Below are positions 1-64,000 of a DNA stretch of 64,000 nt, piece after piece (the stretch's first letter is position 1; each line of letters opens with the position of its first letter). Under the pieces are notes generated by a model, which worked only from the letters and a program-made list of their open reading frames with translations, made no database searches and had not been told where the DNA came from. Position numbers and translations under genes: made by a program. Origin of the DNA: Aeromicrobium sp. PE09-221 (GTDB lineage Bacteria; Actinomycetota; Actinomycetes; Propionibacteriales; Nocardioidaceae); assembly GCF_002174305.1 (NCBI RefSeq), contig NZ_MIJB01000009.1, positions 1 through 64,000 on the forward strand, read 5' to 3'.

Positions 1-426
1 GAGCTCATCGGCGACGCGGCGTAGCGCGCCGGTGCCACGCACGAGCGCCCGAAGGTCGTCGAGGTCGAGTCGATCGAACAGGTCGCGATTGGCATCGTGC
101 GCGAGGGTGAGCGTCTCCTGCAGGAGACGCTCACCCTCGTCCGTCACCACGAGGATCCGCGCGCGTCCGTCGGCGGGGGAGACGCGTCGTTCGATGTAGC
201 CGCGATCGGACAGCCGACGCAGCAGGCCCGAGACGGTCGCGGCACTGACACCGAGTCTGACGGCGATGTCCTGGGCGGTGGGGCTCCCAAGGGCCCGGAT
301 CACGAAGAGGGTGTTGAGCTGTTGGCTCGGGATGCCGCGGTCGGTGTCCTCGCGACGAAGCAGGAACATCGCGACCGCGAACTGGTCGGCGGCCAGCGTA
401 CTTACCAGGTCGTCGCGCTCAGTCAT
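1..426 (-). CDS. MarR-family transcriptional regulator (3' end cut by window)
   Basis: The reverse strand is open from an ATG at 424-426 to the window edge, so the C-terminus is missing. The translation starts MTERDDLVSTLAADQF and contains a winged helix: SPTAQDIAVRLGVSAATVSG is the helix-turn-helix and RRLSDRGYIERRVSPADGR is the wing, whose DxR motif is the MarR hallmark. It is divergent from the RND exporter gene across a 49-bp gap that holds an inverted repeat, the classic layout of a MarR repressor controlling itself and an efflux pump. The inducer is unknown. Family assignment is firm; control of the pump is inferred from position. Confidence 0.9.
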   Translation of the reverse strand, partial: MTERDDLVSTLAADQFAVAMFLLRREDTDRGIPSQQLNTLFVIRALGSPTAQDIAVRLGVSAATVSGLLRRLSDRGYIERRVSPADGRARILVVTDEGERLLQETLTLAHDANRDLFDRLDLDDLRALVRGTGALRRVADEL

Positions 427-442
427 TGATCGCTCCTGTTAT

Positions 443-461
443 AGTTAGCCTAACGCTAACT
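443..461. promoter_or_regulatory. Inverted repeat between marR and RND gene, likely MarR operator
   Basis: AGTTAGC-CTAAC-GCTAACT is a perfect 7-bp inverted repeat with a 5-bp spacer in the divergent promoter. Its left part, GTTAGCCTAAC (444-454), is itself palindromic and matches the core of the actinobacterial DtxR/IdeR iron box, so an iron regulator is an alternative binder. It overlaps the likely -10 region and lies just before the exporter RBS (AGGAG, 467-471). Confidence 0.6.
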
Positions 462-475
462 AGTTTAGGAGTTCC

Positions 476-3400
476 GTGTCTTCTCTCGCTCGGTTCAGTC
501 TGCGCAATCGCGCCTTCGTGGGCCTGTCGACCGTCATCGTAGCGATCTTCGGTTTCGTATCGCTCACGAGCCTCAAGTTGGAGCTTATCCCGTCCTTGGA
601 GCTCCCGGTGATGGCGGTCGTGACGACCGATCCGGGTTCCTCTCCCGAGGTGGTCGACCAGCAGATCACCGAGCCGGTGGAGACGGCCGTCCGCGCGATC
701 AGCGGCGTGGCCGGTACCAATGCCACGTCCAGCAGTGGTGTCTCGACCGTGCTGGTCGAGCTCGACTACGGCACGGATCTCGGACAGGCGCGTCAGGACC
801 TCACCAACCGCCTGAACGGCCCGGCGGCCGGTCTCCCCGACGACGTGACACCCGAGGTCTTCGCTGGGAGCGTCGACGATTTCCCGGTGATCCAGCTGTC
901 CGTCGCGAGCGATGATGATCTGGCGACGCTGTCGGCCAGTGTCCAGGACGAGGTCGTGCCCGTCCTGTCCGATCTGGACGGCGTGCGGGAGGTGACGGTT
1001 TCGGGAGCTCCGACACAGCAGGTGCGGATCGTCCCGGATCAGGCGGCGCTCGCGGCGGCGGGGTTGGACACGCAGTCGATCGGGACCACATTGGAGAACA
1101 ACGGGGGACTGGTGCCGGCCGGCACGCTCACCGAGGGTGACTCGACGCTGACGGTGCAGGTCGGCACCCAGTTCGGCGGCGTCGAGGACCTCACGGCACT
1201 GCCGATGGTGGGTGCGCAGCAGCCGACCGCCCTTGGACAGGTCGCGGACGTGTTGATCGACGATGCCGCGGCCTCCTCGATCTCGCGCACCGACGGCCGC
1301 CCGAGCATCTCGATCGGCATCACCAAGACCCCGGACGGCAATACGGTCGACATCTCGCACCAGGTGCAGGACGTCTTCGGTGATCTCGAGAGCGCCGTGG
1401 GCAACGGGGCGAGTATCGACGTGGTCTTCGATCAGGCGCCGTTCATCGAGAAATCCGTCGAGGATCTCACGGTCGAGGGCGCGCTCGGCCTGGTGTTCGC
1501 GATCGTGGTCATCTTGATCTTCCTGTTGTCGCTGCGCTCGACCCTCGTCACGGCGGTCTCGATCCCGTTGTCGCTGCTGTTGGCCTTCATCGGGCTGTAT
1601 GTCGGCGGCTACTCGCTCAATATCCTCACCCTCGGCGCGCTGACCGTGGCGATCGGCCGTGTGGTGGACGACTCGATCGTCGTCATCGAGAACATCAAAC
1701 GTCACCTGTCCTATGGCACGGCGAAGGCCGAGGCGATCGTGACCGGAGTGAAGGAGGTGGCCGGGGCGATCACGTCGGCCACCCTCGCCACGGCGGCCGT
1801 GTTCCTGCCGATCGCCGTGGTGGGCGGTCAGGTGGGCGAGTTGTTCCGGCCCTTCGCGTTGACCGTCTCGCTCGCCCTGCTCGCCTCGCTCGTGGTCGCG
1901 CTGACGATCGTGCCGGTCATCGCGGGTTGGTTCCTCAAGCCGGTCGAGCAGCCGAAGACGATGGAGGAGATCGAGGATGAGGAGCGCGACGGATTCCTGC
2001 AGCGGCTCTACCTCCCGGTGCTGCACCGCACGAATGCGCATCCGGTTATCACCCTCGTCGTCGCTCTGGCGATCCTCGCGGGCACTGTGGCGCTGAGCCC
2101 GTTGATGAAGACGAACTTCCTCGGAGATACGGGCGAGAACACGGTCGCGATCACGCAGGAGCTCGACTCCGGTGCCTCGTTGGCGCGACAGGATGAGGCG
2201 GCGACCAAGGTCGAGGAGGCGTTGGCCGGGGTCGACGGGGTGGAGACGGTGCAGACGACTGTCGGCAGCGGCGAGGGCATCATGGCGATCGCCGGATCGA
2301 GCGATGCCTCGTTCTCGGTGACCACGGATGAGGACGCCGATCAGGAGGCGGTGCAGGGCCGGATCCGTGATGCGATCGACGGCCTCGAGGATGTCGGCCG
2401 GGTGAACCTCGATACCAGTGGTGGCTTCGGGTCGAGTCTGGACGTCGTGGTCACGGCCGATGACCCGGAGGCACTCGAAGAAGCGGGCAACCAGGTGCTG
2501 GAGGCCGTCCAGGACATCGACGGCGCCCAGGATGTCACGTCGAATGCATCGGGGGAGCAGCCGATCGTGTCGGTGACCCTCGATCAGGCCGCCGCCGCGC
2601 AGGCAGGGCTCGACGAGTCGGCGCTGGCCGGCATCGTGGCGAGCGCGCTGCAGCCTGTGCCGCTCGGCACGGTGGTCCTCGACGGTGAGCGCCGCGATGC
2701 CGTGCTCGCCTTGGGGGAGGCGCCCCAGGGGATCGATGCGCTGCGTCAAACTCCGCTGGCGGACGGTGTCACGCTCGGGCAGATCGCGATCGTCGAGGAG
2801 GTGCTGGTCCCGACGACGGTGACGCGCCTGAACGGGGATCGCTCGATCACCGTGTCGACGACGCCGGAAAGCGATGATCTCGGCTCGGTGACCTCGGCCC
2901 TCCAGTCGGCGGTCGACGGGCTGGATCTCCCCGGGGGCGCCGAGGCGACGATCGGCGGCGTGGCAGCCGATCAGGACGAGGCCTTCGCACAACTCGGGCT
3001 GGCGCTGTTGCTCGCTGTTCTGATCGTCTATCTGATCATGGTGGGCACGTTCCGCTCTCTGGTCCAACCGCTCATCCTGCTCGTCTCGATCCCGTTCGCG
3101 GCGACCGGGTCCATCGGCCTGCTCGTGGCGACCGGCATCCCCTTGGGCGTGCCCTCGCTCATCGGGATGCTGATGCTGATCGGCATCGTCGTGACGAATG
3201 CGATCGTGCTGATCGACCTCGTCAATCAGTATCGCGAGCGTGGACTCGACGCGCGGGCGGCGGTGGAGGAGGGCGCACGGCACCGTCTACGTCCGATCCT
3301 CATGACCTCGCTGGCGACGATCGGTGCCCTGACCCCGATGGCCTTCGGCTTGACCGGCGGCAGCGCCTTCATCTCCCAGCCGTTGGCGATCGTGGTGATC

Positions 3401-3526
3401 GGTGGTTTGGTGACGTCGACCTTGCTGACGCTGGTGCTGGTGCCGGTGCTGTATCTGCTCGTCGAGCGACTGCGCGACCGGGTAGCGCGTCGGCGTCAGA
3501 GCGGTTCGGTGACGTCGGCGACCTGA
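476..3526 (+). CDS. RND-superfamily efflux transporter (AcrB-like)
   Basis: Proton-driven exporter of the hydrophobe/amphiphile RND family, 1016 aa, close to the usual 1,020-1,050. It shows the AcrB plan: an N-terminal membrane helix (AFVGLSTVIVAIFGFVSL), a long extracytoplasmic domain, a helix bundle containing GRVVDDSIVVIEN (the paired Asp of the proton relay), then the same pattern repeated in the second half, ending in membrane helices around residues 840-1000. The GTG start is chosen because AGGAG lies just upstream and ATG is absent there. No membrane-fusion or outer-membrane partner gene is nearby, as is usual for this family in single-membrane bacteria. Probably repressed by the divergent MarR protein. 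Substrate unknown. Confidence 0.92.
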   Translation: MSSLARFSLRNRAFVGLSTVIVAIFGFVSLTSLKLELIPSLELPVMAVVTTDPGSSPEVVDQQITEPVETAVRAISGVAGTNATSSSGVSTVLVELDYGTDLGQARQDLTNRLNGPAAGLPDDVTPEVFAGSVDDFPVIQLSVASDDDLATLSASVQDEVVPVLSDLDGVREVTVSGAPTQQVRIVPDQAALAAAGLDTQSIGTTLENNGGLVPAGTLTEGDSTLTVQVGTQFGGVEDLTALPMVGAQQPTALGQVADVLIDDAAASSISRTDGRPSISIGITKTPDGNTVDISHQVQDVFGDLESAVGNGASIDVVFDQAPFIEKSVEDLTVEGALGLVFAIVVILIFLLSLRSTLVTAVSIPLSLLLAFIGLYVGGYSLNILTLGALTVAIGRVVDDSIVVIENIKRHLSYGTAKAEAIVTGVKEVAGAITSATLATAAVFLPIAVVGGQVGELFRPFALTVSLALLASLVVALTIVPVIAGWFLKPVEQPKTMEEIEDEERDGFLQRLYLPVLHRTNAHPVITLVVALAILAGTVALSPLMKTNFLGDTGENTVAITQELDSGASLARQDEAATKVEEALAGVDGVETVQTTVGSGEGIMAIAGSSDASFSVTTDEDADQEAVQGRIRDAIDGLEDVGRVNLDTSGGFGSSLDVVVTADDPEALEEAGNQVLEAVQDIDGAQDVTSNASGEQPIVSVTLDQAAAAQAGLDESALAGIVASALQPVPLGTVVLDGERRDAVLALGEAPQGIDALRQTPLADGVTLGQIAIVEEVLVPTTVTRLNGDRSITVSTTPESDDLGSVTSALQSAVDGLDLPGGAEATIGGVAADQDEAFAQLGLALLLAVLIVYLIMVGTFRSLVQPLILLVSIPFAATGSIGLLVATGIPLGVPSLIGMLMLIGIVVTNAIVLIDLVNQYRERGLDARAAVEEGARHRLRPILMTSLATIGALTPMAFGLTGGSAFISQPLAIVVIGGLVTSTLLTLVLVPVLYLLVERLRDRVARRRQSGSVTSAT

Positions 3527-3957
3527 GCGCCGAGCATGTCGATCATCGCGCCGGCGTCCACGGTGGCAGCGACCCCGTGGGCACCGGCGCCGATCGACAC
3601 CGTGCCGGTCACGTGCTCGTCCGCGATGACCGGCCACGGGCGGATGGAACCGAACGGGGTGATGGTGCCCCGCTCGTAGCCGGTCGCGTCGCGGGCGATG
3701 TCCTTGTCGGGCATCGAGAGTCGTGAGACGCCGAGGAGCGAGCGCAGCTTGGGCCAGCTGATCTGTCGATCACCGGGGACGAGCACGAACAGGAAGTCGT
3801 CATCGGACCGGCGGATCACGAGGGTCTTGATGATCGATCGGGGCTCGACCCCGCGGGCGCGGGCGGCTTCGGCGAGTGATCCGACTGGCCCGTGGCGGGT
3901 GACGGTGTAGTCGATTCCGGCCTTCTCCAGTGCCGTGATCGCGCGTTCCTCGCTCAT
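3496..3957 (-). CDS. ybaK: YbaK/EbsC-family aminoacyl-tRNA deacylase (Cys-tRNA(Pro) type)
   Basis: Small single-domain editing protein (153 aa) of the YbaK/ProX/INS superfamily, which hydrolyses mischarged tRNAs such as Cys-tRNA(Pro). Visible family features are SIIKTLVIR with the conserved lysine, the VPGDRQISWPKL segment and the GTITPFGS loop, followed by SIGAGAHGVAATVDAGAMI near the C-terminus. Length matches the family. It is convergent with the RND gene and the two reading frames overlap by 31 bp at their 3' ends, so there is no room for a terminator between them. Exact amino-acid specificity cannot be read from sequence. Confidence 0.85.
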   Translation of the reverse strand: MSEERAITALEKAGIDYTVTRHGPVGSLAEAARARGVEPRSIIKTLVIRRSDDDFLFVLVPGDRQISWPKLRSLLGVSRLSMPDKDIARDATGYERGTITPFGSIRPWPVIADEHVTGTVSIGAGAHGVAATVDAGAMIDMLGAQVADVTEPL

Positions 3958-4043
3958 GTGTCGAGACTACTGAACGAGGGTCTGACAAGGCCCCACCCCG
4001 GCGCTGGGACGTTGAGGCGGTCCTGTAGAGTTGTCTTCAGCAA

Positions 4044-4117
4044 CGCGGGGTGGAGCAGTTCGGTAGCTCGCTGGGCTCATAACCCAGAGGTCGCAGGTTC
4101 AAATCCTGCCCCCGCTA
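4044..4117 (+). tRNA. Initiator tRNA-fMet (anticodon CAT)
   Basis: Cloverleaf: acceptor CGCGGGG/CCCCGCT with an unpaired C1:T72, D-arm GAGC/GCTC, anticodon stem CTGGG/CCCAG around CTCATAA (CAT at 4078-4080), T-arm GCAGG-TTCAAAT-CCTGC. The mismatched first acceptor pair and three consecutive G:C pairs in the anticodon stem identify the initiator rather than elongator Met-tRNA. CCA is not encoded. Its 3' half is duplicated at 6698-6735. Confidence 0.97.
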
Positions 4118-4121
4118 CGAA
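4084..4121 (+). repeat. attL-like direct repeat in tRNA-fMet 3' end
   Basis: These 38 bp, from the anticodon stem of tRNA-fMet to four bases past its end, recur without mismatch at 6698-6735. The first mismatch is immediately outside (G at 4122, T at 6736). A tRNA 3' end duplicated this way marks site-specific integration that restores the tRNA. Confidence 0.9.
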
Positions 4122-4158
4122 GAAAGTCCAGGTCAGCCCATGGTTGCCCTGGACTTTC
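4122..4158 (+). terminator. Hairpin at left end of tRNA-fMet element
   Basis: GAAAGTCCAGG (4122-4132) and CCTGGACTTTC (4148-4158) form an 11-bp perfect stem immediately after the attL repeat, followed by GCTTT. It may end tRNA-fMet transcription in place of the terminator displaced to 6740-6776, or be an arm site for recombination proteins. Confidence 0.5.
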
Positions 4159-4292
4159 GCTTTGGGGGCGACATGCGATCCCATCGTTTACCCATCACAT
4201 TGAGCAGGTGCGCCGCGCTCCCCGCGCAGGTGCAGCGCCGTTCGATCCGGTCGCTTCCGGGCTGTTCGGTACGGCTTGAGCACCTGCCTGCC

Positions 4293-4496
4293 ATGAATAC
4301 CACAGAACTGGGGCTGGAGCCCCTGATCGGGGTCGAGGAACTCGCCGGGTACCTCGGGGTCCCCGTGCAGACCATCTACGACTGGCGGCTGTCCGGCAAG
4401 GCGCCGCGAGCCTTCAAGCTCGGCAAGCATCTGCGGTTCGCATTGTCGGATGTCCGCGATTGGCTCGATGCGCAGCGTGAGAGTGATGCGTGGTGA
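4293..4496 (+). CDS. Excisionase/AlpA-like helix-turn-helix protein
   Basis: A 67-aa protein starting MNTTELGLEPLIGVEELAG. It is essentially one winged-helix domain of the MerR/excisionase type: LIGVEELAGYLGVPVQTIYD is the helix-turn-helix, LSGKAPRAFKLGKHLRF is the wing, and SDVRDWLDAQ the last helix. Such proteins bend att DNA for excision or activate element genes. An upstream extension to 4140 is open but would read through the hairpin and has no family match, so I start at the ATG at 4293; there is no strong RBS. Being next to an att-like repeat with no integrase present, it is probably the surviving recombination directionality factor. Confidence 0.7.
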   Translation: MNTTELGLEPLIGVEELAGYLGVPVQTIYDWRLSGKAPRAFKLGKHLRFALSDVRDWLDAQRESDAW

Positions 4497-4583
4497 GCAG
4501 GCCACGCGGATCGCCGAATCACGGTGAGGTTCCGGGCGGTTCAGGCCTGGCGTGCGAGAATCAGAGGTGAGGAAAGGACGGAC

Positions 4584-4865
4584 ATGAGCCGGTTGCAGTT
4601 CTCGCCGACGTACGCCGTCGGTATCGACTTCGAGGTTGTCAGCGAGGCCATCACCAACGAGATTGCCTGGCAGTTCGCCCGCGCCCACGAGCACGGGCTC
4701 GACACCCCGGCCGCAGCGGCCTACCTCAGTGTGATCGATGAGTTGGAGTCCGCTCGTTCCGTGCTGCGGCCGGACAACGCCGACAGTGTTGCCCTGGCCG
4801 CCAAGTTCGTCCGTGCACTTCGCGCCATGCACTCCCACGACGCCACCGGCGCCGTGGCCTCGTGA
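4584..4865 (+). CDS. Small protein coupled to zeta toxin, candidate antitoxin
   Basis: A 93-aa, mainly helical protein (MSRLQFSPTYAVGIDFEVVS...) that I do not recognise as a named family. The ATG at 4584 follows a good AGGAAAGGA ribosome-binding site; the longer frame upstream lacks one. Its TGA overlaps the GTG of the zeta-toxin gene by 4 nt, so the two are translationally coupled in the order expected of antitoxin then toxin. Size and position suggest an epsilon-like neutraliser of the downstream kinase; this is inference from context only. Confidence 0.55.
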   Translation: MSRLQFSPTYAVGIDFEVVSEAITNEIAWQFARAHEHGLDTPAAAAYLSVIDELESARSVLRPDNADSVALAAKFVRALRAMHSHDATGAVAS

Positions 4866-5725
4866 CCGAACGCGATTCCGAGTTTCACCTTCTCGACCCC
4901 GGCGTGAGCCGGAGGATCTTCGACGTCGCCATCGCGGGCCGGCGCTTCGCGCACCTCGTCGGCGTCGACCAGCCCACCGTGCACTTCTTCGGCGGCCAGC
5001 CTGGAGCCGGCAAGTCCGCCAGCCAGCAGAAGGTCATCGACGCCCTTCTCCTCCAGAGCGGAGCAGACAGCGTCGCGGTCATCATCGGTGACGAGTTCCG
5101 CGGCTATCACCCGGCGTACGCCGACCTGTTGGAGACCGACGACGAGAACGCGGCGTTCTACACCGACCGGGACAGCGCCCGCTGGGTCGAGATGTCGATC
5201 GACCACGCGATCACGGTCCGCAGCCACATCGTGCTCGAAGGCACGCTGCGCAACCCCGATGTCACCCTCGGGTCAGCCCGCCATGCCATCGGTCACGGCT
5301 ACGCGCCGGAGCTCCACGTCATGGCCGTCCACGAGTTCGTCTCCCGGCAGCGGATCTTCCGCCGCTATGCTGGGCAGATCGCCGATGCTGGGCACGGCCG
5401 CTACACCTTGCGTGAGGCTCACGATCGGGCCTACAACGCTCTGCCGTCGTCCCTGCGAGCCGTCGCCGAAGCCGACGTCCTGACCGCGATCACCCTGTAC
5501 GACGCCAACGCCGCAGAGATCGCCCGCATCGAGTCGCCGACCTCGGCGGGTGCGGATGAGCTGCTCGACGCAGCGGACGCGCAACGCACGCTTGATGGCG
5601 TCGATGTCGAGGGCGTGCTTGCCGCCCTCGATCAGGCCGAAGCGACACTCGCTGTCGCTGGCAGGGAAGGGCCTCTCGCGGAGCTCCGGCAACTGCGAGC
5701 CGAGATCCTCGACGCAGCCCGCTGA
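4862..5725 (+). CDS. Zeta toxin-family P-loop kinase
   Basis: 287 aa. Zeta toxins phosphorylate UDP-N-acetylglucosamine and thereby block cell-wall synthesis. Seen here: Walker A GGQPGAGKS at about residues 44-52, the catalytic DEFRGYHP segment at 77-84 (Asp base, Arg and His-Pro typical of the family), and VLEGTLR around 125-130. The N-terminal 35 residues and an Ala/Glu-rich C-terminal helix are extra. The GTG start overlaps the upstream stop. It probably stabilises the integrated element, or it may be a chromosomal kinase of the same fold with another substrate. Confidence 0.85.
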   Translation: MTERDSEFHLLDPGVSRRIFDVAIAGRRFAHLVGVDQPTVHFFGGQPGAGKSASQQKVIDALLLQSGADSVAVIIGDEFRGYHPAYADLLETDDENAAFYTDRDSARWVEMSIDHAITVRSHIVLEGTLRNPDVTLGSARHAIGHGYAPELHVMAVHEFVSRQRIFRRYAGQIADAGHGRYTLREAHDRAYNALPSSLRAVAEADVLTAITLYDANAAEIARIESPTSAGADELLDAADAQRTLDGVDVEGVLAALDQAEATLAVAGREGPLAELRQLRAEILDAAR

Positions 5726-5730
5726 GAGCA

Positions 5731-6537
5731 ATGCTCCTCAGCCTGGTCGCATGTGATTCCCCGCTGTGCTTGACTCGTGTCGTGCCCACTGACGAGACCC
5801 AGGACGCCGTACTCCGGCTGGTGTCTTCCATGTCGCCGGCCGAACAACGCGAACTCCTCGACAGCCTGCTGGGTCGAGACCCCATCGACATGTTCTTCGA
5901 GCTGAGCCAGCCCAAGCCGCCGACCCTGCTGCGCAAACCGCACAAAGTGCGGGGATTCCAGGTCCGGATCGACCTGCTCGGTGTGAAGCCACCGATCTGG
6001 CGCCGCCTGATTTTGCCCGGCGACCTGACCCTCGACTGCGTGCACGCCGTACTCAACGAAGCGATGGGGTGGACCAACAGCCACCTGCACCGGTTCCGCA
6101 CGGGCAACGACCCCTACTCGCCGCACTTCATCACCGAGTTCGACCTGTCCGAAGGGGACGAAGGAGTCTTGGAGGACGACGTCCGCCTCGACCAGGTGGT
6201 GGCCGCGAAAGGGGTCAGGCTCTGGTACGACTACGACTTCGGTGACGGTTGGGAGCACGTCGTCAAGGTCGAAGCCGTCCTTCCCGAGCCTCCCGAAGAC
6301 ATCGAACTCGTCACCGGCCGCCGGGCTTGCCCGCCCGAGGATGTCGGCGGCCCATGGGGCTACGACGGCGTCGCCCGATGGGTCGAGAGTGGGTACGACA
6401 AGACCTTGCTGCCCGAGCAGTTCGAGAACGCCCAGCACGCAAAGGAATGGCTCCCGCTCGGCTGGCACCCGGCCGTCTTCGACCTTGAGGCCGCGCGCAT
6501 CTCACTCCGAGACGCGCTCGAGCCCGTTGACGGCTGA
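5731..6537 (+). CDS. Plasmid pRiA4b ORF3-like protein
   Basis: 268 aa, ending in the pRiA4b ORF3-like domain, a family of unknown function often found on mobile DNA. Diagnostic stretches are FQVRIDLLGVKPPIWRRLIL, WTNSHLHRF, YDYDFGDGWEHVVKVE and RACPPEDVGGPWGYDG, here at about residues 72-215. Residues 1-70 form an additional helical region (SPAEQRELLDSLLG). The ATG at 5731 lies 6 nt after the zeta stop; a GTG at 5782 is an alternative start that loses no recognised domain. Cargo of the tRNA-fMet element, function unknown. Confidence 0.82.
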   Translation: MLLSLVACDSPLCLTRVVPTDETQDAVLRLVSSMSPAEQRELLDSLLGRDPIDMFFELSQPKPPTLLRKPHKVRGFQVRIDLLGVKPPIWRRLILPGDLTLDCVHAVLNEAMGWTNSHLHRFRTGNDPYSPHFITEFDLSEGDEGVLEDDVRLDQVVAAKGVRLWYDYDFGDGWEHVVKVEAVLPEPPEDIELVTGRRACPPEDVGGPWGYDGVARWVESGYDKTLLPEQFENAQHAKEWLPLGWHPAVFDLEAARISLRDALEPVDG

Positions 6538-6697
6538 GGCCATCGGAAACCCACCACGTTGATCCCGATCAAGGCCGAGACAACCACCAGCAACCGGTAG
6601 ACTCGACCCATCGGCTGCCAGCCGGTCGCCGTGTAGCTCGTGGCAACCCAAGCCGACCGAAGACGATCAGTAGCAACCGGACGAACGCCTGTTCGAG

Positions 6698-6735
6698 CCA
6701 GAGGTCGCAGGTTCAAATCCTGCCCCCGCTACGAA
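6698..6735 (+). repeat. attR-like direct repeat (tRNA-fMet 3' end copy)
   Basis: Exact copy of 4084-4121. It carries only the T-arm and 3' acceptor half of tRNA-fMet, with no D-arm or anticodon loop, so it is not a second tRNA gene. Confidence 0.9.
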
Positions 6736-6739
6736 TCAG

Positions 6740-6776
6740 GGCCCGGGAAATCAAGGTTCCCCGGGCCGGTTTTTTT
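6740..6776 (+). terminator. Rho-independent terminator, probably the original one of tRNA-fMet
   Basis: GGCCCGGGAA (6740-6749) pairs with TTCCCCGGGCC (6757-6767, one bulged C), followed by a run of seven T (6770-6776). It lies four bases after attR, the distance expected if it terminated tRNA-fMet before the element inserted. Confidence 0.85.
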
Positions 6777-6779
6777 GGG

Positions 6780-7144
6780 GATTTCAGCGCCCTCGCGCGA
6801 ACCTTCCTGTTTCGGGCGTGTGGTCCGGGTGCTCATCGACGGTAGCGGTCGAGCGGGGTGCGCATGGGTCGACATCTGAAGTTTGCGGTGTTGGACGTGC
6901 GTGCTCGCGAGTAACGATTTGTCTGTCCTGGCGCTGATCTCGGTGCTTGCCTCGCGCGAGACGAGGAGCGTTGGTGCCGCGATGCCTCGCTGGGGCGGGT
7001 GCCTCCATGCGTTCCGACGTGCCGGAGACGATGGTGGCCTGAGAATCCTCGATGATTCCAGAGCGATACGCATCTTCTCTGTCGGGCACGTCGCCGACAG
7101 TCGTCTCGCTGCTGGCGGGCGTGTTTTTCGACAACGGAGAATAA
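6780..7144. other. Intergenic stretch without a supported gene
   Basis: Open frames occur on both strands (for example plus 6883-7152) but none has a recognisable domain or RBS, and they overlap each other. Probably scrambled junction DNA between the tRNA element and the transposase fragment. Confidence 0.5.
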
Positions 7145-7345
7145 GGCCGTAACGACGAGACATCCTTCGTGCTCAGCCGCGAGGTCGAGTCCCCGGCTGA
7201 CTTCAACACCCGGTTCAGCCAGTGGCTCACGGTCATCAACGGCCGCGCGGTGCGCACGATCAAGACGCGCCCGGTGGACCGGCTCGGGTTACTCGCGACG
7301 GCCCTACGCACCCGGGCAGGTACGCTCGCCGCGCAAAGGGGTCAA
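7145..7345 (+). pseudogene. Fragment of IS21-type (IstA-like) transposase
   Basis: A plus-strand frame opening just after a stop at 7142-7144 reads NDETSFVLSREVESPADFNT, then FSQWLTVINGRAVRTIKTRP. This resembles the region following the catalytic core in IstA transposases of actinobacterial IS21 elements (typically ETSFLPGR..SPADFN..L..WL...N.R..R). The catalytic DDE core upstream and the C-terminal VRLD-NDYSVHP region downstream are both missing, and similarity fades after the RPVDRL segment. No terminal inverted repeats or istB partner are visible. A transposase origin is likely; the exact IS family is from memory of motifs. Confidence 0.5.
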
Positions 7346-7429
7346 CCGGCTCGGGTTCGTCACCGGATCATCTACCGGAAACCCGGCCAGGATCGCCGAT
7401 ATCAATCGCTGATAGCGCCGCGGACATGC

Positions 7430-8281
7430 TCACCGGATCCGTCCGAGGGGTGCCACCGATGGCGAGCCCGAAACGGGGTCAGGTACCACGACGCACGTGA
7501 GGTCGAAGACCTCCTCGACCAGGTCGGCGGTCACGATATCGGCTGGCGGACCTTGTGCAACGATGGCACCGTTCTTCATCGCGATCAGATGTGTTCCATA
7601 CCGCGCGGCGTGGTTGAGGTCGTGCAAGACCGCCACGAGGGTCCGTCCGGCCAGATGGAGATCGGTGAACAGCTCGAGAAGCTCGATCTGGTGGGTGATG
7701 TCGAGGAACGTGGTCGGCTCATCGAGTAGCAGGATGTCGGTCCGCTGCGCCAATGCCATCGACACCCACACACGCTGGCGCTGACCGCCCGACAATTCGT
7801 CGACGAGACGCCCCGATAGATCCGTGACGCCCGTGGCCTCCATCGCCTCGGCCACGGCCTGTTCGTCCTTCTCGGTCCACTGCCGAAGCAGTCCCTGGTG
7901 GGGGAACCGCCCTCGGGCCACCAGATCGGCGACGGTGATACCGTCGGGCGCGATCGAGTTCTGCGGCAACAGCCCGATCCGACGAGCGACCTCCTTGGCC
8001 TTATAGGAGTGGATGTCCGCTCCGTCCAGGACCACCTGTCCGTCGCTGGGTTTGAGGAGACGCGACAGGCCGCGCAGCAGAGTGGATTTGCCGCATGCAT
8101 TGGGTCCCACGATCACCGTGAACGAGTGATCGGGGATCTGGACCGAGAGGTTCTCGATGATGATGCGCTTGTCGTAGCCGATGGTCGCGTCCTCGACACA
8201 AAGGCGGCCGCGGCGAGCGGCGGTATTCACGGCAGGGCTGCCGGCGGCGCCCGGTGGGCGAGGGTCCGACTCAGGGGGCAT
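7430..8281 (-). CDS. Iron-siderophore ABC transporter ATP-binding protein (FecE/FepC type)
   Basis: 283-aa ATPase that powers uptake of a ferric siderophore with the two permeases and binding lipoprotein encoded upstream. Motifs: Walker A GPNACGKSTLLRGL, Q-loop LLPQNS, signature LSGGQRQRVWVSMAL, Walker B DILLLDEPTTFLD, H-loop VLHDLNHAARYG. The FLDITHQIELLEL run after Walker B is typical of the FepC group. The ATG at 8279-8281 follows GAAAGGAAG; a much longer frame upstream is an artefact, reading antisense through the permease gene. About 30 unstructured residues precede the ABC domain. Last gene of the operon, 14 nt after the permease. Confidence 0.93.
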   Translation of the reverse strand: MPPESDPRPPGAAGSPAVNTAARRGRLCVEDATIGYDKRIIIENLSVQIPDHSFTVIVGPNACGKSTLLRGLSRLLKPSDGQVVLDGADIHSYKAKEVARRIGLLPQNSIAPDGITVADLVARGRFPHQGLLRQWTEKDEQAVAEAMEATGVTDLSGRLVDELSGGQRQRVWVSMALAQRTDILLLDEPTTFLDITHQIELLELFTDLHLAGRTLVAVLHDLNHAARYGTHLIAMKNGAIVAQGPPADIVTADLVEEVFDLTCVVVPDPVSGSPSVAPLGRIR

Positions 8282-8295
8282 GTTTCGTCTTCCTT

Positions 8296-9354
8296 TCACA
8301 GACGTCGCCGTGCCTCGGCAACGAGCAGCCAGACCAGGTAGCCACCGCCGATGACGACGGTGACCAGCCCGACCGGCAAGGTGACGGGTAGAAGGTGCTG
8401 GGCTGCGTAGTCGGCGGCAAGGAGGAGAAAAGCTCCGGTGAACGCGGCCGGGGTGATGGTCACCCCTGCGGTTCGAGCGAGCCGACGGGCGATCTGCGGA
8501 GCAGCGAGGGCGACGAATGCGATGGGACCCGCGGCAGCAGTCACCACCGCGACTGGAGCGACACCGAGAACCACCAGAGTCAGCCTCGTGCGTTCCACCG
8601 TGACCCCCGAGGCCGCTGCCGCCTCGTCGCCGAGACCGAGCTGACTCAGTGCCGGAGCGAATACGGTGAGCACCGTCAGGAGCACGACGATAACGCCGCC
8701 ACCGATCAGTACCTGTTCCCAATTGGTGCCGTTGAGCGACCCGGCTCCCCAGGCTGCTGCACTCATCGCGAGGTCGAGCTCGGCACGCAAGATCAGATAG
8801 GTGTTCGCGGCGGTCAGCATGGCGGATACACCGATGCCGACCACGATGAGCCGGAAGCCCTGCACACCCCGGCGGTAGGCGAGCAGATAGATGGCTACCG
8901 CAGTGAGTACTCCACCGATGAGCGCGCCACCGGCGATGGCGGAGTAGGTGCCGCCGAGCAGGATGATCGCCACGAGTCCCCCCGTGTGGGAGCCCGCCGA
9001 GAGACCGATGACATCGGGACTCGCCAGTGGATTGCGGGTCAGGGCCTGGAAGACGGCACCGGAGGCGCCGAGCGCGGCACCGAAGACGATCGCGGCGGTC
9101 ACGCGAGGCACGCGCCACTCCAGGATGACGACGCGGTCGAAGCCCGCATCCGGGTCGCGCAGTGCTCTCCACACCTCCGCGATGGTGAAGTCGAGATCGC
9201 CGGTCACGACTCCGGCCACACCTACCGCGCAAGTGACCAGCAGCAGACCGAGGCAGACGACTACCGTCCGCAGGGCCCCGTGGACCGCGACTGGTCCACG
9301 GCGTATACGCCAGGTCCGGCGCCCGAAGTCGATCATCGATGCTGGGCTGTTCAC
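8296..9354 (-). CDS. FecCD-family siderophore permease (second)
   Basis: 352 aa, about ten membrane helices, FecCD type. Conserved pieces include LEWRVPRVTAAIVFGAALGASGAVFQALTRNPLASPDVIG, GAGSLNGTNWEQ and the coupling region GPIAFVALAAPQIARRLAR; the tail is the usual LPVGLVTVVIGGGYLVWLL. The GTG at 9352-9354 overlaps the previous stop by 4 nt (GTGA); an ATG at 9336 is an alternative. It forms the channel with the adjacent paralogous permease. Confidence 0.92.
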   Translation of the reverse strand: MNSPASMIDFGRRTWRIRRGPVAVHGALRTVVVCLGLLLVTCAVGVAGVVTGDLDFTIAEVWRALRDPDAGFDRVVILEWRVPRVTAAIVFGAALGASGAVFQALTRNPLASPDVIGLSAGSHTGGLVAIILLGGTYSAIAGGALIGGVLTAVAIYLLAYRRGVQGFRLIVVGIGVSAMLTAANTYLILRAELDLAMSAAAWGAGSLNGTNWEQVLIGGGVIVVLLTVLTVFAPALSQLGLGDEAAAASGVTVERTRLTLVVLGVAPVAVVTAAAGPIAFVALAAPQIARRLARTAGVTITPAAFTGAFLLLAADYAAQHLLPVTLPVGLVTVVIGGGYLVWLLVAEARRRL

Positions 9355-10415
9355 AGGCCGCTGGCCTTCGGCCTGCGCACCAGGGCGATGAGCACCGGCG
9401 CGCCGACGAATGCAGTCAGCACCCCGACCGGCACCTCGCCGGATGGAAGGATCACCCGCGCGATCACATCGGATGTCAGGAGGATGACGGGAGCGATGAG
9501 CGCGGAGTAGACGATGATCCACGGCTGACTGGGCCCGGTGATCCATCGGGCGATGTGGGGGGCCATCAGCCCGAGGAAACCGATCGGCCCCGCGACCGCG
9601 GTGGCGCTGCCGGCCAGCAGCGTCACCGCGAACACCGCCCCCAGCCGGGTCCGGTGCACGCTCGCACCCAAGCCCGTCGCGAGCTCGTCGCCGAGCGCGA
9701 CGGCATTGAGCGGGCTCGCGACCAGTGCCGCCATGAGTGCCCCGACGACCAAGAACGGTGCGACCGTGCTGATGACGTCCATCCCACGGCCGGTCAAGCT
9801 TCCGGCATTCCATGACCGCATGGCGTCGAATGTGGAGGGGTCCAAGAGCATCAGCGCCGTGGTGATCCCGGTCAGTACGGCCGCGATCGCGACACCTCCG
9901 AGGACGAGTCGTACCGGATCGGCGCCTCCCCGGCCGGCGGTGCCGATCGTGTAGACCACCAATGTCGTGGCCAGAGCTCCCACCAGCGCGAACCACAGGT
10001 ATCCATCGATCGAGGTCGCACCGAAATAGCCGATGCCGAGAACCACGAAGAACGCCGCCCCGGCGTTTACTCCGAGGATCCCCGGGTCCGCGAGTGGATT
10101 ACGGCTGAAAGCCTGGATCAACGCCCCTGCAGTCCCTAGTGCCGCCCCGACGGCCAGCCCGGTGATCGTCCGCGGTAGACGCAGCTCCGAGACGACATAT
10201 GTGGCTCCCTCACCTCCCGTCCCGCGCAGCACGTCCCACAACTCCGGTAGCGAGATCGCCTTCGCCCCCACCGCCAGGCTCAACACGGCAGCGCACGCCA
10301 GAAGACCGGTGAACGTCACCGCGCCCCATACCCGACGTCGCACTACCCGCCCCTCGGAGGCAGGCAGTGCGACGCGCGGGGGTGTGGGCCGGCGCGCGAG
10401 ACGAGAGGTCGTCAC
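9351..10415 (-). CDS. FecCD-family siderophore permease (first)
   Basis: 354 aa, FecCD permease with ELRLPRTITGLAVGAALG, the signature SRNPLADPGILGVNAGAAFF, SWNAGSLTGRGMDV and GPIGFLGLMAPHIARW. The GTG start at 10413-10415 overlaps the binding-protein stop by 4 nt, so all transport components are translationally coupled. An in-frame ATG at 10532 would put about 39 residues antisense into the neighbour and is rejected. About 20 Arg-rich residues precede the first membrane helix. Confidence 0.92.
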   Translation of the reverse strand: MTTSRLARRPTPPRVALPASEGRVVRRRVWGAVTFTGLLACAAVLSLAVGAKAISLPELWDVLRGTGGEGATYVVSELRLPRTITGLAVGAALGTAGALIQAFSRNPLADPGILGVNAGAAFFVVLGIGYFGATSIDGYLWFALVGALATTLVVYTIGTAGRGGADPVRLVLGGVAIAAVLTGITTALMLLDPSTFDAMRSWNAGSLTGRGMDVISTVAPFLVVGALMAALVASPLNAVALGDELATGLGASVHRTRLGAVFAVTLLAGSATAVAGPIGFLGLMAPHIARWITGPSQPWIIVYSALIAPVILLTSDVIARVILPSGEVPVGVLTAFVGAPVLIALVRRPKASGL

Positions 10416-11392
10416 GACGCAGGCGTCGTGCTTTCCAGCGATGGGAGAAGCTCGTCGATCAGGAACTCGAAGGTGCGAGGTCCGCCGACGGAGTTGGTCG
10501 CATAGGCGATCGGCGAAGCGGCCGGCAGCCACACGACCGATTCATTGGCCACGGACGGCAAGGAGGCATAGCGTGGGTCGGCGGTGATCTGTTCCTCACG
10601 ATCGACGGCGTCCCAGATCACGAGGACGTCGGCGTCCAATTCGTCGAGGTTCTCATAGGAGATCCCACTGCCGTCATTGTCGTTGTTCTGGTTGCCGGCG
10701 GGTACCAGACCGAAGCACTCCAGAGCCGTGCCGTTGCCCCACTTGATGTTCTCTGCGACCGTGCCGACGAGCTGGTAGGTGCGTCCCTGCCACTGCGGAA
10801 TGGCCTCGCGTGCTTCTTCGCAGGCCGCGTCGACCTCATCGATCACCGGCTCGGCATCGGTTCCGGTCAACATCGCCAGCGCACGCAGCGTCTCCTGCCA
10901 TGGCGGGTTGGGCGCCCCCTCGGCCAACCCGGGGAATGTGGTCGCGATGTCCTGAGCCTGTCCGTAGATCTCCTCCAGCAACTGGTACGAGCCATAGCCC
11001 ACGATCAAGTCTGGATCGTAGCTGGCCACCTGCTCCAGATTGGTCTCATTGTTCTCGAAGAGGGAACCATCAACAGTCTCGAACACGTCCACCAGCCACG
11101 GCGTGGTGGCCTCGATCTGCTGCTCGTCGGCCCCGACCGCGACCGGCTGGACACCGAGCGCATCGAGCATCTCAGCGTGGTGCGGGTTCAGGGCCACGAC
11201 CCGTTCGGGGCGTTCCTCGATGGTGACATCGCCGTAGATGCCCTCGACGGTCGCGGGGAAGGCCGTGTCCGAGGAGCCGGGCTCCGAGGCCGAACCGTCG
11301 TCGGAGTCGGCGTCACCTCCGCACGCAGAGAGTAGAAGCGCTCCCGTGAGCGCGGAGGCGACGAGGGATCGGATGTGGGTGGGGGTTCTCAT
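10412..11392 (-). CDS. Siderophore-binding lipoprotein (FecB/BtuF type)
   Basis: 326-aa periplasmic-binding protein of the helical-backbone class. The signal peptide ends in a lipobox LLSACGG with Cys24 as lipidation site, followed by an acidic/Ser linker. RPERVVALNPHHAEMLDALGVQPVAVGAD is the usual N-terminal strand-helix of class III binding proteins, and DPDLIVGYGSYQLL and DVLVIWDAVDREE follow the fold. The ATG at 11390-11392 is preceded by AAAGGACGACAT. It lies 52 nt after the siderophore-interacting fusion gene. Likely binds a ferric siderophore; the chemotype is unknown. Confidence 0.9.
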   Translation of the reverse strand: MRTPTHIRSLVASALTGALLLSACGGDADSDDGSASEPGSSDTAFPATVEGIYGDVTIEERPERVVALNPHHAEMLDALGVQPVAVGADEQQIEATTPWLVDVFETVDGSLFENNETNLEQVASYDPDLIVGYGSYQLLEEIYGQAQDIATTFPGLAEGAPNPPWQETLRALAMLTGTDAEPVIDEVDAACEEAREAIPQWQGRTYQLVGTVAENIKWGNGTALECFGLVPAGNQNNDNDGSGISYENLDELDADVLVIWDAVDREEQITADPRYASLPSVANESVVWLPAASPIAYATNSVGGPRTFEFLIDELLPSLESTTPAS

Positions 11393-11444
11393 GTCGTCCT
11401 TTGCTGTTGGTTGATGGCGGCCGGATACCGCTGGGGAGAGATAG

Positions 11445-13316
11445 TCATGCGGGGGCCAGAGTGCGCAGGGTATGACCCCAGCCGATGGTTTCCGTGGTGG
11501 CGGTGCGCAGTCCGGCCGCGACGATGATGGCTTCCAGTTCGGCATCGGTGCGCCTGCCCGTGCCGTGGAGGGTGAGGTCGAGAAGGTCGGCCTCGGCGTG
11601 ATGCTCGTCGAGTTCGGTGTCGTGGATGGTGTCTTCGAGTAGCAGGATGCGCCCGTCGTCGCTGAGGTACTGCGCCGATCGGCGCAATATGTGGACCGCC
11701 TCGGGATCATGGAAGGCGGCGAGGACCGTGCCGAAGAGGATCGCGTCGGCGGCGGGAACGGGCTCGGCGATCGTCTGCACCAGGATCTCGACTCGTTGCC
11801 GCAGGCGCGGGTCGGGAATGCGGCGGCTCATCTCGGCCCCTGTCCACGCGGCGTCTGACGGTGGCGTGATGATGGTGACGGAGGTATCGGGGTGTCGGTC
11901 GATGATCGCCGCAGCAGCTGGTACGGCGGCGTCGGCGTGGATGACGAGGTGTCTGATGTCGTGCAAGGCGCTGGCTTCGATCAGGGGCGCGACGACATAG
12001 TCGGCGTACTGCGCGGTCTGCTCCAGCAGTCGCGAAGCATAGTCGGGATCGGCGCGCAGATCGGCGTACTCGCGTCCGGTGACGGTGGCGTAGGCGGCTT
12101 GACCCGTGCGTACGGAGTGCTCGAGCCCGAAGAGAGCCAAGGCCTGCCGCGCGTAGACGCCGTCACGGTGCAGAACCTCCAGCGCCAGTTCTTCGGTCAG
12201 GTAGTGACCGGTGTGGGTCAGTGAGTAGTGCGGCGTGCCCCCGTTGTCTCGACGACCTTCGAGCAGGCCGATCGCGGCCAGATAGCGCAGCAGCTTGCCC
12301 AAGGCGCGGGCGTCGGTCGCGGTCCGCCTGGCAAGCCGGTCCGGATCGTCGATGCCCTCGGCGATCAATTCGCCCAGCCCGATGGTGGCGGCAACTCTGA
12401 TCGCCAGGGAAGGCAGGATCTCGGCCTGATCGTGGAACGTCGCGAAGGCGTCCTCGTTGCGTGCTTCGTCGGTTACTTCCGGGTCGGTTTCCAGCGTCGC
12501 GACCTCTCCGCGTTTCCAGTACCCGGTGAAGTCGATCTGACGCTTGTCCACGCCCGCGGCGAGCAGCAGTCGCCGTAGCTCGCGCACGACGGACTGCTCG
12601 CCAGCCAACCACGCGGTCGTCGTCTCACCCCTCCAGCCCGGCGCTTCGGTGGCCTGGCGCACCGCATCGATCAGCGAACAGGACTCGGCGTCTGCATCGC
12701 GGACGAGCCACGTCGTTCTCACGCCCGGATGCTCCTTCAGCTCAAGGCGATGCTCGCTGCGGGCGATCTCGATGAGAACATCCGCGCGCAGGCCCTCGGG
12801 GGCCTCTTCGAGCAGGCGTGCGATCGCCGGCAGCGCTGTCTCATCGCCGACCAGCAGCAGCTGGTCCATGTCCGTCGGCAGCCCCCGCGAGACCGATGGC
12901 CCGGCGATGTGCACCCGATCACCCTGCTTGGCCCGATAGGCCCACGTGGTGGCGATGCCCACGCCGTGCTTGACGAATTCGACATCCAGTTCGCCGCTGA
13001 CCGGGTCATACCGGCGTACGGTATAGACCCGCCAGATGGGCCTGCGGCCTTCAGGTAGTTTGATTCCACCGTCGTGCAAGATCGGCATGACCGGTTCCTG
13101 CTCACCCGGGTAGGGGAAGATCAACCGGATGTCGTCGTCGAAGCCGGTACTCGTGAAGGCCGGCCACGTGCGCTGCTGAGCATCGGTGAATGACTGCAAC
13201 TGGGTGCCGGTCAAGGTGATCCGACGAAGGCCAGGGGTGAGGTCGACGGTCCGGGCGACCTCGACCTCACGGATGGCGATCGGGTAGACGGTCGTAGGCC
13301 GACTGCGGGCAGGCAC
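11445..13316 (-). CDS. Siderophore-interacting protein fused to an O-methyltransferase-like domain
   Basis: 623 aa. Residues 1 to about 270 form a ViuB/SIP-type FAD-binding ferric-siderophore reductase domain (VYTVRRYD, GVGIATTWAYRAKQGD, LLVGDETALPAI, TAWLAGEQ, FTGYWKRGE). The remaining 350 residues look like a plant-type O-methyltransferase: a winged-helix dimerisation region (LGKLLRYLAAIGLLEGRRDN) and a Rossmann region ending DAILFGTVLAAFHDPEAVHILRRS and GRILLLEDT. SAM motif I, normally DxGGGxG, reads VIHADAAVPA and is degenerate. The GTG at 13314-13316 is chosen because AAGGAGGGG ends 7 nt before it. First gene of the uptake operon, just downstream of an iron box. Confidence 0.85.
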   Translation of the reverse strand: MPARSRPTTVYPIAIREVEVARTVDLTPGLRRITLTGTQLQSFTDAQQRTWPAFTSTGFDDDIRLIFPYPGEQEPVMPILHDGGIKLPEGRRPIWRVYTVRRYDPVSGELDVEFVKHGVGIATTWAYRAKQGDRVHIAGPSVSRGLPTDMDQLLLVGDETALPAIARLLEEAPEGLRADVLIEIARSEHRLELKEHPGVRTTWLVRDADAESCSLIDAVRQATEAPGWRGETTTAWLAGEQSVVRELRRLLLAAGVDKRQIDFTGYWKRGEVATLETDPEVTDEARNEDAFATFHDQAEILPSLAIRVAATIGLGELIAEGIDDPDRLARRTATDARALGKLLRYLAAIGLLEGRRDNGGTPHYSLTHTGHYLTEELALEVLHRDGVYARQALALFGLEHSVRTGQAAYATVTGREYADLRADPDYASRLLEQTAQYADYVVAPLIEASALHDIRHLVIHADAAVPAAAAIIDRHPDTSVTIITPPSDAAWTGAEMSRRIPDPRLRQRVEILVQTIAEPVPAADAILFGTVLAAFHDPEAVHILRRSAQYLSDDGRILLLEDTIHDTELDEHHAEADLLDLTLHGTGRRTDAELEAIIVAAGLRTATTETIGWGHTLRTLAPA

Positions 13317-13415
13317 AGGTACCCCTCCTTCGCGGATACGAGATGACGATCGGGTGGCCGCCGAAGCATCGGCATGCGTGGTCCGTGGCGCCCGATGGCG
13401 TCCCCGAACCTCGAA

Positions 13416-13434
13416 CAAAGTTAGCCTCTCCTTA
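13416..13434 (-). promoter_or_regulatory. DtxR/IdeR-type iron box
   Basis: On the minus strand the site reads TAAGGAGAGGCTAACTTTG, 13 of 19 matches to the DtxR/IdeR consensus TTAGGTTAGGCTAACCTAA, with an intact AGGCTAAC core. It lies 100 bp upstream of the siderophore-uptake operon and 12 bp before the earliest start of the divergent AraC gene, so it could repress both when iron is sufficient. Confidence 0.75.
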
Positions 13435-13445
13435 CCGGCTATGGT

Positions 13446-15074
13446 GTGCACGAGATGACAAATTCTTGCCATGAAGGATCCGCTGATGTGGGATGGCACA
13501 CGCTACTTGCGAGTGGTGTCGTGCCGGCGGTGCCTGCAGCCCGTGCGGAACCGGTCGCCGGCGATGGGGACGCGGTTCTTCTCTGGACACGTACTGGCAG
13601 CGCGCAGGTGGATATCGCGGGACTCGACTACTCGCTTCCTGCGGGCCGCATCATCTGGGTGCCACCGGGCCTGCCGATGACCGTTCGGACTGATCCGGGC
13701 ACCGTGGCAATCCCGATCGTGGCCCCGGTGTCCGAGCTGCCCGATGCCCTGGCGAGGGTGAAGACCACGACGCTGCCCATGGGCTGGGACGAATGGCTCA
13801 CCTACCATTTCGCTCGTTCGGCGGGCTACTTGCGTGGAACGACCTCGTACTCGGCGGGACTGCTCGACCTGATCTCCGGCTCGCCCGAGCCGGGAGATGC
13901 TGAGAGCGCCGTGATCGCATGGCCCAGGTCACCGCGTTCCCCCGCCGCGTGCGGGGTTGCGCGTGAGCTTCTGCGTGACCCCGGCCATCCGCTGGGCTTG
14001 GGTGAGTTTGCGCTCCGGGAAGGCATCAGCACCCGCACGCTGCAGCGGCAGTTCACGTCCGAGACGGGGCTAACCTTCCGAGCATGGCGGAACCGGCTCA
14101 GGATCGCAGCGGCGGCCGCCTTGCTCGGCTCCGGCCACAGCGTCGCTGAAACAGCGCGACGGTGCGGTTACGGCACGCTCAGCAGTTTCAGTCGAGCCTT
14201 CAGCCAGCAGGCCGGGCTCAGCCCGCGTCAGTACCGCAGGCAACGTGCGACCGCAGCGAACAGCGATGTGACGACGGCTTCAGCCGATGAGGGGTTCATG
14301 GAAGGCGTCGATACCCTCACCAGACCGGAGGAGAACCACTCCGGCCGGGGGACTATGCCGCCATCGGTTCCCCGACATCCCTTGCCCGCCAGCGAAACCT
14401 GGCCACGGGTGAACTACTTCCACGTCGTGGTCTGGGTCTACCGAGGGACGGCGCGCATCGAGATCGCCGATACCTCGCGGACCCTTCAGCAAGGCGATGC
14501 GATGCTCTTGCCCGCCGGTCTGCGCAATCACGTCACCGCTCCGGAAGGTTCGCTCCTGCTTCCCTTGGGGCATCGGCCGGGCTACTCGCGACCGCCGGAT
14601 CGCGCCCCACAGGTGATTCACCTGCCCGCCGAGGCCGAGGACTTCCTTCTGTCCAATGTGGTCGCCAACCTCACCTGCCTGCGTCCGGCCGGCTATGACC
14701 CTCATGCGGTCGTCTCGAGCTTTCAGCGGCACGTGCCTTCGACGGCGGGGGATGGTTCGCAACCCGCCCGCCGGGTCATCGACGCCCTCACTCGCGACCC
14801 GAGCGACTCGCGAGACTTAGGCGACTGGGCCGCCATGCTCGGTGTCGGCCTGACGGAGCTGCGAAGAGCGTTCTTTCGAGAGACCGGCAGCACATTCCCG
14901 GTGTGGCGTGCCGAGCTACGCATGACTCATGCACGCGCATTGCTCGCTTCGGGCGATGCCCCGAGCACCGTGGCCCGCCGCGTCGGATACGCGCGATTCT
15001 CGGGTTTCACCCGAGCCTTCACCGTGGCGCACGGCATCACCCCGAGTCATTACCGGCGCCAGGTTCGTCCCTAG
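13446..15074 (+). CDS. Double-length AraC-family regulator with two sensor/HTH modules
   Basis: 542 aa made of two complete AraC-like modules. Module 1 has a cupin-like sensor (LPAGRIIWVPPGLPMTV) and an AraC DNA-binding domain at about 180-265 (STRTLQRQFTSETGLTFRAW ... GLSPRQYRRQ). Module 2 repeats this: cupin LQQGDAMLLPAGLRNHV, then a second domain at about 460-540 (LTELRRAFFRETGSTFPVWR ... GITPSHYRRQ). Ordinary AraC proteins have one module of about 300 aa. GTG at 13446 has no RBS; a GTG at 13488 preceded by GAAGGA is an equally likely start and keeps both modules. Divergent from the siderophore-uptake operon, it probably senses the siderophore. Confidence 0.85.
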   Translation: MHEMTNSCHEGSADVGWHTLLASGVVPAVPAARAEPVAGDGDAVLLWTRTGSAQVDIAGLDYSLPAGRIIWVPPGLPMTVRTDPGTVAIPIVAPVSELPDALARVKTTTLPMGWDEWLTYHFARSAGYLRGTTSYSAGLLDLISGSPEPGDAESAVIAWPRSPRSPAACGVARELLRDPGHPLGLGEFALREGISTRTLQRQFTSETGLTFRAWRNRLRIAAAAALLGSGHSVAETARRCGYGTLSSFSRAFSQQAGLSPRQYRRQRATAANSDVTTASADEGFMEGVDTLTRPEENHSGRGTMPPSVPRHPLPASETWPRVNYFHVVVWVYRGTARIEIADTSRTLQQGDAMLLPAGLRNHVTAPEGSLLLPLGHRPGYSRPPDRAPQVIHLPAEAEDFLLSNVVANLTCLRPAGYDPHAVVSSFQRHVPSTAGDGSQPARRVIDALTRDPSDSRDLGDWAAMLGVGLTELRRAFFRETGSTFPVWRAELRMTHARALLASGDAPSTVARRVGYARFSGFTRAFTVAHGITPSHYRRQVRP

Positions 15075-15492
15075 GCGCGAGTGGCGGTCAGCGCGCCGAA
15101 GCCCCTTCGAAGCCGAGCGAGAGACTGTCGTGTTTCGCGGTCAGATGAGGTCGGCTTGGGAGTTCAACTGCTGAGGTGTCGCCTCGCCGCGGAAGGCCCA
15201 CGGTTGACGTTCATCGATGCCGTGCGGGTGCTGGTGCCAGCGACCTCGATCCCAGTGACCGCGTCACCGGGCAGCAGTTTGCTAGCTCGGCGGCCAGCGA
15301 GATCCCATCGACCTCGATGAGTGGGCAGCCGTGGCTGTACTCCACCTACCCCGCCGTGACCTGCGCCGGTGGTGCGGTGGGCTGTGAGTTCGTTGACCCA
15401 GGAACGGTGGACCCCTCGGTGGGCATCCACTGCTCGAGGGTGATTGGGGCGGTGATGACCAGACGACGGCTGAAGTTCGGGGTTCGGCGACC
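15075..15492. other. Intergenic region without a supported gene
   Basis: 418 bp between the AraC gene and a TetR gene reading towards it. Short frames on both strands lack RBS and recognisable domains. No clear hairpin terminator was found. Confidence 0.5.
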
Positions 15493-16119
15493 TTAGCCTG
15501 GGTGTCCGGCCATGCGCAGCGCCAGCTCCGCATAGTGGTCGGCCACCTGCGTGAGCGTCAGTCGGCCGTGCTCGCGGAACCAGGTGAAGACGTACTCGCA
15601 CATCGTCGCGATGGCGAAGGAGGTCACACCGATGTCGTCGATCCGGAAGGTCTTCTCCTCGACGCCCTGCGCGAGGATGTCGCGGAGCAGGGTCAGATAG
15701 GGGCGGCCGAACTGGTTGAGGGCGGCCTGGCCCTCCGGCGATAGCGACGAGGCGAGATTGGCGTAGCCGAAATTGGAGTGATCGCCCAACTCGGTCAGCT
15801 GGATCTCGACATAAGCGCGAATATACGCCTGCATCCGGGTCACGGCATCGGCTTCCGGGATCGCTCCCGAGAGCACGTCGTAGGTGCGGCGGTACAGCGA
15901 ACTCAGGACCTCGGCGAGCACATCCTGTTTGGATGGAAAGTGCCAATAGATAGCTGCCGGAGTCATCGATGCCGCGCGGGCGATGCGCGTCATCGAGGTT
16001 CCCTCGTATCCGAACTCTTGGAAGAGGCGCGTCGCTGACGTCAGGATGCGCTCACGGGCAGAGCCGTCTTGGAGGCCATCGCGGGAGGCGTCCGCGATAT
16101 CCGGGCGCGGAGAGGTCAT
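15493..16119 (-). CDS. TetR-family regulator, paralogue of the one at 37.4-38.0 kb
   Basis: 208 aa. TetR helix-turn-helix at about residues 25-70: ILTSATRLFQEFGYEGTSMT, then RIARAASMTPAAIYWHFPSK. The C-terminal ligand domain ends CEYVFTWFREHGRLT.TQVADHYAELALRM, nearly repeating the C-terminus of the regulator at 37370-37990, so the two are duplicates. The ATG at 16117-16119 lies inside a perfect ATGACGTCAT palindrome (16118-16127). Divergent from an acyl-CoA ligase gene, with two copies of the GC-rich island motif between them, a layout mirrored by its paralogue and the ABC permease operon. Confidence 0.9.
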   Translation of the reverse strand: MTSPRPDIADASRDGLQDGSARERILTSATRLFQEFGYEGTSMTRIARAASMTPAAIYWHFPSKQDVLAEVLSSLYRRTYDVLSGAIPEADAVTRMQAYIRAYVEIQLTELGDHSNFGYANLASSLSPEGQAALNQFGRPYLTLLRDILAQGVEEKTFRIDDIGVTSFAIATMCEYVFTWFREHGRLTLTQVADHYAELALRMAGHPG

Positions 16120-16194
16120 GACGTCATCGTACGGTGATTCGTCGCCATCGCGGCCATGCCGGGTCCGTTTCGATCGCGGCCGTCCGGGCATCAT

Positions 16195-16207
16195 CCCCCG
16201 GCCGGGG
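16195..16207 (+). promoter_or_regulatory. Island motif copy CCCCCGGCCGGGG
   Basis: Part of a perfect 14-bp palindrome, 153 bp before the acyl-CoA ligase start and 76 bp before the TetR start. Matches CCCCCRNNYGGGY except at the last base. Confidence 0.5.
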
Positions 16208-16302
16208 GAGCCGGACCCGGAGATGACGGTGGAGGCCTCGGACACGTCGTACGGTTGGTGCCTCGATGCTCCCCGGCTCCTTGCCGTTCGGGCGTCGATC
16301 CT

Positions 16303-16315
16303 CCCCGGCCGGGGG
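16303..16315 (-). promoter_or_regulatory. Island motif copy CCCCCGGCCGGGG (opposite orientation)
   Basis: Second copy of the palindromic element, 45 bp upstream of the acyl-CoA ligase start, at promoter distance. Confidence 0.5.
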
Positions 16316-16359
16316 ATTTCCGTGCACATTCATGGACGAGAAAATGTTTTGAGACGAAG

Positions 16360-17928
16360 ATGGAGACCATGAGGAGCGAACTGCCGAAGAGCGTCCTGAC
16401 TGAACTCTACGACGCATCAGCGGACGTGGGCGATGCTGTTTTTCTCGTCTTCGACGACGTGGATGTCAGCTACCGCGATGTACGAGCGGTCGTCGACCGA
16501 TTCGCGGCCAACCTCCTCGACGCTGGGATCGTCGCGGGGGACCGGGTGCTGGTCTTCCTGCCCAATGGCCTGGCCGCAGTGTGCGGCTGGCTCGGGACCC
16601 AGCGGATCGGCGCGATCGATGTCCCTGTGGCTGTGGAGTCGACCGGCGCGTCGCTCGCGCACGTGGTGAGCGAGGTCGCCCCCCGCGCAGTGCTGACGAC
16701 CGACGATCTCCTCGAACGCCTCCTCGCCGCGGCACCGGCCGAGTCGGTCGAGCTGATCATCGTCGACGGATCGAGCGAGGACTCGGCCGACCGACGGATC
16801 GTCCGGTTCGACGACATGATCACGCTCGAGGGCGAACCACACCTGCCGGAGATCCCCGATCTCTCGACCACCGCGACCGTCATGTTCTCCTCGGGATCGA
16901 CCGGGCCGCCGAAGGGCGTCATGCATGCCCACGGCTACTATGCGCAGACGACGCGGGCCTATGACGAGATCTATCAGCTGCCCGAGCGCCCCATCTTCTA
17001 TTGCACGCAGCCGCTGTGCCACATCGATCCCCGCATCATCGTCCTTGACACCCTGCGTCGCCGCGGCAAGCTGGTGTTGAAACGGCGATTCAGTGCATCC
17101 GGGTACTGGGCCGATGTCGAGCATCACGACGCGGATGTGTTCATCTTCATCGGGGCGATGCTGCACCTGATCTTCAAGCAGACGCCGTCAGCCGCCCCCT
17201 CCCGTCGGCGGCTGGGTCTGGGTTCGGCGATCCCGACCGACATCCACGCCGCCTTCTCGGAGCGCTTCGAGGTCGAACTCATCGAGGGCTATGGGATGAC
17301 CGAGCTGTACGCGATGACCTGCCAGCGTCCGGGGGAGCGCCACCCCGGCAATGTGGGGAGCGAGCTACCCACCGTCGAACTCCGTGTCGTCGACGAGCGC
17401 GACCAGCCGGTTCCCGACGGCACCACGGGCCAGCTCCTCGCCCGTCCGCGCTTGCCATTCGCCCACATGCAGGGGTACTGGGGCCGTCCGGAGGCCACCG
17501 TGGAGGCCTGGCAGGGACTGTGGTTCCACACGGGGGACCTGATGCGCCGACTCGAGGACGGGACCTTCCAGTACGTCGGCCGGCTGAAGGACTCCATCCG
17601 TCGACGTGGCGAGAATGTGTCGGCATGGGAGGTCGAGCGCGCGGCGCTGAAGCACCCCAATGTGCTCGAGGCGGCGGCGATCGGAGTACCCGCCGCCGTG
17701 GGCGATGAGGACGTGGCGCTCTTCGTGATCCCTCGAATGGACGCGACCGTCGACCCGCGGGAACTGCGCGATCTCATGGCCGAGGACTTGCCGCGCTATG
17801 CGCTTCCGCGTTTCGTGGAGCTGACGACCGACCTGCCCAAGACCCCGTCCGAGCGGGTCGCGAAGGCGCTGCTCCGCGAGCGAGGTCTGAGCGACCGAGT
17901 GAGCGATCTCGCCCCAGAGCGTCGCTGA
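16360..17928 (+). CDS. Class I acyl-CoA ligase (CaiC-like AMP-binding enzyme), copy 1
   Basis: 522-aa adenylate-forming enzyme that activates a carboxylic acid to its CoA ester. Motifs: P-loop SSGSTGPPKGVMHAHG, A5 EGYGMTELYAMT, A7 GLWFHTGDLM, A8 RLKDSIRRRGENVSAWEVE, catalytic Lys in KTPSERVAKALLRERG. The CTQPLCHIDPR segment and gene size resemble crotonobetaine/carnitine-CoA ligases, but the acid is unknown. Close paralogue at 42432-44009. Two starts are possible (ATG at 16360 or 16369); I use the first. Divergent from a TetR gene and convergent with a binding-lipoprotein gene. Confidence 0.9.
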   Translation: METMRSELPKSVLTELYDASADVGDAVFLVFDDVDVSYRDVRAVVDRFAANLLDAGIVAGDRVLVFLPNGLAAVCGWLGTQRIGAIDVPVAVESTGASLAHVVSEVAPRAVLTTDDLLERLLAAAPAESVELIIVDGSSEDSADRRIVRFDDMITLEGEPHLPEIPDLSTTATVMFSSGSTGPPKGVMHAHGYYAQTTRAYDEIYQLPERPIFYCTQPLCHIDPRIIVLDTLRRRGKLVLKRRFSASGYWADVEHHDADVFIFIGAMLHLIFKQTPSAAPSRRRLGLGSAIPTDIHAAFSERFEVELIEGYGMTELYAMTCQRPGERHPGNVGSELPTVELRVVDERDQPVPDGTTGQLLARPRLPFAHMQGYWGRPEATVEAWQGLWFHTGDLMRRLEDGTFQYVGRLKDSIRRRGENVSAWEVERAALKHPNVLEAAAIGVPAAVGDEDVALFVIPRMDATVDPRELRDLMAEDLPRYALPRFVELTTDLPKTPSERVAKALLRERGLSDRVSDLAPERR

Positions 17929-17968
17929 TCCCCACCCGAGCGAGCGTGGTGGTCGGCTGGAGCCGTGG

Positions 17969-18001
17969 GCACTGCCGCCGGTGTCGATCCGGCGGCAGTG
18001 C
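17969..18001. terminator. Bidirectional hairpin terminator
   Basis: GCACTGCCGCCGG (17969-17981) and CCGGCGGCAGTGC (17989-18001), a perfect 13-bp stem with a 7-nt loop between two convergent genes. No long T-run. Confidence 0.7.
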
Positions 18002-18017
18002 TCGTTCACCTCGGCGG

Positions 18018-19109
18018 TCAGCCGGAGGTGATCCGCGTCCACTCCTGGAGGGCTTCGTCGACATTCTCGGTCCAATAGTCCACGTCGTAGTTGATGCGTT
18101 CTCGGATCTTGTCCTCATTGAAGTCGGGCATCCACGGCTCGAAGGCCTCGGGGACCTCGATCCCCGATTCCTGGAGGCCGCCCACCGTCGCCGGGCCATA
18201 GGCGGCGTGCTTGCTGAATCCCGCCTGGCCGTCCTTCGTCGCGAGGAACCGGAGGAACTCGCTGGCCGCTTCGGTGTTCTGCGAATCCTTGACCATATAC
18301 GCGGCGTCCCAGGCAAAATACGTCGTATCCCAGACGATGCCGATATTTTCCCGCGCGGCTTCCGGTAGGACGGCGGCTCGGCCGAAGTAGAAGAGGCTCA
18401 TGGCATAGTCGCCCGTCTGGATGGTCTCACCCACCTGCGACAAGGTGTCTTGCAGAACGAGGTCACCGCCCAGGCTCCCCATGGCATTCTCGACTCTCGT
18501 CCAGTCGATCGGATAGATGTCCTCCGTCGCGACGCCGTCGGCGGCGAGGAGTGGTTCGGCCGTGCTGGTCGGATAGTTCCACAGGACGCGTTTGCCGGGG
18601 AACCTCTCGGTGTCCATGAAGTCGGTGATGGCCGTCGGAGGGTCATCACCGAAGAGCTCCTTGTTGTACATCAGGCCGACGGCCTGGATCATGATCGGGA
18701 CACCGCAGTCGTCAGTGACGTACTGGGGATCGATGTCGCTCATGTCGATATCGGCGGGTCGCTTCTCGAACAGGGTTCCGCAGTTCGAGGCACCGACTGC
18801 GACGTCATTGTCGACGACATCCCACGTGACTTTGCCGCCCTCGACCATCGCCTTGATCTTGGCATTGTCTGTCGGGCTGTCGGTCGTCCACTTCACGCCG
18901 GTCTGCTCGGCGAAGGGCTCCAGCCAGCCCTGCTCGGCGGCTTGCATCGAGGAGCCGCCCCAATTGACGAAGACGAACTGCTCTCCGCTCAGATCGGACC
19001 CGCCCGAGCTTTGGTCGCCGCCGGCGTCGTCGCTGCCCCCGCAGGCGGCAGTGAGCAGGGCGATACACGAGACTAGGGCAGTTGCCTGGATCAACTTCTT
19101 CTGCTTCAT
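18018..19109 (-). CDS. PotD-like ABC transporter substrate-binding lipoprotein, copy 1
   Basis: 363 aa, spermidine/putrescine-type binding protein. Signal peptide with lipobox LLTAACGG (Cys23). Mature part: FVFVNWGGSSMQAAEQGWLE, then TWDVVDNDVAVGASNCGTLF, WNYPTSTAEPLLAADG and the C-terminal EEFxxWMPDFNEDKIxxxxNY pattern, ending NEVDEALQEWTRITSG-like. The 41.2-kb paralogue shares all of these, the 45.1-kb one less closely. No permease gene is adjacent, so it may dock with the only permease set at 38.2-41.0 kb. An island motif lies 112 bp upstream. Confidence 0.92.
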   Translation of the reverse strand: MKQKKLIQATALVSCIALLTAACGGSDDAGGDQSSGGSDLSGEQFVFVNWGGSSMQAAEQGWLEPFAEQTGVKWTTDSPTDNAKIKAMVEGGKVTWDVVDNDVAVGASNCGTLFEKRPADIDMSDIDPQYVTDDCGVPIMIQAVGLMYNKELFGDDPPTAITDFMDTERFPGKRVLWNYPTSTAEPLLAADGVATEDIYPIDWTRVENAMGSLGGDLVLQDTLSQVGETIQTGDYAMSLFYFGRAAVLPEAARENIGIVWDTTYFAWDAAYMVKDSQNTEAASEFLRFLATKDGQAGFSKHAAYGPATVGGLQESGIEVPEAFEPWMPDFNEDKIRERINYDVDYWTENVDEALQEWTRITSG

Positions 19110-19220
19110 GGGTCTCCCATGGGTGAGGCGCGGGCACTGTCGGCGCCCGAGCTCCGGACTATGAGGTTCATCACACCGTAGGGATGGAGACCGATGATTC
19201 CCTGCTCGCCGCGAGTTCCG

Positions 19221-19233
19221 GCCCGATTGGGGG
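19221..19233 (-). promoter_or_regulatory. Island motif copy CCCCCAATCGGGC
   Basis: Minus-strand copy of the island element in the gap upstream of the binding-lipoprotein gene that starts at 19109. Full match to CCCCCRNNYGGGY. Confidence 0.6.
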
Positions 19234-19250
19234 ATGCTCGTGCTCGCCGG

Positions 19251-20915
19251 TCACGTCGACCGCAGCTGCGCCCGCAGTTCGGTCTTGATGAACTTGCCGG
19301 ACGGGTTGCGGGGGAGCCCTTCGGTTCGTATCTCGATGACCGACGGAATCTTGAAGGCCGCCAGATGCGGCGACACGAAGGCAACGAGACCATCCTGGTC
19401 GAGCGTGCTCCCCGGACGGACGACGATGACCGCGGCCACCTGCTCGCCCAGGCGACGATGCGGGATGCCGCATACGGCGGCTTCGAGCACGTCCGGGTGC
19501 TCGTAGAGCGCGGCCTCGACCTCGGCGGAGTACACGTTCTCTCCGCCGCGCACGATCATGTCCTTCAGGCGATCGTCGATGAACACGCGACCGTCGGCAT
19601 CGAGATGGCCGATGTCCCCGGTGCGCAACCAGCCCTCGTGGAGGGTCGCCGCTGTCGCATCGGGCCGGTTCCAGTAGCCGCGGAAGAGCGATGGGCCGCG
19701 CAACCAGATCTCGCCCCGGTCGCCTACCGGGAGGGGCTCCAAGGTCGTCGGATCGTGGATCGCGACCTGCATCGGCGGCGCGACCCTGCCGGTGCTCTCG
19801 GGGAAGGCATGGGCTTCGTCGCCGGAGATCGCCGGCCCCAGCGCGTTCGTCTCGGTCATGCCGTAGCCGAAGGCGGGTGCGGCGCGGTCGAATTGTTCGC
19901 GGATCTGCGTGAGCAGCGCGGGTGGGGTTGTGGCTCCGCCGCCACCGATCCACCGCAGGGACGAGGTGTCGAACTCGTCGAATCGCGGGTGGTTCACCAG
20001 GTCGAAGGTCTGAGTCGGAACCCCGATGAACACGCTCAGCCGCTCGGACTCGATCATGCGGAGGGCCTCCTCAGGGTCCCAGCGTCGCATGACGACCAGT
20101 TTCATCCCGCTGTTCAGGGCGCCGAGCATGACTGAGACGCAGCCGGTGACGTGGAACAGCGGGATCCCCAGGAGCGCCGCCGGGGGTTCCGCCGGCTCGG
20201 CGTCCCCGAGCATGAGGGCGTCCACGGTCTCCATCGCCGCGGCTCCCCAGACGGCATGGATGACCGCTCGATGGGTCGACACGGCGCCCTTGGGTCGACC
20301 TGTCGTGCCGGACGTATAGAGCAAGGTCGCGTCGTCATCGGGCGCGATGTCGACAGCGGGAAGCGGCCCGGGCCGCAGGACGTCGGTCCAGGTGGAGAAG
20401 TGTTCCTGTGCGGCCGACCCGCGCACGATCACGACCGGGATGCCGCGCGTCGCGGTCAGCTCGCCGATGAGCTCCGCCCGCGGCTGGTCGGCGATGAGCA
20501 GCGACGGTGCGCTGTCCTCGATCCCGTAGGCCAACTCGCCGCCGGTCCACCAGCTGTTCAGCGAGACGCAGATCCCTCCCACCGAGGTGATCGCGATGAA
20601 CGACATGACCCACTCGGGACAGTTCCGCATCGCGACGGCCACCCGATCGCCGGGACGGATGCCGTACCGCTCCACGAGGGCGACCGCGAAGGCGTCGGCA
20701 CCGGCGAACAGCTCGCGGAATGACAGGCGCTCGTCCCCGTAGACGAGCGCCGTCGCGTCACCGGCGGTACGTGCCTGGGCGAAGAACTCACGCAGCGACC
20801 CAGGTGCCTGGACGAAGACCTGCTCGACTGTTCCATCGGAGCGCCTCAGGTCGACCATCTCGAAGGGAGCTCCCGGTGCTGTGAGCCTCGCCAGCGCCTC
20901 GGCGTGAGAAGTCAT
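19251..20915 (-). CDS. Acyl-CoA ligase (medium/long-chain fatty-acyl type)
   Basis: 554-aa AMP-forming ligase distinct from the two CaiC-like ones. Motifs: LLYTSGTTGRPKGAVSTH, GYGMTETNALG, GWLRTGDIGHLDADGRVFID, DRLKDMIVRGGENVYSAEVE, and the acyl-transfer Lys in RNPSGKFIKTELR. The ATG at 20913-20915 gives MTSHAEALARLTAPG; upstream in-frame Met codons lie beyond the regulatory motif and have no family match. It is followed by the lipoprotein gene at 18018-19109, but a motif-bearing gap of 141 bp suggests separate promoters. Confidence 0.9.
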   Translation of the reverse strand: MTSHAEALARLTAPGAPFEMVDLRRSDGTVEQVFVQAPGSLREFFAQARTAGDATALVYGDERLSFRELFAGADAFAVALVERYGIRPGDRVAVAMRNCPEWVMSFIAITSVGGICVSLNSWWTGGELAYGIEDSAPSLLIADQPRAELIGELTATRGIPVVIVRGSAAQEHFSTWTDVLRPGPLPAVDIAPDDDATLLYTSGTTGRPKGAVSTHRAVIHAVWGAAAMETVDALMLGDAEPAEPPAALLGIPLFHVTGCVSVMLGALNSGMKLVVMRRWDPEEALRMIESERLSVFIGVPTQTFDLVNHPRFDEFDTSSLRWIGGGGATTPPALLTQIREQFDRAAPAFGYGMTETNALGPAISGDEAHAFPESTGRVAPPMQVAIHDPTTLEPLPVGDRGEIWLRGPSLFRGYWNRPDATAATLHEGWLRTGDIGHLDADGRVFIDDRLKDMIVRGGENVYSAEVEAALYEHPDVLEAAVCGIPHRRLGEQVAAVIVVRPGSTLDQDGLVAFVSPHLAAFKIPSVIEIRTEGLPRNPSGKFIKTELRAQLRST

Positions 20916-20969
20916 CTCGCGAGTGTGATGGGTATCGCCCCCGATGGGAAGGCCACGCCAGGTGTCCAC

Positions 20970-20982
20970 ACCCGGGTGGGGG
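20970..20982 (-). promoter_or_regulatory. Island motif copy CCCCCACCCGGGT
   Basis: Minus-strand copy 54 bp upstream of the acyl-CoA ligase start at 20915. Identical to the first 13 bases of the copy at 38027-38040. Confidence 0.65.
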
Positions 20983-21040
20983 ACCGGGTTGGGCCAGAGG
21001 AACCACGACCGGCCCGCGCGACGAGGGGCCGATCGCACCC

Positions 21041-21052
21041 ACCCGAGCGGGT
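21041..21052 (+). promoter_or_regulatory. Island motif copy ACCCGAGCGGGT
   Basis: Plus-strand copy, 133 bp upstream of the decayed TPP-enzyme frame, suggesting the pseudogene once belonged to the same regulon. Confidence 0.45.
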
Positions 21053-21185
21053 AAAGAATGTCGTTGCTTCGCGAAGGAGGACGTCACCTCGATATCACGA
21101 TAGGCGACTGAGGATGACTGACTCACGATGACGTGGGTGCCCTCGGCCGACGCGGCAGCGGAGCGTCTGGTCTCGGCCTGCCGAC

Positions 21186-21836
21186 ATGCCGAGGACACTG
21201 CCAACGGAGAGCGTCGCGCAGATGCCGGTACTTGATGCCGCGCAGCTCGATGTGGCGATGGGCATCCTGGCCAGCTCCAGGCGACCGGTGGCGACCAGTC
21301 TGCAGAGCACGCATCTCCTCCGAGGGCATCGGTCAGACATGGGTGTGCGGGAACCTCGCCTCACCGCCTTGGGGGCCGAAGCGATCTCCGAAGCCGACTG
21401 CCTCGCGGTCTTCGGCGCCTCGTTGAACCCCAACACGACGGACAGCGGGCGACTCTTCGCGGACAAAGCCGTCATCCACGTCGACTTCGACGGACGTACC
21501 CATGGGCGTCACCTCGCCGTGGAGGCACCTGTCACTGGTGACGTGACGAGCACAGCGGGCCTCATTCGCGAAATGCTCACCGACGCTGGCCATGTACCCA
21601 GCTCCTTCGCCGCCCGGATCGCTGAGCACACCGGGCTATCCTCACGCCGTGCCGTGGCCGTGGACGACGCACCCGGGGGCGTGGTCAACCTGGCTGCCGC
21701 GTTGCGATTCCTCGACGACCGGCTGCCCGCTTCACGCAACGTCGTCATCGACGTCGGCCTGCTCGAGATCCACGCCTTCCTCGAGATCCACGCCTTCATA
21801 GAGCTGCCGGCTCCGAACGTGCGATGCTGCGCCTGA
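21186..21836 (+). pseudogene. Remnant of thiamine-diphosphate-dependent enzyme (acetolactate-synthase-like)
   Basis: The 216-codon frame covers only the middle of a TPP enzyme. LDAAQLDVAMGILASSRRPV is the start of the central domain. It then jumps straight to ATSLQSTHLLRGH, with the usual 25-30 residues between (LAGRGA...) missing. EADCLAVFGASLNPNTTDSGRLFAD is the rest of that domain, and VNLAAALRFLDDRLP.SRNVVIDVG is the start of the TPP-binding domain, which ends almost at once. The N-terminal domain with the catalytic Glu and the GDG...N TPP motif are absent. An 18-bp tandem duplication lies near the break. Clearly non-functional as a TPP enzyme; its former substrate is unknown. Confidence 0.75.
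21762..21797 (+). repeat. 18-bp tandem duplication in the TPP-enzyme remnant
   Basis: CTCGAGATCCACGCCTTC occurs twice in direct succession, giving the repeated peptide LEIHAF-LEIHAF at the point where similarity to TPP enzymes ends. Confidence 0.85.
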
Positions 21837-21938
21837 CCTTAGAGCAGACACTGACACCTGGACCTCACCCGTCGTCGACCGGGTCTGGGTTCGGTGATCC
21901 TCACGCGACCGGACTCCCAGGCCGAAGGCAACGACCAT

Positions 21939-21951
21939 CCCCCGTCCGGGC
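21939..21951 (+). promoter_or_regulatory. Island motif copy CCCCCGTCCGGGC
   Basis: Plus-strand copy 77 bp upstream of the first amine-oxidase pair. Full match to CCCCCRNNYGGGY. Confidence 0.6.
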
Positions 21952-22028
21952 AGCGTGACCGCGCTCCGTTGGAGCCCGGCCTCCCCAGAAGGTGTCATGG
22001 GGGTTGACAGCCGCGAACGAGAGGGACG

Positions 22029-23354
22029 ATGTTGCGAACCATCGATGACGAGGCGACGATCGTCGTCGGCGCCGGTCTTGCCGGACTGGTGACCGCATGG
22101 CGACTGCAGGAAACCGGCATGCCGGTCGTGGTGCTGGAAGGGTCGGACCGGATCGGCGGTCGAACCATGACCAGCCGAGACGGATGGGTCGACGGGCAGT
22201 TCGCCAACTACGGCGGAGAGCTTATCTTCCCGGCATTCCACGCTCTGCGCGCCGTATGCGAGGAACTCGGTGTCGAGATCTCCCCGCCGAATGTGATCGC
22301 GGAGCCCGAGCCCGATGACCTGTCCGTCGTCGAGGGCATGGTCCGGGCGGGGAACTTCATCCATCAGGGCACGCTGGTCGACCGCCGCGAGCTGATCGCC
22401 TCCGCGGCACGGATCCGCGCGGCGGTCGAGGCGCATCCGCCGGCACCCCACGAGATCGTCGAACAGTGGGTGCGCCGCGCTGGGCTGGATGGTGTCGATC
22501 GCACCGCATTTCGGGGCGTTGCCCGGATGCTCACCTGCCAGGACACCTGGGACCACGACGTCCACTACCTCATTGGACCGGCGATGACCGATATCCGTCG
22601 TATCAGCGGAGGCACCCAAAGCCTGGCCGATCGCCTCGCGATGGATCTCGATGTGCGACTCGGCCACGAGGTCGTCCGGATCCGCCGAGGAAACGGAGCG
22701 GAGGTGGAGACCTCCGATGGCAGGATCTTCCACGGTGCACGGGTCGTGGTGGCCACCAATCCCTACGCCCTGTCGGGGATCGGCTTCGACCCGCCGCTCG
22801 AGGAGGCGAAGACGTCGACCGTCCTCTCCCTGCTCCCCGCCATGGGCGGCAAGGTCGCCGCACAGTATGCCGAGGGCGATGCCGTGCGGGAGGCGCTGAA
22901 CGCCATCGTCTACACCGACGACGAGATCTGCGCGGCGTGGACGTGCTGGCCCGATGCTCCGTCAGGGCCGGCCGTCGTCATCGGCTTCCTCGCCGGCGTC
23001 CATCGCCACGTCCTGGCTGATGAGGGTGAGGCGATGCGACTCCTGGACGACCTTGTCGCCACGGCGGTCGGCCACCCCGTCACGCGGCTGCACGGCGATG
23101 TCCACAACTGGTGGGCCGACCCGCGGTTCATGAGCATCACGGTCAACCCCAGCGAACACTCCCGGCCGCGGATCGCCGCGGTGATGAGCGGTATCGAGCA
23201 CGACACCCATATCGCCGGCGACTACACCTCGGAGCAGCTCTTCGGAACCCTCGAAGGTGCCGTCCGATCCGGGATCCGTGCCGCGGACGAGATCCTCAGG
23301 GTGCCGACGAGCTTCTCCGCCGATGACATCGAAGAAAGGCTGACGACCCGATGA
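22029..23354 (+). CDS. FAD-dependent amine oxidase, pair 1 subunit A
   Basis: 441-aa flavin amine oxidase of the MAO/polyamine-oxidase fold. Dinucleotide motif TIVVGAGLAGLVTAWRLQ at about 10-27, then VVVLEGSDRIGGRT; the FAD-binding C-terminus reads HIAGDYTSEQLFGTLEGAVRSG. Such enzymes oxidise C-N bonds to imines with O2 or another acceptor. The stop overlaps the next gene's ATG by 4 nt. Its closest match in the window is the protein at 32289-33611, sharing the middle signatures EIVEQWVRRA, CDVHxxIG and NWWADP, which the B subunits lack. Substrate unknown; likely an imported cationic amine. Membrane helices are absent, so it is cytosolic. Confidence 0.9.
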   Translation: MLRTIDDEATIVVGAGLAGLVTAWRLQETGMPVVVLEGSDRIGGRTMTSRDGWVDGQFANYGGELIFPAFHALRAVCEELGVEISPPNVIAEPEPDDLSVVEGMVRAGNFIHQGTLVDRRELIASAARIRAAVEAHPPAPHEIVEQWVRRAGLDGVDRTAFRGVARMLTCQDTWDHDVHYLIGPAMTDIRRISGGTQSLADRLAMDLDVRLGHEVVRIRRGNGAEVETSDGRIFHGARVVVATNPYALSGIGFDPPLEEAKTSTVLSLLPAMGGKVAAQYAEGDAVREALNAIVYTDDEICAAWTCWPDAPSGPAVVIGFLAGVHRHVLADEGEAMRLLDDLVATAVGHPVTRLHGDVHNWWADPRFMSITVNPSEHSRPRIAAVMSGIEHDTHIAGDYTSEQLFGTLEGAVRSGIRAADEILRVPTSFSADDIEERLTTR

Positions 23355-24631
23355 CCACCATCGTGATCGGGGCCGGCCTCGCCGGTCTCTTCGCCGCCCG
23401 TGCGCTCCACGACGCCGGCGAGGAGGTCATCGTGCTCGAGGCCACGGATCATCTCGGTGGGCGCACGCGCGGGGTCCGCGGGCGGCTTCACCACGACCAA
23501 ATCGCCGATGCCGGCGCCTCCTTCGTCGACATCGGCCAAGACACGCTGCTGGAGTTCTGCGTCCGGCAGGACCTCCGCCTCACTCCGCAGGTGCGGCTGC
23601 TCCCACGCGATCCCCGCGGTTTCTCCACCGGGGCCTCGGCGCTCCGGGGCAGGATCGTCAGCGGAGGGCGGGCCCTCGTCGATGCGGAGCGGTGGGATCT
23701 TGCCGACGAGGTCCAGATGGCGCTCGAACAGGACCCGCCGGAGCGTGTCGAGACCCTGCTTGCCTGGAGCCGTCGAGTCGGACTCAGCCCACGGGCGCGC
23801 GATGCCTACGCCATGCAGGGATCCCTCGCCCCCCAGGCTCGCCGAGAGCTGGTGTCGTCCTGGCACGTCCATCCGGGCGATGCCGCACAGGCGCGCTGGA
23901 TGCTCGCGGACGGTGCCGATTCCATCGCCCGCGCCGCGGCGGGGGGCCTGAACCTCGTCTTCGGCTCGCCGGTGCGGTGGGTCGACAAGGAGCCCGTCGG
24001 GTACACCATCCACACCGACGACGACTCCTTCTCGGCTCAGTACGTGGTAGTGACCAGTTCGGTGCAGGCGACGCGCCGCATCGGCTTCGACCCCGTGCTG
24101 CCGGAGTGGAAGACGGAAGCTCTCCTGACGACGCCGATGTCGCAGGGCGGCAAGATCATCGCTCAATATGCCGATGCGGATCGGCTTGTCGATGCCGCGG
24201 GCCAGGGCGCGATGACCGACAGTCCGGTGGGCAGGTTCTGGTTCAAGCGCGGGCCCGAGGACACCCTGATCGCGATGGGCGTGATGACCGACGGAGGCGA
24301 CGGCATGCTCACCCAGCACGCAGCGGCGCTGCAGGTCCTGGATCGGCAGATCGAGGCGCTGACCGGTTCGCCACCCGACCGGATCGCCGGGCTGGTCCAC
24401 GACTGGACGACAGAGGAATTCGTCGGTGGCGTGGTCAGCCTCGACACGGGCGGATTCGAGCGACGGGCCGTTCTCGCGGCACCGGTCGGCGGTCTGCACT
24501 TCGCCGGTGAGGCGACAGGGGAGCGGACGGGCACGATGGAGGCGGCCGTGAGATCGGGGCGTAGAGCAGCCGATGAGATCCTGCAGAAGCGTCGACGGGG
24601 ACGATCACGGCCTCGAGGAGGTGGCCGATGA
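23351..24631 (+). CDS. FAD-dependent amine oxidase, pair 1 subunit B
   Basis: 426 aa, same fold as its upstream neighbour but a different subfamily: TTIVIGAGLAGLFAARALHD, LEATDHLGGRTRGVRG, then SSWHVHPGDAAQARWMLADG, IGFDPVLPEWKTEALLTTPM and the C-terminal GLHFAGEATGERTGTMEAAV. It pairs with the protein at 33608-34897 (shared SSWHVHPGD, EFxGGVVS, DEILQKR). The ATG overlaps the previous stop by 4 nt and the last codon overlaps the next gene. Strict co-translation in both loci suggests subunits of one oxidase or consecutive oxidation steps. Confidence 0.9.
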   Translation: MTTIVIGAGLAGLFAARALHDAGEEVIVLEATDHLGGRTRGVRGRLHHDQIADAGASFVDIGQDTLLEFCVRQDLRLTPQVRLLPRDPRGFSTGASALRGRIVSGGRALVDAERWDLADEVQMALEQDPPERVETLLAWSRRVGLSPRARDAYAMQGSLAPQARRELVSSWHVHPGDAAQARWMLADGADSIARAAAGGLNLVFGSPVRWVDKEPVGYTIHTDDDSFSAQYVVVTSSVQATRRIGFDPVLPEWKTEALLTTPMSQGGKIIAQYADADRLVDAAGQGAMTDSPVGRFWFKRGPEDTLIAMGVMTDGGDGMLTQHAAALQVLDRQIEALTGSPPDRIAGLVHDWTTEEFVGGVVSLDTGGFERRAVLAAPVGGLHFAGEATGERTGTMEAAVRSGRRAADEILQKRRRGRSRPRGGGR

Positions 24632-25602
24632 AGGCCGTGGTGTGGGGGCTCGGCAAGCTCGGCTGGGAGGCCGTGGAGGCGGGCCTCCGGGCCCCCGATA
24701 TCGAGCTGGTCGGAGCCGTGTCGCGGCGGGCACGCTCCTCGGGGCTCTCGTTGCCCGGCGATGTCCCGATTTTCGATGACCTGGACGCCGTGGCGGAGGC
24801 GCATCCGGGCGCGGCGGTCGTCCACGCACATCACGAACTGGGTGACGCACTGGTGGCCGCGGCGGTCGCGTGTGCGAGTCGCGGTCTCAGCTTCGTGACG
24901 AGTTCGGGCCTCTTCGATCCGGCAGGTCAGATGCGCGATCATGGCCGCGAGATGGACCGGATCGCCCGGAAGCACGGTGTGCATATCGTCGCCGCCGGTG
25001 CGCAGCCGGGATTCTTCTTCGACGTGCTTCCCGGTCTGGTCCTGCCCATCGCGGCGGTATGGGACCGCGCGACCGCGGCCAAGCCCTCGGATGCGTCCTC
25101 GTGGCCGAAAGACACGCGCCATGCGTTGAGCATCGGCGAGCCACCGGAGACACTGGACGGCGATCTGCCGTACCCGCTGCGCGTTTCGGCCCATCTGCTC
25201 GTCGACGCCCTCGGACTCGGTATCGAGCAGATCACCGAGCAACGGGTCTCCACGACCTCGGCCCGTGACATCGAGCTGCATGACGAGGTCCTGTCGGCCG
25301 GGGTCGCGACCGGGTTCTCCCAGGTCTGTCGGATCGTCACGACGGACTCGCGTGAGATCGAACTGCGCTGGGAGGTGAGTGTGGACGACGACCTGGTTCG
25401 AGGGGAGCGGCCCTTCCGGCTGCGGGTCGAGCGATCCTCGTTGAGCATCCTCGAGCTGGAGCTCGACGGTGAGTTCAGCGACGACCCCTACCCGGCGACC
25501 GTCGAGCGGATGCTGCACGTGATGACCGCGGCGCAGAACCTGTCGCCGGGGCTGCACCGAGTGATCGACGTCGGGCTGTCGAGGTCTGTCGCCGCTGGGT
25601 GA
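24628..25602 (+). CDS. DapB-like NAD(P)-dependent reductase/dehydrogenase
   Basis: 324 aa, dihydrodipicolinate-reductase-like Rossmann protein: AVVWGLGKLGWEAVEAGLRA (GxGxxG), IELVGAVSRRARSSG, VTSSGLFDP, VHIVAAGAQPGFFFDVLPGL. The central segment AGAQPGFFFDVLP is typical of the 2,4-diaminopentanoate-dehydrogenase-like branch rather than true DapB of lysine synthesis. Overlaps the oxidase stop by 4 nt, so three genes form one operon. A role in reducing or interconverting the imine made by the oxidases is plausible but inferred. Confidence 0.75.
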   Translation: MKAVVWGLGKLGWEAVEAGLRAPDIELVGAVSRRARSSGLSLPGDVPIFDDLDAVAEAHPGAAVVHAHHELGDALVAAAVACASRGLSFVTSSGLFDPAGQMRDHGREMDRIARKHGVHIVAAGAQPGFFFDVLPGLVLPIAAVWDRATAAKPSDASSWPKDTRHALSIGEPPETLDGDLPYPLRVSAHLLVDALGLGIEQITEQRVSTTSARDIELHDEVLSAGVATGFSQVCRIVTTDSREIELRWEVSVDDDLVRGERPFRLRVERSSLSILELELDGEFSDDPYPATVERMLHVMTAAQNLSPGLHRVIDVGLSRSVAAG

Positions 25603-25658
25603 CCCTGTCGGCTCAGCGCTTCCGTAGTGCCCCGCCGCTGTCTTTCCAGCAGAACTGG

Positions 25659-25688
25659 GCCGCCCCGCCCCTCCTGGGACGGGGCGGC
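25659..25688 (+). terminator. Hairpin after the oxidase/reductase operon
   Basis: GCCGCCCCG (25659-25667) and CGGGGCGGC (25680-25688), 9-bp perfect stem with a 12-nt loop, 57 bp after the DapB-like stop. No T-run follows. Confidence 0.55.
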
Positions 25689-25759
25689 TCGTCCTGCCCA
25701 CGGACCGGAACGAGCTCTCGTGTTTCAGGAATGAAAATTCGTCGGTGTGACTCTTGTCA

Positions 25760-25803
25760 TTAAATGAGCGTTCAGTTACTGTCCCAACTAAACGCTCATT
25801 TAA
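25760..25803. promoter_or_regulatory. 44-bp inverted repeat with two TetR-type sites upstream of the LuxR gene
   Basis: Arms of 18 bp (TTAAATGAGCGTTCAGTT and AACTAAACGCTCATTTAA) with one mismatch and an 8-bp spacer. Each arm contains a TetR-like near-palindrome, TGAGCGTTCA-type. The left half TAAATGAGCGTTCA resembles TAAATGATCATTCA (27199-27212), in front of the TetR gene at 26527-27129, so that TetR may control both. It ends 15 bp before the LuxR start and would block its promoter. Confidence 0.7.
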
Positions 25804-25818
25804 GAGACCGGAGGTGCC

Positions 25819-26514
25819 ATGATGGCAACGGCGATGATGTCAGCGATCGATGCTGAGAGCAGGATCTCGACGTGCTCGGAGCGACCCGAACTGTCCCACC
25901 CCGACACCGCGTGCCGACCGCAGCGGGTCCTGGTCGTCGATGACCACGAACTCGTTCAAGCCGGTCTGCGTGCGCTCCTGGCGCGGGAGTCCTGGGTCAC
26001 GATGTGTCTGGGGGCTAGTTCGGCCGAGATGGCCGTGGAGGTGGCGCGGAGGGCGATGCCGCAGCTCATCCTCGTGTCGATGTCCGTCCGCGGACAATCG
26101 GGCCTGGACCTCTGCCGGGAGCTCTTGGCGCGCATGCCGCATGTGCGGGTGGTGCTCATGTCCTCCGAGGGCCGTGTCTCGACCTCCCTCGCGCAGGCGC
26201 ACGGGGCCGTCGGCTTCATTCGCAAGGGCATGCCGGCCGCCGCGATCGTCACCGCGGTCAAGCGGGTCGCGGAGGGTGAGAAGGTGTTCCCGAAAGCGAT
26301 GTCGGAACTGGACGACGTCGTGGCACTCTCCAAGCGTGAGATGGACGTTCTGCAGCATCTGGTCTCGGGGCTCAGCAATCCCGAGGTGGCGGCCCGGCTG
26401 CATCTATCCCGTCACACCGTCAAGCAGCACACCAGCACCGTGTACCGGAAGCTGGGTGTGAAGAACCGGGCGCAGGCGGCGAGCCGTGCCCAAGCGCTCG
26501 GTCTCGTCGCCTGA
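25819..26514 (+). CDS. LuxR/NarL-type regulator with a degenerate receiver domain
   Basis: 231 aa: N-terminal extension of about 35 residues, receiver domain at about 36-155, LuxR helix-turn-helix at about 168-231 (SKREMDVLQHLVSGLSNPEV, ARLHLSRHTVKQHTSTVYRK). The acidic pair (VDDHE, residues 41-42) and switch Lys136 are kept. The phospho-acceptor Asp is replaced by Ser87: PQLILVSMSV where family members have PDLILLDLNM. No sensor kinase gene is adjacent. It therefore probably works without phosphorylation, or binds a ligand. ATG preceded by GGAGGTG. Candidate master regulator of the island motif regulon. Confidence 0.88.
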   Translation: MMATAMMSAIDAESRISTCSERPELSHPDTACRPQRVLVVDDHELVQAGLRALLARESWVTMCLGASSAEMAVEVARRAMPQLILVSMSVRGQSGLDLCRELLARMPHVRVVLMSSEGRVSTSLAQAHGAVGFIRKGMPAAAIVTAVKRVAEGEKVFPKAMSELDDVVALSKREMDVLQHLVSGLSNPEVAARLHLSRHTVKQHTSTVYRKLGVKNRAQAASRAQALGLVA

Positions 26515-26526
26515 CCGGCCCGGTTG

Positions 26527-27129
26527 TCAGTCGTGCTGCTCGGCACCCACGAGGCGAAGGGCCATGTCGGCATACGCCGCGGCGATCAATGCCGGCTCAA
26601 GCCCGTCGTCGTGGTACCACCGGCCGATGTCCACGATCAGCGACTCGATGGCTGCGACGCTCATCCGCCGGTCGAGGACCGTGAAGACCCCTGAGTCCGC
26701 GCCTTCGTCGATCAGCTCGCGCAGCAGCACCGAGATTCTCCGGCGCAGGGAGAGGACCTCGGCGCGGTGATGGACCGCCAGGGCGGCCAGCTCGTAGTTG
26801 ACGACCCGCGACAGCTCATGGAACTCCGCGTGGTGCACGGCGAAGTCGTGGACCACGCGGTGCAGTCGAGCCGTGACCGTCCCACCGGTCCCGAGGGCCT
26901 GCTCGACGACGCCGAGAGCCACCCGATGTCCGTCGTAGGCGAGCTCGAACAGCAGCTCCTCTTTGGACGCGTGATGCACGTACAGAGCCGTGGGGGAGAT
27001 GCCAGCGGCTCGCGCGATGTCCCGGGTGGATGCTCCGTGGAAGCCCTTGGCGGAGAAGCTCTCGATGGCGGCCGCGAGGAGGCGATCCTGGGTTCTCATC
27101 CCTCGCGGCGTCTTGGGTCGGGCGGCCAT
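26527..27129 (-). CDS. TetR-family regulator
   Basis: 200 aa starting MAARPKTPRGMRTQ. TetR helix-turn-helix: DRLLAAAIESFSAKGFHGAS then RDIARAAGISPTALYVHHAS; the C-terminal domain (YELAALAVHHRAEVLSLRR) resembles the TetR_C_17-like group seen next to acyl-CoA metabolism. I prefer the ATG at 27127-27129 because GAGGAG precedes it; the longer start at 27213 would place coding sequence over a palindromic operator. Convergent with the LuxR gene, 12 bp apart. Confidence 0.88.
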   Translation of the reverse strand: MAARPKTPRGMRTQDRLLAAAIESFSAKGFHGASTRDIARAAGISPTALYVHHASKEELLFELAYDGHRVALGVVEQALGTGGTVTARLHRVVHDFAVHHAEFHELSRVVNYELAALAVHHRAEVLSLRRRISVLLRELIDEGADSGVFTVLDRRMSVAAIESLIVDIGRWYHDDGLEPALIAAAYADMALRLVGAEQHD

Positions 27130-27198
27130 CGGTGCTCCTCGGGGGGCGTCGTGGGTGTCGTCGGCCGCATCGCTGACGGGCAAAGGAAGGCAAGCGGC

Positions 27199-27216
27199 TA
27201 AATGATCATTCATTCA
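27199..27216. promoter_or_regulatory. TetR-type operator TAAATGATCATTCATTCA
   Basis: Contains the perfect palindrome AATGATCATT (27201-27210) with a further TGA-ATGA overlap, 70 bp upstream of the TetR start. Shares TAAATGA-NNN-TTCA with the repeat in front of the LuxR gene, indicating autoregulation plus control of LuxR. Confidence 0.65.
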
Positions 27217-27247
27217 ACACAATAGAATAGGTCAGCCCCGGGCCGGG

Positions 27248-27688
27248 TCACTCTTGCTGGATGGCCAGATGCTCCTGCAACGCCCGATACTCCGATGCAG
27301 TGAGACTCCGCCGGCCCCGCTCGAAGCGATCCCAGGCGACATAGTGGTTACGAGCCATGCTGCACACGCTCTGTTCGCGGTTCAGCAACACCATCGTCAT
27401 CTCGAAGCTTGAGTCATCCATCCGGGTGATCGCCACCCGGATCTCGATGGGCGAAAGCCGGTGGAGGACCTCGCGGCGGTAGTCGATGGTCGTCTGCGCG
27501 TTGACATAGCTCGGATCCTCCTGGCCGGTGATCGCGCTGAAGAACTCCATTGACACCTCCTCGTAGATCGCTGCGTAGTGAGCCGCGGTCATGTGGCCGA
27601 GTACGTCGACCGATGTCCTCCAGACGGGCATCGTCGTGCTCCACCAGCGCGCATGGTCGGCGGGGATCGGCATGAACGGAACAGTCAT
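27248..27688 (-). CDS. Hotdog-fold acyl-CoA thioesterase, copy 1
   Basis: 146 aa, 4-hydroxybenzoyl-CoA-thioesterase-like hotdog protein: RTSVDVLGHMTAAHYAAIYE carries the HMxxxxY pattern where related enzymes have GHVNNxxY, and RREVLHRLSPIEIRVAITRM follows the central strands. The ATG at 27686-27688 yields MTVPFMPIPADHARWW. Paralogue at 29696-30145 shares WWST and GHMTAxHYxxxxE. Likely hydrolyses a CoA ester made by the island ligases; betainyl-CoA-type thioesterases are a possible relative. Confidence 0.78.
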   Translation of the reverse strand: MTVPFMPIPADHARWWSTTMPVWRTSVDVLGHMTAAHYAAIYEEVSMEFFSAITGQEDPSYVNAQTTIDYRREVLHRLSPIEIRVAITRMDDSSFEMTMVLLNREQSVCSMARNHYVAWDRFERGRRSLTASEYRALQEHLAIQQE

Positions 27689-27740
27689 CCGCCGACCGTA
27701 GGAGAGGCTGGGCAGGTTCAGTGCCGCGCCGAGTGATCTG

Positions 27741-27753
27741 CACCCGAATGGGC
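27741..27753 (-). promoter_or_regulatory. Island motif copy GCCCATTCGGGTG
   Basis: Minus-strand copy 53 bp upstream of the thioesterase start; keeps CCCANNCGGGT but the first C-run is shorter. Confidence 0.5.
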
Positions 27754-27880
27754 ATAGGCGTTGAGGGGACAGATGGGGGATTGAGTACCGATCGTCTCGG
27801 CAGCAGGCTGGCGACGTGAACCCACGACATCCGCAGATCATGTCCGAGACCATCGACGATCCCTCGAGGAGGTCTCCGCG

Positions 27881-28315
27881 ATGACACACCCGACAACCTC
27901 GATCGCCGACGTGGCCGCACTGCATCACATCGGCATCGTGACGACTAAGGACGACCATGTCCGGCTGGTCAGGAACCTGGTGGAGGGCCTCGGAGGAGAG
28001 GTCGAGTTCGAGGTCGAGGACGAGCCCTTGGACGTCCTAGCGACCTGGGTTCCGATCGGCCCCGGTCTTCGATTCGAAGTCGTCTCCCCGCGGTCGGAGG
28101 CGCCCACCCCCATCACGAGGTTCCTCGCGAAGGCCGGAGGTGGACTTCACCACGTCTCGCTGGAGACCGAGGAGATCGGCGTGTGTCGCGAGCTCGTCAC
28201 CGCCTCGGGGATGCGAACCGTCGGAGAGAACGACGATCACGGCGGATGGGCCGAGTTCTTCCTCGATCCGTCGCAGACGGGCCGCGCGCTCCTGCACTGG
28301 ATGCAGGCCGTGTGA
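27881..28315 (+). CDS. VOC-superfamily protein (methylmalonyl-CoA-epimerase-like)
   Basis: 144 aa, two beta-alpha-beta-beta-beta modules. Candidate metal ligands fit the epimerase pattern: His16 (LHHIGIV), Glu66 (RFEVVSP), His91 (GLHHVSLE), Glu125 (GWAEFFLDP). Length and layout match methylmalonyl-CoA epimerase, but the island carries no mutase, so another isomerase or glyoxalase-type step on a CoA ester is as likely. Divergent from thioesterase copy 1; ATG preceded by GAGGAGG. Confidence 0.8.
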   Translation: MTHPTTSIADVAALHHIGIVTTKDDHVRLVRNLVEGLGGEVEFEVEDEPLDVLATWVPIGPGLRFEVVSPRSEAPTPITRFLAKAGGGLHHVSLETEEIGVCRELVTASGMRTVGENDDHGGWAEFFLDPSQTGRALLHWMQAV

Positions 28316-28326
28316 CGAAGGTCGGA

Positions 28327-28372
28327 CGCACACCGGCCCCGCTCTCACGTCCGAGGGCGGGGCCGGTGTGCG
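28327..28372. terminator. Bidirectional hairpin terminator
   Basis: CGCACACCGGCCCCGC (28327-28342) and GCGGGGCCGGTGTGCG (28357-28372): perfect 16-bp stem, 14-nt loop, between convergent genes. Confidence 0.8.
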
Positions 28373-28385
28373 TCGTGTCGGCTCG

Positions 28386-29546
28386 TCAGGCTTCGACGAC
28401 CGCGATGAGATCGTCCATCCCCTGGAGGCTCTCATCGGTCAAAGGAGCGAGCAGGTCGAAGAACTCCCGCGCCGGGATGACGGACTCGGGCGCATGCACC
28501 CCCGTGTCGAGGAGCGATCCGCGCCGGAGCAACTCGACCCCGATCCCGACCGGGACTCCCGTGTTCCCCCCCATCCGCGCCGGGTGGAAGCGGGTGGGGA
28601 AGACTGCGACGGACCGGCGCTCTCCGCCCTTGGTGCCGATGGCGAGGCTCCACTCGATGGGGAGCGGGTCGCGCGGGCCCTTCTCCTTCGGCCTCGGGAG
28701 TGATCCCACCTGCTCGACACCCTCGTGCAGCGAGATCTCACCCGCTCCCACGCGGCGGCCGATGTCCCGCAGCCCGTCGAGTAGCCACGACGGCCCCGAC
28801 TGGAGGTTAAGGGACCGCTTCAGCTGCGGGAACGTGCGGGGCAGTGTGATGGGTTCCGGGTGGCCCATGGTGTAGGCGACCACGGGGCCGATACCGGGGA
28901 AGTCCACCTCGACCGGTTGCACGGGCTGGACATCGGCGAGTCCGCCGTCCTCCCATGCACGGATCGGTTCGCTGCACTGGTGGACCCAGTGGTCGGCGGC
29001 GGCCGATGCTTTCGGCGCGGGGAAATCCGGTTCGTCGACGATCGTCGCGGCGCTGACCTTCCATCCGGTATAGAGTTCCTCGACGGTGTCGAGGCGCTCG
29101 ACGGCCATGACGGCGCACAGATTGGTGACGCCGGGGCTGCCGCCGAGGCCGATGACGATGTGCAGCCCCTTGGCGCGGGCGCGCTCGTCCAGATCGAAGG
29201 CGGTGATGGTGGGCTGCCAGTCGTCGTTGATGTCGAGATAGTGGCAGTCGCTGTCGATGGCGGCCTCGAGGATCGGACCCATGAACGAGGCGAACGGTCC
29301 CATCGTGTTCACCACGACATCGTGATCGGCGAAGGCTCTCCGCAGGGCCTCGGCGTCCGTCGCGTCGAGCGCCATCGCCTGGCACGGTCCGCCGACCGAT
29401 TGAGCGGTCCGCTCGGCTCGTTCCACGTCGATGTCGGCGATGGTCAGCACCTCGGCGGTGCCGAGCGTGGCGATCGTGCGCACGGCCCACCGCCCCATCG
29501 ATCCGGCGCCACCGACTGCGATGACCCGCAGCTTCTTGTCGGACAT
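28386..29546 (-). CDS. Saccharopine dehydrogenase-like protein, copy 1
   Basis: 386 aa. N-terminal NAD(P)-binding domain VIAVGGAGSMGRWAVRTIAT (GGxGxMG), acidic strand end TIADIDVERAERTA, then VVVNTMGPFASFMGPILEAA and YLDINDDWQPT, characteristic of the saccharopine-dehydrogenase/carboxynorspermidine-dehydrogenase family. These enzymes reduce Schiff bases or oxidise secondary amines. Paralogue at 36049-37200 shares the GHPEPITLPR and TGVHAPE signatures. Preceded by an island motif. Probably acts on an amine intermediate; reaction direction unknown. Confidence 0.82.
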   Translation of the reverse strand: MSDKKLRVIAVGGAGSMGRWAVRTIATLGTAEVLTIADIDVERAERTAQSVGGPCQAMALDATDAEALRRAFADHDVVVNTMGPFASFMGPILEAAIDSDCHYLDINDDWQPTITAFDLDERARAKGLHIVIGLGGSPGVTNLCAVMAVERLDTVEELYTGWKVSAATIVDEPDFPAPKASAAADHWVHQCSEPIRAWEDGGLADVQPVQPVEVDFPGIGPVVAYTMGHPEPITLPRTFPQLKRSLNLQSGPSWLLDGLRDIGRRVGAGEISLHEGVEQVGSLPRPKEKGPRDPLPIEWSLAIGTKGGERRSVAVFPTRFHPARMGGNTGVPVGIGVELLRRGSLLDTGVHAPESVIPAREFFDLLAPLTDESLQGMDDLIAVVEA

Positions 29547-29653
29547 CGAGTTCTCCCGTCTTTCTTCGTCATGTGGCGGTGTTCAGCCGCTCACTCGGTC
29601 GAATCGACGGTAGGAGCCGACCGACTGATGCCGTGCTCCTCGGCGGACAACTG

Positions 29654-29666
29654 CACCCGGATGGGT
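29654..29666 (-). promoter_or_regulatory. Island motif copy ACCCATCCGGGTG
   Basis: Minus-strand copy 108 bp upstream of the saccharopine-dehydrogenase-like gene; conserves CCCATCCGGGT, identical in that core to the copy at 32176-32188. Confidence 0.55.
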
Positions 29667-29695
29667 GGCGGGAGATCCGCAGTGGGATCCGGGCC

Positions 29696-30145
29696 TCAGC
29701 GGAAGGTCTCGCGCAGGCCTTCCAGAGCGGCGCGATCAGACTCGCTGAGCGGTGCCTTCGTCCGGGCCGTCCGGTCCCAGGCCACGTAGCGGATATGCGC
29801 CACGGCACATGGCGTGCCCTTGGAGTCGGTGAGCACGATCTCGAGGGTGCAGGTCGTCGTTCCGATGATCGTCGGGCGTAGATACAGGCGGAGAGGAGAG
29901 CTCTCCAGGAGGACCTCGTGGCGATAGGAAACGTCGAGCGCCGCCATCACATAGTCGGGGAGGTCCGGACCGATGATGTCGATGAGGAGCAGGGTCGCTG
30001 CCTGCTCGAACACGGTCGGATAGTGCACGGCGGTCATGTGCCCGTACGCGTCGATGCTCGACGGTGGAACCTCGTAGCTGGTCGACCACCAGGACTCGTA
30101 CCGCTCGGGGAAGGTGAACCGGTCCCGTGCCCGTGAAGCAGTCAT
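29696..30145 (-). CDS. Hotdog-fold acyl-CoA thioesterase, copy 2
   Basis: 149 aa, same family as the protein at 27248-27688: YESWWSTSYEVPPSSIDAYG then HMTAVHYPTVFEQAATLLLI, DVSYRHEVLLESSPLRLYLR. ATG at 30143-30145. The paralogues differ strongly at their C-termini, so they may serve different CoA esters. Confidence 0.78.
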   Translation of the reverse strand: MTASRARDRFTFPERYESWWSTSYEVPPSSIDAYGHMTAVHYPTVFEQAATLLLIDIIGPDLPDYVMAALDVSYRHEVLLESSPLRLYLRPTIIGTTTCTLEIVLTDSKGTPCAVAHIRYVAWDRTARTKAPLSESDRAALEGLRETFR

Positions 30146-30198
30146 GGAACGAATGCTAGGGCGAGAGGCGGGTCCCCGGACCTTCGCGAGGCGGAGCT

Positions 30199-30693
30199 CT
30201 ACCCGGGTGGGTGGTCCGCCGCGGAAGTCTTGGGGCATCGGTCCTTCGGGGCCCACCCACCCAGCGTTCCGCGGCCGAGCGGGCCCAGCCCGGAGATGTG
30301 CCGGATGTCGATGAGAACCGTGATGAACGGCCCGCTGCCGTAGGAGTATCCCTCGGGAGATCCGTAGGCGCGCGCCATCCGGTCGGGGAGATCCGGCTCG
30401 GAGCTCACCACGCGTGCCAGACCCGACAGCTGTGCATAGACGGGCACCCCGGGACCGATGCGGGTCTCGCCGTCCACCACGATGACCGAGACTCGCGGAT
30501 TCTGCCGGATGTTCCGGGCTTTGATCGACGACTCCTCGAAGAACATGGCGAGCTCGTCACCTCTCCGCTCGGTCCATACGAGGCTCGCCTGCGGATGTCC
30601 GAGCGGGCTGACGGTCGACACGTGCACGGGAATCGGCCGGTCCAGCAGGTCGCAGAGCAACGGAGCGTCGCTCAGACGGTGGGCATCGGCCAT
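30199..30693 (-). CDS. PPOX-class flavin/F420-binding protein (pyridoxamine 5'-phosphate oxidase fold)
   Basis: 164 aa split-barrel protein: PIPVHVSTVSPLGHPQASLV, DELAMFFEESSIKARNIRQN and PRVSVIVVDGETRI are the standard strands of this fold, found in flavin- or F420-dependent oxidoreductases. The ATG at 30691-30693 follows GAAGGAGACG; a longer frame to 30720 lacks an RBS. The last codons overlap an island motif serving the next gene. Cofactor and reaction cannot be told apart. Confidence 0.75.
   Translation of the reverse strand: MADAHRLSDAPLLCDLLDRPIPVHVSTVSPLGHPQASLVWTERRGDELAMFFEESSIKARNIRQNPRVSVIVVDGETRIGPGVPVYAQLSGLARVVSSEPDLPDRMARAYGSPEGYSYGSGPFITVLIDIRHISGLGPLGRGTLGGWAPKDRCPKTSAADHPPG
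30201..30212 (-). promoter_or_regulatory. Island motif copy ACCCACCCGGGT
   Basis: Minus-strand copy 56 bp upstream of thioesterase copy 2, overlapping the stop codon of the PPOX gene. Confidence 0.5.
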
Positions 30694-30795
30694 GGTCGTC
30701 TCCTTCGATACGGGGGACATCGGATGCGGGCGCGCCCGATATCCGATGAAGCGGCGGGGGCGCCCCCACGATGGACGCCCCTGCCTACCTCCTCG

Positions 30796-31200
30796 CTAGT
30801 CGAGCACAGCCGTCGCGGTGAGCTCGATCAGCGCATCGGGGTGTCCGAGTGCCGCGACGCCGATGACGGCGAATCCGGTGGAGCGGACCTTGAGCTCGGC
30901 GGCCGCCGCACCGTAGCCGGCGAAGGTCTCCTCCTGCGTACGGGGATCGAGGCCGACGATGTAGACGGTGATGTTGGCGAGATCGCTGGGCTGGCCACCT
31001 GCCGCCTCGAGCGCGGTGACGAGATTGCGCAGGGCGAGCTCGGCCTGCGCTCGATGATCGCCGGGGGAGGGGATGGCACCGTCGATGTCGTTGGCGATCT
31101 GCCCGCCGACGTGGACCAGCCTCGTGCCGGTGGCGATGGTGGCGTGCGCGTAGCCGTGCGCCGGGGCGAGGCCCTCGGGCTTGACGCGTTCGATGGTCAT
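30796..31200 (-). CDS. RidA/YjgF-family enamine/imine deaminase
   Basis: 134 aa. RidA proteins hydrolyse reactive 2-imino/enamine intermediates. Conserved stretches: HVGGQIANDIDG, RNLVTALEAAGGQPSDLANI, TVYIV, VAALGHPDALIELTATAVLD. The usual catalytic Arg (IVCRR or similar) near position 105 is not obvious: the segment reads STGFAVIGVAALGHPD, so it may belong to a non-archetypal Rid subgroup. Presence beside four amine oxidases suggests imine clearance. 26 nt upstream of the next SDR-gene stop, so it is cotranscribed with the SDR. Confidence 0.82.
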   Translation of the reverse strand: MTIERVKPEGLAPAHGYAHATIATGTRLVHVGGQIANDIDGAIPSPGDHRAQAELALRNLVTALEAAGGQPSDLANITVYIVGLDPRTQEETFAGYGAAAAELKVRSTGFAVIGVAALGHPDALIELTATAVLD

Positions 31201-31226
31201 GTCTGATGGGTCCTTTGCGGTGGTGG

Positions 31227-32009
31227 TTACTGAGCGGTGTAGCCGCCGTCGACGACCAGGGTCTGGCCGGTCATGAAGTCCGAGCCTCGCGACGCCAGGA
31301 AGACAGCGGCGGAGGCGATCTCCTCGGGCTGCGCCACGCGGCCGGCCGGGGTGGTCCGCCGCATATAGGCGGCGATGTCCGGATCAGCGAGCGACGGCGC
31401 GAGCATCTCGGTCTCGACGAAGCCGGGGGCGAGGGCGTTGACCTGGACGTTCTTGCGGGCCCATTCCAGAGCCGTGGCGCGAGTCAGGCCGATGAGGCCG
31501 TGCTTAGCGCTGATGTACGCGACATCCTCGCGGACCGCGACCGTGCCGAGCATGGACGAGAGGTTGATGACCTTCCCGCCTCCGTCGGCCTTGAGGTAGG
31601 GCGAGGCGGCCTGGGTCAGTAGGAAGCAGGACTGCAGGTTGAGCTCGAGTACGCGCTGCCAGGTGGACAGGTCGGTGTCCTCGATCCGCGACTCGTGGTC
31701 GTCGGCCGCATTGTTGACGAGGATGTCGAGACCGCCCAGGCGGGTATTGGCCTCCTCGACGGCCTGGCTGATCGAATCGGGCGAACGCAGGTCGGCAACG
31801 AGCACGTCGATGCTGCCCGGGAGACCGTCGGCGGAGGCTTTGGTCTCGGCGAGGCTGTCGGCGTTGCGCGCCACACCGAGCACCGCGGCTCCGCGACGGG
31901 CGAAGGCGGTGGCGATGGCCCGTCCGATTCCCCGGCTCGCACCGGTCACGAGTGCTCGGCGTCCGGAGAGATCGAATTCGTCGTCAGTAGGGGTGGTGCC
32001 TGTAGTCAT
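31227..32009 (-). CDS. Short-chain dehydrogenase/reductase, copy 1
   Basis: 260-aa classical SDR: cofactor motif LVTGASRGIGRAIA, NNAADD in place of NNAG, catalytic Ser in NLSSMLG, YISAK for the YxxxK dyad, C-terminal VVDGGYTAQ. Likely oxidises a hydroxyl or reduces a keto group of a CoA ester or free acid. The ATG at 32007-32009 is preceded by GGAAGGA. Divergent from oxidase pair 2, with an island motif for each direction in between. Confidence 0.9.
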   Translation of the reverse strand: MTTGTTPTDDEFDLSGRRALVTGASRGIGRAIATAFARRGAAVLGVARNADSLAETKASADGLPGSIDVLVADLRSPDSISQAVEEANTRLGGLDILVNNAADDHESRIEDTDLSTWQRVLELNLQSCFLLTQAASPYLKADGGGKVINLSSMLGTVAVREDVAYISAKHGLIGLTRATALEWARKNVQVNALAPGFVETEMLAPSLADPDIAAYMRRTTPAGRVAQPEEIASAAVFLASRGSDFMTGQTLVVDGGYTAQ

Positions 32010-32117
32010 GGCCGATGTGGTCCTTCCGAGGTTCACTCCGTTGGAGACGCCTGAACGGCGCTCACCGCGAGTCTCGATCGAGAGCGGACCGGAACACGAC
32101 TCTCGTGGCGAAGATGC

Positions 32118-32129
32118 ACCCACCTGGGC
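32118..32129 (-). promoter_or_regulatory. Island motif copy GCCCAGGTGGGT
   Basis: Minus-strand copy 109 bp upstream of the SDR start; same core CCCAGGTGGGT as the copy at 38075-38087. Confidence 0.5.
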
Positions 32130-32175
32130 GGTGGTCTCCGTCGGAGCGGCGCATGGCGCGGCGTGCGACTCGAAT

Positions 32176-32188
32176 CCCCCATCCGGGT
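32176..32188 (+). promoter_or_regulatory. Island motif copy CCCCCATCCGGGT
   Basis: Plus-strand copy 100 bp upstream of oxidase pair 2, full consensus match. Confidence 0.65.
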
Positions 32189-32288
32189 CTCGTCCGCCGC
32201 GAGGTGGCGGGGACCCGGCGGTGGAGGGTCTTGAATGACCGTGGGAGGGCTCGTCCCTCACTCACTACTCGACAACGGAGGTGGCGCG

Positions 32289-33611
32289 GTGCAGTTCCTC
32301 GAGGAGACGCCCGTGATCGTGATCGGAGCTGGACTCGCGGGCCTGACCGCGGCGTGGAGACTGCGACAGGAGGGGCGAGAGGTGATCGTTCTCGAGGCCT
32401 CCGAACGGCTCGGCGGACGCGCCATCCAATCCGTCCAGGAGTGGGAGGGCGGACAATATGCCGACCTCGGCGGCGAGCTCATCGATACCAGCTATCACGC
32501 CCTCCGGGCCCTGTGCTCGCAGGTCGGTGTCGAACTGGGCGAGCCGCAGGTCTACGGCTCGCCGCAGGAGGGCGACGCGACGCTGATGGAGGCGTACCTG
32601 CGGGTCGCCCGCTTCGTCGTGGGAGAACGGGTGCTCAGCCGAGAGGAATGCGATGAGATCGGTGCGGAGCTGCGCACCGCCGCGCAGACCTACGTGCCAC
32701 ACCCCGGTGAGATCGTCGAGCAGTGGATCCGGCGTGCACGGTTATCCGATGACGCCGCCTCGGTCTCCCGCGCGCTGGCCAGGTTCTTCGCCCAGCTCGA
32801 TCCGTGGGATTGCGATGTCCATTTTATCGTCGGCGCACACGGAGGCACCTTCCAGCGTGTCCGCGGGGGGACGAATTCACTCCTCCACGCCCTCGCCCTG
32901 GAGCTGGACATCCGGCTCGGCGACCCCGTCGTCCGGGTCGAGCGCGGGCGCACCGCGCGTGTCACCACGGCCTCCGGTGCGTGGTTCCCGGCGCGGGAGG
33001 TCATCTGCGCGGTCGGCCCCTACGCGGTCTCGACCATTGGCTTCGATCCGCCGCTCTCCGATGAGCGGATCACCACCGTCACCTCCCTGCTTCCCGCGAT
33101 GGCTGGCAAGGTGATCGCCCAGTATGCCGAGGGGGACGCCGTCCGCGAGGGATTCGGATCTTTGGTCTGCACCGATGGGGTGATCGACGCCGCGTGGGTG
33201 AGCGTCGCCTATCAGCCCGGCTCGCCCGCGATCGTCACGTCCTTCTTCGCCGGGGCGGAGCGAGGGCTCATGACCGATCCGGAGGTCGCCTACGCCGTCC
33301 TAGACGAACTTGTGGAGCGCATCGTCGGCGGTCCGGTCACCCGGCTCCGCGGCGAGATCAAGAACTGGTGGGCCGATCCACTCGCCCTCGGTGTGACCGT
33401 CGCCCCTGCAGAGGGAACACGAGCCACCGTGGCAGCGATCCTCGGCGGTGAGGAACCCGGGCTCCACTTCGCGGGCGACTACACCGACGGCCCGATGGCC
33501 GGGACGCTCGAAGGGGCCGTCAGATCCGGACTCCGCGCCGCCGATGAGGTGGTGCGCACTGCCGGGGTCTTCCACACCGATCATGTGACCGAAAGGCTTT
33601 CGCTGTCATGA
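32289..33611 (+). CDS. FAD-dependent amine oxidase, pair 2 subunit A
   Basis: 440-aa flavin amine oxidase: PVIVIGAGLAGLTAAWRLRQ, VIVLEASERLGGRA, C-terminal GLHFAGDYTDGPMAGTLEGA. Collinear with the 22-kb A subunit through EIVEQWIRRA, DPWDCDVHFIVG, SLLPAMAGKVIAQYAEGDAV and KNWWADP. The GTG at 32289 is chosen because GGAGGTG precedes it and the length then equals the paralogue; an upstream ATG at 32235 lacks support. Stop overlaps the next ATG by 4 nt, as in pair 1. Confidence 0.9.
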   Translation: MQFLEETPVIVIGAGLAGLTAAWRLRQEGREVIVLEASERLGGRAIQSVQEWEGGQYADLGGELIDTSYHALRALCSQVGVELGEPQVYGSPQEGDATLMEAYLRVARFVVGERVLSREECDEIGAELRTAAQTYVPHPGEIVEQWIRRARLSDDAASVSRALARFFAQLDPWDCDVHFIVGAHGGTFQRVRGGTNSLLHALALELDIRLGDPVVRVERGRTARVTTASGAWFPAREVICAVGPYAVSTIGFDPPLSDERITTVTSLLPAMAGKVIAQYAEGDAVREGFGSLVCTDGVIDAAWVSVAYQPGSPAIVTSFFAGAERGLMTDPEVAYAVLDELVERIVGGPVTRLRGEIKNWWADPLALGVTVAPAEGTRATVAAILGGEEPGLHFAGDYTDGPMAGTLEGAVRSGLRAADEVVRTAGVFHTDHVTERLSLS

Positions 33612-34897
33612 CCACAGCCATCATCGGAGCGGGCATCGCCGGCCTCTTCGCGGCCCGTCGGCTCGCGGCCGCCGGAGAGGATGTCTTCCTGCTCGAAGCG
33701 ACCGAGTATCTCGGAGGCCGTACGCGAGGCGACCGTGAGTCATTGCGCTACGGTGCCGTCGCCGATCTCGGCGCCTCCTGGTTGGACCGTGGGCAGGACC
33801 GGCTCCTGGCCTTCTGCCTCGAGAACGACATCAAGCTGTCCGCCGAGGTCTCGATGTACCCGAAGGGGCCCGGCGGGCGCTACAGCGGTGCATCGATCCT
33901 GCTCGGCAATGTCGTGGTGGACGGCAAAGCGGTGGGCGAGGCGGAACGCGAGACGCTGGCGGCTGAGGTCGCTGAAGCGCTGACGGTGTCCCCACCCGGA
34001 TCAGCGGAGACGGTCGTCGCCTGGGGGCGGCGCGTCGGACTCTCCCCGGCCGCATTCGCGGCGTACACGATGCAGACGGGTTTCAATCCGGTACAGCGGC
34101 CGGCTGTCACCTCGTCCTGGCACGTGCACCCCGGCGACATCGGCCGGCTGTGCTGGCTGCTCGACGGCAGCACGGATGTCATCGCGCACCGTGCCGCCGA
34201 GGGGCTCGACATCCGTTACTCGGAGCCCGTTCGGCTGATCTCACGGGTCAGAGGCGGATACCGGCTCACGACCGATCACGGGGAGTTCACGGCCGACGAC
34301 GTCGTCGTGACCGCCTCCGTCCAGGCGACTCGGAGGATCGGCTTCGAACCGGTCCTCCCGGAGTGGAAGCGCGAAGCGCTCCTGCAATCGCCGATGACCC
34401 AAGGGGGGAAGATCGTCGGCCAGTATCGAGACGGTCAGCGGATCTGGGACGCAGCAGGGCCGTCGGTGCTGACCGACACCACCGCGGCGATGTTCTGGCT
34501 CAAGCGCACCGGCGAGGACACGGTGACGGTGCTGGGCACGATGCCGGACACCGGCGACGGTCTCCTCGACGATCATGAGGCTGCGCTCTCGCTGCTCGAC
34601 CGGCAGGTCGAGGCGGCCGCCGGTCTGATCCCGGTACGCATCGGCGGCATCGTGCAGAACTGGACGCGGGAAGAGTTCTTCGGAGGAGTCGTGAGCTCCC
34701 AGGCGGGAGGTGTCGCACGCCGGGTCGTGATGGCGGCGCCGGTCGGCGGCATCCATTTCGCGGGGGAGGCGACCGGTGCGCGATGGGCGACCGCGATGGA
34801 AGGTGCGGCTCGCTCCGGGGAGCGTGCGGCCGACGAGATCCTGCAGAAGCGTTGGGCGCGTGCCGGTGCGGCGCGTGGCGCGCCGGTCCGCCGCTGA
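33608..34897 (+). CDS. FAD-dependent amine oxidase, pair 2 subunit B
   Basis: 429 aa, paralogue of the 23351-24631 protein: TAIIGAGIAGLFAARRLAAA, LEATEYLGGRTRG, SSWHVHPGDIGRLCWLLDGS, IGFEPVLPEWKREALLQSPM, GGIHFAGEATGARWATAMEG. The invariant SSWHVHPGD segment is specific to subunit B in both pairs. In pair 2 no DapB-like gene follows; the next gene is a transporter 132 bp away. Substrate unknown. Confidence 0.9.
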   Translation: MTTAIIGAGIAGLFAARRLAAAGEDVFLLEATEYLGGRTRGDRESLRYGAVADLGASWLDRGQDRLLAFCLENDIKLSAEVSMYPKGPGGRYSGASILLGNVVVDGKAVGEAERETLAAEVAEALTVSPPGSAETVVAWGRRVGLSPAAFAAYTMQTGFNPVQRPAVTSSWHVHPGDIGRLCWLLDGSTDVIAHRAAEGLDIRYSEPVRLISRVRGGYRLTTDHGEFTADDVVVTASVQATRRIGFEPVLPEWKREALLQSPMTQGGKIVGQYRDGQRIWDAAGPSVLTDTTAAMFWLKRTGEDTVTVLGTMPDTGDGLLDDHEAALSLLDRQVEAAAGLIPVRIGGIVQNWTREEFFGGVVSSQAGGVARRVVMAAPVGGIHFAGEATGARWATAMEGAARSGERAADEILQKRWARAGAARGAPVRR

Positions 34898-35029
34898 GCC
34901 GAGGACCGTACGCTCCGCCGTCACCGACGTGGGATATGTGTCTGTGGTAGTCGTGGCGACCACGGATGCACATCCTCCGTCAGCGAGTACGCGGGATGTG
35001 GTTCGGTGCCCGGAATGCGGTCGTAGGCC

Positions 35030-35962
35030 ATGAGCGGGGCGCGGGACACCTGGACGGGGGTCGCCCTCGTGATGATCTCGACGGCGATCTTCGGCTCCAT
35101 CCCCGCCGTCGTCACCTTCCTCCGTGACGACATGCCCTTGGTCGATGTGCTGACGTATCGGGGGCTGCTTGCCGGAGCGATGCTCTTCGCGCTGTCGATG
35201 CTCGTCGACCGCGTGCGACGCGGACGGGCTCGACCCGTCCTGCGCAGCTACCGGTGGCGTCGTCGCAACGCCGGACTCATCGTCGGCGTGCTGCTCTATG
35301 CCCCTCAGCTGATGCTCTTCTACACGGCCTTCGACTACATCGAGACCTCCCTGGCGGTCGCCCTAGGCTACATCTACCCGACGATCGTCCTGTTTCTGGT
35401 CGCCATCCGCGGAGGACGGCTGCCCTCGCCACGGGAGCTCGGGCTCGCGTTCATGGCGCTTGCCGGCATCGTCGCCCTCACGAATCCGGTCTCGGGCGCG
35501 ATGGTCGATGGGATCGGCATCGTCCTGGTCTTCGTGGCGGCGGTCTTCTATGCGCTGTACGTGGTGGTCGCGGGGGATCTCGTCGCCGACCTGCCGCCGC
35601 TGCGGGTGGGCGGTCAGGTGTCGGTCGGCGTGGGCCTCGCGACGGCGGGGTACGGGATGCTCAGCGGAACCCTGGGTCTTCCGACGGCCGCGTCGGCGTG
35701 GCTGATGCTGCTGGTCCAGGCCGGGATGCTCACAGCGGCCGTGGCGACCTACTACCTCGGCTTGGTCCGCCTCGGCGCCAGCACGACCTCGCTCATCGAC
35801 TGCGCTCAACCGCTCTTCGCCGTGGTGGTCGGATCGTGGCTCCTGGCCGAGCAGCTGGTGGCGCTGCAGTTCATCGGTCTGGCCCTGGTCACGCTGTCGG
35901 TGGCGCTTACCACGGCGCTCGCCCATCGTCGTCTGGCCATGCCCTTCGCCGACCCGCCCTGA
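35030..35962 (+). CDS. EamA/DMT-family membrane transporter
   Basis: 310 aa, ten predicted membrane helices in two EamA repeats (first: IFGSIPAVVTFLRDDMPLVD ... LAVALGYIYPTIVLFLVAIR; second: GIGIVLVFVAAVFYALYVVV ... STTSLIDCAQPLFAVVVGSW). Drug/metabolite transporters of this type usually export amino acids or amines. It could expel an intermediate or toxic imine product of the island. Ends 8 nt before a hairpin terminator. Confidence 0.88.
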   Translation: MSGARDTWTGVALVMISTAIFGSIPAVVTFLRDDMPLVDVLTYRGLLAGAMLFALSMLVDRVRRGRARPVLRSYRWRRRNAGLIVGVLLYAPQLMLFYTAFDYIETSLAVALGYIYPTIVLFLVAIRGGRLPSPRELGLAFMALAGIVALTNPVSGAMVDGIGIVLVFVAAVFYALYVVVAGDLVADLPPLRVGGQVSVGVGLATAGYGMLSGTLGLPTAASAWLMLLVQAGMLTAAVATYYLGLVRLGASTTSLIDCAQPLFAVVVGSWLLAEQLVALQFIGLALVTLSVALTTALAHRRLAMPFADPP

Positions 35963-35970
35963 CACGACAG

Positions 35971-36014
35971 TGCCCCGTGCAGGAGTCCACGAAGGGACCG
36001 GCCTGCACGGGGCA
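35971..36014. terminator. Bidirectional hairpin terminator
   Basis: TGCCCCGTGCAGG (35971-35983) and CCTGCACGGGGCA (36002-36014): perfect 13-bp stem between convergent genes. Confidence 0.75.
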
Positions 36015-36048
36015 TCGGCGTCGCGGCATCAGCAGGCGACGTCCCGCC

Positions 36049-37200
36049 TCACATCGCCTCGATGGACACCTCGAGCCGGGGCTTGCCGTCCAGGTCGGCC
36101 GCGAAGGGCTCCAGCCGCTCGAAGAAGATGTTCGGATCGAGTGCCCCTTCGGGAGCATGCACGCCCGTGTTCAGAGCCTCGCCGCGCGCGAGCATGCCGG
36201 CCGCGATTGCGAGAGGAACGCAGGTGATCTCGCCCATTTCTCCCTCGGGAAGGACATTGGTCGTCACCGCGACTCGCGTCGCAGCGCCGTCCTTGGTGCC
36301 CTCGGCATAGGCGAAGACACCGGGGAACGCCGGGATCTCACCGGCCTCCGGCCAGCGGCGACCTGGGGACAGGAGGAACTCCTTGCTGCCCTGTGCGACA
36401 TCGATCTCGCCATCGCGTACGCGATCGCGCACGGCCCGAGCCGCCTCGATCAGACCGGGCCGGGCGAACATGATGTTGTAGGAGTTGGTGATGTCGGGGA
36501 AGGCACGGGGGAGCGTGATCGGCTCGGGGTGCCCGCACGTCCACACCTGGCCCGGTCCGATCCCGGGATAGACGATCTCGAAGGTCTCCAAGGCCTCCGC
36601 CATCTCATAGCGGCCATCGCGCCACAGACGGATCGGCTCGGCGAGGTTGTGGATCCAGTGGTCGATCGCGGCACTCGGCTGCGCCTCCTCCGGAGTCGCC
36701 GGCACCGGGGGAACGCCGGAGCCGCCTCGCCAGACGGTATGGAGGCTCTCGACCGCGTCCAGCTCGGCATGGGCAGCCGAGGCGAGCAGATTCGAGATAC
36801 CCGGGGAAGCGCCGATGCCGATGACCGCCGTGATGCCAGCATCACGTGCGGCCTCGTCGAGGTCGAGCATCGCCAGGGTGGGCTCCCAATCATCGGCGAT
36901 ATCGGCATAGTGCTTCCCGGCCGCGATCGCGGCCTCGAGTACCGGGGGGCCGTAGAGATAGAACGGGCCCACGGTGTTGAGGACGATATCGGCCTTCGAG
37001 ACCGCGTCCAGCAGAGAGTCCTTGTCGGTGATGTCGAGCGAGACGGCGGAGGCCTTCGAGCCGATCTTGTCGGCCAGTGTCTGGGCGCGATCGATATCTC
37101 GATCGGCGATGATGAGCTGGGTGACGACGGGGTCGATGGCCACGGTCTCGCAGGCCACCTGTCCCATGTCCCCGGCGCCGCCGACGACGATGATCTTCAT
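36049..37200 (-). CDS. Saccharopine dehydrogenase-like protein, copy 2
   Basis: 383 aa: IIVVGGAGDMGQVACETVAI, IIADRDIDRAQTLADKI, DIVLNTVGPFYLYGPPVLEA, YADIADDWEPTLAMLDLDEA, GIGASPGISNLLASAAHAEL. Aligns end to end with the protein at 28386-29546, including GHPEPITLPRxFP and NTGVHAPE. Carboxynorspermidine/saccharopine-type NAD(P)H-dependent imine chemistry is expected. Preceded by an island motif 119 bp upstream. Confidence 0.82.
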   Translation of the reverse strand: MKIIVVGGAGDMGQVACETVAIDPVVTQLIIADRDIDRAQTLADKIGSKASAVSLDITDKDSLLDAVSKADIVLNTVGPFYLYGPPVLEAAIAAGKHYADIADDWEPTLAMLDLDEAARDAGITAVIGIGASPGISNLLASAAHAELDAVESLHTVWRGGSGVPPVPATPEEAQPSAAIDHWIHNLAEPIRLWRDGRYEMAEALETFEIVYPGIGPGQVWTCGHPEPITLPRAFPDITNSYNIMFARPGLIEAARAVRDRVRDGEIDVAQGSKEFLLSPGRRWPEAGEIPAFPGVFAYAEGTKDGAATRVAVTTNVLPEGEMGEITCVPLAIAAGMLARGEALNTGVHAPEGALDPNIFFERLEPFAADLDGKPRLEVSIEAM

Positions 37201-37318
37201 GGGTGCTCTCCTTCGGTGTGCGGTGCCCCGCGCAGTGATGCGACCATCGGCCGCCGGTCGGGGATGACGTCAGCACATCGCAGAGAGAGGCGAGATCAGG
37301 GATTCCGGCGGGGATCGA

Positions 37319-37331
37319 GCCCGATCGGGGG
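37319..37331 (-). promoter_or_regulatory. Island motif copy CCCCCGATCGGGC
   Basis: Minus-strand copy, full consensus match, 119 bp upstream of the saccharopine-dehydrogenase-like gene copy 2. Confidence 0.6.
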
Positions 37332-37369
37332 AGTGCGTTCGGCTCCCCCGCGAGCCGAGCCCGGCAGAG

Positions 37370-37990
37370 TCATCTCTCGGTGGTCATGCGCAGCGCGAGC
37401 TCGGCGTAGTACGCGCCCACCTGTTCCGCGTCGAGGCGCCCGTGGTCGCGGAACCAGGTGAAAACGTATTCGCACATATTCGAAATGGCGAAGGAGGTGA
37501 CCGCCAGATTCTCGATCACGAAGGAACCCTCGTCGACTCCCTGCTGAAGGATCTCTCTCAGCAGATTGACATAAGGCTTGCCGGTCTGGATCAGCTCTCG
37601 CTGGTCCTCAAGGCTCAGCGAGGAGGCGAGGCTCGCGTAACCGAAATTGCTCCGGGCGTCGGGCGAGGTCAGCTGCATGGCCGCATAGGCCTGTACATAG
37701 TCGGCCAGACGTTCCTCGGCGGTGCCGTCGCCGACCGCGGCGGCGAGGTCGGCATAGGAGTTCAGATAGACCGCGTGGAGGACCTCGCGGAGGAGGTCGA
37801 GCTTCGAGGGGAAGTGCCAGTAGATATTGGCTGGCGTCATGCCCGCTTCCTTGGCGATCTTCGTGATCGATGTGCCCTCATAACCGAACTGCCGGAAGAA
37901 ACGTGTGGCCGCGGCCAGGATCCGTTCCCGCGCGGGGCTTTCCTCATCGATGAGAGCGGCCGATCCGACGGCTCGGGGAGTGCTGACCAT
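37370..37990 (-). CDS. TetR-family regulator, paralogue of the one at 15.5-16.1 kb
   Basis: 206 aa: ILAAATRFFRQFGYEGTSIT then KIAKEAGMTPANIYWHFPSK; C-terminal CEYVFTWFRDHGRLDAEQVG. Nearly collinear with the TetR at 15493-16119, including SNFGYAxLASSLS. Divergent from the PotBCA-type transport operon, with two island motifs in the gap. The duplicate pair may recognise the same site. Confidence 0.9.
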   Translation of the reverse strand: MVSTPRAVGSAALIDEESPARERILAAATRFFRQFGYEGTSITKIAKEAGMTPANIYWHFPSKLDLLREVLHAVYLNSYADLAAAVGDGTAEERLADYVQAYAAMQLTSPDARSNFGYASLASSLSLEDQRELIQTGKPYVNLLREILQQGVDEGSFVIENLAVTSFAISNMCEYVFTWFRDHGRLDAEQVGAYYAELALRMTTER

Positions 37991-38026
37991 TCGGCGAGCC
38001 TAGTGAAAAAACGTAGTCGGCAGCGT

Positions 38027-38040
38027 CCCCCACCCGGGTA
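38027..38040 (+). promoter_or_regulatory. Island motif copy CCCCCACCCGGGTA
   Basis: Between the TetR gene and the ABC permease operon, 37 bp from the TetR start. Full consensus match. Confidence 0.65.
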
Positions 38041-38074
38041 TAGTTCAGGACCTGAGGGCGCCGGTCCGGGCCAT

Positions 38075-38087
38075 CCCCCAGGTGGGT
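38075..38087 (+). promoter_or_regulatory. Island motif copy CCCCCAGGTGGGT
   Basis: Second copy in the same gap, 127 bp upstream of the permease start; centre-to-centre distance to the first copy is close to 48 bp. Confidence 0.65.
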
Positions 38088-38213
38088 CCTGTCCTCGGAT
38101 CGGGCTATGAGCTCCCTCGCCTTCTCCCTAGATTGACGTGCACCGGCAGGACCGCCGACGAGGTGTGCCGCTCGGTCCGAATGGTTGCAGCGGAGGGAGT
38201 CGAGGAGCGTGCT

Positions 38214-39137
38214 ATGTCAGTCTCAGTGACCGCGACGGATGAGTCGCCAGATGCACAGACCGCGCGCGGTCGGCCCTCCATCGTCCGACGGCTGTCACGC
38301 CGCCCGACGACACTGCTGATCTGGTTGCCGCTGCTGCTGCTGGCGGTCTGCTTCGCGTATCCGCTGCTGCAGATGTTCCGGCTGAGCTTCACCGATTTCG
38401 TGGGATCGACCTCGGGAGTCTTCGGTAACTATCTGTGGTTCCTTGGCACCGACACCCAGATGACGATCCTGAGGCGGACCTTCGCGGTCGCGGGATGGGT
38501 CACGCTGATGTGCTTGATCCTCGGATTCCCCTATGCCTATCTCATGACCATCGTCGGTCCGCGTATGCGTCTGCTGATGGTCGGGGTGGTGCTTCTGCCC
38601 TTCTGGTCGAATCTGGTGGTCCGGACCTTCGCCTGGGTGATCCTGCTCCGCGACTCCGGACCGGTTCAGAGCCTGCTCCACGCCATCGGTATCGACGATC
38701 TGCGTCTCCTGGGCAATACGGTGGGCGTCACCATCGGAGCCACGCAGGTCCTCCTGCCCTTTCTGATCCTGCCGTTGTATGCAGCTCTCTCGGGGATCGA
38801 CCGGAGTCTTCTCACCGCCGCTCACAGTCTCGGTGCCCGGCCAGCTGTCGCGTTCGTCAAGGTGTATCTGCCGCTCGCGGTGCCAGGGATCCTCGCCGGC
38901 ACCTCGATCGTGTTCATCCTGACCCTCGGGTTCTACTTCACCCCGGCGCTGCTCGGCAGCCCGCGCAACAGCCTGGTGGCCCAGCAGATCGTGACCCAGG
39001 TCAGCGAACTGCTCGCCTTCGGACGGGGGAGCGCCATCGCCTTCGTCGTCTTGATCATCACCTTCGTCGTCCTCGGACTGGTGGGGCTGGTGACCCGACG
39101 GTATCGGCGTTCCTTCGAGACGGGGTTGGATCTGTGA
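38214..39137 (+). CDS. ABC transporter permease, PotB type
   Basis: 307 aa, six membrane helices (first: LIWLPLLLLAVCFAYPLLQM). The coupling loop TAAHSLGARPAVAFVKVYLP has the EAA-like AxxLGAxP pattern. PotB-like permeases form half of the channel for polyamines and related cationic or betaine solutes. The ATG at 38214 follows GAGGAG; an upstream ATG at 38082 is unsupported and would cover a motif site. First gene of a three-gene operon. Confidence 0.92.
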   Translation: MSVSVTATDESPDAQTARGRPSIVRRLSRRPTTLLIWLPLLLLAVCFAYPLLQMFRLSFTDFVGSTSGVFGNYLWFLGTDTQMTILRRTFAVAGWVTLMCLILGFPYAYLMTIVGPRMRLLMVGVVLLPFWSNLVVRTFAWVILLRDSGPVQSLLHAIGIDDLRLLGNTVGVTIGATQVLLPFLILPLYAALSGIDRSLLTAAHSLGARPAVAFVKVYLPLAVPGILAGTSIVFILTLGFYFTPALLGSPRNSLVAQQIVTQVSELLAFGRGSAIAFVVLIITFVVLGLVGLVTRRYRRSFETGLDL

Positions 39138-39931
39138 ACACCTTCAAATGGAGCTCGTCGCGCGTCCTCCTGGTCGGCTTCTGCGGACTCGTCGGCGTGC
39201 TGTTGATGGGCCCGACCCTCATTGTCGTGCCGCTGAGTTTCACCTCCGAGAAGAGCTTCCGGTTCCCTCCGGAGGGATGGTCGACCCAGTGGTACGAGAA
39301 CTTCTTCACTGACCCCAATTGGTACGAGTCGGCACTGCTCTCCGTCCGCGTGGGGCTCGCCGTGGCCGTCCTGGCGACGGTGCTGGGGACCGCGGCGGCG
39401 GTGGCACTGTCGACTGGTCGTGGCGCGTGGCGCGGACCCGCGAACGGCTTCATGCTCGCGCCGATGATCGTGCCTGGCGTGATCACCGCGGTCGGTATCT
39501 ACTATGTGTTCTTGAACTTCGGCCTGACCCAGGGGTTCTGGGGCTTCGTGCTCGCCCACACCGTGCTCGCATTGCCCTTCGTGGTGGTGGCCGTATCGGC
39601 TTCGCTCAACGGCCTCGACAAGGCACTGGTGACCGCGGCGTGGAGTCTGGGCGCGAATCGGTGGGCCGCCTTCCGGCAGATCACGCTGCCCCTCATCGCG
39701 CCAGGCATTCTCACAGGAGCACTGTTCGCCTTCTTGACGTCCTTCGACGAGGCGATCGTGTCGCTCTTCCTATCGGGACCCTTCGCGCGCACTCTTCCCA
39801 TTCAGATCTTCCAGAGCGTCACTGCCGATATCGACCCGACGATCGCGGCCGCATCGACGATGCTTCTGGCCACGACCGGGTTCTTCATGGTGGTGCTCGG
39901 TGTCATCACGGTTTCAAGGAACAGGCGGTAG
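39134..39931 (+). CDS. ABC transporter permease, PotC type
   Basis: 265 aa, six membrane helices starting VLLVGFCGLVGVLLMGPTLI, with the PotC signature PLSFTSEKSFRFPPEGWST and coupling loop TAAWSLGANRWAAFRQITLP. GTG start overlaps the PotB-type stop by 4 nt. Partner of the preceding permease. Confidence 0.92.
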   Translation: MNTFKWSSSRVLLVGFCGLVGVLLMGPTLIVVPLSFTSEKSFRFPPEGWSTQWYENFFTDPNWYESALLSVRVGLAVAVLATVLGTAAAVALSTGRGAWRGPANGFMLAPMIVPGVITAVGIYYVFLNFGLTQGFWGFVLAHTVLALPFVVVAVSASLNGLDKALVTAAWSLGANRWAAFRQITLPLIAPGILTGALFAFLTSFDEAIVSLFLSGPFARTLPIQIFQSVTADIDPTIAAASTMLLATTGFFMVVLGVITVSRNRR

Positions 39932-39936
39932 TCGAC

Positions 39937-41025
39937 ATGTCCCAACACGGTGTCGCGCTCGAGATCTCGGGTCTGACCAAGCGCTATGGCGATGTCACGG
40001 CATTGGCCGGTGTCGACCTCTCGGTCGCTCCGGGCGAGTTCATCACCTTCCTCGGTCCCAGCGGCTCTGGGAAGACCACGACCCTCAATGCGATCGCCGG
40101 CTTCATCGAGCCCGATGAGGGCACGATCGATCTCGATGGCCGATCGATCACCGGGGTACCACCGTGGAAGCGGGATATCGGGGTGGTCTTCCAGAACTAC
40201 TCCCTCTTCCCGCACATGAAGGTCTCCTCGAATGTGGCCTTCCCGCTCAGGCAGCGTCGCGTGCCGAAGCGGGAGATGGCCAAGAAGGTGGACGAGGTGC
40301 TCGAGATCGTCGGCCTGTCTCACCTGGCCGATCGCTATCCGAGGCAGCTCTCCGGGGGTCAGCAGCAGCGTGTGGCCCTGGCGCGGGCGCTGGTCTTCGG
40401 GCCTAAGCTGCTGCTGCTCGATGAGCCCCTCGGTGCGCTCGACAAGAGGCTGCGGGAGGGATTGCAGCTCGAGATCAAGCGCATCCACCGCGAGGTCGGC
40501 GTGACCTTCGTGTTCGTCACCCACGACCAGGACGAGGCATTGGTGATGTCGGACCGGATCGCGGTCTTCAACGAGGGGCATCTCGAACAGGTGGCCACCT
40601 CGCAGGAGCTCTACGAGCATCCGGAGACGCTCTTCGCCGCACAGTTCCTGGGGGACTCCAATGTCATCCACGGAACACTCGAGAGCCGCGGGGATCGTCA
40701 CGCCCTGCGGGTCGGCGACCGGGCCTTCGAGGTGATGGATCCTCGCGGTGCCGCGCCGGGATCCGAGGCGGCGATCATGATCCGCCCCGAGGATCTGGTC
40801 GTCCGTCCCGTCGATCGCGAGTCTCCCGTGGACCACGACGGCAAGACGACCCCCGCCGAGGTCACCGAGGTCATCTACCTCGGCGGGCGTCGCCGGATCG
40901 TGCTCTCGGCTCTCGGCCAGGAGTTCATCGCCGATGAGATGTCCAGTGTGCACGATCACAAGCCCGGCGACTCCGTCGTCGTCACCTGGTCGATGGGACA
41001 GGCTCGGCTGGTGTCGACGGATTGA
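39937..41025 (+). CDS. ABC transporter ATP-binding protein, PotA type
   Basis: 362 aa. ABC domain: Walker A GPSGSGKTTTLNAI, signature LSGGQQQRVALARAL, Walker B LLLLDEPLGALD, H-loop FVTHDQDEA. The C-terminal part (residues about 245-362; IMIRPEDL, VIYLGGRRRIVL) is a TOBE domain typical of PotA/MalK. ATG 5 nt after the PotC-type stop. Energises uptake for the binding lipoproteins of the island. Confidence 0.93.
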   Translation: MSQHGVALEISGLTKRYGDVTALAGVDLSVAPGEFITFLGPSGSGKTTTLNAIAGFIEPDEGTIDLDGRSITGVPPWKRDIGVVFQNYSLFPHMKVSSNVAFPLRQRRVPKREMAKKVDEVLEIVGLSHLADRYPRQLSGGQQQRVALARALVFGPKLLLLDEPLGALDKRLREGLQLEIKRIHREVGVTFVFVTHDQDEALVMSDRIAVFNEGHLEQVATSQELYEHPETLFAAQFLGDSNVIHGTLESRGDRHALRVGDRAFEVMDPRGAAPGSEAAIMIRPEDLVVRPVDRESPVDHDGKTTPAEVTEVIYLGGRRRIVLSALGQEFIADEMSSVHDHKPGDSVVVTWSMGQARLVSTD

Positions 41026-41040
41026 CGGCCGAACTCACCG

Positions 41041-41076
41041 GCAGCCGGCCTCCGCGATGACGCGGAGGCCGGCTGC
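41041..41076 (+). terminator. Hairpin terminator after transport operon
   Basis: GCAGCCGGCCTCCGCG (41041-41056) and CGCGGAGGCCGGCTGC (41061-41076): perfect 16-bp stem, ATGA loop, followed by GTTTC. Confidence 0.8.
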
Positions 41077-41091
41077 GTTTCGGTGGGACCT

Positions 41092-41104
41092 CCCCCAGGC
41101 GGGT
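41092..41104 (+). promoter_or_regulatory. Island motif copy CCCCCAGGCGGGT
   Basis: Plus-strand copy 109 bp upstream of binding lipoprotein copy 2, directly after the terminator; the lipoprotein therefore has its own promoter. Confidence 0.65.
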
Positions 41105-41213
41105 GGCAACAGCTTCGAGAGGCGGATGGACGATGTCGATCGCCGTAGTTTCGTAGCACCTCACCGGCGCGATCCCCACCCGCACGACACGCGCCCTCTC
41201 GATTGGAGCCCCT

Positions 41214-42293
41214 ATGAAACGAAAGAGCGCGATCCGCGTAGTGATCGCCGCGACCTGTCTCGGACTGGCGACGGCCGCCTGCGGCGGCGGGGCGGGGGGT
41301 GGATCGGATGATCAGCAGCTCGACGGTGACAAGTTCGTCTTCGTCAACTGGGGTGGGCAGGCGACGGAGGCCGCGACCAAGGGCTGGCTGGAACCATTCG
41401 CCGAGGAGACCGGCGCTTCCTTCGTGACCGACAGTCCGACCGACAACGCGAAGATCAGGGCGATGGTCGAGAGCGGTCAGGTCACCTGGGATGTGGTGGA
41501 CAACGACATCGGCGTCGGCATGAGCAACTGCGGCACGTTGTTCGAGGAGCTGCCCGAGGACTTCGACATGGGGGAGATCGATCCGCAGTACATCACCGAC
41601 GACTGTTCGGTGCCGATCATCGTGCAGGCCGTCGGGCTGATCTACAACAAGGACACGTACGGCGACAATCCCCCGACCGAGACGGCGGACTTCCTCGACA
41701 CTAAGAACTACCCGGGCAAGCGGGTCCTCTGGAACTATCCGACGGGAACGGTCGAGCCGCTGCTCGCCGCCGACGGTGCGGGTCCGGAGGAGATCTTCCC
41801 GGTGGACTGGGCGCGGGTCGAGGGGATTCTCAACGGCCTCGGCGGTGATCTCGATCTCAAGGAGACGCTGGCACAGGTCTCCGACACTGTCGAGTCGGGC
41901 GACTTCTCCATGTGCTTGTGCTATCTGGGCCGCTTCGCCTCGGCTCCGGAGGAGGTGCAGGAGAAGCTGGGTATTGTCTGGGACAAGACCTATCTCGCCT
42001 GGGACGGCGCCTATGTGGTCAAGGGGTCGAAAAACAAGGATGCTGCCTTCGAGTTCCTTCAGTTCCTGGCTACAAAGAAGGGGCAAGCCGGATTCTCGAA
42101 GCACCTGGCGTACAGCCCCACTACGAAGGACAGCCTGGAAGGCGGCGGAGTCGACGTCTCCGAGGAGTTCGAGCGGTGGCTGCCGGACTTCAACGAGGAC
42201 AAGATCAATGTCCGTTATCCCTATGACTTCGCCTACTGGTCGGACAATATGGACGCGATGCTCGAGGAGTGGAACCGCATCACCTCCGGCTGA
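41214..42293 (+). CDS. PotD-like ABC transporter substrate-binding lipoprotein, copy 2
   Basis: 359 aa with lipobox LATAACGG (Cys23). FVFVNWGGQATEAATKGWLE, TWDVVDNDIGVGMSNCGTLF, FPGKRVLWNYP-like YPGKRVLWNYPTGTVEPLLA, and the ending EEWNRITSG match copy 1 closely. Encoded next to the permease operon but separated by a terminator and own promoter. It is the most likely native partner of the transporter. Ligand: cationic amine or betaine-like, not determinable. Confidence 0.93.
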   Translation: MKRKSAIRVVIAATCLGLATAACGGGAGGGSDDQQLDGDKFVFVNWGGQATEAATKGWLEPFAEETGASFVTDSPTDNAKIRAMVESGQVTWDVVDNDIGVGMSNCGTLFEELPEDFDMGEIDPQYITDDCSVPIIVQAVGLIYNKDTYGDNPPTETADFLDTKNYPGKRVLWNYPTGTVEPLLAADGAGPEEIFPVDWARVEGILNGLGGDLDLKETLAQVSDTVESGDFSMCLCYLGRFASAPEEVQEKLGIVWDKTYLAWDGAYVVKGSKNKDAAFEFLQFLATKKGQAGFSKHLAYSPTTKDSLEGGGVDVSEEFERWLPDFNEDKINVRYPYDFAYWSDNMDAMLEEWNRITSG

Positions 42294-42304
42294 GGTCGCC
42301 ATCC

Positions 42305-42339
42305 ATGTGCGCCCCGAGACATCGTCTCGGGGCGCACAT
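42305..42339 (+). terminator. Rho-independent-like terminator
   Basis: ATGTGCGCCCCGAGAC (42305-42320) and GTCTCGGGGCGCACAT (42324-42339): perfect 16-bp stem with a 3-nt loop, followed by CTGTTTCC. Confidence 0.85.
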
Positions 42340-42363
42340 CTGTTTCCTGGCGGGGCGGGTAAT

Positions 42364-42376
42364 CCCCTGATCGGGC
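42364..42376 (+). promoter_or_regulatory. Island motif copy CCCCTGATCGGGC
   Basis: Plus-strand copy 56 bp upstream of acyl-CoA ligase copy 2; one deviation (T for C) from the C-run. Confidence 0.5.
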
Positions 42377-42431
42377 GTGAAGCGGCCGAATCGGTCCCGG
42401 CAGGCCGGGCTCACCGAGGATGGTGTGACCC

Positions 42432-44009
42432 ATGGTGATGCAGTTTGATCCGAGCCTGACGCCGGTGCGCGATCTGCGCGATGCGAGCCGAGAGATGCCT
42501 GACCGGCGGTTCTTGACCGTCGGTTCGAGGACCTACACCTATGCCGAGGTCTACGAGCACGTCGAGATGACCGCGAGGGGTTTGCGCTCCCACGGTGTCG
42601 CCGCGGGGGATCGGGTCGTGATCATCGCCCCCAATCGCATCGAGTCTGTGGTCATGTGGTTCGCCGTCCACGCGTTGGGCGCCGTCGACGCCCCCGTGTC
42701 GGTTGAGGCGGCCGGGGCCTTCCTGCGGTATCTAGTCGAGGACCTGGAGCCGACGGTCGTCGTCGGGACGGGGGAGACGTTGGCGATCGTCGGCGCGGCC
42801 ATCGCCGCACCGGTCCCTCTCGCCGTGATCATCGGCGAGGGAGACGATTCCGGGGTGGGGAAGAGCTCGGTGCGCTTCGACGAGCTGGCCGAGCAGGCGG
42901 CAGATGATTCTGACGACATCGTCCTGCCGGATGCCGGGGTTCTGGGCACGATCATGTACTCCTCAGGGACCACGGGTCCGTCGAAGGGGGTCATGCTGGC
43001 GCAGGGCTATTGCTCGTCGCTGGCCGAAGCCCATATCGAGGGTTTCGAGTTGAGCACGGGGCAACGCTTCTATTGCGCACAGCCCCTCTGCCATATCGAC
43101 GCCCGGTCCTCTCTGGTCGATGCCCTGCGGCTACGCGGTGAGAGCGTGATGGGCGAACGGTTCAGCGCGAGCCGGTTCTGGGACGAGGTCCTCCGACACG
43201 ATGCCGATGTGTTCTTCTACGTCGGGACCATGGTCCATCTGCTGATGAAACAGCCCGAGCGGGCCGATCGGCCGCCGAAGCGGCGTATCGGGGTCGGATC
43301 GGCTACCCCGCCCACGCTTCACCACGAGTTCGAGGATCGTTTCAATGTCGTCGCCCTCGAGGGATATGGGTTGACCGAGTTCGCACTGATCGCCGGGCAA
43401 TCGCCGGCATCGAGGGAACCGGGGACCGTGGGCAGACCGCTTCCCTGGGTCGACGTCAGGATCGTCGACGACCAGGATGTGCCGGTCGAGCCGGGTGCCG
43501 TGGGGGAGCTCATCGTCCGCCCCGACGGCCCGAATCTGCACATGCTCGGTTACTGGCGCAAGGATCAGGAGACCGTCCGTGCCTGGAGGGGTCTGTGGTT
43601 CCACACCGGTGACCTCATCCGCGAGTTGCCGACGGGGGCGTTGGAGTACGTGGGGAGGAACAAGGACTCGATCCGCCGTCGAGGCGAGAACGTCTCCGCC
43701 TGGGAGGTCGAGGAGACCGCGGCGCGACATGCTGCGGTGCTCGAGGCCGCGGCGATCGGAGTGCCCTCTGACCTCGGGGAGGAGGATGTGGCGCTGCTGG
43801 TCGTCCCGTCCGGCGCTGAGCCACTCGATCCCGCACGATTGCGGGAGTACATGGCGGCAGACCTGCCGCGGTTCGCGCTGCCGCGCTATGTGGAGATCGT
43901 GGACGAGCTCCCGAAGACGCCGTCGGAGCGCATCGCCAAGGGCGCCGTGCGCGAACGTGGACTGACCTCGGCGGCGATCGACCTCGAGGCGGCGAGCCGG
44001 TCGGCGTAG
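42432..44009 (+). CDS. Class I acyl-CoA ligase (CaiC-like), copy 2
   Basis: 525 aa, paralogue of the 16360-17928 ligase: SSGTTGPSKGVMLAQGY, CAQPLCHIDARSSLVDALR, EGYGLTEFALI, GLWFHTGDLIRELPTGALEY, RNKDSIRRRGENVSAWEVEE, and Lys in KTPSERIAKGAVRERG. Both copies keep the HIDxR segment, suggesting related acids. The ATG at 42432 is used; an ATG at 42438 is possible. Confidence 0.9.
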   Translation: MVMQFDPSLTPVRDLRDASREMPDRRFLTVGSRTYTYAEVYEHVEMTARGLRSHGVAAGDRVVIIAPNRIESVVMWFAVHALGAVDAPVSVEAAGAFLRYLVEDLEPTVVVGTGETLAIVGAAIAAPVPLAVIIGEGDDSGVGKSSVRFDELAEQAADDSDDIVLPDAGVLGTIMYSSGTTGPSKGVMLAQGYCSSLAEAHIEGFELSTGQRFYCAQPLCHIDARSSLVDALRLRGESVMGERFSASRFWDEVLRHDADVFFYVGTMVHLLMKQPERADRPPKRRIGVGSATPPTLHHEFEDRFNVVALEGYGLTEFALIAGQSPASREPGTVGRPLPWVDVRIVDDQDVPVEPGAVGELIVRPDGPNLHMLGYWRKDQETVRAWRGLWFHTGDLIRELPTGALEYVGRNKDSIRRRGENVSAWEVEETAARHAAVLEAAAIGVPSDLGEEDVALLVVPSGAEPLDPARLREYMAADLPRFALPRYVEIVDELPKTPSERIAKGAVRERGLTSAAIDLEAASRSA

Positions 44010-44055
44010 CGAAGCTCCCTCGCGCCCGTGAGAGTCCCGCTTCCGAGACGGTTAA

Positions 44056-44093
44056 CGATGCACTGCGGTTGCCCTAGCAACCGCTACGCATCG
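44056..44093. repeat. Long interrupted palindrome between ligase and imine-reductase-like gene
   Basis: CGATGC-act-GCGGTTGC-ccta-GCAACCGC-tac-GCATCG: outer 6-bp and inner 8-bp perfect arms around a 4-nt loop. No T-run follows. Could be a terminator for the ligase or an operator; a second palindrome GCCCGGAACCGGGC lies at 44110-44123. Confidence 0.6.
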
Positions 44094-44164
44094 AGATCGG
44101 TCCGGCCCCGCCCGGAACCGGGCGGCGAAGGATTATGTCGGTCACGACGGAAGGCGGTAAAGGA

Positions 44165-45052
44165 ATGTCGAAGAGGAATGTCGCGGTCATCGGCCTGGGG
44201 AACATGGGCACCGCGCTTGCGCGAGCGCTTCTTGCCGCTGACCTGCGGGTGACGGTGTGGAACAGGAGCGAGGCCAAGAGCCGCGTGCTTGAGGCTGAGG
44301 GTGCGTGGTGCGCCGTATCGCCAGCGAGTGCCGTGGAGGAGTCCGAGATCGTCGTCGTGTGCGTCGCCGATCATGTGCTCGTCTACGAACTGCTCGACGG
44401 AGCGGACCTTCAGGGTCGTACGGTCGTCATGCTGACCGCCGGCTCTGCCGACGAGTCGCGTCGGCTGGCCGATCACCTGCGCGATCGGGGCGCGCAGTTC
44501 GTCGAGGGGCAGATCGGCACCTATCCCGATGCGGTCGGGACTCCACACAGTCGGATCTTCTACGCGGGGAGCGAGCAGGCGATGTGCGACGCCCGGGCCG
44601 CGACCGAGGCACTCGGCGGTGCGGCGCCGCTCGGCAGCGATATCGGCTCGGTAAGCGGGCTGGCCGCGGCGATCCGGACCTACTATGTTGCCACATCGGT
44701 GACGACGGTTCTGGCGATGGAGGTCGCGAGACGACATGGAGTCCCGCTGGCCACGGCCTTCGCCGAGATCGATCTGCTGCATCCCATCGTGCAGGAGGGA
44801 GTCAGGGAGTCGCTGACGGATGCCGGGCCGACCGAGTCCTCCAGTGAGCGACTGACCCTTGAGAGACTCGCGGACGGTGTCGCCGATCTCGTGGCGCTGA
44901 CTCGCCAGTGCGGCCTCGACCCGTCGATGCTGGCTGAGGCCGAGCGAGTGCTGGAGTTGGCGGTGAGCCGCGGACATGGTTCGGCGGCGGTCGGCACGGC
45001 TTCCCTGGTGCTCGACGCAACCGGCGGACCGACACCGGGCACCGGCGTGTGA
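44165..45052 (+). CDS. NADPH-dependent imine reductase/beta-hydroxyacid-dehydrogenase-like protein
   Basis: 295 aa. N-terminal Rossmann domain VAVIGLGNMGTALARALLAA with NRS (33-35) after the second strand, indicating NADP(H). The central segment VEGQIGTYPDAVGTPHSRIF resembles imine reductases (IREDs), in which this part reads GGIMAxPxxIG, more than 6-phosphogluconate-type dehydrogenases. The C-terminal helical domain is complete. Start at ATG 44165 (RBS AAAGGA); a GTG/ATG at 44135 is an alternative. May reduce a cyclic imine formed by the amine oxidases. Confidence 0.75.
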   Translation: MSKRNVAVIGLGNMGTALARALLAADLRVTVWNRSEAKSRVLEAEGAWCAVSPASAVEESEIVVVCVADHVLVYELLDGADLQGRTVVMLTAGSADESRRLADHLRDRGAQFVEGQIGTYPDAVGTPHSRIFYAGSEQAMCDARAATEALGGAAPLGSDIGSVSGLAAAIRTYYVATSVTTVLAMEVARRHGVPLATAFAEIDLLHPIVQEGVRESLTDAGPTESSSERLTLERLADGVADLVALTRQCGLDPSMLAEAERVLELAVSRGHGSAAVGTASLVLDATGGPTPGTGV

Positions 45053-45055
45053 CAT

Positions 45056-45068
45056 CCCCCACGCGTCT
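45056..45068 (+). promoter_or_regulatory. Half-conserved island motif CCCCCACGCGTCT
   Basis: Keeps CCCCCA but lacks the GGGT half; 76 bp upstream of binding lipoprotein copy 3. Weak call. Confidence 0.25.
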
Positions 45069-45143
45069 ATCAGCTTGGCGCTGGCCCGTCGGAGGGCGGC
45101 CACTCTCACCAGAATGAGCGCACCCGAACACAAGGAGAATCTG

Positions 45144-46190
45144 ATGAAACGAATCGGGATCGTCCTCGCGCTGGCCTCCGTCACCCTGGCGACGGCATGC
45201 GGCAGCGGCGCGTCCTCAGATACGTCCGAGGATGCTCAGAGCCTGGTCTTCGTCAACTACGGGGGCGAGGCGGTGAACGCCGCCGAGGAGGGCTGGTTGA
45301 AACCCTTCTCGGAGGCCACGGGGGTGGAGTACCGGGTGGACTCGCCCTTCGAGGCGGCCAAGGTCAAGGCGATGGTCGATGCGGGCAAGACGACCTGGGA
45401 TCTCGTGACCGTGGATCCGGGGACCAGCGCCAAGGAGTGCGGCACGTTGTTCGAGGAGCGCGATCCCGATATCGACATGGCGGGCATGGACCCGAAGTTC
45501 GTGAATGACGAGTGCGGCGTTCCGGTGTACCCCCAGTCGGTGGTGTTGACGTACAACTCCGAAATGTTCACCGGCGATGACGTCCCGACCTCGATCGCCG
45601 ATTTCATGGATACCGAGCGGTTCCCCGGCAAGCGGATCGCCTATGACTACATCACTACCCTCCCGGCACTGCTGCTCGCCGACGGAGTCGACAAGGACGA
45701 GATCTTCCCACTCGACTTCGATCGCGCCGAGAGCGCCATTGATCGGCTGGGGGCTGATCTCGAGCTCCACTCCGATCTCGCCCAGGAGACGGAGCGGCTG
45801 GCCAATGGCGACTTCGCGATGTGCCTGTGCTTCACCGGACGCGTGGAGACCGGTGCGCGGCAGAATCCGAATCTCGAGATCGTCTGGGACGGGATCTATC
45901 AGACCTGGACGAATGTGGTCGCGGTGAAGCACAGCCAGAGCCCGGAGTCGCAGCAGGAGTTCTTGGCATGGTTGGCCGATCCCGAGACGCAGGCGCCCTT
46001 CTATCAGCACATGGCCTACCGGTCCGCGGCGAAGGACTCTGGACCGGAGGTTCCCGAGAAGTACCGTCGATTCGTCTCGTCGGCTAATGAGGAGGCGGTG
46101 AAGGGTAACGAGGCGGTGACCGATGTGGACTACATGAAGGAGAACCAGGACCTCGTCGTGCAACGCTGGAACGACATGACGGCGGGCTGA
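45144..46190 (+). CDS. PotD-like ABC transporter substrate-binding lipoprotein, copy 3
   Basis: 348 aa, lipobox TLATACGS (Cys19). FVNYGGEAVNAAEEGWLKPF, TWDLVTVDPGTSAKECGTLF, MDTERFPGKRIAYDYITTLP, ending QRWNDMTAG. More diverged than copies 1 and 2: the first strand has NYGG for NWGG and the WNYP segment is replaced by YDYI, suggesting a different ligand. ATG at 45144 after AAGGAG. No permease gene beside it. Confidence 0.9.
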   Translation: MKRIGIVLALASVTLATACGSGASSDTSEDAQSLVFVNYGGEAVNAAEEGWLKPFSEATGVEYRVDSPFEAAKVKAMVDAGKTTWDLVTVDPGTSAKECGTLFEERDPDIDMAGMDPKFVNDECGVPVYPQSVVLTYNSEMFTGDDVPTSIADFMDTERFPGKRIAYDYITTLPALLLADGVDKDEIFPLDFDRAESAIDRLGADLELHSDLAQETERLANGDFAMCLCFTGRVETGARQNPNLEIVWDGIYQTWTNVVAVKHSQSPESQQEFLAWLADPETQAPFYQHMAYRSAAKDSGPEVPEKYRRFVSSANEEAVKGNEAVTDVDYMKENQDLVVQRWNDMTAG

Positions 46191-46191
46191 C

Positions 46192-47007
46192 GTGAGCCAC
46201 GTCGATCTCAAGGCCGGCCGTCCGGTGACCGCGCCTTCCGGACCGGTCGCTGGACGGCTCGGTCGCTTCGACGGCCTGGTCGCCATCGTCACCGGTGGTT
46301 CCCGCGGCATCGGGCTCGCCATCGCGCGGCGGCTCGTAGATGAGGGCAGCCGCGTGGTGATCACCGGCCGCGATCCTCAAGCGCTGGAGGAGGCCGAGGT
46401 TCAGCTCGGCGTGGAGCGGGTCCTGGCGGTCGGCGGAAACACCGAGGACCCCGTCGCTCGCGCTCAGACCGTGAGCCTGGCGCTGGATCGCTTCGGGCGC
46501 ATCGATCTGCTGGTGAACAATGTCGGTGCGATCGGGTCCCGGGGACCGCTGACAGAGATCGCCGAGGATGAGTTCCAGGCCATCGTCCGGACGAACTGCT
46601 TCGGACCGCTCGGGTGGATCGCCGAGGTCGCCACGAGGGCCATGTCCGAGGGCGGGGCGGTCGTCAACATCACCTCGGGTCTGGGACGGACGACATCATC
46701 CCAGCGCATCGGGGCCTACTCGGCCACTAAGGCGATGCTCGAACACCTCACGCGTCAGCTGGCGATCGAGCTCGCTCCCCGGATCCGGGTCAACGCGGTC
46801 GCGCCGGCATTGGTCCGCACTCAGATGGCCTCGCCACGTTTCAAGGGGCGAGAGTCCGAGATCGTCGCCACCTACCCGATGGGCCGTATCGGAGATCCGC
46901 GGGATATCGCGGCCTCCGTCGTCCATCTGCTGTCCCGCGATGCCGACTGGGTCACCGGCCAGTCCGTGGCGGTCGACGGCGGCATCCTGCTGACGAGCGA
47001 ATTGTGA
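46192..47007 (+). CDS. Short-chain dehydrogenase/reductase, copy 2
   Basis: 271-aa classical SDR: IVTGGSRGIGLAIARRLVDE, LLVNNVGAIG, catalytic Ser in NITSGLG, YSATKAM for the YxxxK dyad, VAVDGGILL. It begins 1 nt after the lipoprotein stop, so it belongs to that operon and probably acts on the compound that protein delivers. GTG start; the first 25 residues are unstructured. Confidence 0.9.
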   Translation: MSHVDLKAGRPVTAPSGPVAGRLGRFDGLVAIVTGGSRGIGLAIARRLVDEGSRVVITGRDPQALEEAEVQLGVERVLAVGGNTEDPVARAQTVSLALDRFGRIDLLVNNVGAIGSRGPLTEIAEDEFQAIVRTNCFGPLGWIAEVATRAMSEGGAVVNITSGLGRTTSSQRIGAYSATKAMLEHLTRQLAIELAPRIRVNAVAPALVRTQMASPRFKGRESEIVATYPMGRIGDPRDIAASVVHLLSRDADWVTGQSVAVDGGILLTSEL

Positions 47008-47041
47008 GCCAGGTTCCTGCAACCGGGATCGGGTGAGACCC

Positions 47042-49372
47042 ATGGAAACGAGACGAACGAGTACCCACCTGGGGACCTTCGAGGTGGTGCTCGAGGACGG
47101 CCGCCCGGTGGAGACGCGGAACCTGCCCGATGATCCCGACGGTGCAGCGGCGTCCGCCGGCCTGCACGAGGTGATCGACCATGAGCTGCGGATCACGCGT
47201 CCGCATATCCGTGAGGGGTGGCTCCGGCACGGCCCGACGGGAAGCACGCCGAGGCGCGGCGGCGAAGCCTTCGTCGAAGTCTCCTGGGAGGAGGCCTATG
47301 ACGCGATCGCCGCCGAGCTGACGCGCGTCCGCGAGCAGCACGGGGATGCTGCGGTCTTCGGCGGCTCCTATGGCTGGTCCAGTGCTGGACGGTTCCACCA
47401 CGCGCAGAGCCAGATCCATCGCTTCCTGGCCGTCGACGGCGGGTACACGGCTTCTCGCCACAGCTACAGCGTCGGCGCCCAGGAGGTCGTGCTCCCGCAT
47501 GTCATCGGCGGTTCAGGTATGGCGATGTTCGACGGGAATCCGCAGTGGTCCGCGATCGCCGAGCACGCCGAGCTTGTCATCGCCTTCGGGGGATCGCCGT
47601 TGAAGAACACCTTGGTGAACCAAGGGGGATTGAAGCACCATCGGGCGAGGGACGCGCAGCGAGCCTGCGCGGAGGCCGGTGTGCGCTTCGTCTGCATCAG
47701 CCCGGTCGAGGACGACCTCGACGAGTCGCTGCGGGCGGAGTGGATCCCCATCAGGCCCGGAACCGACACCGCCTTGATGCTGGGCATGGCGCATCGGCTG
47801 ATGACCAGCGGGCGTGAGGACGCCGACTTTTTGGCCAGGTGCTGCGTGGGCTACGAGAACTTCCGCGACTATGTGCTCGGCGAGCTGGACGGAGTCGAGA
47901 AGACACCGGGATGGGCTGAGGAGATCTGCGGGGTACCGAGCGGGGTGATCACCGGGCTGGCCGATGACGCGTCGGCGGTCCGCTCGGTCGTCTCGGTGAC
48001 GTGGTCGATGCAGCGGGCCCAGCACGGCGAGCAGGTCTATTGGGCGGCGGTGACCCTGGCGGCGATGACGGGGTCGATGGGCCGCCCCGGTGGTGGTTTC
48101 GCCGCCGGTCTCAGCGCCACGCACGGGATCGGGCTCCATCGCGGATCGATGGGGGCCGCCAGCTTCCCGCAGGTCCGCAATCGCGTGGACAGCTTCATCC
48201 CCGTCGCCCGGATCTCGGACATGCTGCTGTCGCCCGGGGGGACGCTGGAGTTCAACGGGCAGCGCCTGACCTATCCGGATGTGCGGCTGGTGTACTGGGC
48301 GGGAGGCAACCCGTTCCACCACCACCAGGACCTGAACAAGCTCCTGAGGGCATGGAATGTCCCCGAGACCGTCGTCGTCCATGACTCCTGGTGGACGCCG
48401 GTCGCCCGGCACGCCGACATCGTCATACCGGTGGCGACGACCCTGGAGAGAGACGACATCATCGCCGGGGGCCGGGACACGATGCTTCTGCCGCTCCACC
48501 GCGTGGTCGATCCGCCGGACGGGCTGCCGACCGACTTCGAGGCCTTCTCCCAAGTGGCGGAGCGTCGCGGCCGCCGGCAGGACTTCGACGAGGGACTCAC
48601 CGAGAGGCAGTGGATCGAGCGTCTCTACGACGAGACCACACGCCGAGTGGCGAGGCGGGGCGTGGAGCTGCCGCCTTTCGAAGAGTTCTGGGAGTCCGAG
48701 GGCGTGCAGGTTCCGCTGTCCGTCCCGCCCGAGGCCGATGCCATCGCCGACCTGCGCGCCGACCCGGCTCGGCACCCGCTGAGCACGCCTTCGGGCCGGA
48801 TCGAGATCTACTCCGAGACGGTGGCGTCGTTCGGATACGAGGAGTGTCCCGGCTACGCCTCCTGGCAGGAGCCGCAGGAGTGGATCGGAAGGGCGGATCT
48901 CGATGACTCGATGCTGCACCTGCTCTCACATCAGCCGAAGGGCAAGATCCACAGCCAACTGGATTTCGCCGCGGCCAGCATGCGCCACAAGGCCGATGGG
49001 CGAGAGATCATCCGACTGCATCCGCAGACCGCCGCTGGGCTCGGCATCGCCGACGGGGACACCGTTCGGATCTCGAATGTGCGCGGTTCCTGTCTGGCCG
49101 TCGCGCGACTCGTCGACGGCCTGCACCGACGGGTCGCGTTGATGGCCACGGGAGGATGGTGGGATCCCGAGCGTCCGGGGGAGCCGGGGTCGACCTGCCT
49201 CCAGGGCAATCCCAATGTGCTCACCTCCGATATCGGGACGTCGCGATTGGCTCAGGGGTCCTCGGCGCAGACCTGCATGGTGAGCGTCCGCCGGGAGGCG
49301 GACCCGGCGCCGACCCGGGCGCACCTGCCTCCCGCGACCATCCGCAGAGACGAGTTCGACCAGGGACCATGA
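47042..49372 (+). CDS. Molybdopterin oxidoreductase of the DMSO/TMAO/biotin-sulfoxide reductase group
   Basis: 776 aa, cytosolic (no twin-arginine signal) and without an N-terminal 4Fe-4S motif, like BisC. GSYGWSSAGRFHHAQSQIHR holds the expected Mo-ligand Ser114, which aligns with the Ser of YGWKSPGK in DMSO reductase. Also seen: WAGGNPFHHHQDLNKLLRAW, TLERDDIIAGG, and the C-terminal cofactor domain HLLSHQPKGKIHSQLDFAAA. Family members reduce N- or S-oxides. Here it may reduce an amine N-oxide entering the island pathway, or run as a hydroxylating enzyme. The ATG at 47042 is used; a GTG at 47033 is also open. Last gene of the operon. Confidence 0.88.
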   Translation: METRRTSTHLGTFEVVLEDGRPVETRNLPDDPDGAAASAGLHEVIDHELRITRPHIREGWLRHGPTGSTPRRGGEAFVEVSWEEAYDAIAAELTRVREQHGDAAVFGGSYGWSSAGRFHHAQSQIHRFLAVDGGYTASRHSYSVGAQEVVLPHVIGGSGMAMFDGNPQWSAIAEHAELVIAFGGSPLKNTLVNQGGLKHHRARDAQRACAEAGVRFVCISPVEDDLDESLRAEWIPIRPGTDTALMLGMAHRLMTSGREDADFLARCCVGYENFRDYVLGELDGVEKTPGWAEEICGVPSGVITGLADDASAVRSVVSVTWSMQRAQHGEQVYWAAVTLAAMTGSMGRPGGGFAAGLSATHGIGLHRGSMGAASFPQVRNRVDSFIPVARISDMLLSPGGTLEFNGQRLTYPDVRLVYWAGGNPFHHHQDLNKLLRAWNVPETVVVHDSWWTPVARHADIVIPVATTLERDDIIAGGRDTMLLPLHRVVDPPDGLPTDFEAFSQVAERRGRRQDFDEGLTERQWIERLYDETTRRVARRGVELPPFEEFWESEGVQVPLSVPPEADAIADLRADPARHPLSTPSGRIEIYSETVASFGYEECPGYASWQEPQEWIGRADLDDSMLHLLSHQPKGKIHSQLDFAAASMRHKADGREIIRLHPQTAAGLGIADGDTVRISNVRGSCLAVARLVDGLHRRVALMATGGWWDPERPGEPGSTCLQGNPNVLTSDIGTSRLAQGSSAQTCMVSVRREADPAPTRAHLPPATIRRDEFDQGP

Positions 49373-49382
49373 CGACGATCGA

Positions 49383-49424
49383 GCAGGACTCCCGAGGCGA
49401 CGCATGTGGGCTCGGGAGTCCTGC
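49383..49424. terminator. Bidirectional hairpin terminator
   Basis: GCAGGACTCCCGAG (49383-49396) and CTCGGGAGTCCTGC (49411-49424): perfect 14-bp stem between convergent operons. Confidence 0.8.
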
Positions 49425-49450
49425 CGTCCCGGCACAGTAGTCCTCGGGTC

Positions 49451-50686
49451 TCAGCCTTCTCCGGACGCACGGTTGAGGGCCAGATCGTGGATGTCGCGAT
49501 TGCGCAGCGTTCCGGCCTCGAAGCGGGTGGCCAGCGGGCCGACGACCGGGTGGCTCAGGATCAACGGGACCAGCTGCTCGTGGCGACCACCGTGTGAGCG
49601 CAGATTTCCGTGGAGCTGACTCAGGTCGTGGTCCTCGCGGCTACGTCCGAGAGCGGTATCGGCAGCAGCCGTCACCGCCAGATCGCCGATGCGGTCGACC
49701 GGCAGCTCGTAGACGGTCGCCGCCTCCTCCCGGTCCCAGATCTCCTCGATCCCGGACAGCCCGCCGAGCACCTCCTTGGCCCTGACGGCCTGCTCCGGGT
49801 CCAGGTGGAGCCAGGCGAAACCGCCCAGCGCTCCGTGATGCTTGACATAAGGGTCGGTGATCGGGAGGACGACCTCGTGCACCGGCACTCCGCGCTCGGC
49901 GAGGATGTCCAGCAGATAGTGGACCCGCGGCTCTCCCCGGTCATCGTGCTTGGCGTTCATGCCGTGGTCGGCGGTGATCGCCACGGTGCAGCCCTCCTCC
50001 AGGTACTCCCCGAGGAGGGCGTCGAACTCGCTGAAGAACAGATCGGAGAGCTCGTCGCCGGGCGCGGCGGCGTGCTGGACGCGATCGGTGAGCGACACGT
50101 AGATCAGTCGCAGCTCGGGGTGCGCCCGCAGCGCCGCCAGGCCGATCCGCATCGCGTAGTGGCTGGCCAGCGGGTCGTAGACGCCGGGCGCCGGGCTGCC
50201 GATGAGTGTCTCGACATCGTCGATGCCGTACTGGGGGATACCTGCCCCGGCGGCCCGCTCGACGCTGACACTCGGGACACCGCCGTGGGCGAGCAGCAGC
50301 CGGAGCTTGTCCTTGGCCGTGACGGTCAGCGTCGGGATGCCCGCGCTCTGGAAGGCGGCGTGGATGCTCGGTGCCCGCAGGTACTTCGGATCGTTGAGCA
50401 GTTCGAGGGATCCGTCGGGCAGCCGGCAGTAGTTCCCTGGGATGCCATGCAGCGCCGGGGCCACACCGGTGACGATGGAGAGATTGTTGGGATTCGTGAG
50501 GCTCGGGATCTCCGACATGCCGACCCCGAAGCTCCCCTCGTCGTCCAGCAGTTTCCGCAGACGCGGCATGATCCCGCGTTCGAGGGCGTCGCGGAAGTAG
50601 CGCGGGTCTCCTCCGTCGACCGTGATCACGACGACCGGGTGGTCGGGGACGGCATAGGAGCGATCGTTCACGATGATGGCGTTCAC
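49451..50686 (-). CDS. phnA: Phosphonoacetate hydrolase
   Basis: 411-aa alkaline-phosphatase-superfamily enzyme that splits phosphonoacetate into acetate and phosphate. Closely follows known PhnA: NDRSYAVPDHPVVVITVDGG (Asp24 metal ligand), IPSLTNPNNLSIVTG with Thr64 as nucleophile, NDPKYLRAPSI, VTAKDKLRLLL, YVSLTDRVQHAAAPG, ITADHGMNAKHDDRG. The GTG at 50684-50686 overlaps the LysR stop by 4 nt and follows GAGGAAGGAA. A much longer in-frame start at 51121 lies antisense-like within the LysR gene and is rejected. Zinc-dependent in characterised members. Confidence 0.93.
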   Translation of the reverse strand: MNAIIVNDRSYAVPDHPVVVITVDGGDPRYFRDALERGIMPRLRKLLDDEGSFGVGMSEIPSLTNPNNLSIVTGVAPALHGIPGNYCRLPDGSLELLNDPKYLRAPSIHAAFQSAGIPTLTVTAKDKLRLLLAHGGVPSVSVERAAGAGIPQYGIDDVETLIGSPAPGVYDPLASHYAMRIGLAALRAHPELRLIYVSLTDRVQHAAAPGDELSDLFFSEFDALLGEYLEEGCTVAITADHGMNAKHDDRGEPRVHYLLDILAERGVPVHEVVLPITDPYVKHHGALGGFAWLHLDPEQAVRAKEVLGGLSGIEEIWDREEAATVYELPVDRIGDLAVTAAADTALGRSREDHDLSQLHGNLRSHGGRHEQLVPLILSHPVVGPLATRFEAGTLRNRDIHDLALNRASGEG

Positions 50687-51582
50687 GGGGTTCCTTCCTC
50701 TTTCAGACGTTCGATGAACAGTTCTTCCAGCAATGTCAGCGGCCGGTCCGCCAAGCGGATGAGATGGATCGGTCGTTCCGGCGGAGGGGGATCGAAGCGG
50801 ATCTCCGCCACCCGCCCCAGCGCCAGCGCATCCTCCGCCGCGGCCCGCGGCAGACAGGAGATGCCCATGCCCTGGGCGACGGCGCCGATGATGGCCACGG
50901 TGCTCGCGACCGTGCTCTGCTGTGCGTCCGGGACCCGCCAGTGGCGTACCAGCTCGAGTTGGTACCCCCGGGTCGTCGATCCTTCCTCGCGGACCAGGAA
51001 CCGGCTGCCGCGCAATAGCCGCGGCTCCACCTGCTGGCCGGCGAGCGGATGGTTGCCGGCGACGATGACCACCTGCGGCTCGCAGCCGATCCGCGTCACC
51101 GACAGATGCGGTCGGGTGCACTCGGCGGCGACCACCGCGAGGGGCAGCGATCCCTCGGACACCCGTTGGATGACGGCCGCCGAGTTGTCCACCTGGAGGT
51201 CGACGTCGACACCGGGGTACCGGTCGACGAAGGAGGCGAGCAGGGCCGGGAGCAGACGCTCGGTGACCGTGGTCGTGCCGCCGACGCAGAGCGTTCCGGC
51301 GACGGGTGCCAGGCGCACCCGGGCGACCTGGTCGATCGCCTCGTCGGCCAGGTCCAGCAGTCGACGCGCATAGCCGCGGAAGGTCTCACCGGCCTCGGTC
51401 AGCTGCGAGGTCCGGGCGCTTCGGTCGACGAGCACTGCTCCGACCTCGCCCTCCAGCCGCTGCAGATGGGACGACACGGTGGACTGGGAGACCCCGAGTG
51501 CACGCGCGGCCGCCGACAGGCTGCCGTGATCGACGATCGCGAGGAATGCCCGCACCCGGTTCAGACTGAATACGCCGGCCAT
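50683..51582 (-). CDS. LysR-family regulator of the phosphonoacetate operon (PhnR-like)
   Basis: 299 aa: N-terminal winged helix FLAIVDHGSLSAAARALGVS, QSTVSSHLQRLEGEVGAVLV; a type-2 periplasmic-binding-like ligand domain follows. Characterised phnA genes are activated by a LysR protein with phosphonoacetate as inducer. Here it is unusually placed inside the operon, 4 nt after phnE and overlapping phnA, instead of being divergent. Confidence 0.9.
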   Translation of the reverse strand: MAGVFSLNRVRAFLAIVDHGSLSAAARALGVSQSTVSSHLQRLEGEVGAVLVDRSARTSQLTEAGETFRGYARRLLDLADEAIDQVARVRLAPVAGTLCVGGTTTVTERLLPALLASFVDRYPGVDVDLQVDNSAAVIQRVSEGSLPLAVVAAECTRPHLSVTRIGCEPQVVIVAGNHPLAGQQVEPRLLRGSRFLVREEGSTTRGYQLELVRHWRVPDAQQSTVASTVAIIGAVAQGMGISCLPRAAAEDALALGRVAEIRFDPPPPERPIHLIRLADRPLTLLEELFIERLKEEGTP

Positions 51583-51586
51583 GGGG

Positions 51587-52420
51587 TCAGATGATGCGGG
51601 CGCGGATCCGCGATGAGATGAAGTCGATCGTCGCCACCGTGAGGATGATCAGGATGATGATCGCCGAGACCTCCTGATACTTGAACAGCTTCATCGCGAC
51701 CTGCAGTTCGAAGCCCAGCCCGCCTGCCCCGACCATGCCGAGGATGAAGGCGTGCCGGACATTCGACTCGAGCCGATAGAGGCTGTACGTGACGACCTCG
51801 GGCATCACCTGCGGCACGATTGCCCAGCGGATCGTCGTGAAGGCTCCCGCGCCGGTCGACTCCAGCGCCTCCGTCGGACCGGGGTCGATATTCTCGATGG
51901 CCTCGGCATGGAGCTTGCCGAGCTCGCCGCAGGAGTAGACCGTCAGCGCCAGCACGCCAGGGAACGGGCCCAGGCCGACCGCGGCCACGAAGATCAGCGC
52001 CCACACCAGGTCCGGCAGCGATCGGAGCACGCTGAGGATGAACCGGGAGAAGCCGTAGATCAGCCGGTTGCTGCCGAACAGGTTCCGGGCCGCGCCGAGG
52101 GCCAGGAACAGGCTGATGACCACGGCGAGGGTGGTTCCCCACAGCGCAACCGAGAGGGTGGTCACGATGGCGCTCAGCAGACCGGGGATCACCGAGAAGT
52201 CCGGCGGGAACATCTTGGCCAGGAAGTCGATCAGGCTCGGAATGCCCTGGACGAACCTGTCCGGGCTCAGGGAGAGATCGTTCGCGGCCCAGCCGAGGAT
52301 CGCCAGCACGGCGATCGCGATGGTGATGTCCCGCGTCCAGGTCGCCCTGCGGCGGCCCCGGTCGATGCCGCGGACCCCGCCGGGTCGCTCCGCCGTGGTC
52401 GGCTCATGTGTCATGGTCAT
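51587..52420 (-). CDS. phnE: Phosphonate ABC transporter permease
   Basis: 277-aa permease with six membrane helices. SVIPGLLSAIVTTLSVALWG, then LGSSRSLPDLVWALIFVAAV-like VLRSLPDLVWALIFVAAVGL and coupling loop EALESTGAGAFTTIRWAIVP are PhnE features. ATG at 52418-52420 overlaps the phnC stop (ATGA). Confidence 0.93.
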   Translation of the reverse strand: MTMTHEPTTAERPGGVRGIDRGRRRATWTRDITIAIAVLAILGWAANDLSLSPDRFVQGIPSLIDFLAKMFPPDFSVIPGLLSAIVTTLSVALWGTTLAVVISLFLALGAARNLFGSNRLIYGFSRFILSVLRSLPDLVWALIFVAAVGLGPFPGVLALTVYSCGELGKLHAEAIENIDPGPTEALESTGAGAFTTIRWAIVPQVMPEVVTYSLYRLESNVRHAFILGMVGAGGLGFELQVAMKLFKYQEVSAIIILIILTVATIDFISSRIRARII

Positions 52421-53181
52421 CCTCGTGCTCTCTCCGGGCTGAGGCCGTAGATGCGGTCGATGTGCTCGGGCGAGAGCTCGCTCCCGCGGGTGTCGATGGC
52501 GAGCCTCCCGTCGAGGAGGGCGATGATCCGCTCGCCGTAGGAACGGGCGTACTCGATCTGGTGCAGGCTGATGACGACCGTGATGCCCTTCTCCCGGCTG
52601 ATCGACCTGAGCCGCGAGAGGATGTCCTCGGAGGTCACCGGGTCGAGGCTCGCGACCGGTTCGTCGGCCAGGATGATGGTGGGCTCCTGGGCCAGCACCC
52701 GGGCGATCCCGACACGCTGCTTCTGTCCGCCGCTGAGCTGGTCGACGCGCTGATCGGCTCGGTTCTCGAGACCGACATCGCGGAGCAGTGCCAGTCCACG
52801 CTCGATCTCCGCGGCGGTGAAGGCGCCCAGCAGCGCCCGATAGCCGGGAAGATCGGGGAGCATGCCGCACAGCACGTTCTGCAGGGCCGTGAGCCGATTC
52901 ACCAGGTTATAGCCCTGGAAGATGACCCCGGTCCGACGACGGATCCCGCGCAACGTCGACTTGTGTCGCGACACCTGCCGTCCGGCCACCGTGACCGTGC
53001 CCTGATAGGGCTGGACCAGTCCGTTGACGCAGCGCAGCAGCGTCGACTTCCCCATGCCGCTGCGACCGAGGATGATGCAGAAGTCGCCTTCCTCGATGGT
53101 CAGATCCACGCCGCGCAGCACGGCCTGGTCGGGCCCGCGATAGCTCTGGTGCACATCCTCGAAGGTGATCGCGGCGGTCAC
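52417..53181 (-). CDS. phnC: Phosphonate ABC transporter ATP-binding protein
   Basis: 254 aa: Walker A ILGRSGMGKSTLLRCVNGLV (PhnC-like Arg-Ser-Gly), QGYNLVNRLTALQNVL typical of PhnC, signature LSGGQKQRVGIARVL, Walker B IILADEPVASLDP. GTG start overlapping the phnD stop by 4 nt. Confidence 0.95.
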   Translation of the reverse strand: MTAAITFEDVHQSYRGPDQAVLRGVDLTIEEGDFCIILGRSGMGKSTLLRCVNGLVQPYQGTVTVAGRQVSRHKSTLRGIRRRTGVIFQGYNLVNRLTALQNVLCGMLPDLPGYRALLGAFTAAEIERGLALLRDVGLENRADQRVDQLSGGQKQRVGIARVLAQEPTIILADEPVASLDPVTSEDILSRLRSISREKGITVVISLHQIEYARSYGERIIALLDGRLAIDTRGSELSPEHIDRIYGLSPERARG

Positions 53182-54080
53182 AGCTCGGGCTCCATGCCGG
53201 CGGCCTCGTAGGCCCGTCGGACGATGTCGTAGGCGCTGTCGTCCGCCTCGGCGAATCCTCCGAAGCCGGTGCCGTCGAGGCTATCGGCGATCTCGGGGTC
53301 GCCGCTCAGCAATGCCGAGGACAGCGCGTCCTTCACGTCCTGTGGCAGATCCTCGCGGTAGGTGATGGGGTCGGCCGGGATCTCCTCGGATTCGAAGACG
53401 ATCTCGATATCGTCCTCCTCGGCCATGCCGCTCTCGATGAACTCGGGCAGCAGCCGGCTGGAGATCGCGGCGACATCGACCTGGCCGTTGACCAAGGAGA
53501 GCAGTGAGGCGTCGTGGCTGCCGGAGTAGATGATCTGGGAGAACAGCTCCTCGGGGTCGTGACCCTCCTCCTCCAGTGCGTAGCGCCCGAAGATATGTCC
53601 GGAGGTCGACGCGGGATCGGTGAACGCCACCGTCCGTCCCTCGAAGTCCTCCACGTCCTCGATGCCCGAGTCGGCCCGCACCAGGAAGCTGGTCCGGTAG
53701 GTCTCGGTGCCCTCGGCCTGGACCGCCGAGGCGAAGGCCTCGACACCCCCGTCGACCGTATCGGTCGCCAGCGTGTACTCCGAGGGACCGAACCAGGCGA
53801 CGTCCAGGTGCCCGGAGTTGAGGGCCTCGATCACCGCCGTGTAGTCGGCGCCCACGTAGGGTTCGATCTCCAGCCCCGTCGTCTCGCTCAGGTAGTCGAT
53901 GAAGGGGGTGAACTTCGTGAGCACCGTCGCGGAGTCCTCCGCGGGGGCCAGACCCAGCCGGATCGTGTCCGTCGAGTCCCCGGTGTCGTCGTCGGATGCC
54001 TGAGCGCCGCAGCCCGCGGCCGACAACGTCAACAGGACACCGGCTGCGGCAGTGATCAGACCGCGCTTCGACTTCATCAT
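53178..54080 (-). CDS. phnD: Phosphonate-binding lipoprotein
   Basis: 300 aa. Lipobox LSAAGC with Cys24; an acidic linker; then TIRLGLAPAEDSATVLTKFT and LNSGHLDVAWFGPSEYTLAT, the phosphate/phosphonate-binding loop of PhnD, and FTDPASTSGHIFGRYALEEE. Two adjacent ATG codons (54078 and 54075) are both possible after AGAAGGAGAG. First gene of the operon phnD-phnC-phnE-lysR-phnA. No phnW/X/Y or C-P lyase genes are present, so the imported substrate is probably phosphonoacetate itself. Confidence 0.93.
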   Translation of the reverse strand: MMKSKRGLITAAAGVLLTLSAAGCGAQASDDDTGDSTDTIRLGLAPAEDSATVLTKFTPFIDYLSETTGLEIEPYVGADYTAVIEALNSGHLDVAWFGPSEYTLATDTVDGGVEAFASAVQAEGTETYRTSFLVRADSGIEDVEDFEGRTVAFTDPASTSGHIFGRYALEEEGHDPEELFSQIIYSGSHDASLLSLVNGQVDVAAISSRLLPEFIESGMAEEDDIEIVFESEEIPADPITYREDLPQDVKDALSSALLSGDPEIADSLDGTGFGGFAEADDSAYDIVRRAYEAAGMEPEL

Positions 54081-54309
54081 GGAGATGCTCTCCTTCTCGT
54101 GCATGCGCCACGCACGTCATGAACCGTGTACGTCCGACACGGTAGGAAGCAGCGAACACGGGAGGATGACCCGTGACGTCTCCGCGGGTGAAGCCGACAT
54201 GAACGCCGGGAGTACGGGCTATGAGCCCCATCGGATCTCCCGATGGACGACGGCGGGGGGCCAGGCGGAGAGGGCCTCGGCCAGATGGTGAGGTCGCCGT
54301 CCGTGCTCG

Positions 54310-54402
54310 TCAAGCCGAGATCGGGTTCGCTGAGCTCCCTCCCGCCGGACGGGCGATCACGGTGCCGACAGCACCTTGCGCGCCGAGGAGGAGGGTCTTC
54401 AT
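54310..54402 (-). pseudogene. Truncated 5' end of an NAD(P)-binding protein gene
   Basis: A 30-codon frame, MKTLLLGAQGAVGTVIARPA, starts with a GxxGxxG Rossmann motif and stops after 30 residues. Its ATG overlaps the MFS stop by 4 nt, the usual coupling seen throughout this window, so a longer gene probably once followed. No continuing frame with clear similarity is visible in the remaining 230 bp before phnD; that stretch otherwise holds nothing I recognise. Confidence 0.4.
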
Positions 54403-55670
54403 GATGGTGACTCCTGATCGGCGGGAGAGCCACCCGCCGATGGTCGCTCTGCCGGGGCAGCAGGGATGCGCCGGAATCGGGGATGGGACAGGACGAAGCC
54501 CGTGACGACGGCCATGACGGCGGCCCCGACGATGACCGGAAGGGGTGCCCAGACGCCGTAGAGGACCGTGCCCGCGGTGGGCGCGATGACGAAGGTCAGA
54601 CCCATGTTCGCCGCGATCAGGCCGGCCAGACCACCCTGCTCCTCACGGGAGACCAGCAGGGTGGGGCCGGCGGTGTAGCCGGGCATCGCGGTGCCCAGCC
54701 CCAGCCCGATGAGCGCGAGCGATCCGAACAGGGCCACCGGGCCGGCATCGGGGATCAGGACGACGAAGCCGAGCAGTGCGACGGCCCCGCCGACGCGCAG
54801 GAGCGTCGCCGGTCCCCAGCCGGATCTCGGCACGACGACCGCCTGGGCGAGGATCATGCCCACCCCGGCCGCGAGCAGCGCGGCTCCGGTGAGGACTCCC
54901 GCGGTCTGGGCGTCGAGGTCGAGACGGTCCTGGACGATGAACCCGGTGATGATCTGGATGAACCCCAGCGCGGTGAACATGCCGAATCCGGCGATCAGGA
55001 AGGGCCATACCCGTGGGTCGGTCGGCCGCACGAGCGCCGGTCTCTCGATCAGCGTGGTGCGGGGCTCGGGCTCCAGGCGAGAAGCGATCAGGACCAGGCC
55101 GAGGCCGAGGAGGACCGGGACCGCGATGAGCGGGGTCAGCAGGCCGAAGGCGGCGAGCAGGCCGCCGACGACGGAGCCGGCGACCATGGCGATGCCCTGA
55201 ACCGCTCCGACCCCCGCCATGCCCTTGACGCGCGTCCTCTCGTCATCGGTCACGTCGGCGATATAGGCCTGGGCCGTCGGCTGGACGGCGGCGATCGCGG
55301 TGCCGAAGCCGATCCCGCGCAGGAGGATGAACAGGATGAACAGCGTCGCGCCGCTCACCGCGCCGGTCATGCCGAGCCGGGAGACGAGGGCGAAGGCCGT
55401 CGTCGTGAGCGTTCCGAGGGCCAATGCCGCCACCAGCACCCGCTTGCGGCCCAGCGACTGAGAGCGACGCCCCCACTGTTGGGCAGTGAGCACGACCATC
55501 ACGGCAGCCGTGCTGATGGTGACCCCGACCTGCCACTCTGGCATATCGATCTCGCGTGAGAGAGGCGCGATGATCGGGTTCAGCGTCATCTGCGCCAGGA
55601 AGGCCAGGAACGTCGCCATCAGCACGAGCCTGATCTGCGGAGCGGGAGCCGGTGTGGGGGTAGTGGTCAT
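54399..55670 (-). CDS. MFS-family exporter
   Basis: 423 aa, 12 predicted membrane helices. The A-like motif between helices 2 and 3 reads QQWGRRSQSLGRKRVLVAAL; ILLRGIGFGTAIAAVQPTAQ is the helix-4/5 region of drug/H+ antiporters. ATG overlaps the TetR stop by 4 nt. Beside a PKS/NRPS cluster, it is the probable metallophore exporter. Confidence 0.9.
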   Translation of the reverse strand: MTTTPTPAPAPQIRLVLMATFLAFLAQMTLNPIIAPLSREIDMPEWQVGVTISTAAVMVVLTAQQWGRRSQSLGRKRVLVAALALGTLTTTAFALVSRLGMTGAVSGATLFILFILLRGIGFGTAIAAVQPTAQAYIADVTDDERTRVKGMAGVGAVQGIAMVAGSVVGGLLAAFGLLTPLIAVPVLLGLGLVLIASRLEPEPRTTLIERPALVRPTDPRVWPFLIAGFGMFTALGFIQIITGFIVQDRLDLDAQTAGVLTGAALLAAGVGMILAQAVVVPRSGWGPATLLRVGGAVALLGFVVLIPDAGPVALFGSLALIGLGLGTAMPGYTAGPTLLVSREEQGGLAGLIAANMGLTFVIAPTAGTVLYGVWAPLPVIVGAAVMAVVTGFVLSHPRFRRIPAAPAERPSAGGSPADQESPS

Positions 55671-56371
55671 GGTGCAGGTCTCTCTCCGGTGTCAGTGGTG
55701 TCCTCGTCGGCCGGTCGGCCGGCGGCGATGCCGTCGAGGACGAGATCGAGTTTGTGGCCGAACCAGATCCTCGGATCGGCGGCGATCGCCTCGCTCATCG
55801 CCCGTCGCACCGCTTGCCGGGCGGGCACCTGGGACCCGGCGGTCTGATCGCCCGGCTGCCAGAGCGTGCTGACCTGGTCGCGCAGGCTTCCCGTGGTGCC
55901 CTCGACAGGCTGGGCGAGGGTTTCGACGCCGCGGCGGTGATCCAGGGTCAGGTCGATGACGGTGTCGACCGCAAGCAGGGCTTTGTCGGCCGTGAAGCCT
56001 TGGTGGACGAGGGCGACGGCGAGATCGTCGAAGAGGTCCGCCATGCGCGCCGGGAGGATCGCCGTCGACATCTCGGTGACCACGCCGGGGTGTCGGGCGA
56101 GCAGGTCCCAGAGTGTGACGGCGTAGGTCCGCAGGAGTCCGCGCCACGGCAGATCCCGGTCTGGCCAGGTGTGGGCGTCCAGGACGTGATCCCAGGCCAT
56201 CGCCAGCAGCCGGGCGCGCGTGGGCACGTGGCGGTACAGCGTCATGGTGCTCACATCGAGGCGCGCGGCCACCGCCGGGACGGTGAGTCCCGCGAAACCC
56301 TCGGCCAGCACCGCCTCCACGATCCGGGTCTCGGTCACCTTGGGCGGTCGCCCCTTCCGCGGTGGTGTCAC
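55667..56371 (-). CDS. TetR-family regulator of the exporter
   Basis: 234 aa: VEAVLAEGFAGLTVPAVAAR then LDVSTMTLYRHVPTRARLLA, with a TetR_C_1-like C-terminal domain (LARHPGVVTEMSTAI). The GTG at 56369-56371 is the first in-frame start after the palindrome at 56404-56419; the longer frame to 56638 would read through it. Cotranscribed with the MFS gene, probably represses it. Confidence 0.87.
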   Translation of the reverse strand: MTPPRKGRPPKVTETRIVEAVLAEGFAGLTVPAVAARLDVSTMTLYRHVPTRARLLAMAWDHVLDAHTWPDRDLPWRGLLRTYAVTLWDLLARHPGVVTEMSTAILPARMADLFDDLAVALVHQGFTADKALLAVDTVIDLTLDHRRGVETLAQPVEGTTGSLRDQVSTLWQPGDQTAGSQVPARQAVRRAMSEAIAADPRIWFGHKLDLVLDGIAAGRPADEDTTDTGERPAP

Positions 56372-56403
56372 GGCCGGCCCTCTCCCGACATGTCGACAGA
56401 TTC

Positions 56404-56419
56404 TGTTATGCGCATAACA
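56404..56419. promoter_or_regulatory. Perfect 16-bp palindrome TGTTATGCGCATAACA, TetR operator
   Basis: Lies 33 bp upstream of the TetR start in the short gap after the phosphopantetheinyl transferase gene. Size and symmetry fit a TetR dimer site, implying autoregulation of the TetR-MFS unit. Confidence 0.8.
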
Positions 56420-56427
56420 TAAATGGG

Positions 56428-57090
56428 TCATGGTCCGGATGTCCAGTGAGATGTCATCGTCCCCGGCAGCCAGGCGATGGTGCGGATGTGCCGGTGGTCG
56501 ACATGCCAGCGCAGTCGCGCCCCATCGTGAGGCCAGTGCGGGTGGGAACGCCGGACTCGCATGTGCGCCGTTCCATCGGGGAACGCCTCCACCTCGGCAT
56601 CGGTGAAGTCCAGCCAGACGCCGGTGCGCGGCCACCATGCCTTGAACAGCGCCTCCTTCAAGCTGAACCCGACGGTGTCGATCGCACCGGCCGCGAGCAG
56701 TGAGCGCCGTTCGGCATCGTTCAGTACCAGCCCGGTCACCGATGTGGGGAGCGCCAGCGCCGGCTCCACGTCGAGGCCGAGGGCCACGGTCGTCTCCGTG
56801 AAGGCGACCGCTGCGGCATGCAATCCGTCGCAGTGCGAGATGGCGCCGACGACCCCGTCGGGCCAGTCTGGCGCGCCGTCATCCCGACGGGGGATCTCGA
56901 TCGACCCCCACTCGGTCCGCAACCGCCGGAGAGCCTTCCGTGCGCACGCGCGGGCGGAGGCGAATTCGGCGCGCCGCGACGGCACGGCGCGGGCCACGGC
57001 TGGTGCCTCGGTGGGATGCACTGCCGCCCGTATCGGCGCTGTCTCCTCCCAGCTGACTCCTTCGGGAAGGGGGAGGTGGGTGAGACTCAT
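56428..57090 (-). CDS. Sfp/EntD-type 4'-phosphopantetheinyl transferase
   Basis: 220 aa. Transfers phosphopantetheine from CoA to carrier-domain serines. Motifs: VVGAISHCDGLHAAAV at about 80-95, GLDVEPALALP with Mg-binding Asp107 and Glu109, and FSLKEALFKAWWP at about 142-154 with catalytic Lys145/Glu146. The EntD-like WxxKEAxFK spacing fits siderophore clusters. Divergent from the methyltransferase and PKS/NRPS genes, whose ACP and PCP it should activate. Confidence 0.9.
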   Translation of the reverse strand: MSLTHLPLPEGVSWEETAPIRAAVHPTEAPAVARAVPSRRAEFASARACARKALRRLRTEWGSIEIPRRDDGAPDWPDGVVGAISHCDGLHAAAVAFTETTVALGLDVEPALALPTSVTGLVLNDAERRSLLAAGAIDTVGFSLKEALFKAWWPRTGVWLDFTDAEVEAFPDGTAHMRVRRSHPHWPHDGARLRWHVDHRHIRTIAWLPGTMTSHWTSGP

Positions 57091-57092
57091 AA

Positions 57093-57111
57093 TGGGAATG
57101 ATATTCATATC
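57093..57111. promoter_or_regulatory. FUR-family box (Zur- or Fur-like) in divergent promoter
   Basis: TGGGAATGATATTCA (57093-57107) matches 12 of 15 positions of the actinobacterial Zur consensus TGAAAATGATTTTCA, and the overlapping 19-mer from 57094 matches 12 of 19 of the general Fur box. GATATTCATATC (57100-57111) is a further palindrome. Sits 3 bp from the transferase start and 29 bp from the methyltransferase start, so it could repress both directions. Confidence 0.55.
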
Positions 57112-57139
57112 TATGTAGATCCCGTTGGGAGGAGCCCCG

Positions 57140-58237
57140 ATGAACGTCACCGCATCCCCAGAGGCGCCGGTCGTGCTCGATGAGATGGACCGGCTGGACC
57201 GCTGGGCGGAACTGACGCTGGCCCGGTTCCTCGCGGTTGAGGCCGGCCTGACCGCGGGACGTTCGCTCACCACAAGGGAGATCGGCGATGCGCTCGGCGT
57301 GGCCGATCGGCACCGCCGGATCATTGACCGGTGGGCACGGGTGCTCGCTGGTTCCGGACTGAGCGCATTCGACCCGCATGCCCACCGTCTCCACGCCGTG
57401 CGGGTGCCGGAGGCCTCCGAGGTGGGGCGGGCCTTCGAGGACACCGCCGCGGTGCGCCACTGCTGCGGTCCCGCCCTGCGCGACTTCTACCGTGCGTGCG
57501 CCGACCAGTTGCCGGCGCTGTTGCGCGACGAGCTGACCGTGCAGAGTCTGCTCTTCGCCGATCCCCGGACGACGGACGAGATCTACGCGGGCAATGCGGC
57601 CAGCGCCCTCGTCAACGCCCTCACCGCCGACCGGGTCGCGGAGCTCGCGCCCGAGCGGGGACGGGTTCTGGAGATCGGGGCCGGCACTGGCGCCACGACG
57701 CAGCCGATCCTCGAGCGGCTACCCCGCTCGGTGCACTACGACTTCACCGATGTGAGCGAGTACTTCCTTGCCGAGGCCCGCCGCCGCTGGGCGGACCGAG
57801 GTGCTTTCGATGCCTCCCACTACGACCTGCACGAGGACTGCGCGAAACAGGGACGCGAGCCGGAGAGCATCGACGTGGTGGTGGCGGCGAATGTGCTGCA
57901 CAACGGTGTCGACGCCGTCGCCACCCTCGATCGGGTGGCCCGGTTGCTGCGGCCGGGCGGTCACCTGGTCATGGTCGAGACCGGCCGGGAGCACCACCCT
58001 CTGCTGCTTTCGATGTATCTGTTGATGTCGCCCGCGGCGGATCGTCCTGATGAGCTGCCGTGCGACCAGCGCCGCCACGACGGCCGGATCCTGCTCCGGA
58101 GCAACGAGTGGCTGGATGCCACGCGGGCCGCGGGCCTCGAGCCGGTGAGTCTCGAGCCCAGCCGGGACCACCCGCTCGATCCGATGGCGCAGTTCGTGCT
58201 CGTCGCCCACCGCCCGCGGACGGAGGCGGCGCGATGA
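57140..58237 (+). CDS. Stand-alone PKS/NRPS-type SAM methyltransferase
   Basis: 365 aa. N-terminal winged-helix-like region, then SAM motif I VLEIGAGTGATTQPI at about 177-191, YDFTDVSEYFLAEARRRWAD (motif II region) and VVVAANVLHNGVDAVATLDR, PGGHLVMVET. Sequence resembles methyltransferase domains embedded in PKS/NRPS such as yersiniabactin HMWP1, but here it is a separate protein whose stop overlaps the PKS/NRPS start by 4 nt. Starts at ATG 57140 after GGGAGGAG. Probably methylates the polyketide intermediate in trans. Confidence 0.85.
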   Translation: MNVTASPEAPVVLDEMDRLDRWAELTLARFLAVEAGLTAGRSLTTREIGDALGVADRHRRIIDRWARVLAGSGLSAFDPHAHRLHAVRVPEASEVGRAFEDTAAVRHCCGPALRDFYRACADQLPALLRDELTVQSLLFADPRTTDEIYAGNAASALVNALTADRVAELAPERGRVLEIGAGTGATTQPILERLPRSVHYDFTDVSEYFLAEARRRWADRGAFDASHYDLHEDCAKQGREPESIDVVVAANVLHNGVDAVATLDRVARLLRPGGHLVMVETGREHHPLLLSMYLLMSPAADRPDELPCDQRRHDGRILLRSNEWLDATRAAGLEPVSLEPSRDHPLDPMAQFVLVAHRPRTEAAR

Positions 58238-61200
58238 CCGAGGTCGCCATCGTCGCGATGTCGTGCCGGTTCCCCGGCGCCGCCGATGTGGACGAGTTCC
58301 AGGATCTCCTGGCTGCAGGCCGCGAGGGACTGCGTCGCACCGATGCCGCAGCGCCGTTGGTGCCCGTCGTGGGACGGGTGGACACGGCCCTGGACACCGA
58401 TCCGGCCGCCCTCGGCCTCGGTGAGACCGATGCCGAGGTGATGGACCCGCAGCATCGAGTCTTCCTCGAATGCGCCCGCGACGCGCTCGATCGCGCCGGA
58501 CATGGTGCCGGTGACACGCGTGGCGTGGTCGGCGTCTACGCCGGGGCCGGCCTGTCGGGCTACCTCGCCCACAATCTCGCCGGCCGTTTCGACGCCACCG
58601 GAGGCGCTGACCCTGTCGCCAGCCTGCACCTGCACACCGCCAATGTCGCCGACTACCTGCCGCTGCGCGCCGCCCACCTGCTCGGCCTCGACGGCCCGTC
58701 GATGGCCGTCGGCGCGACGTGCGCGACCTCGCTGGTCGCCGTGCACACCGCCGTCCAGGCGCTGCTCGCCGACGAGTGCGACACCGCGCTGGCGGGAGGA
58801 GTCTCCCTGCAGGTGCCTCCGCCCGAGGGCTACGTCGCCGTGCCCGACGGGCCCTTCAGCACCGACGGCCACACGCGCTCCTTCTCGCGAGGCGCCTCCG
58901 GGACGGTGTTCGCCGACGGCGCCGGGTGCGTCGTGCTGCGCCGGCTCGAGGACGCGCTGGCTGACGGCGACCCGATCCACGCGGTGATCCGCGGCAGCGC
59001 CGTCACCAACGACGGTGCCGGCAAGGTCGGCTTCACGGCTCCTACCGTGGCCGGCCAGGTCGCTGCGATCGAACAGGCCTTCGCGGTCGCCGATCTGGAA
59101 CCCGCCGATATCGGCCTCCTCGAAGGGCACGGAACCGCGACGGCGCTGGGAGACCGCATCGAGATCGCCGCGCTGCGCGAGGTATGGGGCGCCGCCGCGA
59201 CGCCGTGGTGCGCGCTCGGCTCGGTGAAGGGAAATATCGGGCACACGTCCTCCGCCGCGGGGGTCGCCGGACTGATCAAGGCCGTGCTAGCGGTGCGCGA
59301 CGGGGAGATCTTCCCGACGCCGCACGCCGATCCCGTCGCCGAGCTCGACGGCTCGGCGTTCTACCTGCCGGAGACGGCCCGATCCTGGAACGGCGGCACC
59401 ACGCGCCGGGCGGGTGTCAGCTCCTTCGGCATCGGCGGCGTCAATTGCCACCTCATTGTGGAGCAGCCGCCCCAACGCCGGGCGCCGGGCCGGATGCCGC
59501 GCGGCTCCGAGCTCGTCGCGCTGAGCGCCGCAACCCCCTCGGCGGCCATCACCTGGCGTGACGCCACCCTCGCCGAGGCACGGCGCCTGCGCGCTGACGA
59601 CCGCGCTACGGTCGCCGATGTCGCCGCCACGCTGGCCCATGGCCGCGCAGAGATGCCGCATCGCGCCATCGCGGTCGTCGACGAGTCCGGTGGGGCCGTG
59701 GCGTCGAGTGCACACACGGCTGCGGACGCCCGTCTCGTGCTGGCGTTCCCGGGTGCGGGCGCTCAACGGCGAGGCATGCTGCGCGACGCGACCCACGCCG
59801 ACCCGTCCCTGTACGCGCACCTCGTCGAGGCCACCGAGGCCGTCGAGAAAGCCGGTGGCCCCGCACTCCTGGAACTGCTGACCGACCGGTCCTCCGATGA
59901 TCCCGTGCCGGATCCGGCCGTCGGCCTGCCGGCACTGTTCGCGGCGGAGGTCGCGACGGCCCTTCGCCTCATCGACCTCGGTGTCCGTCCCGATGCGGTC
60001 GTCGGTCACAGCGTGGGCGAGTACGCCGCAGCCGTGGCGAGTGGGGGACTGAGCCTCGACGACGCCGCCGCGCTCGTGGTGACGCGCTCGACGGCGATGG
60101 GCTGGACCGCCCCGGGGCGGATGCTCGCCGTGGCTCTCGACGAGCCCGCGGTCACGAGGTTGTCGGAGGATCACCGGGACGTCGACCTCGCGGCCGTCAA
60201 CGGGCCCGGCTCCTGCGTCGTGGCCGGACCGGCCGCGGCCGTCGACGCTTTCGCGAAGGAGCTGACCCGGGGCGGCACACGGGCGACGGTCGTGGGGATC
60301 GACGTCGCCGCCCACTCGCACCTCGTCGATGCGGTGCGCCCCGAGCTCGATGCGCTGGCGTCCACCCTCACTCCTCGCACGCCTGCGATCGACCTGTATT
60401 CCACACTCGACGGCGAACGGGTCGGTGATGCCGAGTGGAGTGATCCTGCCCGCTGGGGCGAGCATCTGCGTCGTACGGTGCGGTTCTCCGATGCGCTGGA
60501 CGCCGCGATGGGCGACGGCCCGTGCATCGTGCTCTCCTGCGGCCCGGGCTCGACGGTGCCGTGGGCGGCGCGTGCCGTCGGCGCCGACCGGACGACCGCG
60601 GTCGTCTCGGCCTTCGCCGAGGACGACGGTGACGGCCGGGACGCCTTCCTCGAGGCCGCCGGCGTGCTGTGGGCGTGCGGTGCGGGCGTCGATCTGGCTG
60701 AGCTCACCGGTCCCGTCGTGCGTCGTGTCGCGCTGCCGACCTATCCCTATGAGCGGCGCCGACTCTACGTCGAGCCCGCACGCCGCGGGCTGACGGCCGT
60801 GGGCCCGCGGCAGGACGAGCCGAGCGCCACCGAGCCGCTGCAACTGCCCACCTGGCGCGAGGTTCCTCCGGCGACGGCACCGTCGCCCGGCTCCGTCCGG
60901 GTGCTCGGCACCGGCCAAGAGGCCGACCGGCTGCGCGAGCTCTTCGGGGAGACCGGTGAGGAGCGGCCGGCCGCGGTCGTCCTCACCGTCGACACTCGCC
61001 GTGGTTCCGGTGAGCGCGAGCGGCTCACCGCCTCCCTGCGGCAGGTCGCCGTTCTCGCCCGTGAGATCGCGGCCCTGAGCGGTGACGAGGAGCCGCTGCC
61101 CGTCCTCCACGTGCACGAGGCCGCGGAGCCGGCGGAGGACGACCCGGTCGCCGCAGCCGTCGCCGGTACGATGCGCGTCGTCGGCCAGGAGACCCCAGGC

Positions 61201-64000
61201 GTGCGCTGGCGCACGGTCTCCGCGGACCGCCCCGCCATCGCGACCGGCGCGTTGAACGCCGAGCTGGGCGATCTCGCGGCAACCGGGGAGTCGGGCTGGG
61301 AGGTCCGGTTGCACGGGCACACGCGGCGCATCCGTACCTGGCAGTCCTGGCATTCCTCGACACCGGACATCGCGCCTTTGCCGAGCGGTGCCACCGTACT
61401 GGTCACCGGAGGTCTCGGCGCCGTGGGCTTAACCCTGGCGGAGCGATGGGGCCTGCGGCATGGCGCCCGGATCGTGCTCGCCTCGCGCCGGGGCGCGGGT
61501 CTCGAACAGAGCCGGGACCCGCGATCGATCGAGCAGCGCGACACCGTCGCGGTACTCCGCGAGCGAGGCGTCGAGATCGAGCTGGCCGAGCTCGATGTGT
61601 CCGATACCGGCGCGGTCGATCGTCTCATCGGGAGGCTCACCGCCGAGCGGGGGCCGCTCGACCTGATCGTGCACGCTCCCGTCGCCCTGGAGCTCGCGCC
61701 ATTGGCCGAGCTCGACGACGCGGCGATCGCGGCCAATCTCGCCGCCAAGGTCGACGGTGTCGCCGCGCTGGAGGCCGCCGTCGATCGACTCGCGGCCGAC
61801 CGGCGGCCTCGCCGGGTCGTGCTGATGTCGTCGGCGGCAGGGACGATCGGCGGGTTCGGCCTCGGCGCCTATGTCGCCGCGAGCCGATTCCTCGACGCGG
61901 TGGCCCACCGTCGGCACGCGCAGGGATGGACGGCCCTGGACTGGGATCGGTGGCGCTTCGGCACGGCCGCGGAGGCGGAGGCCGTCTCCGAGATCACGAT
62001 GCGGCACGCGCTCGATGCCGAGGACGCCGTCCGGGCTCTCGACCGGGTCCTCGCGCTGCCTACCGCACCACCGCAGATCGCGGTCTCGCCGGGGGCTCTC
62101 GATCCGCGTTCCCTGGCGCTGCCGCGTCGTTCGGTCGCGGTCGCAGCCGGTGACGAGGACTTGCGCACGCCTGCCGAGCGCCTGGTCGCGGACGTGTGGA
62201 GCACGGTGCTCGGCGCACCCGTCACCAGCCGCGACGACGACTTCTTCGCGCGCGGCGGACACTCGCTGCTCGCCACCCGCGTCCTGGCGGAACTGCGCGA
62301 TCGCAGCGGCGTGACGCTGCGCCTGCGCGACCTCCTGCAGGCGCCCACCGTCGCCGCCCTGGCCGAGCTGTTCGACGGCCCGGACGGCGACGTCGCGACC
62401 GACGAACCGGGGCCCGCGCCGAGCGTGCCGTCGCCGTCCGCGCCGTCCGAGCCCTTCGGGCTGACGCGGGTGCAGACGGCCTATCTGCTCGGCCGACAGG
62501 ACACCTATGAGCTCGGCGGGGTCGGTTGCCACTTCCACCTCGAGATCGCCTGTCCCACGATCGACGTCGAGCGCTATGCACACGCGTGGCGCACGGTGGT
62601 GGACCGCCACGAGATGCTCCGCACGGTCATCGACCACACGGGACGCAACCACCCGCTGGATCCGCCGCCGGAGGCCGGCCTGCGCGTGCATGACCTGACC
62701 GACGAGGTGCCCGACCGGGCGCGCGACGAGCTCGCCCGGCTGCGGGACGAGTCCGCCCACCGCGTCGCCGACCCCGCCGCGTGGCCGCTAGTGGAGCCGG
62801 TCGTCGTCCTCATGCCGGACGGAGAGCACCGGCTGCTGATCTCGGTCGACGTGCTTGTATGCGACTCGGCCAGCTGGATGCTCGTCGACCGGGAGATGCG
62901 GGCTCTGTACGAGGACTCGGGTCGCGAGTTGCCGGCGCCGCGCACTACCTTCGCCGCATGCGTGGCCGCCCTCGACGCACGAGCCGGTGGCTCGGAGCGA
63001 GAAGAGGCGTGGGCGTACTGGCGTCCGCGCGCCGACACACTGCCAGCCGCCCCCGCCATCGGTAGCGACCGCGGGTCGGCCGAACCGCGATTCACACGGC
63101 GGCGCGCCGTCGTGGAGGCGTCGGACTGGGCTCGGATCCGCGAACGGGCGGCGGTTGAGCGGCTGACCCCCACGGCCGTGGTCTTGGCCGCCTACAGCGA
63201 GACGCTGGCGCAGTGGTCCGGAGAGGAACACTTCAGCATCACGCTCACCGTCTTCGACCGGCCCGAGCTGACCGGTGTCGAGGACGTCGTGGGGGAGTTC
63301 TCCACACTCCTGCTGCTCGAACGTCGGCCACCCGAGACGGCCGGGTTCGCAGCAGGAGCGGCAGGCCTGCAACACCAGCTCCACGCCGATCTCCCGCACA
63401 CGGCCGTCTCCGGCCTGGAGGTGCTCGCCGAGCAGGCGCGACGCACCGGCCGGCAGCGCAATGTGCCCGTGGTCTTCACCAGCATGCTCGGGCTCGACAC
63501 CGCGCCCGACGGTGAGCGGCACGACCACGAATGGCTCGGCCCGGTCGTCGACGGTGTCAGCCAGACCCCTCAGACCTGGCTGGACCACCAGGCCTTCGAG
63601 CTGCGCGGCGACCTGATCCTTCAGTGGGACGTCAACGAGGCGGCGATCGATCCGGAAACTGCGGACGAGGCCTTCGACGCGTATGTCGAGCGACTGCGTG
63701 GACTCACCGCGGACGACGCCTGGGACAGCAGTACGCCGGAACCCGACGATGCCTCGGCCACGCCGGCCGATGACCTCGTGGCCGCTATCCGGCAGTCGTG
63801 GGCCGAGGTGCTGACCGTGGACGTCGCGCAGATCCACGACGACTCCACGTTCCTGTCCCTCGGCGGCGACTCTCTGCTGGCCGTACGGATGGCGGCGCAC
63901 CTGGCGGAGCGCACGGGACGGACGCTGCCACTGACCGCCGTACGATCCGAGACCACCGTCGCGGAGGTGGCCGCTGCGCTGCGCGCCGAGGACGAAGGGG
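58234..64000 (+). CDS. Hybrid PKS/NRPS, HMWP1-like: KS-AT-KR-ACP-Cy-PCP (runs off window)
   Basis: An open frame of at least 1,922 codons. KS: active-site Cys163 in GATCATSLVAVH (usually DTACSS), His299 in EGHGTAT, His337 in GNIGHTSSAAG. AT: Ser593 in GHSVGEYAA. KR: GGLGAVG at about 1059-1065 and Tyr1213 in GAYVAAS. ACP: Ser1344 in GGHSLL. Cyclisation domain: LTRVQTAYLLGR near 1410 and DxxxxDxxS with Asp1539, Asp1544, Ser1547. PCP: Ser1880 in LGGDSLL. No adenylation or integral methyltransferase domain is in the visible part. This is the yersiniabactin HMWP1 order, in which Cys is loaded by another protein's A domain, giving a thiazoline. The 3' part lies outside the window. Confidence 0.92.
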   Translation, partial: MTEVAIVAMSCRFPGAADVDEFQDLLAAGREGLRRTDAAAPLVPVVGRVDTALDTDPAALGLGETDAEVMDPQHRVFLECARDALDRAGHGAGDTRGVVGVYAGAGLSGYLAHNLAGRFDATGGADPVASLHLHTANVADYLPLRAAHLLGLDGPSMAVGATCATSLVAVHTAVQALLADECDTALAGGVSLQVPPPEGYVAVPDGPFSTDGHTRSFSRGASGTVFADGAGCVVLRRLEDALADGDPIHAVIRGSAVTNDGAGKVGFTAPTVAGQVAAIEQAFAVADLEPADIGLLEGHGTATALGDRIEIAALREVWGAAATPWCALGSVKGNIGHTSSAAGVAGLIKAVLAVRDGEIFPTPHADPVAELDGSAFYLPETARSWNGGTTRRAGVSSFGIGGVNCHLIVEQPPQRRAPGRMPRGSELVALSAATPSAAITWRDATLAEARRLRADDRATVADVAATLAHGRAEMPHRAIAVVDESGGAVASSAHTAADARLVLAFPGAGAQRRGMLRDATHADPSLYAHLVEATEAVEKAGGPALLELLTDRSSDDPVPDPAVGLPALFAAEVATALRLIDLGVRPDAVVGHSVGEYAAAVASGGLSLDDAAALVVTRSTAMGWTAPGRMLAVALDEPAVTRLSEDHRDVDLAAVNGPGSCVVAGPAAAVDAFAKELTRGGTRATVVGIDVAAHSHLVDAVRPELDALASTLTPRTPAIDLYSTLDGERVGDAEWSDPARWGEHLRRTVRFSDALDAAMGDGPCIVLSCGPGSTVPWAARAVGADRTTAVVSAFAEDDGDGRDAFLEAAGVLWACGAGVDLAELTGPVVRRVALPTYPYERRRLYVEPARRGLTAVGPRQDEPSATEPLQLPTWREVPPATAPSPGSVRVLGTGQEADRLRELFGETGEERPAAVVLTVDTRRGSGERERLTASLRQVAVLAREIAALSGDEEPLPVLHVHEAAEPAEDDPVAAAVAGTMRVVGQETPGVRWRTVSADRPAIATGALNAELGDLAATGESGWEVRLHGHTRRIRTWQSWHSSTPDIAPLPSGATVLVTGGLGAVGLTLAERWGLRHGARIVLASRRGAGLEQSRDPRSIEQRDTVAVLRERGVEIELAELDVSDTGAVDRLIGRLTAERGPLDLIVHAPVALELAPLAELDDAAIAANLAAKVDGVAALEAAVDRLAADRRPRRVVLMSSAAGTIGGFGLGAYVAASRFLDAVAHRRHAQGWTALDWDRWRFGTAAEAEAVSEITMRHALDAEDAVRALDRVLALPTAPPQIAVSPGALDPRSLALPRRSVAVAAGDEDLRTPAERLVADVWSTVLGAPVTSRDDDFFARGGHSLLATRVLAELRDRSGVTLRLRDLLQAPTVAALAELFDGPDGDVATDEPGPAPSVPSPSAPSEPFGLTRVQTAYLLGRQDTYELGGVGCHFHLEIACPTIDVERYAHAWRTVVDRHEMLRTVIDHTGRNHPLDPPPEAGLRVHDLTDEVPDRARDELARLRDESAHRVADPAAWPLVEPVVVLMPDGEHRLLISVDVLVCDSASWMLVDREMRALYEDSGRELPAPRTTFAACVAALDARAGGSEREEAWAYWRPRADTLPAAPAIGSDRGSAEPRFTRRRAVVEASDWARIRERAAVERLTPTAVVLAAYSETLAQWSGEEHFSITLTVFDRPELTGVEDVVGEFSTLLLLERRPPETAGFAAGAAGLQHQLHADLPHTAVSGLEVLAEQARRTGRQRNVPVVFTSMLGLDTAPDGERHDHEWLGPVVDGVSQTPQTWLDHQAFELRGDLILQWDVNEAAIDPETADEAFDAYVERLRGLTADDAWDSSTPEPDDASATPADDLVAAIRQSWAEVLTVDVAQIHDDSTFLSLGGDSLLAVRMAAHLAERTGRTLPLTAVRSETTVAEVAAALRAEDEG

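Follow-up and report, generated by a model that had tools for sequence, protein, structure and literature searches.

A duplicated actinobacterial gene cluster with paired monoamine-oxidase-fold flavoproteins: a candidate route for catabolism of an imported amine

The region between 15.5 and 49.4 kb of the window (the whole 64,000-nucleotide stretch of Aeromicrobium sp. PE09-221 analysed here) carries two parallel sets of genes, each with a pair of unlike flavoprotein genes, termed A and B. With middling confidence, we read it as a rare actinobacterial cluster, probably spread horizontally, for the catabolism of an amine that is imported and resembles an amino acid; this amine would be attacked by a two-subunit oxidase and then broken down via CoA esters. 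The best guess for the substrate is an N-substituted γ- or ω-amino acid. Literature searches found no description of such a cluster and no matching pathway, in agreement with the first-pass annotation, which had recognised no known pathway.

Two parallel gene sets within 34 kb

Genes were called with a custom script, so gene counts are approximate. Within the region, 16 of the 31 called genes have an in-region paralogue by local BLASTP at 28% identity and 70% coverage; raising the identity to 35% leaves 13 of 31. The control consisted of 101 overlapping windows of 34 kb from the part of this contig that follows 49.4 kb; their paralogue fraction has a mean of 0.00 and a maximum of 0.08. The duplicated modules proposed earlier are thus confirmed, with every named gene in its place.

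The duplicates form two sets, each comprising a TetR-type regulator, a CoA ligase, a solute-binding protein, the oxidase pair, a saccharopine-dehydrogenase-like enzyme and a thioesterase; paralogue identities are from local BLASTP. The TetR-type regulators (set 1: 15493..16329, −, PF00440 and PF17932, an ORF whose actual start is probably more internal; set 2: 37370..37990, −, 46% in Streptomyces spongiae) are 59% identical. The AMP-forming acyl-CoA ligases of set 1 (16336..17928, +, PF00501, start approximate; 56% to the S. spongiae homologue) and set 2 (42432..44009, +) are 48% identical, and score 417 and 435.8 bits with NF004808 (cut-off 722). There are three solute-binding lipoproteins: those of set 1 (18018..19109, −, SBP_bac_8) and set 2 (41214..42293, +) share 61% identity, and the third copy (44976..46190, +, SBP_bac_8; an ORF with a more internal actual start) is 45% and 42% identical to the other two. 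The saccharopine-dehydrogenase-like oxidoreductases (28386..29546, − and 36049..37200, −) are 41% identical, and the 4HBT-type thioesterases (27248..27958, − and 29696..30256, −; both PF13279) 34%. Two SDRs (31227..32006, −, start approximate, and 46192..47007, +, the latter 47–50% in four relatives; both PF13561) are also 34% identical.

Further genes include a VOC or methylmalonyl-CoA-epimerase-like protein (27881..28315, +, PF13669; 58% in Amycolatopsis deserti), a PNPOx/F420-type oxidoreductase-like protein (30199..30720, −, PF01243; TIGR03618 64.1 bits, below the cut-off of 79.05) and an EamA-type transporter (35030..35962, +, PF00892), for which no counterpart was seen in relatives. Several features were absent from the first-pass annotation: a third TetR-type regulator at 26.5 kb (26527..27213, −; 54% in S. 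spongiae), a third AMP-forming ligase at 19.3 kb (19251..21038, −; closest to the steroid-24-oyl-CoA synthetase model CasG, 452.9 bits, below the cut-off of 750), a LuxR/NarL-type response regulator at 25.8 kb (25819..26514, +, GerE and Response_reg) and Pot-type permeases with an ATPase at 38.1–41.0 kb.

The adjoining oxidase genes A and B

Genes A1 (22029..23354, +) and B1 (23351..24631, +) make up the set-1 pair, and A2 (32235..33611, +; 62% in S. spongiae) and B2 (33608..34897, +; 67% in S. spongiae) that of set 2. All four products belong to PF01593, with 162.9, 154.5, 149.4 (A2) and 150.7 (B2) bits against a gathering score of 19.8. A and B are 426–458 amino acids long and 30–32% identical to each other; between the sets, identity is 47% for A1/A2 and 56% for B1/B2. 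Both are predicted to adopt the monoamine-oxidase fold: the best 50 listed fold matches of each are amine or amino-acid oxidases or LSD1/2, with nicotine and polyamine oxidases among them, and the top match of both is 7rt0, a 4-methylaminobutanoate oxidase.

A lies immediately upstream of B in all nine pairs read, and seven of the nine have a 4-nt overlap (ATGA or GTGA); A1/B1 and A2/B2 both overlap by 4 nt. Among 77 close B proteins, at least 36 have a listed A protein (from the best 120 of 691) on a contig of the same size, against a mean of 0.28 and a maximum of 2 in a shifted-size control. The A and B distances correlate with a Spearman coefficient of 0.91 over 35 pairs, in a mirror-tree comparison without a housekeeping control. 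Judged from this pairing, which by itself is no proof of a complex, A and B would together constitute a two-subunit oxidase.

At the position that we take to be that of the flavin-N5 lysine, the alignment has lysine in 79/79 B rows and 109/112 A rows; one of the three A rows that have lost it is Mycolicibacterium sp. 018. Many rows have Thr or Ser at the site which, aligned by eye, presumably corresponds to the aromatic-cage residue Tyr435 of MAO-B. The FAD-binding start is kept in nearly all rows of both proteins. The role of the flavin-N5 lysine in the monoamine-oxidase family is described in PMC3608611. Because both proteins keep the FAD-binding start and this lysine, each could work alone. 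A and B may then be separate oxidases, sharing an operon and acting sequentially on different intermediates without a heteromer; this is a real, if minority, possibility. It sits less well with the strict and mostly overlapping gene order, with the co-divergence of the two proteins, and with the loss of the lysine in some A rows but in no B row. The two-subunit oxidase remains the preferred reading.

Conservation in relatives and the proposed route

In all five non-mycobacterial relatives, A and B lie on one contig with a ligase (47–51% to the 42.4-kb copy), a dehydrogenase (50–59%), an SDR (59–66% for the best copies, to the SDR at 31.2 kb) and a Rid protein (38–43%). The LuxR-type regulator, a further conserved partner, has homologues in six of seven relatives (51–71%). 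Across seven whole genomes, each with 64–155 first-look ligase candidates, all six strong matches to the set-2 ligase (E 1e-90) fall on the A/B contig, as do eight of nine matches to the set-2 dehydrogenase (E 1e-15). Nine binding-protein matches were obtained at E 1e-10: three with at least 45% identity are on the A/B contig, and six with at most 33% are elsewhere. On this point the first-pass annotation is supported: a catabolic island of amine type, built from duplicated modules, is conserved. The two mycobacterial relatives have part of the core only; neither the ligase (E 1e-90) nor the dehydrogenase (E 1e-15) has a match in their genomes. Because of this, and of the three A rows without lysine, the core is not universal.

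Gene order shared with the nearest relative ends at the 3′ end of a tRNA-Met, and the DNA downstream is accessory; this boundary, at 4.1 kb, had not been noted previously. Such a setting would also suit a tRNA integration hotspot where accessory genes have gathered by chance. As an account of the region this is highly improbable: the same gene families stay clustered in other genera, a result backed by whole-genome controls, and this contradicts a pile-up for the core. It may apply to the molybdoenzyme, the EamA-type transporter and the third ligase. The BisC/TorA-type molybdoenzyme (47033..49372, +) is under the cut-offs of TIGR00509 (850.5 against 1017.55 bits) and of the TorA model TIGR02164 (565.2 against 1465). 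No counterpart was found in seven related loci or contigs by tblastn at E 1e-10, the sole match being one of 26% at a distant locus (L020). Because the molybdoenzyme lacks a conserved counterpart, the earlier suggestion of an N-oxide substrate has no comparative support.

The importer comprises a PotB-like permease (38082..39137, +, BPD_transp_1; NF007044 141 bits, below the cut-off of 348), a PotC-like permease (39140..39931, +, start approximate; NF007047 164 bits, below 326) and a PotA-type ATPase (39919..41025, +, start approximate; 66% in S. spongiae); it also occurs in S. spongiae, at 54–66%. The binding proteins had been called PotD-type, and look GABA/opine-type instead. Among PDB matches, GABA, mannopine and agropine receptors (E 6e-43 to 2e-22) come ahead of the spermidine/putrescine-binding chain (E 2e-19); those of the set-2 protein include 9d57, 6dgv, 4eq7, 5l9g and 6hly. 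PMC12999171 gives eight GABA-contact residues of the GABA receptor Pf622 (iGABASnFR2), one of them engineered in the sensor. In a mapping by hand, Trp9, Arg205, Asp228 and Tyr264 equal W46, R240, D264 and Y300 of the set-2 protein; among the others, one Trp is replaced by Tyr and three differ, so that the full set of eight is not reproduced. The conserved arginine would contact the carboxylate of the ligand; R240 is absent from the S. spongiae protein, and D264 from the third window copy.

Several enzymes could act on C–N bonds. The saccharopine-dehydrogenase-like pair (PDB 4ina and 8deb for set 1, which has 54% identity in S. boluensis and 50% in A. anabasis) contains the N-terminal NADP domain PF03435 (56.5 and 66.3 bits, cut-off 25.1); the C-terminal domain PF16653 (cut-off 31) scores 33.2 bits in the 36.0-kb copy and 28.1 in the 28.4-kb copy. 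The imine-reductase-family protein (44135..45052, +) is homologous to many solved imine reductases (8jku, E 2e-32), with counterparts of only 28–30% in relatives. The protein resembling DapB or 2,4-diaminopentanoate dehydrogenase (24628..25602, +; 4-nt overlap with B1) scores 47.7 bits with NF040740 (cut-off 400), matches PDB 7xdu (E 2e-11) and 6iaq (E 4e-6) and no Pfam family at E 0.001; it is hardly conserved, with one counterpart of 27%. The Rid-family protein (30796..31200, −, PF01042) lacks the arginine used by imine hydrolases. Imine hydrolysis by RidA-type deaminases needs an active-site arginine (Arg105 in E. coli TdcF; PMC4433059), and in an alignment by eye six cluster Rid proteins have no common arginine column in the C-terminal part around this site. 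Alignments to archetypal PDB chains end before this position; 5v4f, the closest of the chains, likewise has no arginine there.

On the proposed route, a molecule with an amine and a carboxylate would be taken up by the ABC importer or, in some relatives, by an amino-acid permease. A and B would jointly oxidise a C–N bond, and an imine or secondary amine might then be processed by the three types of NAD(P) C–N oxidoreductase. The AMP-forming ligase would produce a CoA ester for degradation by SDRs and thioesterases, with acyl-CoA dehydrogenases and thiolases added in relatives; TetR- and LuxR-type regulators would exert control. From the earlier scheme of import, oxidation and CoA breakdown, this retains the amine-oxidase folds, the ligases and amino-acid-type uptake; RidA imine chemistry, CaiC, PotD and the N-oxide are not supported.

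Weighing against this route, genes for P450s, flavin monooxygenases, acyl-CoA dehydrogenases and thiolases in the relatives suggest a carbon skeleton bigger than GABA. On the window contig, the closest genes of this kind lie at 109–112 kb, about 60 kb away from the cluster: one for an acyl-CoA dehydrogenase (38%) and a stretch resembling an enoyl-CoA hydratase (36%). A search up to 124 kb at E 1e-25 gave no counterpart of the thiolase. A biosynthetic cluster for an alkaloid-like amine might likewise contain an imine reductase, P450, large LuxR-type regulators and SDRs, all present in these clusters. Such a role is improbable, since importers and an amino-acid permease are included, thiolases and acyl-CoA dehydrogenases indicate breakdown, and Pfam detects no ketosynthase or condensation domain in 40 window proteins and 36 proteins from the relatives (whose contigs have 320 called ORFs).

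Comparison with known systems

The pathway for cyclohexylamine (cyclohexylamine oxidase, then cyclohexanone monooxygenase) shares the amine oxidase fold and, in some relatives, flavin-monooxygenase-like and hydrolase genes. It differs in that no such monooxygenase was found in the window, which has CoA ligases and saccharopine-dehydrogenase-like and imine-reductase-like genes in addition. Limonene dehydrogenase CtmAB and the steroid Δ24 desaturase have two unlike flavoprotein subunits, 26–27% identical to each other (PMC11061730, PMC4109377); the genes for A and B likewise lie side by side. According to the same sources, CtmAB is COG1233-type, with genes of 1698 and 1650 bases and a covalent His-flavin motif. 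The window proteins differ in size, and the motif GF[LR]x[NS][TL]HA near the N terminus is found in 0/77 B, 0/110 A and 0/4 window proteins; a loose form, G[FY]xxxxH[AG], occurs in 20/110 A and no B.

These systems prompt another reading, in which the compound degraded is an amine or hydrocarbon of alicyclic or terpenoid type: A/B would oxidise a ring carbon like cyclohexylamine oxidase or CtmAB, and a Baeyer–Villiger step and β-oxidation would follow. An α/β hydrolase adjoins the flavin-monooxygenase-like gene in A. anabasis and S. boluensis, and several relatives have P450, ferredoxin reductase, NDMA-dependent alcohol dehydrogenase, MaoC, acyl-CoA dehydrogenase and thiolase. We nevertheless regard this reading as doubtful, given the missing His-flavin motif, the amine oxidases as best folds, the lack of extra oxygenase genes in the scanned window region, and the amino-acid-type binding proteins (window and two relatives) and amino-acid permease (four relatives).

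The ligases at 16.4 and 42.4 kb, described earlier as CaiC-like, share a common AMP-forming family with this carnitine CoA ligase; CaiC identity was rejected, the NF005947 scores of 207.0 and 191.8 bits being far under the cut-off of 651. With the polyamine transporter PotABCD, the window shares PotB/PotC-like permeases and an ATPase over the TIGR01187 cut-off (365.6 against 355.6 bits; 360 against 482 for the narrower PotA model NF006987), and differs in binding proteins closest to GABA and opine receptors. As a further hint at the substrate, relatives have a dehydrogenase closest to NADP-dependent succinate-semialdehyde dehydrogenase (471 bits, cut-off 730); on the nicotine plasmid pAO1, Mao is paired with an enzyme of this type, as PMC6122326 states. 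With the monoamine-oxidase superfamily (PF01593; Mao of pAO1, 7rt0), A and B share the fold, the FAD-binding start and the flavin-N5 lysine. They differ from Mao in that identity in the fold alignments is 21–22%, and in that the window has two unlike genes as a pair.

Gene content and duplication

The cluster at 15.5–49.4 kb is real, conserved and catabolic in type; its general kind is already known, and it has one unusual enzyme arrangement. Gene calling with Pfam and NCBIfam scans recovered every gene named by the first-pass annotation, and added three Pot-type transporter genes, a LuxR/NarL-type response regulator, a third TetR, a third AMP-forming ligase and a truncated TPP-enzyme remnant. 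In a short ORF (21186–21836), probably a gene remnant, the middle domain is all there is of a TPP-dependent enzyme. No Rfam family reached its gathering score within 15–50 kb.

The duplication of modules already described for this region is borne out: 16 of its 31 genes have a paralogue inside it, and the highest paralogue fraction among 101 overlapping equal-length windows from the remainder of the contig is 0.08. The paralogues form two parallel sets, whose identities are 59% for TetR, 48% for the acyl-CoA ligase, 61% for the solute-binding lipoprotein, 41% for the saccharopine-dehydrogenase-like protein and 34% for the thioesterase. Each set also contains a pair of monoamine-oxidase-fold genes, A and B (pair 1, 22.0–24.6 kb; pair 2, 32.2–34.9 kb; 47% identity for A, 56% for B). 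Eight genes within 34 kb are likely to act in C–N redox chemistry: four oxidase genes, two saccharopine-dehydrogenase-like genes, one DapB-like gene and one imine-reductase-like gene.

Distances were compared for 33 database A/B pairs and the two window pairs, excluding two contigs with mismatched A and B. The nearest neighbours of pair 1 include sequences from Nocardioides and Streptomyces sp. NPDC005811, and those of pair 2 include sequences from Aeromicrobium sp. CTD01-1L150 and S. spongiae; the two pairs are not a recent tandem copy. The two dehydrogenases are probably different enzymes of one pathway rather than spare copies, since S. boluensis and Amycolatopsis anabasis carry both types alongside a single A/B pair.

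Genomic setting and conservation

The genome comprises 4.0 Mb in 111 contigs, with the window on contig C106. On the left flank, the match to a genome of the same genus (88%) runs exactly to the 3′ end of tRNA-Met (4118) and no further. The last 35 bases of this tRNA (4044–4118) are repeated 2.6 kb downstream, at 6698–6732; for a 30-base piece of the tRNA, no third copy was found in the genome at two mismatches. An excisionase-like helix-turn-helix ORF, recognised by eye, follows the tRNA (4140–4496). Together, the repeat, the end of synteny and this ORF suggest a tRNA integration hotspot. Searched by blastn at E 1e-10, the 120 kb after the tRNA had no counterpart in the 70 kb that follow the tRNA in the relative. 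The cluster thus lies in an accessory region adjoining the tRNA; a far boundary was not found. Iron-siderophore ABC importer-like genes (by eye) occupy 7430–13499, where one 684-aa ORF encodes a siderophore-interacting protein fused with an O-methyltransferase domain. A single ORF at 13446–15074 contains two AraC-type helix-turn-helix stretches, like a fusion of two AraC regulators, and at 49451–54104 a Type I phosphodiesterase adjoins a phosphonate-type ABC importer.

A pattern scan of 84,980 species genomes gave 27 loci, of which seven, at 44% or above, were taken as family members; the remaining 20, distant or partial, were set aside. The seven belong to S. spongiae, S. boluensis, Actinomadura sp. 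KC216, Amycolatopsis anabasis, A. deserti, Mycobacterium sp. PSTR-4-N and Mycolicibacterium sp. 018. In all five non-mycobacterial relatives, the contig with the oxidase pair also carries ligase, dehydrogenase, SDR and Rid protein. The largest overlap is with S. spongiae, which has a pair resembling pair 2, two ligases, two TetR, LuxR, SDR, Rid, thioesterase, dehydrogenase, PotBCA and a binding protein. In whole-genome searches of the relatives, 6 of 6 ligase matches (E 1e-90) and 8 of 9 dehydrogenase matches (E 1e-15) lay on the A/B contig, showing that this is no background of common genes. The mycobacterial loci (21 kb examined in each) share A/B, LuxR, SDR and distant ligase and imine-reductase-like genes; neither genome shows a close ligase or dehydrogenase at the same thresholds.

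The A/B family is rare: B1, the B protein of pair 1, was matched at E 1e-60 in one of 396 genomes of the phylum, the window's own. At E 1e-20 it was matched in two of 196 genomes of the order, the second at 32% and with an internal stop. A plasmid origin was considered and set aside, there being no tblastn match to B1 at E 1e-30 among 72,556 plasmid records. A literature search, with subscription journals mostly outside its reach, found no description of the cluster.

The paired oxidase and the Rid protein

For at least 36 of 77 close B proteins, an A lies on a contig of equal length, counted among the best 120 of 691 A matches. A and B may form a heteromer; no member of the monoamine-oxidase superfamily is known to have an obligate two-subunit architecture. 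B keeps the flavin-N5 lysine in 79 of 79 aligned rows, and the lysine is gone from three A-type relatives (P0218, P0220 and P0224), one of them from Mycolicibacterium sp. 018. Published work on two-subunit flavoenzymes (PMC11061730) suggested an enzyme of the limonene-dehydrogenase type (CtmAB); compared by the published motif rather than with CtmAB sequences, the pair lacks that motif (PMC11061730 and PMC4109377).

A Rid-family protein (30796–31200) is kept in five of seven related clusters beside flavin amine oxidases. No arginine is common to it and five relatives in the segment that must supply one for hydrolysing imines, which tells against the RidA-type imine chemistry assigned earlier; a pattern search of the DNA examined yielded no archetypal RidA as a yardstick. 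According to PMC4433059, the arginine is required for imine hydrolysis in the Rid family, and the role of arginine-less members is called unknown. Their tie to a flavin amine-oxidase cluster makes this role testable.

A tentative reading, which we hold to be possible though somewhat doubtful, is that A and B depend on each other as the two subunits of one amine oxidase with the monoamine-oxidase fold. This enzyme would open an undescribed pathway in which an amino-acid-like secondary or cyclic amine undergoes oxidation and then breakdown as CoA esters, and in which the arginine-less Rid protein takes part. If true, natural amines would gain a further catabolic route, and this fold a paired enzyme. 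The making of chiral amines relies in part on monoamine oxidases and imine reductases.

Substrate and comparison with known pathways

We infer both the substrate and the order of steps. Four lines of evidence point to an amino-acid-like amine: the oxidase folds, the type of binding protein and, in relatives, a permease and a semialdehyde-type dehydrogenase. Fold prediction places A and B with amine or amino-acid oxidases. The closest matches of the 41.2-kb binding protein are GABA sensors and the GABA, mannopine and agropine receptors. It retains the Asp and Arg of the GABA site, though three of eight contacts differ and one more is only a conservative replacement. In this site, Asp bonds the amine of GABA and Arg is named next to it (PMC12999171). 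An amino-acid permease occurs in four relatives (two by scan, two by homology), with no binding-protein homologue in the stretch examined of these four; the semialdehyde-type dehydrogenase occurs in three.

Relatives also carry genes for P450, flavin-monooxygenase-like protein, NDMA-dependent alcohol dehydrogenase, acyl-CoA dehydrogenase, MaoC and thiolase, so that a larger or an alicyclic substrate is possible in their case. On the window's contig, the nearest beta-oxidation genes lie at 109–112 kb (acyl-CoA dehydrogenase at 109 kb), about 60 kb from the cluster, and are only 36–38% alike. Radical-SAM/SPASM, creatininase-family and glycosyltransferase genes stand beside A/B at locus L005 (12353–20288) and on the Amycolatopsis anabasis and S. 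boluensis contigs, and seem to resemble a mycofactocin cluster; an NDMA-dependent alcohol dehydrogenase above cut-off shares a contig with them. In Actinomadura sp. KC216 (locus L056, 6882–10262), genes resembling a biotin carboxylase and a carboxyltransferase form a pair near A/B, which hints at propionyl- or branched acyl-CoA as end product.

The molybdoenzyme, EamA transporter, PNPOx-like and DapB-like genes are poorly or not conserved in relatives, and the proposed N-oxide step has no comparative support, as neither of the first two was found in the related clusters searched. Nor are the ligases, which were first labelled CaiC-like, CaiC enzymes. A steroid-type pathway, suggested by the nearest model of the third ligase, was dropped, its score being below cut-off. 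An arecoline/guvacine pathway was a further candidate; the single paper found for it was a review on the breeding of medicinal plants.

Taken together, the substrate hints resemble the last part of the nicotine pathway of plasmid pAO1, where 4-methylaminobutanoate oxidase (Mao) converts N-methylaminobutyrate to succinate semialdehyde (PMC6122326). By analogy with this, our guess is that the substrate may be an N-substituted gamma- or omega-amino acid.
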